Source: Panopea generosa | Lineage: Eukaryota > Mollusca > Bivalvia > Adapedonta > Hiatellidae | Length of the DNA: 64,000 nucleotides | Direction of reading: 5' to 3' | Assembly (NCBI GenBank): GCA_029582155.1 | Contig: CM055912.1 | Span: forward strand, 1 to 64,000 | Shown: piece by piece, positions 1-64,000 of the stretch | Position numbering within the stretch: the stretch's first letter is position 1 | Layout: every line of letters begins with the position of its first letter | Notes under the pieces: generated by a model | Databases searched by the model: none | What the model was told of the DNA's origin: nothing | What the model saw: only the letters and a program-made list of their open reading frames with translations | Made by a program: the position numbers and the translations under genes

Positions 1-61
1 TTTGCATTAATTTCTTATTGTCAAGTATTTGTGTTCATTGTGACCGAGATTATTTTTATTT

Positions 62-1428
62 TCATGTTGGAACCAGATCCAGCACCGTGATGGTGTTGCT
101 GTACAAGCTGGTAACAATCATCCTGGAGTGTGATCTATCATAACACACTGACTGAGGAAAACTAATACCATGTGACTTGTCGGCTATCACACCAAGTTTA
201 TTCCCGCTCGGTCCAATCTGTATAACATTGTGAACCACAACCACATACCAGCACACTCCCACTCCCATCTGTACATACTCCCACGGCGCCCAATAACTCT
301 GGATCAGTGAACCGTGACAGAACTCTCCCCTGTCTGTCCAGCGTGATGACACCTTTGTCCCAATCTGCGACATAAACAGTGTTGCCGTCATCACTTATAG
401 CGATATATCTGCTGTTCGAGAATATATCTCCACCTGATTGATCCTTACTGATCGTTCTTAAAAGTGTCCCGGATGTGTCATGTACATAAACATGCTTGTT
501 GTGATCTGATACAAACATCTCACCGCGACTGAACGCCAGGCCGTAACAATAATGATTCATCTGTATCGTCCTGGTCAGCGTCATCTTACTCCCCATGGAG
601 ACGACCTGTATGGTGCTGTTGCCCAGGGTCACGGCGGCTTCCTGTGGACCTATCTCACATACTGCTCTAGGCAGCCAGGCAGATCACACTGATCTATCAC
701 TTTGTACGTTGTACCGTGAAGCTGCTTCAGCTTTTGTTATCAGATCTGTCAGTAAAATATTACCGACGTCATGATACAGGAACCCTCTATATACACAGTA
801 TACTTCTCACCGCTGGTCTCTACATTATAGCTGTTTGTATTTGTAACTTTGTACGGGGTAGACGGTTTTGTCACTTGATGCAGGTTACTATTTGATTGTT
901 CAATAAGTTTTCCAAGTGTGTTCAGCTTGTTCAGAAATACTTCTATTGAGCGATCTTCTTCAAAGTCGATTTTTACAATTTGCGACGATTTTTCTTCTTC
1001 TTTGCGTAGTTTTTCTGTCTCGGACAGTTTCTGCTGACCTTTCTTCAGGCACACGAATTGTTGTGATTGATTTTCTCCGCTGAATCCAGTTTCTGCTGAC
1101 ATGACTCAACGTCTTTAAGCGCGGTGCTCATGGCGTCTAAGGTTTTATTTATTTTGTCGGTAAGAGCTTTAATATTTGATTCAAATTTGTTAATTGTTGC
1201 TTTCTCTAATTGATCTAAGGTTGTATTAACCTTTCGCCTGAATTCTTTGATTTTGACCAAAGCGACGGCTCTGTTTTTGTTGACCTGGTCGATGCCGTTT
1301 TGTCGAATTTAACAAAATCTTTCAAACAAAGCTTAGCTTTTGTGAGATCTGTCTTGAGCCGGGTAATATCACCTTCGTTATAAATGTTGTCTATTTCTTC
1401 GGGAATGTAGACCACATCTATACACGAC
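62..1428 (-). CDS. TRIM-like protein, exon 2: coiled coil and NHL-like propeller, with several frame breaks
   Basis: This is the last coding exon of the gene begun at 15659. The acceptor is a pyrimidine-rich tract ending TTTCAG|G (exon from 1428), and the stop is TGA at 64-62. Reading on from the B-box, it gives a linker (VVYIPEEIDNIYNEGD), a Lys/Glu-rich coiled coil (about 1300-850), then C-terminal beta-propeller-like repeats (about 620-62) with blades such as MFVSDHNKHVYVHD and VYVADWDKGVITLD. This order, B-box/coiled coil/NHL-like, is that of molluscan TRIM56/TRIM71-like proteins. The coding frame changes near 1295, 1072, 780, 733, 666 and 230. Five look like a single-base gain or loss in or next to a short run of one base, and one like loss of a CA pair; each shift restores family-like sequence. 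That suits consensus sequencing errors at least as well as a pseudogene. The full protein would be about 570 residues. No ligand or target can be named. Confidence 0.85.
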
Positions 1429-1484
1429 CTGAAACGGTTAAATAAATTGTTTTGTAAAAGAAAATTAAATACTAAACTAATATA

Positions 1485-1664
1485 TACAGTCAAACCTGAC
1501 TTAAGCAGCCAGTCAAGGGAGGCGCAAAAACGGCCTTTTAAGACAGGTTGTTGCTAAATACATGTTGATTTACTCTGAAAGCATATAAATTGAAATAGTA
1601 AATGTGGCTGCTTAAGACAAATGGCTGCTTAATACAGGTGACGACTAAAACATGTTTGACTGTA
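1485..1664. mobile_element. 180-bp MITE-like element with terminal inverted repeats
   Basis: The left end reads TACAGTCAAACCTG and the right end, reverse complemented, reads TACAGTCAAACATG. Just inside, both ends carry the subterminal motif TTAAGCAGCCA. There is no coding capacity, so it is a short non-autonomous DNA transposon. Ends of the ACAGTCAAACCTG type are common in animal MITEs; the superfamily is not assigned here. It lies 57 bp inside the intron from the exon 2 acceptor. Confidence 0.7.
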
Positions 1665-2137
1665 CATCACAACCGTGGATGTTTTCTGTATTGTCAGATC
1701 CCCGTAACAACATATACAAAAACATGCCAATATATACAGAACCTAAAATATGTACTGTATTTGCTGTAACTTTGGATTGATGCCCTATATTATATTAATG
1801 ATTAAACAGACGGTCACAGATTAGATAGACTGACGATATCAGAAAAAATAACTCTAATTGTAATATATACAATGTTGCTCATCAATTTTACACGATATAT
1901 TTAGTTGTTTACATTTCATATGTCAAATGTTGGACAAATCCCCATCCCCCCACCCAACCCATCCTCGCTGCACGCACGCAAGCACATGTATTTAGTAATT
2001 GTATAATACAATTACTCCGAGATGTTATCATGTACATTTCCCTGTTATTCTATTTCAAAACCACTGTTAAAGGAACACACTGCAATGTAGAAATCGATTA
2101 TACGCATGTACACGAGTCCAGTCAATATTTACAAATA

Positions 2138-4856
2138 CGAACGTTTAGACATGAGGAGATATGGCCGTATAATTATGAAAGATATGACCGTATAATCATG
2201 AGGAGATACGAGCCTATAATCATGAGGAAATATGAAAGTAAAATCACCAGGAGATATGAACGTATACTCACGAAGAGATACGAACGTATAATCGTGAGAC
2301 TATATGAACGTATAATCATGAGGAGATATGAACGTATAATAATGAGGAGATATAAACGTATAATCATGAGGAGATATGTACGTATACTCATGAGGAAAAA
2401 TGAACGTATAATCACGAGGAGATACGGACGTATAATCATGAAGAGATATGAGCGTATAATCATGAGGAGATATGAGCGTATAATCATGAGGAGATATGAG
2501 CGTATAATCATGAGGGGATATGAACGTATAATCATGAGGAGATATGTATGTATAAAAATGAGGAGATATGAAGGATATGAAGAGTATAATCATGAGGGGA
2601 TATGAACGTATATATGAACTTATAATCTTGGAGGAGATATGACCGTATAATCATGATGAGGTATAAACGTATACTCAAGAGGAGATACGAACGTATAATC
2701 ACGAGAAGATACGAACGTATAATCAAGAGGAGATATGAACGTATAATCACGAGGAGATACAGAGTATAATCATGAAGAGATATGAACGTATAATCATGAG
2801 GGATACGAACGTAAAATCATGTGGAGATACGAATGTATAACCATGAGGAGGTATGACATATAACCATGAGGAGATATGTATGTATAATCATGAGTAGATA
2901 GTACGTATAATCATGAGGAGATACGAACGTTTTATCATGAGGAGATATGAACGTATAATCGTCAGGCGATATGTACGTATAGTCATGAGGAGATATGAAC
3001 GCATAATCATGAGGAGATATGTACGTATAATCATGAGGAGATGTGAACGTATTATCATGAGGAAATATGAACGTATAATCATCAGCGATATGTACGTATA
3101 GTCATTAGGAGTATGAACGTATATCATGAGGAGGTATGTACGTATTATCATGACGAGATATGAACGTATAATCATGAGGAGATACGAACGTATAATATTG
3201 AGGAGATACGAACGATAATCTTGAGGAGATATGTATGTATAATCATGACGAGATATAAACGTATAACCATGAGGAGATATGAAGGTATAACCATGAGGAG
3301 ATATGTACGTATAATAATGAAGAGGTATGAATGTATTACCATGAGGAAATATGAACGTATACTCATGAGGAGATATGTATGTATACTCATGAGGAGATAT
3401 GAACGTATAATCATGAGGTGATATCAACGTATAACATGAGGAAATATGTACGTAATCATGAGGAGATATGACAAATAATAATGAGGAGATATGACAGTAT
3501 AAACATGAGGAGATATGAACGTATACTCATGAGGAGATATGAACGTATAATCATGAGGAGATATGAACTATACTCATGAGAAGATATGTACGTATAATCA
3601 TGAGGAGATATGTACGTATAATCATGAGGAGATATGAACGTTATACTCATGAGGAGATATGAACGTAAACTCATGAGGAGATATGAACGTATAAACACGG
3701 GATACGAACGTATAATAATGAAAAGGTTATGAACGTATAATCATGAGAGATATGAACGTATACTCATGAGGAGATACGAACGTATAATCTTGAGGGGATA
3801 CGAACCCATAATCTTGAGGGAGATATGAACGTATAATCAATGAGGAGGCATGAACGTATATCATGAGATATATGTACGTATAATCCATGAGGAGATACGA
3901 ACGTATAATCAAGAGGAGATATGTACGTATAATCATGACGAGATATGAACGTATAACCATGAGGGGATATGTACGTATAATAATGAAGAGGATGAACGTA
4001 TTACCATGAGGAGATATGATCGTATACTCATGAGGAGATAGTATGTATACTCATGAGGAGATATGAACGTATAATCATGAGGTGATATCAACGTATAACA
4101 TGAGGAAATATGTACGTATAATCATGAGGAGATATGACAGAATAATCATAAGGATATATGACCGTATAAACATGAGGAGATACGTATACTCATGAGGAGA
4201 TATGAACGTATACTCATGAGGAGATATGAACGTATAAACATGATGAGATACGAACGTATAATAATGAACAGGTATGAATGTATAATCATGAGGAGATAAG
4301 AACGTATACTCAGGAGGAGATATGACCATATAAACATGAGGAGATATGTACGTATAATCATGAGGAGATATGAACGTATACTCATGAGGAGATATGAATG
4401 TATACTCATGAGTAGATATGTACGTATAATCATGAGGAGATATGAACGTATACTGATGAGGAGATATGAACGTATAATCATGAGGAGATATGTATGTATA
4501 ATCATGAGTAGATACGAACGTATAATAATGAAGTGGTATAAACGTATAATCATGAGGAGATACGAACGTATAATAATGAAGAGATATGTACGTATAATCA
4601 TGAGGAGATATGAACGTATAATCATGAAGAGATATGGAGCTATACTCATGAAGTGATATGAACGTATACTCATGAGGAGATATGAACGTATAATCATGAG
4701 GATATATGAACGTATAATCATGAGGAGATATGAACGTATAACCATGAGGAGATATGAACGTATACTCATGAGGAGACATGAACGTATAATCATGAGGAGA
4801 TATGAAGGTATAACCATGAGGAGAAATGAACATATAATCACGAGGGGATATTAATG
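2138..4856. repeat. 24-bp minisatellite, about 112 copies
   Basis: The unit contains ATAATCATGAGGAGATATGA followed by ACGT. Units vary at a few positions (ACGTATAATC or ACGTATACTC; GAACG, GTACG or GTATG). Single-base gains and losses are scattered through the array. Because 24 is a multiple of three, it yields long meaningless open frames on both strands (MRRYERII; MIIRSYLL; SPHDYTFI). The flank 4857-5127 is AT-rich and featureless. Confidence 0.95.
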
Positions 4857-5127
4857 TGCCAGTATTTCTAAATGAAACTTCACATTTAAGAAATGGTGAA
4901 CATTTACACAAAATTACTGAGGGTGGGTTTGTTTTCAAAGAAAAATGTGAAAATGTTTTTGAAAAACAACAGAATAATACATTGTACCAATAATAACATA
5001 TGGAAATAAGTACGTCTTTTATTTTCTGTCATACACGTTATGCCCATTATCAAAATACAAACAAATTATCAGTTTGCATACAATGTATATAATGACGTAT
5101 TCTAATCATTGGTCACCAAATGTAATG

Positions 5128-7030
5128 CCGTGTTTTAATCATCAGTCTGCATATGTACTGGTGTATTTTGATTATCAGTCAGCATTATGTACTGATGTTT
5201 TATAATTACCAGTCTGCATATGTACTGATGCATTTTAATTACCAGTCTGCATATGTACTGGTGTATTTTTATTATCAGTCTGCATATGTACTGATGTTTT
5301 CTAATTACCAATGTTTTTTAATTATCAGTCTGCATATGTACTGGTGTATTTTGATTATCAGTCTGCATATGTACTGGTGTTTTTTAATTACCAGTCTGCA
5401 TATGTACTGATATATTTTTATTATTAGTCTGCATATGTACTGGTGTGCATATGTACTGATGTATTTTTATTATCAGTCTGCATATGTACTGATGTTTTCT
5501 AATTACCAATGTTTTTTAATTACCAGTCTGCATATGTACTGGTGTATTTTGATTACCAGTCTGCATATGTACTGGTCTGCATATGTACTGGTGTAATTTT
5601 ATTATCAGTCTGCATATGTACTGGTCTGCATATGTACTGATGTATTTTTATTATCAGTTTGCATGTGTACTGATGTTTTCTAATTACCAATGTTTTTTAA
5701 CTACCAGTCTGCATATGTACTGGTGTATTTTGATTACCAGTCTGCATATGTACTGGTCTGCATATGTACTGGTGTATTTTTATTATCAGTCTGCATATGT
5801 ACTGATGTTTTCTAATTACCAATGTTTTTTAACTACCAGTCTGCATATGTACTGGTGTATTTTGATTATTAGTCTGCATATGTACTGGTCTGCATATGTA
5901 CTGCTGTATTTTTATTATCAGTCTGCATATGTACTGATGTTTTCTAATTACCAATGTTTTTTAATTATCAGTCTGCATATGTACTGGTGTTTTTTAATTA
6001 CCAGTCTGCATATGTACTGGTGTATTTTGATTATCAGTCTGCATATGTACTGGTGTTTTTTAATTACCAGTCTGCATATGTACTGGTGTATTTTGATTAT
6101 CAGTCTGCATATGTAATGGCGTATTTTGATTATCAGTCTGCATATGTACTGGTGTATTTTAATTATCAGTCTGCATATGTACTGGTGTTTTTAATTACCA
6201 GTCTGCATATGTACTGGTGTATTTTTATTACCAGTCTGCATATGTACTGGTGTATTTTGATTACCAGTCTGCATATGTACTGGTGTATTTTGATTATCAG
6301 TCTGCATATGTACTGGTGTTTTTTAATTACCAGTCTGCATATGTAGTGGTGTTTTTTAATTACCAGTCTGCATATGTACTGGTGTTTTTTAATTACCAGT
6401 CTGCGTATGAACTGTTGTATTTTGATTATCAGTCTGCATATGTACTGGTGTTTTTTAATTATCAGTCTGCATATGTACTGGTGTTTTTTAATTATCAGTC
6501 TGCATATGTACTGGTGTTTTTTTAATTACCAGTCTGCATATGTACTGGTGTTTTTTGATTACCAGTCTGCATATGTACTGGTCTGCATATGTACTGATGT
6601 ATTTTTATTATCAGTCTGCATATGTACTGATGTTTTCTAATTACCAATGTTTTTTAATTACCAGTCTGCATATGTACTGGTGTATTTTGATTACCAGTCT
6701 GCATATGTACTGGTGTTTTTTAATTATCTGTCTGCATATGTACTGGTGTTTTTTAATTATCAGTCTGCATATGTACTGGTGTTTCTAAATTATCAGTCTG
6801 CATATGTACTGGTGTATTTTAATTATCAGTCTGCATATGTACTGGTGTATTTTAATTATCATTCTGCATATGTACTGACGTGTTTTAGTTGTACTGGCGT
6901 GTTTTAGTTGTACTGTTGTACTGGCGTGTTTTAGTTGTACTGGTGTATTTTGATTATCAGTCTACATATGTATACCGGCTGATTTTGATTATCAGTCTAC
7001 ATAATATTATATACTTGCGTATTTATATTA
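5128..7030. repeat. 33-bp minisatellite with higher-order structure, about 58 copies
   Basis: The core is CAGTCTGCATATGTACTGGT followed by a T-rich half (TATTTTGATTAC or TTTTTTAATTAC). A compound variant with an extra half unit (TTTTCTAATTACCAATG) recurs near 5285, 5485, 5665, 5805, 5930 and 6625, which shows amplification of multi-unit blocks. A shorter partial unit, a repeated CTGCATATGTACTGG, recurs near 5440, 5575, 5620, 5755, 5890 and 6580. The array decays beyond 6860. The open frames (SAYVLVYF, SLHMYWCF) are by-products. Confidence 0.95.
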
Positions 7031-7334
7031 TCAATAATAACTGCACAACTGTGTCAATGGCGTGTCGTAAACGATAACACTTCATGTATTAGATTATAAA
7101 GTTATATGGCCATTTGTTCATGATTCATTTCTGTCTGCATGTAAGCGTTATGCCATTGTACATTAAAGTGTTAGTCTGGAATGTAACTTCTAGTTTGTGA
7201 CGTAGGCTATATGTTGTATCTGTACACCGTAAAAAACATTCAGTACAAACTATTTACTCCCTGTCATGTTTTTACTTTTTAGACAATGAGTTCTCCACTG
7301 TGCATGGAGCGAAATCATCGAGAGGTATCCCGTC

Positions 7335-10300
7335 TAGCTGAACACATTACACTGTCGGCTCTAAACCCCACCTAATAATATCACTGAACACCTTACACTG
7401 GTGGCTCTCAACCCCACCTAATAATATCACTGAACACCTTACACTGGTGGGTCTCAACCCCACCTAATAATATCACTGAACACCTTACACTGGTGGCTCT
7501 CAACCCCACCTAATAATATCACTGAAAACCTTACACTGGTGGCTCTCAACCCCACCTAATAATATCACTGAACAACTTACACTGGTGGCTCTCAACCCCA
7601 CCTAATACTATCACTGAACACATTACACTGGTGGCTCCCAACCCCACCTAATAATATCACTGAACATCTTACACTGGTGGCTCCCAACCCCACCTAATAA
7701 TATCACTGAACACTTTACACTGGTGGCTCTCAACCCCACCTAATAATATCACTGAACACCTTGTAAACACTGGTGGCTCTCAACCCCACCTAATAATATC
7801 ACTGAACACCTTACACTGGTGGCTCTCAACCCCACCTAATAATATCACTGAACACCTTACACTGGTGGCTCTCAACCTCACCTAATACTATCACTGAACA
7901 CCTTACACTGGTGGCTCCCAACCCCACCTAATAATATCACTGAACATCTTACACTGGTGGCTCTCAACCTCACCGTATACTATCACTGAACACCTTACAC
8001 TGGTGGCTCGCAACCCCACCTAATAATATCACTGAACATCTTACACTGGTGGCTCCCAACCCCACCTAATAATATCACTGAACACATTACACTGGTGGCT
8101 CTCAACCTCACCTAATACTATCACTGAACACGTTACACTGGTGGCTCCCAACCCACCTAATAATATCACTGAACATCTTACACTGGTGGCTCCCAACCCC
8201 ACCTAATAATATCACTGAACACATTATACTGGTGGCTCTCAACCTCACCTAATACTATCACTGAACACATTACACTGGTGGCTCTCAACCTCACCTAATA
8301 CTATCACTGAACACCTTACACTGGTGGCTCTCAACCTCACCTAATACTATCACTGATCACCTTACACTGGTGGCTCCCAACCTCACCTAATACTATCACT
8401 GATCACCTTACACTGGTGGCTCTCAACCTCACCTAATACTATCACTGAACACCTTACACTGGTGGCTCTCAACCTCACCTAATACTATCACTGAACACCT
8501 TACACTGGTGGCTCTCAACCTCACCTAATACTATCACTGATCACCTTACACTGGTGGCTCTCAACTCTACCTAATAATATCACTGAACACCTTACACTGG
8601 TGGCTCTCAACCCCACCTAATAATATCACTGAACACCTTACACTAGTAGCTCCCAACCCCACCTAATACTATCACTGAACACCTTACACTGGTGGCTCCC
8701 AACCCCACCTAATAATATCACTGAACATCTTACACTGGTGGCTCCCAACCCCACCTAATAATATCACTGAACACCTTACACTGGTGGCCTCAACCTCACC
8801 TAATACTATCACTGAACACCTTACACTGGTGGCTCCCAACCCCACCTAATAATATCACTGAACATCTTACACTGGTGGCTCTCAACCCCACCTAATACTA
8901 TCACTGAACACCTTATACTGGTGGCTCTCAACCCCACCTAATAATATCACTGAACACCTTACACTGGTGGCTCTCAACCTAACCTAATACTATCACTGAA
9001 CACCTTACACTGGTGGCTCCCAACCCCACCTAATAATATCACTGAACATCTTACACTGGTGGCTCCCAACCCCACCTAATAATATCACTGAACACCTTAC
9101 ACTGGTGGCTCTCAACCCCACCTAATAATATCACTGAACACCTTACACTGGTGGCTCTCAACCCCACCTAATAATATCACTGAACACCTTACACTGGTGG
9201 CTCTCAACCCCACCTAATAATATCATTGAACATCTTACACTGGTGGGTCTCAACCCGACCTAATAATATCACTGAACACATTACACTGGTGGCTCTCAAC
9301 TCCACCTAATAATATCACTGAACACCTTACACTGGTGGCTCTCAACCCCACCTAATAATATCACTGAACACCTTACACTGGTGGCTCTCAACCCCACCTA
9401 ATAATATCATTGAACATCTTACACTGGTGGGTCTCAACCCGACCTAATAATATCACTGAACACATTACACTGGTGGCTCTCAACTCCACCTAATAATATC
9501 ACTGAACACCTTACACTGGTGGCTCTCAACCCCACCTAATAATATCATTGAACATCTTACACTGGTGGCTCTCAACCCAACCTAATAATATCACTGAACA
9601 CCTTACACTGGTGGGTCTCAACCCCACCTAATACTATCACTGAACACCTTATACTGGTGGCTCTCATCCCCACCCAACAATATCACTGAACACCTTACAC
9701 TGGTGGGTCTCAACCCCACCTAATACTATCACTGAACACCTTATACTGGCGGCTCTCATCCCCACCCAATAATATCACTGAACACCTTACACTGGTGGGT
9801 CTCAACCCCACCTAATAATATCACTGAACACCCTACACTGGTGGCTCTCAACCCCACCTAATAATATCACTGAACACCTTACACTGGTGGCTCTCAACCC
9901 CACCTAATACTATCACTGAACACCTTACACTGGTGGCTCTCAACCCCACCTAATAATATCACTGAACACCTTATACTGGTGGCTCTCATCCCCACCTAAT
10001 AATATCACTGAACACCTTACACTGGTGGGTCTCAACCCCACCTAATAATATCACTGAACACCTTATACTGGTGGCTCTCATCCCCACACAATAATATCAC
10101 TGAACACCTTACACTGGTGGCTCTCAACCCCACCTAATAATATCACTGAACACCTTACACTGGTGGGTCTCAACCCCACCTAATAATATCACTGAACACC
10201 TTACACTGGTGGCTCTCATCCCCACCTAATAATATCACTGAACACCTTACACTGGTGGGTCTCAACCCCACCTAATAATATCACTGAACACCTTACACTG

Positions 10301-13300
10301 GTGGGTCTCAACCCCACCCAATAATATCACTGAACACCTTATACTGGTGGGTCTCAACCCCACCTAATACTATCACTGAACACCTTATACTGGTGGCTTT
10401 CATCCCCACCCAATAATATCACTGAACACCTTACACTGGTGGGTCTCAACCCCACCTAATAATATCACTGAACACCCTATACTGGTGGCTCTCAACCCCA
10501 CCTAATAATATCACTGAACACCTTACACTGGTGGCTCTCAACCCCACCTAATAATATCACTGAACACCCTACACTGGTGGCTCTCAACCCCACCTAATAA
10601 TATCACTGAACATCTTACACTGGCGGGTCTCAACCCCATCTAATAATATCACTGAACACCTTACACTGGTGGGTCTCAACCCCACCTAATACTATCACTG
10701 AACACCTTATACTGGTGGCTCTCATCCCCACCCAATAATATCACTGAACACCTTACAGTGGTGGGTCTCAACCCCACCTAATAATATCACTGAACACCTT
10801 ACACTGGTGGCTCTCATCCCCACCCAATAATATCACTGAACACCTTACAGTGGTGGGTCTCAACCCCACCCAATAATATCACTGATCACCTTACAGTGGT
10901 GGGTCTCAACCCCACCTAATAATATCACTGAACACCTTACAGTGGTGGCTCTCATCCCCACCCAATAATATCACTGAACACCTTACAGTGGTGGGTCTCA
11001 ACCCCACCTAATAATATCACTGAACACCTTACACTGGTGGCTCTCAACTCCACCTAATAATATCACTGAACACCTTACACTGGTGGCTCTCAACCCCACC
11101 TAATAATATCACTGAACACCTTACACTGGTGGCTCTCAACCCCACCTAATAATATCACTGAACACCTTACACTGGTGGGTCTCAACCCCACCTAATAATA
11201 TCACTGAACACCTTACACTGGTGGGTCTCAACCCCACCTAATACTATCACTGAACACCTTATACTGGTGGCTCTCATCCCCACCCAATAATATCACTGAA
11301 CACCTTACACTGGTGGGTCTCAACCCCACCTAATACTATCACTGAACACCTTATACTGGTGGCTCTCATCCCCACCCAATAATATCACTGAACACCTTAC
11401 ACTGGTGGGTCTCAACCCCACCTAATAATATCACTGAACACCCTACACTGTCGGCTCTCAACCCCACCCAATTATATCACTGAACACCCTACGCTGGTGG
11501 GTCTCAACCCCACCTAATAATATCACTGAACACCTTACACTGGTGGCTCTCAACCCCAACTAATAATATCACTGAACACCTTACACTGGTGGCTCTCAAC
11601 CCCACCTAATAATATCACTGAACACCTTACACTGGTGGGTCTCAACCCCACCTAATAATATCACTGAACACCTTACACTGGTGGGTCTCAACCCCATCTA
11701 ATACTATCACTGAACACCTTATACTGGTGGCTCTCATCCCCACCCAATAATATCACTGAACACCTTACACTGGTGGGTCTCAACCCCACCTAATAATATC
11801 ACTGAACACCCTACACTGTCGGCTCTCAACCCCACCCAATTATATCACTGAACACCCTACGCTGGTGGGTCTCAACCCCACCTAATAATTTCACTGAACA
11901 CCTTACACTGGTGGCTCTCAACTCCACCTAATAATATCACTGAACACCTTACACTGGTGGGTCTCAACCCCACCTAATGATATCACTGAACATCTTACAC
12001 TGGTGGCTCTCAACCCCACCTAATGATATCACTGAACATCTTACACTGGTGGCTCTCAACCCCGACTAATAATATCACTGAACACCTTACACTGGTGGGT
12101 CTCATCCCCACCTAATAATATCACTGAACACCTTACACTGGTGGCTCTCAACCCCGACTAATAATATCACTGAACACCTTACACTGGTGGCTCTCAACCC
12201 CACCTAATAATATCACTGAACATCTTACACTGGTGGCTCTCAACCCCACCTAATAATATCACTGAACACATTACACTGGTGGCTCTCAATCCCGACTAAT
12301 AATATCACTGAACACTTACACTGGTGGCTATCAACCCCACCTAATAATATCACTGAACACCTTACACTGGTGGGTCTCAACCCCACCTAATAATATCACT
12401 GAACACCTTACACTGGTGGGTCTCAACCCCACCTAATAATATAACTGAACATCTTACACTGGTGGCTCTCAACCTCGACTAATAATATCACTGAACACCT
12501 TACAGTGGTGGCTCTCAACCCCACCTAATAATATCACTGAACACCTTACACTGGTGGGTCTCAACCCCACCTAATAATATCACTGAACACCTTACACTGG
12601 TGGCTCTCAACCCCACGTAATAATATCATTGAACATCTTACACTGGTGGGTCTCAACCCGACCTAATAATATCACTGAACACATTACACTGGTGGCTCTC
12701 AACCCCACCTAATAATATCACTGAACACCTTACACTGGTGGGTCTCATCCCCACCTAATAATATCACTGAAAACCTTACACTGGTGGGTCTCAACCCCAC
12801 CTAAAACTTTCACTGAACATCTTACACTGGTGGCTCTCAACCCCACCTAATAATATCACTGAACACCTTACACTGGTGGCTCTCAACCCCACCTAATAAT
12901 ATCACTGAACACCTTACACTGGTGGCTCTCAACTCCACCTAATACTTTCACTGAACATCTTACACTGGTGGCTCTCAACCCCACCTAATAATATCACTGA
13001 ACACCTTACACTGGTGGCTCTCAACCCCACCTAATAATATCACTGAACACCTTACACTGGTGGCTCTCAACCCCACCTAATAATATCATTGAACACCTTA
13101 CACTGGTGGCTCTCAACCCCACCTAATAATATCACTGAACACCTTACACTGGTGGCTCTCAACCCCGACTAATAATAATATCACTGAACACCTTACACTG
13201 GTGGCTCTCAACCCCACCTAATAATATCACTGAACACCTTACACTGGTGGCTCTCAACCCCACCTAATAATATCACTGAACACCTTACACTGGTGGCTCT

Positions 13301-14328
13301 CAACCCCACCCAATAATATCACTGAACACCTTACACTGGTGGCTCTCAACCCCACCTAATAATATCACTGAACACCCTACACTGGTGGCTCTCAACCCCA
13401 CCCAATAATATCACTGAACACCTTAAACTGGTGGGTCTCAACCCCACATAATACTTTCACTGAACATCTTACACTAGTGGCTCTCAACTCCACCTAATAA
13501 TATCACTGAACACCTTACACTGGTGGCTCTCAACCCCACCCAATAATATCACTGAACACCTTACACTGGTGGCTCTCAACCCCACCTAATAATATCACTG
13601 AACACCTTACACTGGTGGCTCTCAACCCCACCCAATAATATTACTGAACACCTTACAGTGGTGGGTTTCAACCCCACCCAATAATATCACTGAACACCTT
13701 ACACTGGTGGCTCTCAACCCCACCCAATAATATCACTGAACACCTTACACTGGTGGCTCTCAACCCCACCTAATAATATCACTGAACACCTTACACTGGT
13801 GGCTCTCAACCCCACCCAATAATATCACTGAACACCTTACACTGGTGGCTCTCAACCCCACCCAATAATATCACTGAACACCTTACACTGGTGGCTCTCA
13901 ACCCCACCTAATAATATCACTGAACACCTTACAGTGGTGGGTCTCAACCCCACCTAATAATATCACTGAACACCTTACACTGGTGGGTCTCATCCCCACC
14001 TAATAATATCACTGAACACCTTACACTGGTGGCTCTCAACCCCACCCAATAATATCACTGAACACCTTACACTGGTGGCTCTCAACCCCACCTAATACTT
14101 TCACTGAACACCTTACACTGGTGGCTCTCAATCCTACCTAATAATATCACTGAACACCTTACACTGGTGGCTCTCAACTCCACCTAATACTTTCACTGAA
14201 CATCTTACACTGGTGGCTCTCAACTCCACCTAATAATATCACTGAACACCTTACACTGGTGGCTCTCAACCCCACCTAATAATATCACTGAACACCTTAC
14301 ACTGGTGGCTCTCAACCCTATCTAATAA
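7335..14328. repeat. 46-bp minisatellite, about 152 copies over 7 kb
   Basis: The unit runs TCACTGAACACCTTACACTG, then GTGGCTCTCAACCCCACC, then TAATAATA. Variants are GGCTC or GGGTC, CCTTA, ATCTTA or CATTA, and ACCTAATA or ACCCAATA. Unit length is held very constant, and stop codons in all frames prevent long open frames. Blocks of 4 and 8 units recur (near 9225 and 9409; near 11433 and 11801), which shows unequal exchange of multi-unit blocks. It is the largest component of the TRIM-like intron. Confidence 0.97.
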
Positions 14329-14654
14329 TTGCTTAGACCTTCACCCTTGACAATTGTGGATCCCACCTGACTAGATAGCTTTTGCTTGCACATGGATGAG
14401 TTTAGCTTAAAGTTAAAGGAAAAAACGCTATGAATGTCTTAAAAATATAATAAATAACAAAATAAATAAAAAGAATCTCATCATCGTTAATAAATAAAAC
14501 CCGAATGGTTTGGTATGTCACATCAAACCAAAACGTGACCAAAATCGATGTTTAAACTTGAAATCGTACATCCCCGTTCTAAAAATTGACAGCAGTTAAA
14601 TAATGCTTTACGTTATTCGGATTCTAAGATGAAACAATATCTACTTCGTGTTAC

Positions 14655-14828
14655 AAGCCTGTATCAATGGCAGATCTACTCTTTAGAAAGAGGCGTTACC
14701 CCCACCCACTCCCTTATAAACTCCTATATTTTATTAAAATTCACTATATTTCTACTGAAAAACATCTGTGCCCGTTCAGATTTTGTGTTGCGCCCCTCTA
14801 GTCTGAAATCCTTGATCCGCCCCTGTAC
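14655..14828 (+). mobile_element. Short dispersed element, copy 1
   Basis: This resembles 15878-16065 in the same orientation. Shared landmarks are ATGGC(A/G)GAT(C/G)TACT, a run of ACCCCCACCC type, AATATTTTATTA, CTACTGAAAAACAT-like sequence, CCGTTCAGAT, and a closing CGCCCC. It has no open frame of its own and is an interspersed repeat inside a larger dispersed element. The class is not identified. Confidence 0.6.
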
Positions 14829-14953
14829 ATACATGTAACGGGATCAAATGCAATCAGGTGACTTAAAATACTTCACATATTAGGTTGCACTTTTAAGCAG
14901 GAAATCTATTTTCGTCTAACCTTGGCGCGTAGCCCAAACCAGTGAATCATGTG

Positions 14954-15163
14954 TATAGGCATGTGTTGATAGATATCCGTTTGCATAGGCATGCGTTGAT
15001 AGATATCTGTTTGTATAGGCATGTGTTGATAGATATCCGTTTGTATAGGCATGCGTTGATAGATATCCGTGTGTATAGGCATGTGTTGATAGATATCCGT
15101 TTGTATAGGCATGTGTTGATAGATATCCGTTTGTATAGGCATGTGTTGATAGATATCCGTTTG
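14954..15163. repeat. 30-bp minisatellite, 7 copies
   Basis: Seven units of GCATGTGTTGATAGATATCC plus GTTTGTATAG, differing at a few positions (GTG or GCG; CCG or CTG). It sits inside the dispersed element, about 150 bp from the donor of exon 1. At the matching place (near 41630-41690) the other copy of the element has no array. Confidence 0.95.
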
Positions 15164-15315
15164 GACATGCGGGGTCAGTGAGTTTATATTGGAAAAACAT
15201 ATTTTTAACCAATTTTAAAAGTTTGAAAAATCCAGATAATTTCCTTTTTAAGTTATTAAATTCAATATTTTACGCTTAAACACCTATAACTATATGATTT
15301 AAGTACAATACTTAC

Positions 15316-15659
15316 CTGTGTTTAACGTCCATACAGACGGTGCATCCAATCTCGTCGTCATTCTGGCAAATCATATCCTGAAGTTTAGTAGGATGTAGTG
15401 GACACCTGTCCGTCGGCACAGACACTAAACTCCTAGATACGCTGGTCGGGAACTCCGTCCTACCCAGCAGTTTATGATCCTTCATATATGGAACATCGTG
15501 AGCATTAACACATGTACTACAATAATAATCCACGCAGTCTACACAATAATGGGTGGCTTCCCTAGTCCTGTTTTTTGTCTTGCAAGTAGAACAGATGAAA
15601 TCAAAGATTTCATCTGATGCGCCCTGAAGTGTCCGCCCCATATATTTTGATGTCGCCAT
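15316..15659 (-). CDS. TRIM-like protein, exon 1: tandem B-box zinc fingers, no RING
   Basis: This is the first coding exon of a two-exon gene. The start is the ATG at 15659, with G at -3 and G at +4. The 115 residues hold two B-boxes. B-box 1 uses C23, C26, C39, C42, C47, C50, H54 and H62. B-box 2 uses C86, H89, C98, D101, C106, C109 and H114. No RING finger precedes them, so this is the RING-less B-box class of TRIM-like proteins that is greatly expanded in bivalves. B-boxes bind zinc and support assembly; E3 ligase activity of its own is not expected without a RING. The exon ends in a textbook donor, CAG|GTAAGTATT (intron from 15315). The split codon AG|G joins exon 2 in frame and gives KHR|SCIDVV, continuous with B-box 2. 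The exon has no breaks, unlike exon 2. Confidence 0.9.
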
Positions 15660-15877
15660 TTCGATCGCCTCGCTTTAAATATTATACGACCGCTACGTCT
15701 GATAAACAAGTTGTAACTAAACGTCATTGACCTGATTTGTATTTCCTGTAAACGAAAACGAAAGTAGATTTCCTGAAATTTGTATTTTGGTGTTGTGTGC
15801 GGACAAAGCGTCCTGTTTACATGCCCATGACGTATTATACTTAATCTGTATATGTATGTGTATGGTTAATAGATTTT
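15660..15877 (-). promoter_or_regulatory. 5' flank of the TRIM-like gene
   Basis: This is the sequence immediately upstream of the exon 1 ATG. On the minus strand an AT-rich stretch (TATAATATTTAAAG) lies only about 20 bp before the ATG. That is too close for a TATA box serving this start, unless the 5' UTR is spliced or nearly absent. No other promoter element can be supported. The call is positional. Confidence 0.25.
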
Positions 15878-16065
15878 CAATGGCGGATGTACTTTTTAAA
15901 AACACCGGCGTATGCCCCCACCCCTTAAACTCCAATATTTTATTACAATTCACTTTATTCTTACTGAAAAACATGCATACCCGTTCAGATCTCGTATTGT
16001 ACAACTTAAGTACGCCCCCTCCCCCCCCTCCCCACACACACACACATTCTGGATCTACCCCTCCA
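15878..16065 (+). mobile_element. Short dispersed element, copy 2
   Basis: This is the same family as 14655-14828 and in the same orientation: ATGGCGGATGTACTTTTTAA, CCCCCACCCC, AATATTTTATTA, TTACTGAAAAACAT, CCGTTCAGAT. It ends in a C-rich and CA microsatellite (16017-16047). Together the two copies bracket exon 1 of the TRIM-like gene, about 1.2 kb apart. Confidence 0.6.
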
Positions 16066-16266
16066 TTTCAATGCAATGACCAGGAGTGGTTTGAAGTAAA
16101 CACAGAGTGTAATGTTTATCGATACGTTTCAAAAATAGTTCTTGCTCGGGGTAAGTTTTATATTTAACTAAATCGATATGTATAAGTGTAAGGTTTATAG
16201 ATCAGGGGCGGGTTCGCCGTTGACGGGGTAATAATATGTGAAAACCAAAGACATAGACACATGTGT

Positions 16267-16340
16267 ACACGGTGTTAAGGTGTGATGGTTCTTTGAGGCA
16301 TGTTATGGTTCGGCTGCATTGAAACCCGCTCGTTTTTAAA
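16267..16340 (+). repeat. Left arm of a 3.5-kb-spaced inverted repeat
   Basis: About 70 bp match the reverse complement of 19704-19769, including GAGGCATGTTATGGTTCGGC followed by TGCATTGAAACCCGCTCG. A 6-7 bp gap and a few substitutions separate the arms. The pair encloses a LINE fragment and the 73-bp minisatellite. It could be the terminal inverted repeats of a large element, or two copies of a short repeat in opposite orientation. Confidence 0.85.
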
Positions 16341-16419
16341 CCTTCTTATGTTTCCCCATTACGTATACATTGTATAAAATACGTATACATTTTAAAACAT
16401 ATGACCCACATTATCATAA

Positions 16420-16618
16420 TGTGAAGAGTTTATAGAAAATGCCGACCATTACTTTTTTAAATGTCCTAGATATATCAATCAAAGATCAAACGACACGAGC
16501 AGTACATCCGTTAAATATTAATCTACTACTGCGTGGAAGTGAATCTCTATCTATAGAAGAGAATATAACTAGTTTGGATGCTGTTTATAAGTGTATCAAA
16601 GACACGCCTAGATATTAG
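16420..16618 (+). pseudogene. Non-LTR retrotransposon, C-terminal end of the polymerase protein (decayed)
   Basis: Reading from 16420 gives CEEFIENADHYFFKCPRY, the zinc-knuckle-like tail (C...H...C) typical of LINE ORF2 proteins. After a frame change near 16500 it continues with INLLLRGSE and SLDAVYKCIKDTPRY, then stop TAG at 16616-16618. This C-terminal layout (knuckle, then a LL-G motif, then V-x-x-x-I-x-x-T-x-R-(F/Y)) is common to many molluscan LINEs. Only the last 65 or so codons remain; no reverse transcriptase core is visible upstream. It is an AATAAA-following, 5'-truncated relic. The clade is not assigned. Confidence 0.75.
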
Positions 16619-16982
16619 TATAACTATGAATAATAAATGAAAGATAAACACAAAACAAATAGTTACGGTTTGAATAGCCGAGTTGAACAAACCATGCATA
16701 GGTTTTATACATATGAGTGCTTTGTTCAACTTGATATAGCCAAGAAATTATATAGCCAAATTATTATAATATCATATATTTTTATATGCCTTCTCAAATA
16801 GATATTTATATACCATGAAAACAGTTGTTGTATATGAACTTGTTGCCTTTAAATTATGTAAGATTGAAGATGTGCACGCACCTGTGTGCTAGTGTGTCCT
16901 GTCTAAAATATAAATCTGAGAATATGCCTGTCATTGAGAGAAGACACTCATATACTTCTCTTTTTTCCTGAGCTTATATAAT

Positions 16983-17056
16983 GTCTCTCCATTTCTCTTT
17001 CTCTCCCCCCTCTCTCTCTCATTCACACTCTCTCTTTCTTTCTTTCTTTCTCTCTC
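16983..17056. repeat. CT / CTTT microsatellite
   Basis: A pyrimidine-rich simple repeat: TCTC runs interrupted by a C tract, then TTTC repeats. Confidence 0.9.
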
Positions 17057-17333
17057 CAATTAAATATTTATAATTGTTTGTATAATCATAACATGTGAAG
17101 TTTGTTCTTTTATACACTGTGACTGTAAATGTGTTTCTTGTAGCGGAAGTATCGAATCTAAGTTGGAGGAATTTGTGGTCCAATCCCATTTCAAATATTT
17201 GAAATAATATATGTTTAAACTATAAACATTAACTTACTGTTTATAGGGTGGTCCACGAACTATCTTAAAAACAATAATATCAACAGGGGCGTAGCTAAAT
17301 CCTTTTTGTAATAAACAAAAACTCATTAAATAT

Positions 17334-19224
17334 GTGGGAGTGTGTTGGGTAATAGGAGGACTGCATTATTGTGGTTGTAAGATAAAACATTATGTTGGTA
17401 TGATATGTGGGAGTGTGTGGGGGAATAGGAGGCTGCATTATTGTGTTTGTAAGATAAAACATTATGTTAGTATGATATGTGGGAGTGTGTGGGGGAATAG
17501 GAGGCTGCATTATTGTGTTTGTAAGATAAAACATTATGTTGGTATGATATGTGGGAGTGTGTGGGGGGAATAGGAGGGCTGCATAATTGTGGTTGTAAGA
17601 TAAAACATTATGTTGGTATGATATGTGGGAGTGTGTGGGGGAAAAGGAGGCTGCATAATTGTGGTTGTAAGATAAAACATTATGTAAGTATGATATGTGG
17701 GAGTGTGTGGGGGAATAGGAGGGCTGCATAATTGTGGTTGTAAGATAAAACATTATGTTGGTATGATATATGGGAGTGTGTGGGGGAATAGGAGGGCTGC
17801 ATTATTGTGGTTGTAAGATAAAACATTATGTTGGTATGATATGTGGGAGTGTGTGGGGGAATAGGAGGCTGCATAATTGTGGTTGTAAGATAAAACATTA
17901 TGTTGGTATGATATGTGGGAGTGTGTGGGGGATAGTAGGGGGTGCATAATTGTGGTTGTAAGATAAAACATTATGTTGGTATGATATGTGGGAGTGTGTT
18001 GGGGAATAGGAGGCTGCATAATTGTGGTTGTAAGATAAAACATTATGTTGGTATGATATGTGGGAGTGTGTGGGGGAATAGGAGGCTGCATAATTGTGGA
18101 TGTAAGATAAAACATTATGTTGGTATGATATGTGGGAGTGTGTGGGGGAATAGGAGGGCTGCATAAGTGTGGATGTAAAATAAAACATTATGTTGGTATG
18201 ATATGTGGGAGTGTGTGGGGGAATAGGAGGCTGCATAATTGTGGTTGTAAGATAAAACATTATGTTGGTATGATATGTGGGAGTGTGTGGGGGAATAGGA
18301 CGGCTGCATAATTGTGGATGTAAGATAAAACATTATGTTGGTATAATATGTGGGAGTGTGTGGGGGAATAGGAGGGCTGCATAATTGTGGATGTAAGATA
18401 AAACATTATGTAAGTATGATATGTGGGAGTGTGTGGGGGAATAGGAGGGCTGCATAATTGTGGATGTAAGATAAAACATTATGTTGGTATGATATGTGGG
18501 AGAGTGTGGGGGAATAGGAGGGCTGCATAATTGTGGATGTAACATAAGACATTATGTAAGTATGATATGTGGGAGTGTGTGGGGGAATAGGAGGACTGCA
18601 TAATTGTGGTTGTAAGATAAAACATTATGTAAGTATGATATGTGGGAGTGTGTGGGGGAATAGGAGGGCTGCATAATTGTGGTTGTAAGATAAAACATTA
18701 TGTAAGTATGATATGTGGAAGTGTGTGGGGGAATAGGAGAGCTGCATAATTGTGGTTGTAAGATAAAACATTATGTTGGTATGATATGTGGGAGTGTGTG
18801 GGGGAATAGGAGGGCTGCATAATTGTGGTTGTAAGATAAAACATTATATAAGTATGACATGTGGGAGTGTGTGGGGGAATAGGAGGGCTGCATAATTGTG
18901 GTTGTAAGATAAAACATTATGTTGGTATGACATGTGGGAGTGTGTGGGGGAATAGGAGGGCTGCATAATTGTGGTTGTAAGATAAAACATTATGTTGGTA
19001 TGATATGTGGGAGTGTGTGGGGGAATAGGAGGGCTGCATAATTGTGGTTGTAAGATAAAACATTATGTTGGTATGATATGTGGGAGTGTGTGGGGGAATA
19101 GGAGGGCTGCATAATTGTGGATGTAAGATAAAACATTATGTTTGTATGATATGTGTGAGTGTGTGGGGGAATAGGAGGGCTGCATAATTGTGGATGTAAG
19201 ATAAAACATTATGTTGGTATGATA
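17334..19224. repeat. 73-bp minisatellite, about 26 copies
   Basis: The unit runs GTGGGAGTGTGTGGGGGAAT, AGGAGGGCTGCATAATTG, TGGTTGTAAGATAAAACATT, then ATGTTGGTATGATAT. Length alternates between 72 and 73 bp (GGAGG or GGAGGG), so open frames shift from unit to unit. It lies centrally between the inverted repeats at 16267-16340 and 19704-19769. Satellite-like central arrays are known in bivalve non-autonomous elements such as the pearl family. Confidence 0.97.
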
Positions 19225-19703
19225 CTGATACTCCGCAGAATCTTACGTAGATTAACAACAGACCCATTCATCTGGAAACAATGCTTGTGTAGCGCTATTA
19301 CTTAATAAACTAAAGATGTGATTGCTTTGACATGTGTTTGATATCAGATACTTTATCGGTGTATAATGAATGGCAACCAAATCTTATTTATAATATGATA
19401 TTAATCTGACGATATATTATGTCTGTCTGTCTAAATTTTTAAATTTATTTGTCTGTCGATCGGCTTTATAGATAATTCACCCTGTACACCGAATCATAAT
19501 TATTATTTTATAAAAAGAGGTGTAATTATTTTAATTTACTTATATCACAATTTGCCTTCATAGACATATAAGGCTATAGTATAGAAACAGCCCACAGTAA
19601 CTTTCACCTGCTTTATTATTTTATAACACATGTGTAAAAGTTGAATTCAACATAGGAATGAGTCATTTGTTTTAAAATGATATAAATGGGAAAAAATAAA
19701 ATG

Positions 19704-19769
19704 TTTTAAAACGAGCGGGTTTCAATGCAGCCGAACCATAACATGCCTCACAGAACCATAACACCGTGT
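19704..19769 (-). repeat. Right arm of the inverted repeat
   Basis: The reverse complement matches 16267-16340. The outer side borders a T-rich tract (19770-19789). No target-site duplication was found by eye around the two arms. Confidence 0.85.
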
Positions 19770-19789
19770 TTTTTTTGTGTTTTTTTTTT

Positions 19790-21638
19790 AATTTCAATCA
19801 CTGAAAAGTGATCCATTTAATCACCCCGTAATAGGTCTGTGAGGGTCGGGGTGGGCCATTCCTCAACAAACCGTACAAATATATAAATCAGTCAAGTTGT
19901 AACATACATTCATATATATATACACTGAAAGGAAAAATAAAGCATACATTTACACACAAATTTAATCCAATATAAGTTACAATCATTGGGACAACTGGTA
20001 ATAACCACTCGTCATGCCGAAAATTGACAAAATTCGCCGCAGCTGCTTCGTTTTCAGAAATGATCACAGAGAAACAAAGAATCGTATTTGAAAAGAACCG
20101 GTGTGCGTGAACCACAAGACACATACAGAAACATTGAAGACGACTCGCCTTTGTTGTCAATATTTCATGTGACCGGACCATCACAGGAAATGCTACCGAA
20201 CATTTTACACATTTATGTGATGGTTTGGGAGATTACCAGACGTGAAATAAACGCGTTAAAGCAAACGTCAACATTGTTATAGCTCATTAAGTATACGGTG
20301 TGTGTTAATTAGATAAAACTGGATATACATTTACATTCTACAAAAAGATTTTTGTGCACACAAGTATATATCTATGTCAAGACTTATAAAACATGTTTAA
20401 TATTTAGTACAATACACTTTATAAATCAAACCATCCCCCAAACAAAAAAGTAACCAACAGCTTAGTTTCTATTGCCCGATGTGGATCTTAAAATAAACTA
20501 TGTTTTATCTGAATGTGGCAATTACAAATGTTATAATGACATTTTAATCTTCCTGAAATTAATATGCTACTAGTTGTATATCAATCAAATGAAAAGATGG
20601 GCGCACAATGGGGCACGGTAAGATAAATTTATATTCGAGCGTGGGCTGGAATACATGTCCACTACGGACTACATTACTTGAATGTACGCTCAACATATCA
20701 GAACATATTTATGAACTGTGAATTGTAAACTGATATGCATTTAGCACGGCTCAGCAAATACACAATACAAGGCAGTTGGTTTGTAATGCAAACAGATTAT
20801 TTTACCTGTTCACAAACACTATTAACTGCCATCATATCATACAAATAAAATATAAAACGCAGTTAAGTTTACATAACATAAGAGATTAAACAGCGCGGTG
20901 TATTATTTAACAAAGCTTAATAGAATATGTGTTATTTAAAGTGTAGAGCATTGAAAGTAACTTCTTTAGAATGATAAGATACATTTAATTTTTGCTTAGG
21001 TGCTAAGGTAAATCATAGTCGTAATTTCATTGTATTGTAGCTATGTCAATTTACATGGAAGCGACAGTGTGAGCGGCTGCATGCTGTATATCCCTGTGCT
21101 TATTTGCATATTCACTTACAACGTAACATCATACACATATCATGTAAACTATTATTCAAAGTCAATAAAAGTTGATGTGATATATCTATATAGTTTTAAA
21201 TCCAAACAAACGGTAACAGTTTGTCATTTGTTTAACAGCTACAGTCCATGTAGGGACAATACAATTACGTTTATTAACAATTCATCGTAAGAGTGATTCC
21301 CCTTATTAACAATATAGTATTTGCTAAACTAAGCTTTAATAAGCAATGTTTTAAGGCACAATGATGTTCCATATATGAACAGTTTTTTTTTTCATTATTC
21401 GATAATATGACGAGAAGAAACGTACGTTAAAATAATATAAATATCATGTTGTAACGCAATCCCGTAATCAGTTATATACAAACTGCAATACAGGAATATA
21501 CTTAACTCATGTGTTTGCTAATAATCTCCATTCTTCTGATATTTCAATGACAAAAGTTAATTAATATCAGTCCAATAAATGGTATGATGTCCGTTTCTAA
21601 ATTCAAAACTGAGCGTTTTTGTTTTGAGAAGCAATCAA
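19790..21638. other. AT-rich non-coding stretch
   Basis: Short open frames (for example 19888-20184 minus and 20088-20282 plus) match no family I recognise and lack splice or start context. I see nothing else here. Confidence 0.5.
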
Positions 21639-21710
21639 GTCGAGACTGGAATCGAACAAACGACATTGGACGTGACGGACTAACACTATACCAACTGTAC
21701 TGCATCCGTC
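21639..21710 (-). repeat. tRNA-derived SINE head or tRNA pseudogene (tRNA-Asp-like)
   Basis: On the minus strand the A-box region is CAGTTGGTATAGTGTTAG, the anticodon-loop region is CCGTCACGTCC (GTC), and the B-box is TTTGTTCGATTCC. The arm pairing is imperfect, so a working tRNA gene is unlikely. Heads of this type are typical of molluscan SINEs. No clear SINE body was identified downstream. Confidence 0.55.
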
Positions 21711-24700
21711 GAAGCATATGAGTTACTGTAGTTATGTGGAAATTAGTAGTATCTTTGTATATTAATTATACAAATACAATATTAAATATTATTATATTAT
21801 TCAGGAAGTTTGAGAGTAAAGTACATAAGTACTTATTTATAGAAGATGACGAAATTCAATTTCAATGAGGTCTTCTTCGTTCTAACACTCATTTGAAACG
21901 GTTACCAATATTATACATACTTATAATAATATATACTGACTAAAGTTAAATATTTCCAAATGTATTATAATTTTTATTAAGATCTGATTCATTGAAACAT
22001 TTTAATATTTCATTTCATCAAAATAGAAAATTCATAAGGATCACCAAGTTTGATAGTAAAAGGCACATAAATAAAGAAATTCCATTGGATACCACAAATA
22101 TAACTATAGTCTACATTCGTTTTTCTACAATAATTGGTGAGAAATAGGAACAAACTTATACTTTATATATTTTAGGGAGGAGGGGTGTGGGGGAGGGGGG
22201 TGAAGGCTTTTTCGTTTGAACAAATTTAAAACTTTATAAAGAGTATCTAGTTCATAACTTCTAAGGTACAACCAGGTGTTACCAAGCACAAAACACGATG
22301 GAAAGAACGATTACAACATGAACCAATCGGTAACTAAGGCTCTGTTGACCTATTTCAAAAACTACTGTTATACAAACATACAAATCAATTATATATAGGT
22401 ATCGATTAAAGAAAGAACAAAATCCTATAATCTAACCGAAATTAAATAGGAGTCAGACTTTCAACATATTCAGTTGGACTAGAAGCAGATATGCACTATT
22501 CCAATAAAATTCACATGTCATCAAACATTAAAAACGTTCAATGCAAAAACTTGATACGAATAATCTGAACGAACGCATAATCGACGCTACATGTAGTTAA
22601 TTCAAATTTGTAGGGATATTGTAATGGTTAAATCAGTTTGTTCTGTGAATGGTTTCATGTAAAGACATTTTGACATATTTAAGAATATATTTAAGATATC
22701 AACTTTAATATAGAATATATACAGAATTCCCTTTGGAATTATAACAAATAAATTCTAGTATAATTACTTAAATTTATAAAACTTTATTTTTAAATGTACA
22801 AGCAAATAAAAAAATAGTCCTAAAATATATTTGTTAACAATATATGGAAAGAAGAATCGAGATAAAACAAGAAATAGCTCTATTAAACATGACAAATTAG
22901 AAATGTATGAAACAAAATGAAGACATTATTCCATAAGAATATTTAAAAAGCTGTGTTTCTTTTTTGTTCAAAACTTGGAAAGCTGTTATTATATATGATA
23001 AATGTTAACGATATTTACATCGGTGAAACTGTTTCAATCTTTCTGTGGTTGTTCGGTAACTATATTAAGCAAATAAATGATAAAAATATTCTTTTTTTAT
23101 TTTTTGTAAAATACAAAAGTTCATCAAACTCTCACTAAAAAGCGACATTTTACTTATTGGCACAAACATCGAGATGGTGTTATTGAAACTGTGTTGATAT
23201 ATATATATATATACAATTGCTTAAGTAAAAATATCTGTGAGTAGTATACGATACTATTGTAACCATATTATGTAAATAAACATTAACATGTTTTGTATCG
23301 TTTATATATTAATATTGATACAGTGTTGAATTACATAAAATACGATATATAGATTGAATATATATTTTATTTAATATTTATAATGGTCTAGATATCAATA
23401 ATCTTTAACATGCATTGTACAAGAGAGACAATCCAGGTGGACACTATCTATGTCATGCTATTTTATATTATAATCACTCTATCTGTTAACAACGAATTTT
23501 AATCCACATGTAACAAAACAAATGATAACACCATCAGACGAAACATGGGGCTATGTGTATGGGTGCAGCAATTGTAGTTCATTGTCAAGGCGGTAAATAT
23601 ATCATGTACGACAGTGGCTATGATCCAAGTCATGCTTTATAGGTTGGTCTTACACACTTGATTATGCCAGGTTTACGTAGATGTTGTATTCATCGAAACA
23701 TCGCAATATTGGCCAAACAACTTTGGGGGGAAAAACGAAACGATGTTAAAAGATGAGACCGTACCATATTAGATGATACTGTATGTAGTCAATTATTACT
23801 GATATGTTGTATATTATGTTGTATTGAACATGAATATTCCATAAACAGTTTAAGGTCGGCAGTGTTACCGTATTTTCGGTTCGTTGACCATATACATTAC
23901 ATATTTACATACATATAAGATAAAAACAGTTTTACACGAACTCATGCAATTACAAATGGATTACATGAATATAAATATAAGGAAAATGATGCACATTTTC
24001 TTATTCCATATGGTCAATAAATGTGTTTCATATATGATCGATCCTTATTAAATCATGATATTTTTTTAACATATTTTTTAACGTTTTTATAACATTCACA
24101 TATGTGTTTCACCACTTGTAAATATCACTCCTTTGTTTATAATTCTGGTAAAACTGTTAAAGTGCAATAATCTCGTATAACACATATACGCGTGTAACCA
24201 TTGACCTGACACAGACTGTCAATAAAAAAGGGATGTGATCCATACAGCTTTCTATATTTGTTTGAGCGCCGTCAATTTTATTAGACAAGCTGACGGTGTA
24301 TTTGCAAGCACTATATTGTATTTACCGGACAGATGGATCCGGTTTAGTAATAACACCGGCACTTGACCGATAGTCGTTTCACGTCAGGTCAAATAAACAT
24401 ATGATGTAAATGCACTGTACACTATACACTATGTAATGCGTTTAATATTTGTTTTCAAACGTAAAATTTATTATATGTTCAGCTTCAGGTTAACATAAAC
24501 GTTTCTGTCGTTTGTTTGTTTGTTCTTCAGCTGGAACAAAAGGAAAAAAATATCACTTTAATTTTCTGTTCATACATTTGCAAGAAATGCCATATATCTA
24601 TAACATACATGTGTATAGAAGATATATGTTTACATATGTACACATAATATAGATTTAGTTACCTTGTTCCTGATTCATTCTAAATACATTTTCTCCGTTG

Positions 24701-24718
24701 GTGTGTCAGAGTTAAGTG
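21711..24718. other. AT-rich non-coding stretch with minor simple repeats
   Basis: It holds a G-rich run at 22174-22202 (GGAGGAGGGGTGTGGGGGAG) and an AT dinucleotide run near 23196-23212. No exon, RNA gene or element end could be supported. Short open frames near 22953-23138 are AT-rich and unrecognised. Confidence 0.5.
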
Positions 24719-25055
24719 AGCAATACGAGAATCATGAAAGTCATATGAGAATCAAGAAAGCAATACGAGGAGAATCAAGTAAGCAATACGAGTATCAAGA
24801 AAGCAATACGAGAATCAAGAAAGTCATACGAGAATCAAGAAAGCAATACGAGAATCAAGAAAGCAATACGAAAATTAAGAGATACGAGAATCAAGAAAGA
24901 AATACGAAAACTAAGAGAGCAATACGAGAATCATGAAAGCCATACGAGAATCAAGAAAGCAATACGAGAATCAAGAAAGCAATACGAAAATTAAGAGAGC
25001 AATACGAGAATCATGAAAGTTATACGAGAATCAAGAAAGCAATACGAGAATTAAG
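24719..25055. repeat. 20-bp minisatellite, about 17 copies
   Basis: The unit is AATCAAGAAAGCAATACGAG, with variants AATCATGAAAGTCATACGAG and AAATTAAGAGAGCAATACGA. Immediately after it a 36-bp direct duplication (ACCCAGTATATATAACAGTA at 25097 and 25133) is visible. Confidence 0.93.
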
Positions 25056-25159
25056 ACGATACTTATTAACAATGTACATGTGTCAATATGGAAACTACCC
25101 AGTATATATAACAGTACATCCTGTATAAAAACACCCAGTATATATAACAGTACACAGTA

Positions 25160-25982
25160 ACCTCTACTGGTATCGTAAGGGGAAGTTACTAGCAATATAA
25201 TTTCATTTGTGTTTTACGGCACAACAAACACTAAAGTAGAGCAGTTAGTACTGATTCGGAACTCAAGAACACGTTCAATTTATCAGACAGTCGTTGCAAG
25301 TTAGTCTGATATTCGTTGTTCGTCTTTTGATATTTAAGTATGTAACTCTTCAATATGAAGGCTGAGAAGTTTAGGGTTATGGTAAGTTTCAAGTTAAATA
25401 CAGATAGACGAATGTCAAGCTAACTTCAGTTTACCTTATCAGACCCTCATAACAGCGATGTATGCAATACAGGATCTCCTCCAATGGGGAACTTTCAGCC
25501 TCCTGGCCTTTATTAACAGAAACTTAATGTAACAGTCTAAGCAGGCCAAAGAATCAATATATAATTGATCTGCAATGCAAAAAAAATTGAATTTAGTTTG
25601 AAATTTAACAACAATTTCCTGACATATCATCTGCAAGTAACTAAGCGTCACCAGAGTCCGTTTATACGTCGTATGTTCCTTTACTATTACGTGGTTTGTT
25701 AACGACTCTAAACTACATGTATGATGGAGAGCGCAATAGTTTAACTAGCTCGCAGAACTTCAAATCTGGCGTTTGGTGTTCACCAAAAGCAGTGTGCATT
25801 ATATTCTTCGTGACCGATTTGACCTACGACACTGTGCCTATAGAAACACGCTTATGTTAACTGACCGACGTAACACCACTGAAATACTGTTGAAAAAACA
25901 ACGTTTAAACCCAAAACAAACACAAATACGCATGTAATGATATAAACAAAACGAAATACATTACATGGTATACATACATTAC
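25160..25982. other. Non-coding stretch
   Basis: No exon or repeat is supported here. The short open frame at 25439-25651 (minus) matches no known family. Confidence 0.45.
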
Positions 25983-26259
25983 ACTTGTATAATCTTAATT
26001 CCCTCAATTCGGTATTTCTCCACACTCATGTGCCATGTAAATTAAACTGTTTATGTCGTGCCGATTAGGTCGACACGACGGTCGTGGCGATAATCTCGTC
26101 CGTGATATTTTGCACAGGTCTCTGCGTATTCATTCCCGTCAACTCGCTCTGGAATTATCGTATTTAGGATAGTTGTTGTTGCCTTTAGAGCGGGACGCGA
26201 TTTAATCGACACCATCAACACTTCACATTCTGACTGTAAATAACAGTGTTAAATATTTT
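25983..26259 (+). repeat. 277-bp direct repeat, copy 1 (LTR-like)
   Basis: It begins ACTTGTATAATC and ends AAATATTTT. It matches 28017-28293 over exactly the same length with about four differences, all transitions. It contains a 13-nt palindrome, CACGACGGTCGTG (26074-26086). Two equal-length direct repeats around 1.76 kb suggest a small LTR-type non-autonomous element. However, the ends lack TG...CA and no target duplication is seen. Confidence 0.9.
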
Positions 26260-28016
26260 TTCAAAATCCTACCGTCGGTTATGTCTATACCAGATTCTAT
26301 CGAGTGAAAGACCCAGGCATTGGCCCAAGATGAATATGTGATTATATTTCGAGTTACCTGTACTAAACCATTAACAGAACCAGCATAGAACACTGATAGG
26401 CAACACGTCGGTGTTTTACTCACACTTGCATGAAACAATTTCAAGTGCCGCGAACAAGGATTCAACCTGGTTCCCCTGACATAACCAATGACATAACCAA
26501 TGTTCCAGCGCTCAACTATTGAATAATAGTCGTGCGAGTCATAATAACAAGTTCCTTCCCCCAAACCAACCACCCACACACACCAACTTCATTGTCAGGG
26601 ATGGGGATTACTAACGAATTTGATAAAGATTGCATAATTATACATAGTTTTACGCTGATAAAATCAGTGCGACATTTAGCGTTGGGTTTCTGATATAACA
26701 GTGATACAAATCTAGCGTTAAAGGTGCGACATTTTGCAGCAGATGATTTTGCAATATTAAGCGTTGGTTACAACATTTAACGTCAGTATTGCGACATATA
26801 TAACGTTAGTTGCGACATTCAGCGTCGGTGCGACATTTAACGTTGCCACAGCGTCTATAAACAATTGTATTCGTGATTAGTTTTAGTGAAACCAATTCCG
26901 GATAATTTCGGATTACCGGAAATCTTGTCATGTGATATGAAAAAAATGAAATGTCTATCCGCACGACGGTCGTGTCCATTATTGCCTTTATCCGAACGAC
27001 GGCAATGCCGATATTGTTTCTTTTTAGCATGACAGGTGCTCGACAAGGGAAGTAAGTCACGGCCGATAATCAAGGGGTACGATATTATATATCTGGGCAT
27101 TTTCTAACATTTTCAAGATAAGGCTGAGATTTATAGGATCTGGCACTCGTTATTTTATACAGAATTTTACTATTAAACGAGCACTTTTCCGGGACGAGTT
27201 TGATGAAATTCTGTATGAATTGACAGCAAGTGTCAGATTCTATTCATCACATTTCCCGCGTACAGATAAAAAATCAAGTTAGTAACTTACAAAAGGACAT
27301 ATATGCAGACCCATTTCATAGGCCAAATAATCATAACAGGATGTGTAAGTCTGGCCTAAAAATAATTCTAACTAAAAACACATTTATCGATTCAACTATA
27401 CAATTATTCATTATACTCGCCAAGGCACACTTATTAAAACTTTTCTTGGACGAGTTTAATAAAATTCTGAAGTTGTATAAATACGCGAATTAATACAAAG
27501 ATCGGGTGTATCGGCATCCAAAGACGTTCAAGGTCGTATTACACGTGAGTGTTATAAAATATACGTAATGGATGCATTACATAGTAAACAATGGTAGATA
27601 TTGGATAAACATGATTAAAAGAGAGAGGAAAGAGACAGAAAGAAAAGAGAAAGAAAGGGAGAGAGATTGCGGTTGCTTGTTTTGTCCTGTTTTCTTTCTC
27701 TTTATACAGTTTTTCCTACCTCTACTCTCTTCTTCTCTCGAGGCTGGCTCGAATTTCAATCCGGATGTTAGCAAGTTGAGGGGGACATAAAGCTCGTAAA
27801 TTATTTAATGGATTTTTCACAGGCATTTCAATAACTTTCGAAATTTGAGACTTGTCTACATTGTTATATAATGCACCAACCATTTTTTAATTAAAAAGTG
27901 CTGCCAACACAACCTAATTGTTTCCATGGAAATCAAACTATATATTTTTAAAAGCTGTTCTTGTGATGCCTGAGACTATCTTGTCTGTTGATGTTTTGGT
28001 TGCGTCTATTGTCATG
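26260..28016. other. Interior between the 277-bp direct repeats
   Basis: It holds no recognisable polymerase or capsid coding sequence. It contains a third copy of the 13-nt palindrome CACGACGGTCGTG (26962-26974), a degenerate GCGACATTTAACGTT repeat (26665-26850), and a GA-rich then CT-rich tract (27615-27735). Open frames at 26223-26579 (minus) and 27230-27493 (plus) are unrecognised. Confidence 0.5.
26665..26850. repeat. Degenerate short repeat (GCGACATTTAACGTT type)
   Basis: At least five imperfect copies of TGCGACATTTAGCGTTGG are spaced irregularly (near 26669, 26723, 26793, 26811 and 26830). It looks like an old, decayed minisatellite. Confidence 0.6.
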
Positions 28017-28293
28017 ACTTGTATAATCTTAATTCCCTCAATTCGGTATTTCTCCACACTCATGTGCCATGCAAATTAAACTGTTTATGTCGTGCCGATT
28101 AGGTCGACACGACGGTCGTGGCGATAATCTCGTCCATGATATTTTGCACAGGTCTCTGCGTATTTATTCCCGTCAACTCGCTCTGGAATTATCGTATTTA
28201 GGATAGTTGTTGTTGCCTTTAGAGCGGGACGCGATTTAATCGATACCATCAACACTTCACATTCTGACTGTAAATAACAGTGTTAAATATTTT
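28017..28293 (+). repeat. 277-bp direct repeat, copy 2 (LTR-like)
   Basis: This is the partner of 25983-26259, with the same length and orientation and about 98.5% identity by eye. The palindrome CACGACGGTCGTG is at 28108-28120. The left flank (GTCATG) and right flank (ATCCTAAAAA) are unlike those of copy 1, so the identity stops sharply at both ends. Confidence 0.9.
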
Positions 28294-28360
28294 ATCCTAA
28301 AAATATCGGACATAAAGGTGATGCCTCTTTAATAAGATTGGGTGTGTTAGCGTGAAGAAT

Positions 28361-28444
28361 CTTGGGACAATACACCTTGGTAGGCGTGTATTCCAACCAA
28401 ACCTTGGGACAATACGCCTTGGTAGGCGTGTATTCCAACCAAAC
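28361..28444. repeat. 42-bp tandem duplication
   Basis: Two units of CTTGGGACAATACGCCTTGG plus TAGGCGTGTATTCCAACCAAAC, differing by one base. Each unit can fold on itself (AATACGCC against GGCGTGTATT). Confidence 0.9.
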
Positions 28445-28728
28445 CTTGATAACAAGCAATATTGTTCCAGGCGTTCATACATTTGCTAAGCTCGGCACGT
28501 GCTTTAACTGCATGCAATCAATGGAATTTATGATAGATGTATTTACAAGTTGAAACGTTGGAATTAATCGAAGCGCCGATATTTGTCAAATGCAATAAAC
28601 ACATTTTGAGGTTTCTTTAAATACCACAGTGAAAAGTTTCCTTTGGTTACAACAGTTTGCATCAACTAAAATGGCGCCGCGTCCCAGCTAACAATTTTTA
28701 AAAGTGTTAAATTGTCAGTTGACACCTA

Positions 28729-29312
28729 ATGCCTCAGTCACATTTGCTCTACGGCTAGGATACGGCGGCCGTAGCCCCTCAAAATCGACAGATACCTGCG
28801 GCGGCCGCAGACGATCTGCGGTGGCCTCAGGGTCGCCTTAGGGCGTATCCCTATCTTTTACAGGCTGTAGGAGTCGCCGTGGGATTATAGCGCGGAGTTA
28901 TAACTTTTTTCAGTTCTTGGTTCGCCGTAGAACTTTCTTGTGAAATGTCCTGATGTGTGTGGCAAACCCCTCCTTATATACTCCAGGTATGCAGCGGGAG
29001 CTTCAGTCTGGCCGCACGGTCGCCGTATAGTTCCCCTGCGGGCGCCTTGCGGCTACCTTGCGTCTGCCTTGGTATTTGTGAAAAACCTACGGCCGCCGCA
29101 GTGACGCACTAAGGCGACCGTGCGTCATCACTACAAAGGCCGTACGGCCGCCGCAGTGACGCACTAAGGCGACTGTGCGTCATCGCTACAAAGGCCGTAC
29201 GACCACCGCAGTGAGGAACTAAGGCGACCATGCGTCATCACTACAAAGGCCGTTGCTATTGGCCGTAGATGTTTTAGACCCCAAGGCCGCGCATCAAATG
29301 TGACTGAGGCAT
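28729..29312. mobile_element. GC-rich MITE-like element with 18-bp terminal inverted repeats
   Basis: The left end is ATGCCTCAGTCACATTTG (28729-28746), and its perfect reverse complement closes the element at 29295-29312. The interior is rich in CGGCCG-type words, unlike the AT-rich surroundings, and holds a 55-bp tandem repeat. There is no open frame of note. It is a non-autonomous DNA transposon or foldback-type element of unknown superfamily. The flanks give no clear long target duplication. Confidence 0.8.
29089..29253. repeat. 55-bp tandem repeat inside the GC-rich element, 3 copies
   Basis: The unit runs ACGGCCGCCGCAGTGACGCA, CTAAGGCGACCGTGCGTCAT, then CACTACAAAGGCCGT. The third copy is more diverged. 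Confidence 0.92.
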
Positions 29313-29390
29313 AAGACGTCGTGTGTTTAAACCGCAGTTAGAAACAAAAAATAAATAAAGTATTTCATAAAAATATGTATTTATCAATGA

Positions 29391-29550
29391 GCCCTGTCCT
29401 GCCCCTGCCCCTGCCCCTGCCCCTGCCCTGCCCTGCACTGACTGCCTTGCCCTGCCCCTGCCCCTGCCCTGCCCCTGCCCCTGTCCCTGTCCCTGCCCCT
29501 GCCCCTGCCCCTGCCCCTGCCCCTGCCCTGCCCTGCCCTGCCCTGCCTGT
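29391..29550. repeat. CCCCTG / CCCTG simple repeat, G4-capable on the minus strand
   Basis: About 160 bp of CCCCTGCCCCTG-type hexamer and CCCTG pentamer repeats. The minus strand reads GGGGCAGGGGCA, with many runs of three to four G separated by two bases, so intramolecular G-quadruplexes are expected. The open frame across it (LPLPLPLPCPA) is a by-product. Confidence 0.95.
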
Positions 29551-31200
29551 CGAAATGATTTTATTTAAGTTCAGTTTCTTTACGTGAAATTTACGAGTTT
29601 ACTGGTCGCATATTTGATGTTTTGTATCAGGTAACTGCACTTATACTGACGCCGCGCATGGTACCTCTAAGCGTAACACGACGTTTACGTTAAAAGTGTA
29701 TAAAATGTAATATGACGTTTTTATTCACGTATTTCGTATAATTTATTTTACAAGAAAATAGCCGAATATCGGAATATCAATTATTGCAATTGAATCATGA
29801 TTTTCTGCAGATATCAAAACCAATGATATAACTGTACCTACATAAACTATGAGAATCTACCATGTACATAACAAGCGGCGTCCACTGGTTTTCGCTGTAT
29901 TAAAAGAACGTCAAACTGACGTTGTAGATATTTAATAGAGGACATCTGAAATACTTGATACGAGGTGTAAATTATTTTCGAAATTTTTCAATATTTTGGG
30001 ACATTAACAGAATCTAAATTTTCGCATTAATATAATTTTCAAAAGTCAATATTCTGTGTTAGAAATATGGTAAATATGGTCAAAATGTGAGGACAGACGA
30101 TATTTTTTGTTAAAAATGCTAAGGGGCGGCAAATCATAGAGGACATTTTATACGAAATCAGAACCATTCAGAGCAAAGTGAATATATTTCATTCCACATA
30201 ACCATGTTCCACTGAAAATTTACTTTAGTATGATATGATTTTGATATGTATAAATTCGCGATTTATTCTAAAAATAATTAAATTAATCAAATACGTTTCA
30301 ATTATTTATTTCAAATAACGTTGGCGGACAACACCTTAAAAATGTAATATCTCATAATCGCAATAGGAAAAAAGTCATCAAGTACCATATAATAAAACAA
30401 TGAACATATACATACATATTTTTAATGCAATACTAACCATTATTTTTCATCTTGACTGTTCAGTATGTCTTTATTGGCGAGTCGTTTGTTTTTTTTGGAC
30501 ATTCAGCATATACGTAATGAACCGCGTGTTCCGTAAATGCCGTCAAGTTTGTTGATTTAAAACACACCTGTCTGTAACCGGAAATTATGTCACTTTCTCC
30601 AGTGAATAGACCTGATATCTGTCCTTTCGCGCCGTTTTTAAACATAACATTTTAGGCCGGAACCCGTGGTAAATGTTACGCCGGGGACGGGGAAAATGAC
30701 GTTAAATGTGACTTATTATTAAATTGAAATGTATAGATCATATCAATAGCATAGTTTATATCTGTCAACTGAAAATATCGCGCAACGACCTTTACTTTGA
30801 TATATAGTAAGTATAATTCCAAGACGATCTAGTATTCGGGACAGTTTTATATATTTCGGGTATTAGTTTCATAACGCAAGTATCATTACTGTGTGCGACG
30901 TCATTACTATAAAACTAGCTTGCTCACATCTCATTTGGACTATTTTAAAGCAACCAACTTGTTGTTGCTTTATTTATGCCTGGAATCTACAAAAGACCAA
31001 TGGATGTAAGTGATAAAGTAAGACGGTATACTGGTCTCTTCAGGAAGATGTGAGTTATACACATTATAAAATAACATCAGATCGGCAGTGTCTGTACGAC
31101 CACGGAGTGTATTAACAAAATAACAGGAGTTTCACTATGATAAAAATGTATGGATAAATTGTTTTAATTTGAAGATATCAATTCAGTTGGATGATTAAAC
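29551..31200. other. AT-rich non-coding stretch
   Basis: No exon, RNA gene or repeat is supported. The open frame at 30460-30645 (minus) is unrecognised. Confidence 0.45.
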
Positions 31201-31204
31201 TTTT

Positions 31205-34200
31205 TTTATTTTACTTCGATTGTGAAATAGGTTTTACAACTTAGACAAACCACACTCGAAGGTTTCTTGGGTAGTATCAGCACTGGCTAGAATCAGTATT
31301 AGGTAGAATCAGCACTTGGTAAAATCAGCACTGGGTAGAATCAGTACTGGGTAGAATCAGCACTGGGTAGAATCAGTACTGGGTAGAATATCAGTACTGG
31401 GTAAAATCAGTACTAGGTAGAATATCAGCACTGGGTAGGATCAGTACTAGGTAGAATCAGCACAGGGTAGAATATCAGCACTGAGTAGAATCAGCACTGG
31501 GTAGAATCAGCACTGGGTAGAGTATCAGGAATGGGTAGAATCAGCACTGGGTAAAATCAGCATTGGGTAGAATATCAGTACTGGGTAGAATCAGTTCTGG
31601 GTAGAATCAATACTGGGTAGAATCAGTACAAGGTAGAATATTAGTACTAGGTAGAATCAGTTCTAGGTAGAATCAGAACTGGGTAGAATCAGTACTGGGT
31701 AGAATATCAGTACTCGGTAGAATCAGCACTGGGTAGAATCAGTACCGGGTAGAATCAGTACTAGATAGAAACACTACTAGGTAGAATCAGTTCTGGGTAG
31801 AATCAGTACTAGGTATAATCAGTTCATGGTAGAATCAGTACTGGGTAGAATATCAGTACTAAGTAGAATCAGTACTGGGTAGAATCAGTACTGGGTAGAA
31901 TATCAGTACTGGGTAGAATATCAGTTCTTGGTAGAATATCAGTACTTGGTAGAATCAGTACTGGGTAGAATCAGTACTGGGGAGAATTATTACTGGGTAG
32001 AATTAGTACTAGGTAGAATCAGTTCCCAGTAGAATCAGTACATGGTAGAATATCAGTACTGGGTAGAATCAGTACCAGGTAGAATTAGTACTAGGCAGAA
32101 CCAGTACCAGGTAGAATTAGTACTAGGTATTCAGTACTGGGTAGAATTAGTACTAGGTAGAATAGGTAGAATCAGTACTGGGTAGAATTAGTACTAGGTA
32201 GAATAGATAGAATCAGTACTTGGTAGAATTAGTACTAGGTAGAATAAGTAGAATCAGTACTGGGTAGAATCAGTACTAGGTAGAATCAGTACTGGGTAGA
32301 ATCAGCACTGGGTAGAATCAGTACTGGGTATAATCAGTACTTGGTAGAATTAGTATTGGATAGAATATCAGTACTGGGTAGAATATCAGTACTGGGTAAT
32401 ATCAGCACTGGGTAGAATCAGCACTGGGTAGAATCAGTAATGGGTAGAATCAGTACTAGGAAGAATCAGCACTGGGTAGAATCAGCACTGGGGAGAATAT
32501 CAGTACTGATAAAATCAGTTCTGGATAGAATGTGTACTGGGTAGAATCAGTACTAGGTAGAATATCAGTACTAGGTAGACTCAGTACTGGGTAGAATCAG
32601 TACTGAGTAGAATCAGTAGTGGGCAGAATATCAGTACTGGGTAGAATCAGCACTGGGTAGAATCAATAATGGGTAGAAATAGTACAAGGTAAAATCAGTA
32701 CTGGTAGAATCAGTACTAGGTAGAAACAGTAATAGGTAGAATCAGTTCTGGGTAGAATCAGTACTAGGTAGAATCAGTTCTAGGTATAATCAGTTCTGGG
32801 TAGAATCAGTACTGGGTAGAATATCAGTACTGGGTAGAATCAGTACTGGGTAGAATATCAGTACTGGGTAGAATCAATACTGGGAAGAATATCAGTACTT
32901 GGTAGAATCAGTACTGGGTAGAATATCAGCACTGGGTAGAATCAGTACTGGGTAGAATATCAGTACTGGGTAGAATCAATACTGGGAAGAATATCAGTAC
33001 TGGGTAGAATCAGTACTGGGTAAAATATCAGTACTATGTAGAATCAGTACTGGGTAGAATATCAGTACTGGGTAGAATCAGTACTGGGTAGAATATCAGT
33101 ACTGGGTAGAATATCAGTACTGGGTAGAATCAATACTGGGAAGAATATCAGTACTGGGTAGAATCAGTACTGGGTAAAATATAAGCACTGTGTAGAATCA
33201 GTACTGGGTAGAATATCAGTACTGGACAAGATCAGTACTGGGTAGAGTATCAATTCTGGGTAGAGTATCAGTACTGGGCAGAATATCAGTACTATGTAGA
33301 ATCAGTACTGGGTAGAATATCAGTACTGGGTAGAATCAGTACTGGGTAGAATATCAGTACTGGGTAGAATCAGTACTGGGTAGAATATCAGTACTATGTA
33401 GAATCAGTACTGGGTAGAATATCAGTACTGGGTAGAATCAGTACTGGGTAGAATATCAGTACTGGGTAGAATCAGTACTGGGTAGAATATCAATTCTGGG
33501 TATAATCAGCACTGGGTAGAATCAGCACTGGATAGAAATAAGCACTATGTAGAATCAGCACTGGGTAGAATCAGCACTGGGTAGAATCAGCACTATGTAG
33601 AATCAGTACTATGTAAAATCAGTACTAGGTAGAATCAGTACTAGGTAGAATAAGTACTAGGTAAAATCAGCAGTGGGTAGAATCAGCACTGGGTAGAATC
33701 AGTATTGGGTAGAATCAGTACTATGTAGAATCAGTACTAGGTAGAATCAGTACTGGGTAGAATCAATACTATGTAGAATCAGTACTATGTAGAATCAGTA
33801 CTAAGTAGAATCAGTACTGGGTAGAATCAGTACTGGGTAGAATCAGCACTATGCAGAATCAGTACTAGGAAGTATCAGCACTAGGTAGAATCAGCACTGG
33901 GTAGAATCAGCACTGGGTAGAACCAGTACTATGTCGAATCAGTACTATGTAGAATCAGTACTAGGTAGAATCAGTACTAGGTAGAACCAGTACTGGGTAG
34001 AATCACTAATGGGTAGAATCACTACTGGGTAGAATTAGTACTGGGTAGAATCAGTACTGGGTAGAATCAGCACTAGGTAGAATCAGTACTGGGTAGAATC
34101 AGCACTAGGTAGAATCACTGCTGGTAGAATCACTACTGGGTAGAATCAGTAATGGGTAGAATCAGTACTGGGTAGAATCAGTAATAGGTAGAATCAATGC

Positions 34201-34290
34201 TGGGTAGAATCAGCACTAGGCATAAGCGGAAAAAATGCTTTGCTCCAGGACACCACACATCATCGGATGATTGCTGTTACCAATATCGAA
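31205..34290 (+). mobile_element. Dispersed element, copy B, expanded by a 16-bp array
   Basis: The left flank (31212-31270: CTTCGATTG, ACAACTTA, CTCGAAG, TTGGGTAG) and right flank (34217-34275: GCATAAGC, TTTGCTCCAGGACA, ACACAT) match 41165-41227 and 41230-41290 respectively. There the two flanks are separated by a single GGGTAGAACCAGTAT unit. Here the same point is occupied by about 2.95 kb of array. Confidence 0.65.
31270..34217. repeat. 16/18-bp minisatellite, about 180 copies
   Basis: The unit is GGTAGAATCAGTACTG, with an 18-bp form carrying an extra AT (GAATATCAG). Variants are CAGTACT, CAGCACT and CAGTTCT, and CTGGGTAG, CTAGGTAG and CTATGTAG. The 16- and 18-bp forms alternate in runs (for example 32860-33480), which is a simple higher-order pattern. 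Confidence 0.96.
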
Positions 34291-34477
34291 CACAATCTGA
34301 TTTTGTTAAAGTTGCAATTGTTAAATAAATCAAATTTATCTAGAATTGGTTCCTAGCTTGAGACATCGTTGTTCCGACTTTCGACTTCCTGTTGCTCATT
34401 TACAATTAAAATTAAAATTATGGTACGTTCTAATTATGCATGTTTATATACTATAGACTGTCAAATATAGTGTGTGT

Positions 34478-36811
34478 ATATGTCAACTAGAAACGAGCAA
34501 TACCGTCGCAACATAACTGTGTATGTCAACTAGAAACGTACAATACCGTTGCAACATAACTGTATATGTCAACTAGAAACGTGCAATACCGTCCCAACAT
34601 AACTGTGTATGTCAACTAGAAACATGCAATGCTGTCGCAACATAACTATGTATGTCAACTAGAAACGTGCAATACCGCCGCAACATAAATGTGTATGTCA
34701 ACTAGAAACGTGCAATACCGTCGCAACATAACTGTGTATGTAAACTAGAAACGTGCAATACCGCCGCAACAGAACTGTGTATGTCAACTAAAAACGTGCA
34801 ATACCGCCGCAACATAACTGTGTATGTCAACTAGAAACGTGCAATACCGTCGCAACATAACTGTGTATGTCAACTAAAAACGGTATTGAACGTGCAATAC
34901 CGTTGCAATATAAATGTGCAATACCGTCCCAACATAACTGTGTATGTCAACTAGAAACGTGCAATACCGTCGCAACATAACTGTGTATGTCAACTAGAAA
35001 CGTGCAATACCGTCGCAACATAACTGTGTATGTCAACTAGAAACGTGCAATACCGTCGCAACATAACTGTGTATGTCAATTAGAAACGTGCAATACCACC
35101 GCAACATAACTGTGAATGTCAACTAGAAACGTGCAATACCGCCGCAACATAACTGTGTATGTCAACTAGAAACGTGCAATACCGTCGCAACATAACTGTG
35201 TATGTCAACTAGACACGTGCAATACCGCCGCAACATAACTGTGTATGTCAACTAGAAACGTGCAATACCGCCGCAACATAACTGTGTATGTCAACTAGAA
35301 ACGTGCAATACCGTCGCAACATAACTGTGTATGTCAACTAGAAACGTGCAATACCGTCCCAACATAACTGTGTATGTCAAATAGAAACGTGCAATACCGT
35401 CGCAACATAACTGGTATGTTAAATAGAAACTTGCAATACCGCCACAACATAACTGTGAATGCCAACTAGAAACGTGCAACACCGCCGCAACATAACTGTG
35501 TATGTCAACTAGAAACGTGCAACACCGCTGCAACATAACTGTGTATGTCAACTAGAAACGTGCAACACCGTCGCAACATAACTGTGTATGTCAACTAGAA
35601 ACGTGCAACACCGCCGCAACATAACTGTGAATGTCAACTAGAAATGTGCAATACCGCCGCAACATAACTGTATGTCAACTAGAAACGTAAAATACCACCG
35701 CAACATAACTGTGTATGACAACTAGAAACGTGCAATACCGCCGCATCATAACTGTGTATGTCAATTAGAAACGTATAATACCGCCGTAACATAATTGTGA
35801 ATGTCAACTAGAAACGTACAATACCGTCGCAACATAACTGTATATGTCAACTAGAAACGTGCAATACCGTCGCAACATAACTGTGTATATCAACTAGAAA
35901 CGTGCAATACCGTCCCAACATAACTGTGTATGTCAACTAGAAACGTGCAATACTGCCGCAACATAACTGTGAATGTCAACTAGAAACGTGCAATACCGTC
36001 GCAACATAACTGTGTATGTCAACTAGAAACGTGCAATACCGTCGCAACATAAGTGTATATGTCAATTAGAAACGTGCAATACCGCCGCAACATAACTGTG
36101 AATGTCAACTATAAACGTGCAATACCGCCGCAACATAACTGTATATGTCAACTAGAAACGTGCAATACCATCGCAACATAACTGTGTATGTCAACTAGAA
36201 ACGTGCAATATCGTCGCAACATAACTGTGTATGTCAAGTAGAAACGTGCAAAACCGTCGCAACATTACTCAGTATGTCAACTAGTAACGCGTAATACCGT
36301 CGCAACATAACTGTGTATGTCAACTAGAAACGTACAATACCGCCGCAACATAACTGTGTATGTCAACTAGAAACGTGCAATACTGCCGCAACATAACTGT
36401 GAATGTCAACTAGAAACGTGCAATACCGTCGCAATATAACTGTGTATGTCAACTAGAAACGTGCAATACCGTCGCAACATAACTGTATATGTCAACTAAA
36501 AACGTGCAATACCGCCGCAACATAACTGTGAATGTCAACTAGACACGTGCAATACCGCCGCAACATAACTGTGTATGTCAACTAGAAACGTGCAATACCG
36601 TCGCAACATAACTGTGTATGTCAACTAGAAACGTGCAATACAGTCGCAACATAACTGTGTATGTCAACTAGAAACGTGCAATACCGTCGCAACATTACTC
36701 TGTATTTCAACTAGTAACGCGTAATACCGTCGCAACATAACTGTGTATGTCAACTAAAAACGTACAATACCGCCGCAACATAACTGTGTATGTCAACTAG
36801 AAACGTACAAT
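34478..36811. repeat. 43-bp minisatellite, about 54 copies
   Basis: The unit runs CGTCGCAACATAACTGTGTA, TGTCAACTAGAAACGTGCAA, then TAC. The main variable site is CCGTCG, CCGCCG or CCGTCC. Blocks near 35930-36290 and 36370-36730 repeat the same variant order, so multi-unit duplication has occurred. Confidence 0.96.
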
Positions 36812-36850
36812 ATGATATATCTCTTTTCAATGTGTCTATATTTCATTTCT

Positions 36851-37060
<210 letters not shown>

Positions 37061-37299
37061 ACCTTTGATATGTAGACGTTTGATGATTGTATAGATTCAG
37101 AACTAAAACACCGTGCTGTAAAAGCGCCAAGCGAACTGAAAAAAACTGCACATGTGCGCTATATCATTTCTTTACGCGACGTCACACTGCGATGCTGACC
37201 AGAACGTAATCAGGATTGGATTTGTGTGGCAACATACACATCGTTGTCATTCCTGGCACACCAAACAAACCGTAGGGGCTCGGTAAATCTATGCCGCCC

Positions 37300-37735
37300 T
37301 GAAACTTCCGGTGAATTTTCATTTCAGATCGGACCTGGACATTCTGATCTGCGATTTCAGAGTTAGCTCGACATTCAATGTTTATTTTGAATGTTGATCT
37401 ACGAATATAGACCGGGTTCGACATTCAAATTCCGACTTCTAACTTTTATTTTGAATGTTGCTCTACTAATATAGACCGGGTTCAACATTTAAATTCCGAC
37501 TTCTAACTTTTATTTTGATCCACGATTGCAAAACTGATTTGACATTCAAATTCCGATTAAGATTTCATTTTTTTTTCATTTTTAATGCTGATCTACGATT
37601 TCAGACCTGCATCAGCATTTAAATTCCGTCTTTTAACTTTTATGTACCTTTGAAAATAACATTGCCGTGTGTACATTTAAAAGTAACATTGCCGTGAGTA
37701 CCTTTAAAAACAACACTGCCGTCCATACCTTTAAA
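37300..37735. repeat. Two degenerate tandem repeats (about 70 bp, then about 31 bp)
   Basis: From 37300 to 37645 about four diverged units share GATCTACGA, AGACC, ACATTCAAATTCCGACTT and TAACTTTTATTTTGA. From 37645 to 37735 three or four units share AACATTGCCGTG and TACCTTTAAA. The second motif and its right flank (AAAGACGGCTTACGT, TTATTACCTGCA) recur at 40700-40845, so this is part of a dispersed repeat. Confidence 0.75.
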
Positions 37736-38101
37736 GACGGCTTACGTGACATGTATCATGGGTCATAGCATTAATGAAGTTATTACCTGCAATTAAGTAA
37801 CAGAGGTTATGTGAGTACTTGCTGAAGGACGGTATTGTACTTAGATTTATTCTAAGTTACCCATTCACCAGAAATGCTTTGCAAATGGTGTTGTTGTTTT
37901 TTTATTTAAAAAAAAAACAAATGTCTAATTTTACATATATGTAAACGCCTGCATGTATAATGTATTTACCATGCACCGGTATTAAACTAATCTTAGCAAT
38001 ATAGAATATGTATTCTTTATATGGTCAACATTGATTAATACGAGCAATGACTGTTACAATTAAGGTAAAATATATATATTTTATCTTTTAAATTTTTTTA
38101 T

Positions 38102-38179
38102 TGGTACCAGTGCGGTTTGAACACACGACTTCCTGCTTCACAAACTAACTGCTTAGACCACTGGACCACGCTGGCGCCT
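38102..38179 (-). repeat. tRNA-derived SINE head
   Basis: On the minus strand it starts GGCGCCAG and ends CTGGTACC, which can pair as an acceptor stem with one mismatch. The A-box region is GTGGTCCAGTGGTCTAAG and the B-box is GTGTTCAAACC. It resembles a tRNA but lacks clean D and anticodon stems. A working tRNA is unlikely. Confidence 0.6.
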
Positions 38180-38607
38180 ATTTATATAGAGAATGTAAGA
38201 CCTTTTAAAGGTGTTAATTGGGCCCGAATAAAGGGACATCATTCTAAATTACCGGAAATAAAATGTATACGTACAACAAATGGCACATGTAGATATGAAA
38301 ATTTTGTAACCCTGGCGAATGATTAAATATGTTTCTATAAATAAAACTGCTAACGGATCAATCAGTAAATGTATTTCTTAAGTGTAACTCCTGAATTCCG
38401 AGTATGCATAATCAATTTACACGAACTTTTATCCACATACTTATTAAACATGGTTGTAATTGTCCTTGTTTCAGCATTACGTCTGTACGTGTGTAAAAAC
38501 ATAACATAAAAACAAGCGTTGAGCAGAAAAATACGTCAAAATAGCGTTACGTGACATGAAGGAACACGCGCAGTGACAATGTTTTGCGTTAATTTGGGAA
38601 ATACAAC

Positions 38608-39957
38608 CGCATAGACGTAGACCACGGGTATTCAAGTACAGACGCATGTCTGTAGACCACGAGTATTCAAGTACAGACGCATGTCTGTAGACCACGGGTA
38701 TTCAAGTACAGACGCATGTCTGTAGACCACGGGTATTCAAGTACATACGCATGTCTGTAGACCACGGGTATACAAGTAAAGACGCATGTCTGTAGACCAC
38801 AGGTATTCAAGTACATACGCATGTCTGTAGACCACGGGTATTCAAGTATAGACACATGTCTGTAGACCACGGGTATTGAAGTACATGTGCATGTCTGTAG
38901 CCCAAGGGTATTCAAGTACAGACACATATTTGTAGACAACGGGTATTCAAGAACATACGCATGTCTGTAGACCACGGGTATTCAATTACAGACGCATGTC
39001 TGTAGACAACGGGTATTCAAGTACAGACACACGTCTGTAGACCACAGGTATTCAAGTACATACGCATGTCTGTAGACAACGTGTATTCAATTACAGACGC
39101 ATGTCTGCAGATCACTGGTATTCAAGTACAGACGCATGTCTGTACACCACGGGTATTCAAGTACATGTGCATGTCTGTAGACCACTGGTATTCAAGTACA
39201 GATGCATGTCTCTAGACAACGGGTATTCAAGTACAGGCACATTTTTGTAGACCACGGCTATTCAAGTAAACACGCATGTCTGAAGACCACGGGTATTCAA
39301 GTACAGACGTATGTCTGTAGACCACGGGTATTCAGGTACAGACGCATGTTTGTACAGACGCGTATTAAAGTACAGATACATGTCTGTAGACCATGGGTAT
39401 TCAATTACATACGCATGTCTGTAGACCACGGGTGTTCAAGTACAGACGCATGTCTGTATACAACAAGTATTCAAGTACAGACACATGTCTGTAGACCACG
39501 GGTATTCAAGTACATACGCATTTCTGTAGACCACGGGTATTCAAGTATAGACGCATGTCTGTAGACAACGAGTATTCAAGTACAGACGCATGTCTGTAGA
39601 CCACGGGTATTCAAGTTTGTACAGACGCATGTTAAAGTACAGGCGTATGTCTGTAGACCACGGGTATTCAAGTACAGACGCATGTCTGTAAACAACTTGT
39701 ATTCAAGTACAGGCGCATGTCTGTAGAACACGGGTATTCAAGTACAGACACAAGTCTGTAGACCACGGATATTCAAGTACAGACGCATTTCTGTAGACCA
39801 ATGGTATTCAAGTACAGATGCATGTTTGTACAGACGCATGTTTAAGTACAGACACATGTCTGTAGACCACGGGTATTCAAGTACAGACGCATGTCTGTAG
39901 ATCACGGGTATTCAAGTACAGACGCATGTCTGTAGACCACCGGTATTCAAGTACAGA
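38608..39957. repeat. 35-bp minisatellite, about 38 copies
   Basis: The unit is GTAGACCACGGGTATTCAAG plus TACAGACGCATGTCT, with variants TACATACGC, TACAGACAC and GACAACG. A shortened insertion-bearing unit (GTTTGTACAGACGCATGTTA type) recurs near 39349, 39615 and 39826, which marks a spread variant block. The spacer 38187-38600 is non-coding. Confidence 0.95.
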
Positions 39958-41150
39958 TATTTTTTAGAAAAACATGTCTGGCCAGAAAGCCAGTCTAACT
40001 TAAGGTTCTTTTAGAGACATACTAGTATAGTATGTTTCAGCTCATATAGCAAAGTATATTAACCCCAAATATTAAAGATTTTATTTAACTATAAGTACTA
40101 ATTATACTCTGAGCTTGGATGAAACATAGTTGCCCATTAATGTTTGATCTTGTTACGGTGTGGGTGTCTGTTCTGTGCCAGGCATTTTTACTATTTTGTT
40201 TTTGTCAAGTTCAAGCGCTACTCCTGGATAAAACCAATTTTCAAATTGGTCATTGCATGAACATGCATATATATATATATATATATATGGGTATATCCTG
40301 TAGGCAGGCAGGCAGGCAGGCAGGTAGGGCAGGCAAATTCGTTAGTTCGCATTGTAACATATATATAGCTATATAGCATCGTAACTTCGCAGAAAATTTT
40401 GCGTTGCATCATCGCGCAGTTTCACAGTCGGTCCTGTCAGACAACGTGAACACCCCTTTCTCTCCAGCGTCAGCGACAAGGCTGGTAGTATTGTTTCTAA
40501 CCACAACCGGTTTAACTGCCCATGTCCTCCTTAAACAGTCTGCACCATATTACAACTCAACGTTTTTTTAGAAGTTTCATCAAACTTATTGTACTGGTAT
40601 TTTTACATGTCGATTTCACAAGATCATCAATGAGTTTTTTGGAAATACTTTCTATGCGTTCATATGTGTAGATTGGGTTGATGGCTGATAAAGGCGATTT
40701 CAACATTGCCTTTTGTACGTTTACAGACGAATATTGCCTTTTGTACCTTTAAAAAACCATTTTGCGGTTTCTATCTTTAAAGACGCCTTACGTCATTTAT
40801 CAGGTGTCGCAGTGTGCATTTATGAAATTATTACCTGCATTTTATTTAAAAAAATTTAAACAAAAGATAGTCAGTCGTTCAGGGACAATGACCTTTTTTA
40901 TTATGATATAACGACAGAAAATGATTTAGTTCAATTATGTTCTGAGAGACCAATGAAACTAGTAGCAATTTATTCTTTTAAGTTAGTTACATCAGTTCAA
41001 ATCCATGCCTTTTAGAGTACATGTACAAGAAATGAAAGTTAGTAATTTGTTTTATTTCAAAGAACTGATCAGGTTAAAAATTTGGGTTTTGACTCTCAGG
41101 GTAGCAGAATTAATGGGAAAGATATAAGAAATCTGTCCTTTACTTTAATA
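39958..41150. other. Non-coding stretch with microsatellites
   Basis: It holds an AT run (40266-40288), a GGCA tetranucleotide run (40301-40335) and a dispersed-repeat segment (40700-40845) that matches 37645-37800 (TTTAAAGACG, CTTACGT, TTATTACCTGCA). No exon was found. Confidence 0.5.
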
Positions 41151-41151
41151 T

Positions 41152-41830
41152 TAACTTATTTATTTTTCTTCGATTGAGAAACATGGTATAACAACTTAAG
41201 ATAAATCATGCTCGAAGTGTTCCTGGGTAGAACCAGTATAAAGCATATACAGATAAAGTGTTTTTGCTCAAGGACATAACACATAGCTGTCCATATTTAA
41301 AATGGATGAAAAGCATCTCATTTTTATAAATAAATAAAATCCAAATGGTTTGATATACCTGTCATCCAAATCTCAACATATCGATTTTCAATACGAGTTA
41401 CAAAACGGAAACAAAATCGCCATATTAAAAATAGACAGCGTTTAAATCCTTCACATCGTCCTTCAGGATTCTTTCCAAGATGGGTGCAAATTTAACATGC
41501 AACCCTACAAGACAAATCAAATTGAAATCAAAATCAACACCACCCATTTATTACTTTCCAAAATATTTTGCAATTTTAATCGCGAAATCTTTATTAATCT
41601 CACCTAGGCCAAGTTAGGAAACTCTTTTTTAATATATTATTTTGGCAGATTTATTATTATATTTATCCTTTGGCAATACTGTGTCAATGAGTATATACGG
41701 ACACGATATATTGGAGAAAAAAAGTTTTAGGTCAATTTAAAAAATCCCAATATACTTCCTTTAAAAATTCTGACCTCGCTTGACAACAATCCAATTAAAT
41801 ATTAAAGGTGCTACAATATTCATTAGCATT
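41152..41830 (+). mobile_element. Dispersed element, copy C, with a single 16-bp unit and no arrays
   Basis: The left 140 bp match the two flanks of the 16-bp array at 31.2-34.3 kb, with only one GGGTAGAACCAGTAT unit between them. The right part (41310-41780) matches copy A at 14.4-15.3 kb, but lacks its 30-bp array and its inserted short element. It is therefore an unexpanded version that joins the other two. There is no coding capacity. Confidence 0.6.
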
Positions 41831-42418
41831 TACAATCAATGAAGTGTCATACCTCTGTCCATCCAACTTGTTCACGCTTCATGTCAATAGCAATCCGACA
41901 TCAATGAAGCCACAATCTGCAGTTTTTTCTAAGAGATTACAACTCTGATCAAGTTTGAAAAATAAAAACAAGACAATTTTTTTTTTATTTCACTTTTATT
42001 TTTAAGTGTAAGAAATGTTTTTGTATAATATAACGACTAGTCCACAAAATTTGGTTCAATTGGTTATCTAGTGTCATTGTATGTCATCAAGAGCTAACAG
42101 ACGATCAGTTAGCTTAACCATTGTTTCCTGGTGGATCCTGAGAGGTTAACCAATACTCGAGCACAAACCATCACTGCAAGTAGCAGATAACTTTCAAACT
42201 TGAATCAGCAGAGATGAATGATAATGAAATGCAATGTTGTACATCAATCATCACAGAAACTGTGACTAAGCGGTATTCAAACACATTCTCTGCATTACAC
42301 CTATTCCGAATGAACACTGTCACATACAGCTTCTTAACGTTTCATATCAGTGTGTGCATAAATGTAATTGTTGTTACATTCAGTTAAATTTATTACCTTT
42401 AACACAATTAGATATTAG

Positions 42419-42500
42419 GGTCCTCTATAACCGAGTGGTCTAAGACACTAACAACCACTTACTTCTCACCACTGAAGTCTTGGGTTCGTGTCTCTCTTGG
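42419..42500 (+). repeat. tRNA-derived SINE head
   Basis: The A-box region is ATAACCGAGTGGTCTAAG and the B-box is TGGGTTCGTGTC, with a Ser/Leu-like long middle part. The stems are imperfect. It is followed by a tail that starts TGTGAGAAAGATTG. Just upstream, 42230-42275 (CATCAATCATCACAG, ACTGTGACT) resembles the tail of the SINE head at 62.3 kb. Confidence 0.6.
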
Positions 42501-42609
42501 TCAAAAATAATTATGTGAGAAAGATTGAAAGTTGTGCAGAAATAAGGTTGTTCTACTCGGTCATTCACCTGATATGTTTTTTTCCTTTTTTTAATTTGCT
42601 GAGCCTATG

Positions 42610-43890
42610 TAAAACATACAACAAGAGGGCTTGAATCGCTCTACTGACAACAAATGGACAGATCAAAATTTCAGAGGAAACGTTCTTTGAAAGTTCCTCT
42701 TCAACAAATCTTTAAGCAGACCACCATGCAATGTAACACATAAAATATCTAAGGTCTAGATCTTGAACTTTCAAAGAAAATGTTTTTTAATATTTCTCAT
42801 AGTATATCACGGCTTATAAGCCCTGTGGTGGGGACATTTGTGGTCGAATAACGCTGGTTCAATACCTTGTCCTAGATCTTGTGGTTATACAACTGCTGTG
42901 CGATTAAGATTTAATGAAAAATGAGGGTGCTATCTCATCTACAAGAAAAATGTTAACAAAAGGACGATGGACAGTTTACCACGACAAGATGCCCAAGAGG
43001 ACATGAATGCTCTACTGGCAACAGATGCTTTACAGGATCTCCATGCAATGCTACATGTAAAGTATCTAAAGTCTAGGCCTTTTAGAAAAAAATGTTTTTT
43101 GTTAAAAATTTCGCTCAAAGTGTGCTTATAAGCCCTGTGGCGGAGGCACTTGTAGTTGAATGACACTGGTTCAAGAACTCTTCCAAGATCTTATGGTTAT
43201 GTAATAGATGTGCACGTTTGGTTAAGATTCCATGAAAAATGAAAAGTGCTATCACGGCTACAACATTTTCCCTATATAGCTCTATGTAAAATGGTGACCC
43301 TTGTGGTGGCCCCAAATTTGACCCAAGAGACCCGATTTCAGCAGATCTTTTACAGGACTTCCATGCAATGTTACACGTAAAACATCTAAGGTGTAGGCCT
43401 TAAACTTTCAGAGAAAATGTTTTTTTATGATTTCGCTTAAAATGTGCTTATAATAAGCCCTATGACAGGGGCATATTGGTCAAATGACACTGGTTCATGA
43501 ACTTGTCCGAGATCTTGTTGTTATATAACTGCTGTGCAAGTTTGGTTAAGATTCAACGAAAAATAAAGGTACTATCGCGGCTACAACTTTTTTCCTATCC
43601 AACTTTATGTAAAATAGCCACCACTGTGGGGGCCCCAAATTTGACCAAACGGACCTGACAAAAAATCTTTTAGTGAACCCACATTCAATGCTACATCTAA
43701 ATTATCTGAGGTCCAGGCCTTGAACTTTCAGAGAAAGTGTTTTTTTAAAATTTCGCTTAAAGTGTGCTTATAAGCCCTGTGGTGGGGGCATTTGTTGTCA
43801 AATGATGCCAGTTCAAGAACTCGTTCGAGATCTTATGGTTATATAACTGCTGTGCAAGTTTGGTTTAGATGCAATGAAAACTGACTGCGA
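42610..43890 (+). repeat. 320-bp tandem repeat, 4 diverged copies
   Basis: Landmarks recur with 320-322 bp spacing: the GTCTAGATCTTGAACTTTCA type at 42748, 43068, 43390 and 43710; TTATAAGCCCTGTGGTGGGG; and GGTTATATAACTGCTGTGC. The leading ACAAGAGGGCTTGAATCGCT resembles the start of a repeat that is widespread in bivalve genomes (recalled, not checked). Short minus-strand open frames (42939-43315) are by-products. Confidence 0.8.
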
Positions 43891-43972
43891 CTTACTTCAG
43901 AGTTTTTGGAATTATTCTCGTGTTATATATTCAATTGAGCCAGTACTGGGTTTCATTTTGAGAATCACACGG

Positions 43973-44042
43973 GACGAGTCTGGATCAAACATGTGACCTA
44001 TCGCGAGCAGACAAAAACCTATCCACTAAACAAAACTGTCAG
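43973..44042 (-). repeat. tRNA-derived SINE head
   Basis: On the minus strand the A-box region is GTTTAGTGGATAGG, the anticodon region lies around CTGCTCGCGATAGG, and the B-box is TGTTTGATCCAGACTCG. The tail that follows (TGATTCTCAAAATGAAACCC) runs to about 43930. Confidence 0.5.
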
Positions 44043-44295
44043 CATTATTTTATAGCCGTCTCGCGTGATCATTGTGGTTGTCAATGAAAATATTAGAAAA
44101 TATCAAAATTTCCAGACCTAGCATTTGTCATACATGGATGGAATTAATTTAAGTTCCTCGTAATTAAGGACATTTTTATAGAGAAATATATCAGAAACAA
44201 ATGTCTTTTTAACAATCATTTAGCAGTGAATACTTTTCATAATTAACATAAAGCTTTATCAATTTGACACAGTGTAATCCAGGGGTCATTATACA

Positions 44296-44412
44296 TTATT
44301 TTAGTTTAAACATGATCCAAGTTGTCAGGAGGAAATAAGGTAGTAGATTATTTCTGGAAGTCAAAACATCCCTAATGTTATCTTCATTAGCATCTGGTCT
44401 GTATCCACTCAT
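44296..44412 (-). CDS. Candidate small exon downstream of the cryptochrome exon
   Basis: On the minus strand a good acceptor (TATTATTTTTCAG|A) precedes ATGAGTGGATACAGACC, and the frame stays open for 38 codons (MSGYRPDANEDN then IRDVLTSRNN) to TAA at 44296. It lies downstream, on the same strand, of the cryptochrome exon at 62 kb. It could be that gene's divergent C-terminal exon, which would put the 17.5-kb array inside an intron. I do not recognise the peptide, and animal cryptochrome tails are poorly conserved. An ATG at the splice site could also be chance. Weak call. Confidence 0.25.
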   Translation of the reverse strand: MSGYRPDANEDNIRDVLTSRNNLLPYFLLTTWIMFKLK

Positions 44413-44485
44413 TCTGAAAAATAATACAACTGGATGTCATTGGGTAACCTTTAAATGACAACACTGAATGTTTTTTAATTAAGCA

Positions 44486-47400
44486 ATTCAATCAGATCAG
44501 TCATCAAAACCATACGCATGTCAGTGGGATCAGTCATCAGGACCATACACATGTCAGTGGGATCAGTCATCAGGACCATAAGCATGTCAGTGGGATCAGT
44601 CATCCAGACCATACGTTTGACAGTGGGATCAGTCATCAGGACCATACTCATGTCAGTGGGATCAGTCATCAGGTCCATACGCATGTCAGTGGGATCAGTC
44701 ATCAGGACCATAAGGATGTCAGTGGGATCAGTCATCAGGACCATACTCTTGTCAGTGGGATCAGTAGTCAGAACCATACGCATGTCAGTGATATCAGTCA
44801 TCAGGACCATATGCATGACAGTGGGATCAGTCATCAGAACCATACTCATGTCAGTGGGATCAGTCATCAGGACCATACCCATGTCAGTGGGATCAGTCAT
44901 CAGAACCATACGCATGTCAGTGGGATCAGTCATTAGGACCATATGCATGTCAGTGGGATCAGTCATCAGGACCATATGCATGTCAGTGGGATCAGTCATC
45001 AGGACCATACGCATGTCAGTGGGATCAGTCATCAGGACCATATGCATGTCAGTGGGATCAGTCATCAGGACCATACGCATGTCAGTGGGATCAGTCATCA
45101 GGACCATACGCATGTCAGTGATATCAGTCATCAGGACCATACGCATGTCAGTGATATCAGTCATCAGGACCATACGCATGTCAGTGGGATCAGACCATTT
45201 CAGTACAGGACCATACGCATGTCAGTGGGATCAGTCATCAGGACCATACGCATGTCAGTGGGATCAGTCATCAGGACCATACGCATGTCAGTGGGATCAG
45301 TCATCAGGACCATACTCATGTCAGTGGGATCAGTCATCAGACCATACGCATGTCCAGTGTATCAGTCATCAGGACCATACGCATGTCAGTGGGATCAGTC
45401 ATCAGGACCATACTCATGTCAGTGGGATCAGTCAATCAGGACCATACGCATGTCAGTGGGATCAGTCATCAGGACCATACGCATGTCAGTGGGATCAGTC
45501 TCAGGACCATACGCATGTCAGTGGGATCAGTCATCAGGACCATACTCATGTCAGTGGGATCAGTCATCAGGACCATACGCATGTCAGTGGGATCAGTCAT
45601 CAGGACCATACTGCATGTCAGTGGGATCAGTCATCAGGACCATACGCATGTCAGTGGGATCAGTCATCAGGACCATACGCATGTCAGTGGGATCAGTCAT
45701 CAGGACCATACGCATGTCAGTGGGATCAGTCATCAGGACCATACTCATGTCAGTGGGATCAGTCATCAGGACCATACGCATGTCAGTGGGATCAGTCATC
45801 AGGACCATAGCATGTCAGTGGATCAGTCATCAGGACCATACGCATGTCAGTGGGATCAGTCATCAGGACCATACGCATGTCAGTGGGATCAGTCATCAGG
45901 ACCATACTGCATGTCAGTGGGATCAGTCATCAGGACCATACGCATGTCAGTGGGATCAGTCATCAGACCATATGCATGTCAGTGGGATCAGTCATCAGGA
46001 CCATACTCATGTCAGTGGGATCAGTCATCAGGACCATACGACATGTCAGTGGGATCAGTCATCAGGACCATACGCATGTCAGTGGGATCAGTCATCAGGA
46101 CCATACGCATGTCAGTGGGATCAGTCATCAGGACCATACTCATGTCAGTGGGATCAGTCATCAGGAACCATACTCATGTCAGTGGGATCAGTCATCAGGA
46201 CCATACGCATGTCAGTGGGATCAGTCATCAGGACCATATCATGTCAGTGGGATCAGTCATCAGGACCATACGCATGTCAGTGGGATCAGTCATCAGGACC
46301 ATAGCATGTCAGTGGGATCAGTCATCAGGACCATACTCATGTCAGTGGATCAGTCATCAGGACCATATGCATGTCAGTGGGATCAGTCATCAGGACCATA
46401 CGCATGTCAGTGGGATCAGTCATCAGAACCATACGCATGTCAGTGGGATCAGTCATCAGGACCATACGCATGTCAGTGGGATCATCATCAGACCATACGC
46501 ATGTCAGTGGGATCAGTCATCAGGACATAAGCATGTGTGATATCAGTCATCAGGACCATATGTCAGTGGGATCAGTCATCAGGACCATATGCATGTCAGT
46601 GATATCAGTCATCAAGACCATACGCATGTCAGTGGGATCAGTAGTCAAAACCATACGCATGTCTGTGGGATCAGTCATCAGGACCATATGCATGTCAGTG
46701 GGATCAGTCATCAGGACCATACGCATGTCAGTGATTTCAGTCATTAGAACCATACGCATGTCAGTGATATCAGTCATCCAGACCATACGCATGTCAGTGG
46801 GATCAGTCATCAGGACCATACGCATGTCAGTGGGATCAGCCATCAGGACCATACGCATGTCAGTGATATCAGTCATCAGAACCATACGCATGTGAGTGAT
46901 ATCAGTCATCCAGACCATACGCATGTCAGTGGGATCAGTCATCAGGACCATATGCATGACAGTGGGATCAGTCAACAGGACCATATCCATGTCAGTGGGA
47001 TCAGTCATCAGGACCATACGCATGTCAGTGGGATCAGTCATCAGGACCATACGCATGTCAGTGAGATCAGTCATCAGGACCATACGCATGTCAGTGAGAT
47101 CAGTCATCAGGACCATACGCATGTCATTGGGATCAGTCATCAGGACCATACGCATGACAGTGGGATCAGTCAACATGACCATATCCATGTCAGTGGGATC
47201 AGTCATCAGGACCATACGCATGTCAGTGAGATCAGTCATCAGGACCATACCCATGTCAGTGATATCAGTCATCAGGACCATACGCCGGTCAGTGATATCA
47301 GTCATCAGGACCATACGCATGTCAGTGGGATCAGTCATCAGGACCATACGCATGTCAGTGGGATCAGTCATCAGGACCATACGCATGACAGTGGGATCAG

Positions 47401-50400
47401 TCAACAGGACCATATCCATGTCAGTGGGATCAGTCATCAGGACCATACGCATGTCAGTGAGATCAGTCATCAGGACCATACCCATGTCAGTGATATCAGT
47501 CATCAGGACCATACGCCGGTCAGTGATATCAGTCATCAGGACCATACGCATGTCAGTGGGATCAGTCATCAGGACCATACGCATGTCAGTGGGATCAGTC
47601 ATCAGGACCATACGCATGTCAGTGGGATCAGTCATCAGGACCATACGCATGTCAGTGATATCAGTCATCAGGACCATACTCATGTCAGTGGGATCAGTCA
47701 TCAGGACCATACGCATGTCAGTGGGATCAGTCATCAGGACCATATGTATGTCAGTGATATCAGTCATCAGGACCATACGCATGTCAGTGGGATCTGTCAT
47801 CAGGACCATACGCATGTCAGTGGGATCAGTCATCAGGACCATACGCATGTCAGTGGGATCAGTCATCATGACCATACACATGTCAGTGATATCAGTAATC
47901 AGGATCATACGCATGTCTGTGGGATCTGTCATCAGGACCATACGCATGTCAGTGGGATCAGTCATCAGGACCATACGCATGTCAGTGGGATCAGTCATCA
48001 GGACCATACGCATGTCAGTGATATTAGTCATCAGGACCATATGCATGTCTATGGGATCAGTCATCAGAACCATACGCATGTCAGTGATATCAGTCATCAG
48101 GACCATACGCATGTCAGTGATATCAGTCTTCGAGACCATACGCATGTCAGTGGGATCAGTCATCAGGACCATATGCATGTCAGTTGGATCAGTCATCAGG
48201 AACATACGCATGACAGTGATATCAGTCATCAGAACCATACGCATGTCAGTGATATCAGTCATCAGGACCATATGCATGTCAGTGATATCAGTCATCAGAA
48301 CCATACACATGTCAGTGATATCAGTCATCAGGACCATACGCATGTCAGTGGGATCAGTCATCAGGACCATACGCATGTCAGTGATATCAGTCATCAGGAC
48401 CATACGCATGTCAGTGGGATCAGTCATCAAGACCATATGCATGTCAGTGGGATCGGTCATCAGGACCATACACATGTCAGTGATAACAGTCATCAGGACC
48501 AAATGCATGTCAGTGGGATCAGTCATCAGGACCATACGCATGACAGTGATATCAGTCATCAGGACCATATGCATGTCAGTGATATCAGTCATCAGGACCA
48601 TACGCATGTCAGTGGGATCAGTCATCAGGACCATACGCATGTCAGTGGGATCAGTCATCAGGACCATATGCATGACAGTGGGATCAGTCATCAGGAACAT
48701 ACGCATGACAGTGGGATCAGTCAACAGGACCATACCCATGTCAGTGGTATCAGTCATCAGGACCATACTCATGTCAGTGGTATCAGTCATCAGGACCATA
48801 CGCATGTCAGTGGGATCAGTGATCAGGACCATACGCATCTCAGTGGGATCAGTCATCAGGACCATACGCATGTCAGTGGGATCAGTCATCAGGACCATAC
48901 CCATGTCAGTGGGATCTGTCATCAGGACCATACTCATGTCAGTGGGATCAGTCATCAGAACCATATGCATGTCAGTGGGATCAGTCATCAGGACCATACT
49001 CATGTCAGTGGGATCAGTCATCAGAACCATATGCATGTCAGTGGGATCAGTCATCAGGATCATACGCATGTGAGTGATATCAGTCATCAGGACCATATGT
49101 TTGGCAGTGGGATCAGTCATCAGGACCATATGCATGTCAGTGATATCAGTCATCAGGACCATACGCATGTCAGTGGGATCAGTAGTCAAAACCATACGCG
49201 TGTCTGTGGGATCAGTCATCAGGACCATATGCATGTCAGTGGGATCAGTCATCAGGACCATACGCATGTCAGTGATTTCAGTCATTAGAACCATACGCAT
49301 GTCAGTGATATCAGTCATCCAGACCATACGCATGTCAGTGGGATCAGTCATCAGGACCATACGCATGTCAGTGGGATCAGCCATCAGGACCATACGCATG
49401 TCAGTGATATCAGTCATCAGGACCATACGCATAACAGTGATATCAGTCATCAGGACCATACGCATGTCAGTGGGATCAGTAGTCAAAACCATACGCATGT
49501 CTGTGGGATCAGTCATCAGGACCATATGCATGTCAGTGGGATCAGTCATCAGGACCATACGCATGTCAGTGATTTCAGTCATTAGAACCATACGCATGTC
49601 AGTGATTTCAGTCATTAGAACCATACGCATGTCAGTGATATCAGTCATCCAGACCATACGCATGTCAGTGGGATCAGTCATCAGGACCATACGCATGTCA
49701 GTGGGATCAGCCATCAGGACCATACGCATGTCAGTGATATCAGTCATCAGAACCATACGCATGTCAGTGATATCAGTCATCAGGACCATACGCATGTCAG
49801 TGATATCAGTCATCAGGACCATATGCATGTCAGTGGGATCAGTCATCAGGACCATACGCATGTCAGTGGGATCAGTCATCAGGACCATACGCATGTCAGT
49901 GGGATCATTCATCGTGACCATACGCATGTCAGTGATATCAGTCATCAGGACCATACGCATGTCAGTGGGATCAGTCATCAGGACCATACGCATGTCAGTG
50001 GGATCAGTCATCAGGACCATACGCATGTCAGTGATATCAGTCATCAGGACCATACGCATGTCAGTGGGATCAGTCATCAGGACCATACGCATGTCAGTGA
50101 TATCAGTCATCAGGACCATACGCATGTCAGTGGCATCAGTCATCAGGACCATACGCGTGTCAGTGGGATCAGTCATCAGGACCATACGCGTGTCAGTGGG
50201 ATCAGTCATCAGGACCATACGCGTGTCAGTGGGATCAGTCATCAGAACTATATGCATATCAGTGGGATCAGTCATCAGGATCATACGCTTGTCAGTGATA
50301 TCAGTCATTAGGACCATACGCATGTCAGTGATATCAGTCATCAGGACCATACGCATGTCAGTGGGATCAGTCATCAGAACCATACGCATATCAGTGGGAT

Positions 50401-53400
50401 CAGTCATCCAGACCATATGCATGTCAGTGGGATCAGTCATCCAGACCATACTCACGACAGTGGGATCAGTCATCAGGACCATAAGCATGTCAGTGGGACC
50501 ATACGCATGTCAGTGGGATCATTCATCAGGACCATACGCATGTCAGTGATATCAGTCATCAGGACCATATGCATGTCAGTGATATCAGTCATCAGGACCA
50601 TACGCATGTCAGTGGGATCAGTCATCAGGACCATACACATGTCAATGGGATCAGTTATCAGGACCATACGCATGTCAGTGATATCAGTCATCAGGACCAT
50701 ACGCATGTCAGTGATATCAGTCATCAGGACCATACGCATGTCAGTGATATCAATCATCAAGACCATATGCATGTCAGTGGGATCAGTCATCAGGACCATA
50801 CACATGTCAGTGATAACAGTCATCAGGACCATACGCATGTCAGTGGGATCAGTCATCAGGACCATACGCATGACAGTGATATCAGTCATCAGGACAATAC
50901 GCATGTCAGTGGGATCAGTCATCAGGACCATACTCATGTCAGTGATATCAGTCATCAGGACCATACGCATGTCAGTGGGATCAGTCATCAGGACCATACG
51001 CATGTCAGTGGGATCAGTAGTCAGAACCATACGCATGTCAGTGGGATCAGTCATCAGGACCATACGCATGTCAGTGGGATCAGTCATCAGGACCATACTC
51101 ATGTCAGTGATATCAGTCATCAGGACCATACGCATGTCAGTGGGATCAGTCATCAGGACCATACGCATGTCAGTGGGATCAGTAGTCAGAACCATACGCA
51201 TGTCAGTGGGATCAGTCATCAGGACCATACGCATGTCAGTGGTATCAGTCATCAGGACCATAAGCATGTCAGTGGGATCAGTCATCAGGACCATACGCAT
51301 GTCAGTGGTATCAGTCATCAGGACCATACGCATGTCAGTGGGATCAGTCATCAGGACCATACGCATGTCAGTGGTATCAGTCATCAGGACCATACGCATG
51401 TCTGTGATATCAGTCGTCAGGACCATACGCATGACAGTGATATTAGTCGTCAGGACCATACGCATGTCAGTGGGATCAGTCTTCAGGACCATACGCATGT
51501 CAGTGGGATCAGTCGTCCAGACCATACGCATGTCAGTGATATCAGTCGTCCAGACCATACGCATGTCAGTGATATCAGTCATCAGGACCATACGCATGTC
51601 AGTGAGATCAGTCATCAGGACCATACGCATGTCAGTGATATCAGTCTTCGAGACCATACGCATGTCAGTGGGATCAGTCATCAGGACCATATGCATGTCA
51701 GTTGGATCAGTCATCAGGAACATACGCATGACAGTGATATCAGTCATCAGAACCATACGCATGTCAGTGATATCAGTCATCAGGACCATATGCATGTCAG
51801 TGATATCAGTCATCAGAACCATACACATGTCAGTGATATCAGTCATCAGGACCATACGCATGTCAGTGGGATCAGTCATCAGGACCATACGCATGTCAGT
51901 GATATCAGTCATCAGGACCATACGCATGTCAGTGGGATCAGTCATCAAGACCATATGCATGTCAGTGGGATCGGTCATCAGGACCATACACATGTCAGTG
52001 ATAACAGTCATCAGGACCAAATGCATGTCAGTGGGATCAGTCATCAGGACCATACGCATGACAGTGATATCAGTCATCAGGACCATATGCATGTCAGTGA
52101 TATCAGTCATCAGGACCATACGCATGTCAGTGGGATCAGTCATCAGGACCATACGCATGTCAGTGGGATCAGTCATCAGGACCATATGCATGACAGTGGG
52201 ATCAGTCATCAGGAACATACGCATGACAGTGGGATCAGTCAACAGGACCATACCCATGTCAGTGGTATCAGTCATCAGGACCATACTCATGTCAGTGGTA
52301 TCAGTCATCAGGACCATACGCATGTCAGTGGGATCAGTGATCAGGACCATACGCATCTCAGTGGGATCAGTCATCAGGACCATACGCATGTCAGTGGGAT
52401 CAGTCATCAGGACCATACCCATGTCAGTGGGATCTGTCATCAGGACCATACTCATGTCAGTGGGATCAGTCATCAGAACCATATGCATGTCAGTGGGATC
52501 AGTCATCAGGACCATACTCATGTCAGTGGGATCAGTCATCAGAACCATATGCATGTCAGTGGGATCAGTCATCAGGATCATACGCATGTGAGTGATATCA
52601 GTCATCAGGACCATATGTTTGGCAGTGGGATCAGTCATCAGGACCATATGCATGTCAGTGATATCAGTCATCAGGACCATACGCATGTCAGTGGGATCAG
52701 TAGTCAAAACCATACGCGTGTCTGTGGGATCAGTCATCAGGACCATATGCATGTCAGTGGGATCAGTCATCAGGACCATACGCATGTCAGTGATTTCAGT
52801 CATTAGAACCATACGCATGTCAGTGATATCAGTCATCCAGACCATACGCATGTCAGTGGGATCAGTCATCAGGACCATACGCATGTCAGTGGGATCAGCC
52901 ATCAGGACCATACGCATGTCAGTGATATCAGTCATCAGGACCATACGCATAACAGTGATATCAGTCATCAGGACCATACGCATGTCAGTGGGATCAGTAG
53001 TCAAAACCATACGCATGTCTGTGGGATCAGTCATCAGGACCATATGCATGTCAGTGGGATCAGTCATCAGGACCATACGCATGTCAGTGATTTCAGTCAT
53101 TAGAACCATACGCATGTCAGTGATTTCAGTCATTAGAACCATACGCATGTCAGTGATATCAGTCATCCAGACCATACGCATGTCAGTGGGATCAGTCATC
53201 AGGACCATACGCATGTCAGTGGGATCAGCCATCAGGACCATACGCATGTCAGTGATATCAGTCATCAGAACCATACGCATGTCAGTGATATCAGTCATCA
53301 GGACCATACGCATGTCAGTGATATCAGTCATCAGGACCATATGCATGTCAGTGGGATCAGTCATCAGGACCATACGCATGTCAGTGGGATCAGTCATCAG

Positions 53401-56400
53401 GACCATACGCATGTCAGTGGGATCATTCATCGTGACCATACGCATGTCAGTGATATCAGTCATCAGGACCATACGCATGTCAGTGGGATCAGTCATCAGG
53501 ACCATACGCATGTCAGTGGGATCAGTCATCAGGACCATACGCATGTCAGTGATATCAGTCATCAGGACCATACGCATGTCAGTGGGATCAGTCATCAGGA
53601 CCATACGCATGTCAGTGATATCAGTCATCAGGACCATACGCATGTCAGTGGCATCAGTCATCAGGACCATACGCGTGTCAGTGGGATCAGTCATCAGGAC
53701 CATACGCGTGTCAGTGGGATCAGTCATCAGGACCATACGCGTGTCAGTGGGATCAGTCATCAGAACTATATGCATATCAGTGGGATCAGTCATCAGGATC
53801 ATACGCTTGTCAGTGATATCAGTCATTAGGACCATACGCATGTCAGTGATATCAGTCATCAGGACCATACGCATGTCAGTGGGATCAGTCATCAGAACCA
53901 TACGCATATCAGTGGGATCAGTCATACAGACCATATGCATGTCAGTGGGATCAGTCATCCAGACCATACTCACGACAGTGGGATCAGTCATCAGGACCAT
54001 AAGCATGTCAGTGGGACCATACGCATGTCAGTGGGATCATTCATCAGGACCATACGCATGTCAGTGATATCAGTCATCAGGACCATATGCATGTCAGTGA
54101 TATCAGTCATCAGGACCATACGCATGTCAGTGGGATCAGTCATCAGGACCATACACATGTCAATGGGATCAGTTATCAGGACCATACGCATGTCAGTGAT
54201 ATCAGTCATCAGGACCATACGCATGTCAGTGATATCAGTCATCAGGACCATACGCATGTCAGTGATATCAATCATCAAGACCATATGCATGTCAGTGGGA
54301 TCAGTCATCAGGACCATACACATGTCAGTGATAACAGTCATCAGGACCATACGCATGTCAGTGGGATCAGTCATCAGGACCATACGCATGACAGTGATAT
54401 CAGTCATCAGGACAATACGCATGTCAGTGGGATCAGTCATCAGGACCATACTCATGTCAGTGATATCAGTCATCAGGACCATACGCATGTCAGTGGGATC
54501 AGTCATCAGGACCATACGCATGTCAGTGGGATCAGTAGTCAGAACCATACGCATGTCAGTGGGATCAGTCATCAGGACCATACGCATGTCAGTGGTATCA
54601 GTCATCAGGACCATAAGCATGTCAGTGGGATCAGTCATCAGGACCATACGCATGTCAGTGGTATCAGTCATCAGGACCATACGCATGTCAGTGGGATCAG
54701 TCATCAGGACCATACGCATGTCAGTGGTATCAGTCATCAGGACCATACGCATGTCTGTGATATCAGTCGTCAGGACCATACGCATGACAGTGATATTAGT
54801 CGTCAGGACCATACGCATGTCAGTGGGATCAGTCTTCAGGACCATACGCATGTCAGTGGGATCAGTCGTCCAGACCATACGCATGTCAGTGATATCAGTC
54901 GTCCAGACCATACGCATGTCAGTGATATCAGTCCTCAGGACCATATGCATGTCAGTGAGATCAGTCATCAGGACCATACGCATGTCAGTGGGATCAGTCA
55001 TCAGGACCATACGCATGTCAGTGATATCAGTCATCAGGACCATACGCATGACAGTGATATAAGTCGTCATGACCATACGCATGTCAGTGGGATCAGTCAT
55101 CAGGACCATACACATGTCAGTGATATCAGTCATCAGGACCATACACATGTCAGTGATATCAGTCATCAGGACCATATGCATGTCAGTGGGATCAGTCATC
55201 AGGACCATATGCATGACAGTGATATCAGTGATCAGGACCATACACATGTCAGTGGGATCAGTCATCAGAACCATACGCATGTCAGTGATATCAGTCATCA
55301 GGACCATACTCATGTCAGTGATATCAGTCATCAGGACCATACGCATGTCAGTGGGATCAGTCATCAGGACTATACGCATGTCAGTGGGATCAGTTATCAG
55401 GACCATACGCATGTCAGTGGGATCAGTAGTCAGAACCATACGCATGTCAGTGGTATCAGTCATTAGGACCATACGCATGTCAGTGGGATCAGTCATCAGG
55501 ACCATACGCATGTCAGTGATATCAGTCATCAGGACCATACGCATGACAGTGATATCAGTCATCAGGACCATACGCATGTCAGTGGGATCAGTCATCAGGA
55601 CCATACGCATGTCAGTGGGATCAGTCATAAGGACCATACTCATGTCAGTGATATCAGTCATCAGGACCATCCGCATGTCAGTGGGATCAGTCATCAGGAC
55701 CATACGCATGTCAGTGGGATCAGTCATCAGGACCATACGCATGTCAGTGATATCAGTCATCAGGACCATACGCATGACAGTGATATCAGTCATCAGGACC
55801 ATACGCATGTCAGTGGGATCAGTCATCAGGACCATACGCATGTCAGTGGGATCAGTCATCATGACCATACACATGTCAGTGATATCAGTCATCAGGACCA
55901 TACGCATGTCTGTGGGATCTGTCATTAGGACCATACGCATGTCAGTGGGATCAGTCATCAGGACCATACGCATGTCAGTGATATCAGTCATCAGGACCAT
56001 ACGCATGTCAGTGAGATCAGTCATCAGGCCCATACGCATGTCAGTGATATCAGTCATCAGGACCATACGCATGTCAGTGATATTAGTCATCAGGACCATA
56101 CGCATGTCTATGGGATCAGTCATCAGAACCATACGCATGTCAGTGATATCAGTCATCAGGACCATACGTATGTCAGTGATATCAGTCATCAGGACCATAC
56201 GCATGTCAGTGATATCAGTCATCAGGACCATACGCATGTCAGTGATATCAGTCATCAGGACCATACGCATGTCAGTGAGATCAGTCATCAGGACCATACG
56301 CATGTCAGTGATATCAGTCATCAGGACCATACTCATGTCAGTGATATCAGTCATCAGGACCATACGCATGTCAGTGAGATCAGTCATCAGGACCATACGC

Positions 56401-59400
56401 ATGTCAGTGATATCAGTCATCAGGACCATACGCATGTCAGTGATATTAGTCATCAGGACCATACGCATGTCTATGGGATCAGTCATCAGAACCATACGCA
56501 TGTCAGTGATATCAGTCATCAGGACCATACGCATGTCAGTGATATCAGTCTTCGAGACCATATGCATGTCAGTGGGATCAGTCATCAGGACCATATGCAT
56601 GTCAGTTGGATCAGTCATCAGGACCATACGCATGTCAGTTGGATCAGTCATCAGGACCATACGCATGACAGTGATATCAGTCATCAGAACCATAAGCATA
56701 TCAGTGATATCAGTCATCAGGACCATATGCATGTAAGTGATATCAGTCATCAGAACCATACACATGTCAGTGATATCAGTCATCAGGACCATACGCATGT
56801 CAGTGGGATCAGTCATCAGGACCATACGCATGTCAGTGATATCAGTCATCAGGACCATACGCATGTCAGTGGGATCAGTCATCAAGACCATATGCATGTC
56901 AGTGGGATCGGTCTTCAGGACCATATGCATGTCAGTGATATCAGTCATCAGGACCATACGCATGTCAGTGGGATCATTAATCGTGACCATACGCATGTCA
57001 GTGATATCAGTCATCAGGACCATATGCATGTCAGTGGGATCAGTCATCAGGACCATACGCATGTCAGTGGGATCAGTCATCAGGACCATACGCATGTCAG
57101 TGATATCAGTCATCAAGACCATACGCATGTCAGTGGGATCAGTCATCAGGACCATACACATGTCAGTGATAACAGTCATCAGGACCAAATGCATGTCAGT
57201 GGGATCAGTCATCAGGACCATACGCATGACAGTGATATCAGTCATCAGGACCATACGCATGTCAGTGGGATCAGTCATCAGGACCATACGCATGTAAGTG
57301 GGATCAGTCATCAGGACCATACGCATGACAGTGGGATCAGTCATCAGGACTATACGCATGACAGTGGGATCAGTCAACAGGACCATACCCATGTCAGTGG
57401 GATCAGTCATCAGGACCATACGCATGTCAGTGAGATCAGTCATCAGGACCATACCCATGTCAGTGATATCAGTCATCAGAACCATACGCAGGTCAGTGAT
57501 ATCAGTCATCAGGACCATACGCATGTCAGTGGGATCAGTCATCAGGACCATATGCATGACAGTGGGATCAGTCATCAGGACCATAAGCATGTCAGTGGGA
57601 TCAGTCATCAGGACCATACGCATGTCAGTGGGATCAGTCATCAGGACCATACGCATGTCAGTGATATCAGTCATCAGGACCATACTCATGTCAGTGGGAT
57701 GTCATCAGGACCATACGCATGTCAGTGGGATCAGTCATCAGGACCATACGCATGTCAGTGATATCAGTCATCAGGACCATATGCATGTCAGTGGGATCTG
57801 TCATCAGGACCATACGCATGTCAGTGGGATCAGTCATCAGGACCATACGCATGTCAGTGGGATCAGTCATCAGGACCATACGCATGTCAGTGGTATCAGT
57901 CATCAGGACCATACGCATGTCTGTGGGATCTGTCATCAGGACCATACGCATGTCAGTGGGATCAGTCATCAGGACCATACGCATGTCAGTGGGATCAGTC
58001 ATCAGGACCATACGCATGTCAGTGATATCAGTCATCAGGACCATACACATGTCAGTGATATCAGTCTTCGAGACCATACGCATGTCAGTGGGATCAGTCA
58101 TCAGGACCATACGCATGTCAGTGGGATCAGTCATCAGGACCATACGCATGACAGTGATATCAGTCATCAGGACCATACGCATGTCAGTGATATCAGTCAT
58201 CAGGACCATACGCATGTCAGTGATATCAGTCATCAGAACCATACGCATGTCAGTGATATCAGTCATCAGGACCATACGCATGTCAGTGGGATCAGTCATC
58301 AGGACCATACGCATGTCAGTGATATCAGTCATCAGGACCATACGCATGTCAGTGGGATCAGTCATCAAGACCATACGCATGTCAGTGGGATCAGTCATCA
58401 GGACCATACGCATGTTAGTGGGATCGGTCATCAGGACCATACGCATGTCAGTGGGATCATTCATTGTGACCATACGCATGTCAGTGATATCAGTCATCAG
58501 GACCATATGCATGTCAGTGGGATCAGTCATCAGGACCATACACATGTCAGTGGGATCAGTCATCAGGACCATACGCATGTCAGTGATATCAGTCATCAAG
58601 ACCATACGCATGTCAGTGATAACAGTCATCAGGACCAAATGCATGTCAGTGGGATCAGTCATCAGGACCATACGCATGTCAGTGGGATCAGTGATCAGGA
58701 CCATACGCATGTCAGTGATATCAGTCATCAGGTCCATACGCATGTCAGTGGGATCAGTCATCAGGACCATACGCATGTCAGTGGGATCAGTCATCAGGAC
58801 CATACTCATGTCAGTGATATCAGTCATCAGGACCATACGCATGTCAGTGGGATCAGTCATCAGGACCATACGCATGTCAGTGGGATCAGTAGTCAGGACC
58901 ATACGCATGTCAGTGATATCAGTCATCAGGACCATACGCATGTCAGTGGGATCAGTCATCAGGACCATACGCGTGTCAGTGGCATCAGTCATCAGGACCA
59001 TACGCGTGTCAGTGGGATCAGTCATCAGGACCATACGCGTGTCAGTGGGATCAGTCATCAGGACCATACGCGTGTCAGTGGGATCAGTCATCAGAACTAT
59101 ATGCGTATCAGTGGGATCAGTCATCAGGATCATACGCTTGTCAGTGATATCAGTCATTAGGACCATACGCATGTCAGTGATATCAGTCATCAGGACCATA
59201 CGCATGTCAGTGGGATCAGTCATCAGAACCATACGCATATCAGTGGGATCAGTCATCCAGACCATATGCATGTCAGTGGGATCAGTCATCCAGACCATAC
59301 TCACGACAGCGGGATCAGTCATCAGGACCATACGCATGTCAGTGGGATCAGTCATCAGGACCATACGCATGTCAGTGGGATCAGTCATCAGGACCATACG

Positions 59401-62005
59401 CATGTCAGTGGGATCATTCATCAGGACCATACGCATGTCAGTGATATCAGTCATCAGGACCATACGCATGTCAGTGGGATCAGTCATCCAGACCATACTC
59501 ACGACAGTGGGATCAGTCATCAGGACCATACGCATGTCAGTGGGATCAGTCATCAGGACCATACGCATGTCAGTGGGATCATTCATCAGGACCATACGCA
59601 TGTCAGTGATATCAGTCATCAGGACCATACGCATGTCAGTGATATCAGTCATCAGGACCATACGCATGTCAGTGGGATCAGTCATCAGGACCATACGCAT
59701 GTCAGTGGGATCAGTCATCAGGACCATACGCATGTCAGTGATATCAGTCATCAGGACCATATGCATGTCAGTGATATCAGTCATCAGGACCATACACATG
59801 TCAGTGATATCAGTCATCAAGACCATATGCATGTCAGTGGGATCAGTCATCAGGACCATACACATGTCAGTGATAACAGTCATCAGGACCATACGCATGT
59901 CAGTGGGATCAGTCATCAGGACCATACGCATGACAGTGATATCAGTCATCAGGACCATACGCATGTCAGTGGGATCAGTCACCAGGACCATACGCATGTC
60001 AGTGGGATCAGTCATCAGGACCATACTCATGTCAGTGATATCAGTCATCAGGACCATATGCATGTCAGTGGGATCAGTCATCAGGACCATACGCATGTCA
60101 GTGGGATCAGTAGTCAGGACCATACGCATGTCAGTGGGATCAGTCATCAGGACCATACGCATGTCAGTGGGATCAGTCATCAGGACCATACGCATGTCAG
60201 TGGGATCAGTCATCAGGACCATACGCATGTCAGTGGTATCAGTCATCAGGACCATACGCATGTCAGTGGGATCGGTCATCAGGACCATACGCATGTCAGT
60301 GGTATCGGTCATCAGGACCATACGCATGTCTGTGATATCGGTCGTCAGGACCATACGCATGACAGTGATATCGGTCGTCAGGACCATACGCATGTCAGTG
60401 GGATCAGTCTTCAGGACCATACGCATGTCAGTGGGATCAGTCGTCAGGACAATACGCATGTCAGGTATATCAGTCGTCCAGACCATATGCATGTCAGTGA
60501 TATCAGTCGTTAGGACCATACGCATGTCAGTGGGATCAGTCGTCAGGACCATACGCATGTCAGTGGGATCAGTCGTCAGGACCATACGCATGTCAGTGAT
60601 ATCAGTCGTCAGGACCATACGCATGACAGTGATATAAGTCGTCAGGACCATACGCATGTCAGTGGGATCAGTCATCAGGACCATACACATGTCAGTGGGA
60701 TCAGTCATCAGGACCATACGCATGTCAGTGATATCAGTCATCAGGACCATACGCATGTCAGTGATATCAGTTATCAGGACCATATGCATGTCAGTGGGAT
60801 CAGTCATCAGGACCATATGCATGACAGTGATATCAGTCATCAGGACCATACACATGTCAGTGGGATCAGTCATCAGAACCATACGCATGTCAGTGATATC
60901 AGTCATCAGGACCATACGCATGTCAGTGGGATCAGTCATCAGGACCATACGCATGTCAGTGGGATCAGTCATCAGGACCATACGCATGTCAGTGGGATCA
61001 GTCATCAGGACCATACGCATATCAGTGGGATCAGTCATCAGGATCATACGCATGTCAATGATATCAGTCATCAGGACCATACGCATGTCAGTGATATCAG
61101 TCATTAGGACCATCCTCATGTCAGTGGGATCAGTCATCAGGACCATACGCATATCAGTGGGATCAGTCATCAGGACCATACGCATGTCAGTGGGATCAGT
61201 CATCAGGACCATACGCATATCAGTGGGATCATTCATCAGAACCATATGCATGTTAATGGGATCAGTTATTTAGACCATACGCACGTCAGTGGGATCAATC
61301 ATCCGTACCATACTCACGACAGTGGGATCAGTCATAAAAACCATATGCATTCAGTGGGATCAGTCATCAGGACCATACGCATGTCAGTGATATCAGTCAT
61401 CAGGACCATACGCATGTCAGTGATATCAGTCATTAGGACCATACGCATGACAGTGATATCAGTCATCAGGACCATACGCATGTCAGTGGGATCAGTCATC
61501 AGGACCATACGCATGTCAGTGGGATCAGTCATCAGGACCATACTCATGTCAGTGATATCAGTCATCAGGACCATACACATGTCAGTGGGATCAGTCATCA
61601 GGACCATACGCATGTCAGTGGGATCAGTCATCAGGACCATACGCATGTCAGTGGGATCAGTAGTCAGAACCATACGCATGTCAGTGGGATCAGTCATCAG
61701 GACCATACGCATGTCAGTGGGATCAGTCATCAAAACTATATGCATGTCAGTGGGATCAGTCATCAGAACCATACACATGTCAGTGGGATCAGTCATCAGA
61801 ACCATACGCATGTCAGTTGGATCCGTCATAAAAACCATATGCATGTCAGTGGGATCAGTCATCAGGATCATACACATGTCAGTGATATCAGTCATCGGAA
61901 CTATACACATGACAGTGGGATCAGTCATCAGGACCATATGCATGTCAGTGGGATCAGTCATCAAAACCATATGCATGTTAGTGAGATCAGTCATCCAGAC
62001 CATGT
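44486..62005. repeat. 33-bp minisatellite, about 530 copies over 17.5 kb
   Basis: The unit is CATGTCAGTGGGATCAGTCA plus TCAGGACCATACG. A second common form has GTGATATCAG (with an EcoRV-type GATATC) in place of GTGGGATCAG. From about 46560 to 61990 the length of 33 is kept almost rigidly, so open frames of more than 3.5 kb appear on both strands (minus: MVLMTDPTDMR; plus: MSVGSVIRTIR and HVSGISHQDHT). From about 45180 to 46560 there are some 20 one- to few-base indels. Short multi-unit duplications (231 bp near 47150 and 47381; about 363 bp near 56010 and 56373) and one of 3,518 bp are present. It is not a gene. Confidence 0.97.
48091..54933. repeat. 3,518-bp tandem segmental duplication inside the 33-bp array
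   Basis: Copy 1 (48091-51608) is followed directly by copy 2 (51609 to about 54933). The offset of 3,518 is 106 units of 33 bp plus a truncated 20-bp unit (CATGTCAGTGGGACCATACG at 50487 and again at 54005). Over 48091-50488 the only difference I found is near 50409 against 53927 (CATCCAGACC or CATACAGACC). Copy 2 lacks a five-unit (165-bp) block that is duplicated in copy 1 near 51063-51228. Either a very recent event or an assembly artefact. Confidence 0.93.
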
Positions 62006-62046
62006 TTGAAATTTCTTGATAAATTGTAAGAAAAAAAAAAATTACC

Positions 62047-62236
62047 TTATGATCTATGTAGAATAAGTGTTTGGTGGACTTGTTTCATCCTATCCATACA
62101 AAGTTTGCTCGCGTCTGCATGGTTCACCACAGGTACTGGATAGTCTTTTCCCACAATGCACTTGGCTGCTTTCTGGAAACTCTCTGGTGCATTCCAGGGT
62201 TCATAGATATATTTATTCAATACAGGTAAGTAATGC
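62047..62236 (-). CDS. Animal cryptochrome / (6-4) photolyase family, late exon of the FAD-binding domain
   Basis: On the minus strand an acceptor (TTTGTTTTCAG) precedes a frame giving [19 protein letters not shown], then [33 protein letters not shown] and [10 protein letters not shown], then TAA. This is the conserved end of the photolyase-homology domain of vertebrate-type cryptochromes (Y-L-P-x-L, Y-I-Y-[ED]-P-W-x-A-P, V-N-H-x-x-x-[SK]). Such proteins bind FAD; animal ones act as clock repressors or light sensors. The entry phase (xxG codon, Arg or Lys) suits the usual preceding residue. Two oddities: about five residues normally found between the Y-L-P-x-L and Y-I-Y motifs are missing, and the stop lies one base before a good donor (AAG|GTAATTTT at 62046). 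Upstream exons lie beyond the window or are hidden by repeats. A pseudogene, or an indel error shifting the last codons, is possible. Confidence 0.85.
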
Positions 62237-62351
62237 CTGAAAACAAATCACATTATCCAGTTATAATCTTGACCTCCAGATCACATGCAACATAGTATAG
62301 TGGATATTTTTAGTCAAGGCACAGCATAATATCAATCATCATGGAGACTGT

Positions 62352-62428
62352 GACTGGGCAGAGATTCGATCTCATCACCACTGGATTGCTAGTCACGCGC
62401 TATTGGCTGAGCCAACTGGATGCGGTGG
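62352..62428 (-). repeat. tRNA-derived SINE head
   Basis: On the minus strand it reads GCATCCAGTTGGCTCAGCCA (A-box), then GACTAGCAATCCAGTGG (anticodon region), then GAGATCGAATCTC (B-box). This head type is common among bivalve SINEs. The tail (CAGTCACAGTCTCCATGATG) is shared with 42230-42275. It lies in the intron upstream of the cryptochrome exon. Confidence 0.6.
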
Positions 62429-63250
62429 TACTTTGTAAAGAATGTCTGTAATATATATCCTAGCATCATGCATAAATATTTGACATAATAAAAGGTTGAC
62501 CTATTAAAACTACTTTAAATTCATTTGGCTGGTAAACATTCATTTAGACTACTTGGATTTCTTCCTTCAAAACAGTTGTCTAAGATATTGTTATTGAAAC
62601 CTCAACAACAGGATAAACAAAACGCTAGAGAAAAGGATGTTGCTTCAAATTCATTACGTTCAGCACATCAATTTGACTGCCTCAGCAGAGCCGTAGAATC
62701 TGATATTTCTGGATTTGATACTATTTCAGATGAGAAATATATAAACAGTAGTGCAATTTTGCGTCTCCCAAGACAGCGCATCGCATATCCAAATAATGAC
62801 AAAAAGCTGTCCATCCAAGCCTTATTTTCTTCTCAAAAACTGTAAGCTTGATCATAGTGAAATGTATGCAGCTTTAGTGACGCAAAATGAACCAAAAGGT
62901 GATCATAAAAGGTCACCAGACACTAAAAATATATATGCAATTATACTGGAACCAGTATTGGATTTGGAGGCTTAAAAAAATTGTTTAACATTTTGGTTAA
63001 ACCGGGTGTCAGAAAATTCTAGAAATAAGATCAATAATCCAGAGTCCCAACCATGTTCATCTCTGACTGAATACATACCTCAGCCCGCTTGGTTAGGGCT
63101 TCCAGGTTTTTGTCTCACAGTATTTGAACATATATCAGTTTGCCCTCCATTCTGTTGAAACTGGAATTATTTGTTGCTGCTGCGCTCAAACAGCTGACCA
63201 CGTCATGATAATGGTGAATCATTCCGCTTCTTGACCTGAGGTACATAATG
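62429..63250. other. Intronic stretch with an unrecognised open segment
   Basis: The plus strand is open from about 62525 to 62845 but has no ATG start and no splice acceptor, and the peptide (GFDTISDEKYINSSAILR) matches nothing I know. The minus strand around 63050-63110 has a donor-like GAG|GTATGT after an open run, but a stop lies just upstream. Neither is called a gene. Confidence 0.35.
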
Positions 63251-64000
63251 TTGGAATGGAATGAATGGAATGGAAGTCTTTATTTTAAGAGGGTAGCCCA
63301 ATTAGTTTGAAACTAATCTTCCTTGAGGCACTCTAATTATACATTTATATGTTATTTACAAAATACAATAGCAAAACAAAATAAAAATATTTAAAGCATT
63401 GCAAGGAAATTGATTGTACATGAAATATGACACCATACATATATATATATATATATATATTTTAGTTTTTTTAAGTAGTCCTTTGAAAGTCTCTTTGATT
63501 AAAACAAAATATGTATACAAATTAATCAAGAAAGTGAATATCACTACAGCTGTTACAACAACAAAATAAGCAACAACAACAAAAACAAGTATAATTATTT
63601 ACAGTCAATAATACATGTGTGTACATTGGAGGTGGTGGTTTATTTATAGCATTTGCGATAATAATTGTTTAATTATTACTAAATATTATCTTCAGGACAA
63701 GTAATTCATTCAGTTTATAACAATTTAGCACAATTTGATGTAAAGCTTTTGACTGTAGTACTGTTTCTGATATTAACTCGTATACTATTCCATATTAAAG
63801 TTCCAATTAGGACAAACTACCTTTGAATAATTCTGTGTTGGGTTTTGGTGTGATAAAGTTAAATTTATTTGTTGAACGTACAATTCTATGAATGTTATCA
63901 TAGGTTTTAAACATATCTGTTATGTAAAATAGTGTGTTGTTTTTGAAAACTCTGTACATAAATTTTGCATTTTGGAGAAATAATCTTTGATCAATGGAAA
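63251..64000 (-). mobile_element. Non-LTR retrotransposon (LINE), 3' part running off the window
   Basis: On the minus strand it comprises the end of a polymerase protein (64000-63715), an AT-rich 3' UTR of about 430 bp, a perfect 17-nt palindrome (ATTAGTTTGAAACTAAT, 63301-63317), AATAAAG (63284-63278) and a tail of CCATT/CATTC pentamers (63276-63251). The palindrome and the GGGCTACCC next to it resemble 3' UTR motifs seen in other molluscan LINEs (recalled, not checked). The 5' end is outside the window. It is inserted in the same orientation as the cryptochrome gene. Confidence 0.75.
63715..64000 (-). pseudogene. LINE polymerase C-terminal fragment, frameshifted
   Basis: The minus strand opens at the window edge with LFLQNAKFMYRVFKN and ITDMFKTYDNIHRIVRS, followed by TELFKGSLS. 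After one lost base near 63808 it continues GTLIWNSIRVNIRNSTTVKS to TAA at 63717-63715. The order F-x-x-S-x-x-(Y)-x-G-x-x-x-W-N-S-(I/L), then V-K-S-F, is the usual C-terminal signature downstream of the reverse transcriptase in many LINE ORF2 proteins. The frame break shows this copy is dead, or that a consensus error is present. Clade not assigned. Confidence 0.75.

Follow-up and report, generated by a model that had tools for sequence, protein, structure and literature searches.

The window analysed here (64,000 nucleotides of the bivalve Panopea generosa) contains three related stretches of sequence, referred to as copies A, B and C. They raise the question of whether one mobile element is present in three states, unexpanded and expanded by different minisatellites, as proposed in an earlier note. 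The alignments among copies C, B and A were confirmed, and that interpretation as a whole is partly supported. The description "one mobile element in three states" exceeds the data.

Homology of copies C and B around a 16-bp unit

The left part of copy C matches both flanks of a 16-bp minisatellite in copy B. The features involved are as follows:

41150..41284, + strand, left module of copy C, matching both flanks of the copy B array
41223..41238, + strand, lone 16-bp unit in copy C
31194..31267, + strand, copy B flank left of the 16-bp array, from the alignment to copy C
31268..34217, + strand, 16-bp minisatellite of copy B
34218..34260, + strand, copy B flank right of the 16-bp array, from the alignment to copy C

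On the left side, 41150-41236 of copy C align with 31194-31280 of copy B (70 identities in 89 columns), and on the right side, 41223-41284 align with 34200-34260 (47 identities in 62 columns). The earlier alignment by eye of the left of 41152-41830 with the flanks of the 16-bp array was borne out, since no shuffled sequence reached the score on either side (0/500 per side). Decoys did not reach it either (0/486 and 0/983), both of these tests being run without the 16-bp unit. The 16-bp unit of copy C is located between the B-like flanks, and both alignments with copy B run into it. This unit, which the earlier note had also recognized, scored 28 against a shuffle maximum of 24 (0/200), and 14 of its 16 bases equal the consensus by reading. 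The array of copy B, previously put at about 180 units, was counted at 181 units (131 of 16 bp, 39 of 18 bp and 11 of other lengths). One unit and 181 units are thus the states of one homologous position. The extent of copy B had been given as 31.2-34.3 kb; the flank matches hold, whereas the right end is corrected to 34260, where the match stops. Copy B beyond its match with copy C is at chance level (78/500 shuffles reach it).

Homology of copies C and A and the 30-bp array

The right part of copy C shares three collinear blocks with copy A, as the earlier comparison with 14.4-15.3 kb had indicated. The following features are found:

41299..41818, + strand, right module of copy C, with three blocks collinear with copy A
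14459..14631, + strand, copy A block 1, corresponding to C 41299-41482
14843..14926, + strand, copy A block 2, corresponding to C 41527-41609
15154..15247, + strand, copy A block 3, corresponding to C 41664-41762
14952..15163, + strand, 30-bp minisatellite of copy A, 7.1 units, between blocks 2 and 3
14664..14790, unstranded, further interspersed repeat between blocks 1 and 2

Block 1 is identical in 130 of 191 columns (0/500 shuffles, 0/444 decoys) and block 2 in 56 of 84 columns (0/500 shuffles, 0/475 decoys). Block 3, which starts inside the final 30-bp unit, was reached by 0/500 shuffles and 0/483 decoys with relaxed gap costs, and was marginal with stricter gap costs (8/500 and 7/500 shuffles). 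The final 48 bp of the right module (41771-41818) are also marginal (26/500 shuffles), and between C 41819-42400 and A 15311-15900 there is no match (372/500 shuffles).

The 30-bp array lies inside C-like sequence, at a different internal point from the 16-bp array, and no such array appears in copy C in the tandem-array listing, both of which agree with the earlier description. The array flanks of B and A are homologous to copy C, where those arrays are absent. A single 30-bp seed unit is not visible in copy C (318/500 shuffles; 49/200 and 106/200 in another test), and an origin of the 30-bp unit by expansion of C sequence was rejected as unsupported, 318/500 shuffles reaching the score.

The interspersed repeat at 14664-14790 has a second copy at 15877-15999 (78% identity, E 2e-21) and does not match C 41483-41720 (121/300 shuffles). 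In the window tile search, the tile with the second copy matches only 14664-14790 at E 0.05 or better. The 46-bp array, which had been thought to end at the left edge of copy A, ends at 14329, approximately 130 bp before the homology begins, and these 130 bp do not match copy C (260/500 shuffles).

Controls and scope of the searches

The five targeted blocks between C and A and between C and B stand above background, since each was reached by 0/500 dinucleotide shuffles with relaxed gap costs. The shuffle and decoy tests were aimed after earlier alignments had indicated where to look. Decoys were stretches taken every 100 bases (every 50 in the set of 983) from the array-masked window on both strands. 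Relaxed gap costs extend the C-A alignment over 600 bp, with a left extension at chance level.

A blind search was carried out by nhmmer --max with copy C alone as the query, on both strands and with arrays masked. It recovered copy C itself, three pieces of A and two pieces of B in collinear order, and nothing else in the window up to E 10. Two of the three A pieces were weak (block 2, E 0.014; block 3, E 0.89). A joint A+B+C profile recovers A, B and C by construction and carries no evidential weight. As a control, the window was cut into 95 tiles of 670 bp, of which the 28 with at most 70 masked bases were searched, the tiles covering copy A being among the 67 dropped. Thirteen of the 28 tiles (one being that of copy C) had a match at E 0.01 or better in another part of the window. 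Dispersed matches in themselves are therefore not unusual here. Relatives were also sought in genome and viral contig sets, in which one exact degenerate pattern had 0 matches; a second had 0 matches in the viral set. An animal genome is not expected in these sets, and the zero counts therefore say little.

Origin of the 16-bp array

The presence of one 16-bp unit in copy C and 181 in copy B means that the array grew in place in B or that C shrank. The likely explanation is that a non-coding dispersed sequence, or a pair of them that abut in C, left C, B and A as old and diverged copies or fragments; within these, the 16-bp unit grew in place in copy B and an unrelated 30-bp unit was amplified in copy A. 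In copy B, a 16-bp stretch that copy C still has only once would have been duplicated, and the array would then have reached its present length in place, with replication slippage and unequal exchange as the most likely mechanisms. The unrelated 30-bp unit would have been brought to seven copies elsewhere inside copy A, where another short interspersed repeat sits between two of the blocks. The array itself holds no visible record of growth, because the units at its edges are as near the consensus as the others: for the units of 16 bp (131 in all), agreement is 14.6 of 16 bases in the first eight, the last eight and the rest alike.

A rival reading, which concerns the direction only, is that copy C is a contracted array and not an unexpanded ancestor. 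Tandem arrays can shrink to one unit through deletion between repeats, and the C unit is off the consensus at just 2 of 16 bases by reading. However, all but one unit would have to be lost with both flanks intact, and a partial extra unit is absent from the alignments. Contraction in C is quite improbable, and growth in B is preferred.

Carrier of the arrays and its dispersal

Explanations by two repeats, by local duplication or by one family are accounts of the carrier and of how its copies may have been dispersed, and are compatible with in-place growth of the array. The chances are a little short of even that two different dispersed repeats abut in copy C by chance, the left (41150-41284) shared with B and the right (41299-41818) shared with A, with B and A each consisting of one repeat and a minisatellite. 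In copy C, the A match starts at 41299, just after the end of the B match at 41284, a layout that two abutting repeats could produce. Past these points, B and A match C at the chance level reported above. Nevertheless, with three copies only, the nearness of both ends could be chance truncation. In addition, a 43-bp array lies 214 bp after B and the 46-bp array approximately 130 bp before A, and later rearrangement could have cut both copies.

It is rather unlikely that the three loci derive, without transposition, from duplications of chromosome segments inside this 27-kb stretch. All three copies have the same orientation within 27 kb and element ends are not visible, as such duplication would have it, but homology is limited to short blocks beyond which the tested flanks do not match. 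Moreover, the control search found dispersed repeats to be common in the window (13/28 tiles).

The single mobile family of the earlier note would be approximately 670 bp long, with a body that would seed minisatellites again and again at various sites and so supply much of the local satellite DNA. B-like and A-like sequences are joined in one stretch in copy C, and an internal array is found in each of the two related loci, though not at the same point. Against this, nothing detectable is common to A and B: copy A matches the left and right flanks of B at shuffle level (92/200 and 154/200 shuffles reach the score, respectively), and B was missed by an A+C profile search with matches accepted up to E 100. 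The A and B matches meet within 15 bp in copy C, and terminal repeats are lacking. Only 8% of the tabulated array DNA lies within these copies, and of seven other array units, six are at shuffle level in C and one is weakly above it. A single family of this kind is unlikely. A continuation of B into an A-like module was not supported (78/500 shuffles; the A+C profile misses B).

Tests for a mobile element class

The claim that the element is mobile was not sustained by the tests of copy C and its relatives. At the ends tested in C, A and B, neither inverted nor direct terminal repeats exceeded chance. The best inverted match at the ends of C is 10 bp (100/300 shuffles reach it), and inverted repeats were at chance in B (151/300), A (156/300), the left module of C (157/300) and its right module (86/300). 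Perfect stems of at least 7 bp with loops of at most 12 are absent from 41050-41900 and from the B flanks; one perfect stem of at least 7 bp occurs in A at 14506-14530, away from any end. Copy C contains no microsatellite in the array listing and no open frame of at least 70 residues (41150-41818). No known RNA family was detected at gathering scores, and no tRNA was found.

A HINE or other Helitron-like element was rejected for want of terminal repeats, an end palindrome and a microsatellite, and a MITE or TIR transposon for want of terminal inverted repeats at the tested ends. A copy of a neighbouring gene's intron carried with an exon was also rejected, as tblastn with the B-box exon had no match near C among the matches listed and C 41819-42400 is unlike A 15311-15900.

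Seeding and satellite load

Repeated seeding of satellites had been proposed, and among the array units compared with copy C a seed is seen for the 16-bp array only, the unit of which is present once in the unexpanded relative C (0/200 shuffles). Units of 30, 46, 43, 73, 35, 33 and 24 bp were at shuffle level against C on both strands (40/200 to 196/200). The unit of the array at 5133-6951 matches C weakly (4/200 shuffles), which fails correction for 18 unit-strand tests. The 16- and 30-bp arrays together make up 3,162 of 39,659 bp of tabulated array DNA (8%), which does not support the view that this sequence gave rise to much of the satellite load.

What stands of the proposed unexpanded and differently expanded states is the one-unit and many-unit condition at the same point in C and B and the other array elsewhere in A; the single mobile seeding element is not supported. 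It is highly improbable that one dispersed family with several minisatellite-prone sites, each insertion growing its own array from a different segment, is a nursery for the region's many unrelated arrays, the neighbouring 46-bp and 43-bp arrays among them.

Comparison with known systems and significance

In a human survey, 23% of minisatellites were derived from transposable elements (Ahmed and Liang 2012, PMC3389668). The survey favours local duplication of units after initiation, and two established mechanisms account there for the start of only 6% of the TE-derived cases. These TE-derived minisatellites and the local duplication of their units support growth in place as the best explanation here. 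The mouse minisatellites Ms6-hm and Hm-2 are located within MaLR LTRs (Kelly 1994, per PMC9659126). As in these human and mouse cases, a short internal segment appears to have undergone local amplification in one copy, its relatives remaining unexpanded, although no transposable element has been recognized in the present carrier, which is known from three copies only. The array of 181 units is also far longer than those of human Alu subclasses (mean 2.3 to 2.4 units, PMC3389668).

Among bivalves, HINE (Helentron) elements such as Cg_HINE of Crassostrea gigas are likewise dispersed and carry internal tandem arrays that vary in unit number, but none of the features described for them (inverted repeats of 11-12 bp in sub-terminal position, a left-flank microsatellite and a 3' palindrome; PMC7492417) was found in C, A or B. 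The Pearl-type MITEs that contain internal tandem repeats (Donax DTC84, PMC5139131) also resemble the present modular repeats with internal arrays, whereas their terminal inverted repeats were not found in C, A or B.

The birth of minisatellites inside dispersed repeats is already known, and the present case is one good example. Copies C, B and A probably form a clear but ordinary example of minisatellite birth. They provide a before-and-after pair, in which the same point holds 1 unit in one sequence and 181 in a related one. If there were hundreds of such copies in the genome, the frequency and the site of array starts would be measurable for a defined sequence.

Homology of copy C to copies A and B

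Copy C (41150-41818) is composed of a left module (41150-41284), compared here with the sequence on either side of the 16-bp array in copy B (31194-34260), and a right module (41299-41818), compared with copy A (14.4-15.3 kb). The earlier note placed copy C at 41152-41830. A BLAST search of 40900-42100 against the window at E values up to 0.001 returned three non-self matches, and local alignment of C gave five blocks.

Matches of copy C within the window
31202-31280: BLAST match to C, 79%, E 1e-11
14459-14516: BLAST match to C, 79%, E 2e-8
34200-34260: BLAST match to C, 76%, E 4e-5
41150-41236 with 31194-31280: C with left flank of B; stricter local alignment, score reached by 0/500 dinucleotide shuffles
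41223-41284 with 34200-34260: C with right flank of B; stricter local alignment, 0/500 dinucleotide shuffles
41299-41482 with 14459-14631: C with block 1 of A; stricter local alignment, 0/500 dinucleotide shuffles
41527-41609 with 14843-14926: C with block 2 of A, right of block 1
41664-41762 with 15154-15247: C with block 3 of A, right of block 1

With relaxed gap costs, the score of every block was reached by 0/500 shuffles and by none of the decoys (0/444, 0/475, 0/483, 0/486 and 0/983), which were stretches sampled from both strands of the array-masked window; under strict gap costs block 3 was marginal (8/500 and 7/500 shuffles). When C was the only query in a blind nhmmer search of the masked window, A was recovered in three pieces and B in two, all collinear, and nothing beyond C, A and B appeared up to E 10; two of the A pieces were individually weak (E 0.014 and E 0.89). 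The alignments of C with B and A are therefore real, and the earlier note was right to align C with the array flanks on its left and with 14.4-15.3 kb on its right, above the background of shuffled sequence.

As a control, the window was split into 95 tiles of 670 bp, and those with no more than 70 masked bases (28 tiles) were searched as C had been. Thirteen of these, including C's own tile, matched elsewhere in the window at E ≤0.01, so dispersed repeats are common here.

The 16-bp and 30-bp arrays

The strongest part of the finding is the one-unit state in C versus the many-unit state in B, as described in the earlier note. Copy C contains a single 16-bp unit (41223-41238) flanked by sequence like the left and right flanks of B, and this unit scores 28 against the doubled consensus (maximum among 200 shuffles, 24). 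The array of B (31268-34217) contains about 181 units: 131 measure 16 bp, 39 measure 18 bp and the remaining 11 have neither length. The 16-bp units at both array ends are no further from the consensus than the remaining 16-bp units, so the array carries no visible record of growth; we infer that the direction was growth in B rather than loss in C.

The 30-bp array (14952-15163) lies between blocks 2 and 3 of A, with block 3 beginning within its last unit, and is thus internal to C-like sequence, as had been claimed. No single 30-bp unit was recognisable at the matching place in C (score reached by 318/500 shuffles). Another interspersed repeat, with a second copy at 15877-15999 (78% identical), is located between blocks 1 and 2 (14664-14790); the part of C at the matching position showed no resemblance to it (121/300 shuffles).

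One element or two adjoining repeats

The earlier note regarded A, B and C as one mobile element seen in three states, and this unity is not borne out by direct comparison of A and B. The scores of A against the left and right flanks of B were reached by 92/200 and 154/200 shuffles, respectively, and a profile of A and the right module of C did not find B. Within C, homology to B stops at 41284 and homology to A begins at 41299; past these limits the match of C with B or A is at chance level (78/500 and 260/500 shuffles, respectively). Because the likeness of A and B is undetectable and the two homologies end and start at these points, only C unites the three copies, and C itself may consist of two adjoining repeats.

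The copies may or may not be mobile: no terminal repeat, inverted or direct, exceeded chance at the ends tested in C, A and B, and none of these ends had a perfect palindrome. No open frames of at least 70 residues were listed for C. Across the whole window, no known RNA family scored as high as its gathering score. Local duplication may be the origin of the three copies, which are close together and in the same orientation.

Gene setting of copy A

Copy A adjoins a minus-strand open frame (15312-15659) encoding a B-box zinc finger (Pfam zf-B_box, E 2.5e-7, above cut-off). Minus-strand frames at about 0.2-1.3 kb are beta-propeller-like and coiled-coil-like, all below the Pfam cut-off. If these frames and the B-box are exons of one gene, copy A would lie in its large intron. 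Such a layout would resemble that of TRIM-type genes of bivalves. Arrays of 24-bp, 33-bp and 46-bp units, about 11.5 kb together, are located within 1-15659 between the B-box and the coiled-coil-like and beta-propeller-like frames, possibly within one gene's intron.

Contribution to satellite load

The 13 tabulated arrays occupy 39,659 of 64,000 bases (62%). The suggestion that the copies are the source of much of this load is unsupported, as the 16-bp and 30-bp arrays account for 3,162 of the 39,659 bp (8%), and seven of nine array units compared with C on both strands (18 tests) matched no better than chance. The 16-bp unit matched clearly, and the unit of array 5133-6951 weakly (4/200 shuffles, one of 18 tests). 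The 46-bp array, said to end at the left edge of A, ends about 130 bp before the homology of A to C, and the 43-bp array begins 214 bp after that of B; both are neighbours of these copies and not inside them.

Within the array of 33-bp units at 44495-62003 (17.5 kb, about 530 copies), the sub-rows at 50.4 kb and 53.9 kb are identical, so a longer period of about 3.5 kb may be present. At 42700-43884, a 320-bp repeat occurs in tandem as several diverged copies.

Other array-bearing or terminal-repeat-like units

An inverted pair (16279-16360 and 19685-19765; 82 columns, 91% identical) encloses a 73-bp array (17330-19224). The arrangement is foldback-like and contains an array, which arguably makes it a better case than A, B and C of a transposon-like unit with an array inside. 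Two 280-bp direct repeats (25983-26262 and 28017-28296), 98% identical and about 1.75 kb apart, look like a recent terminal-repeat element; TRIM retrotransposons have been described from bivalves (PMC6934838). Another pair (37658-37794 and 40702-40842), 75% identical with about three 27- or 28-bp units in each, flanks a 35-bp array (38617-39957) on both sides.

Comparison with known systems

A survey of human DNA traced 7,276 of 31,472 minisatellites (23%) to transposable elements and described their enlargement through local duplication; about 6% of the starts were explained by slippage and by short direct repeats in the flanks (PMC3389668). A review covers mouse minisatellites that originated in LTRs and SINEs as well as MITEs that carry arrays (PMC9659126). 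Helentron-derived elements of the Pacific oyster contain internal satellite-like arrays and defined end structures (PMC7492417); the end structures described there were not found in A, B or C. On these human, mouse, MITE and oyster reports, the birth of minisatellites within dispersed repeats is already well known, and the present locus is a new example in a putative carrier repeat.
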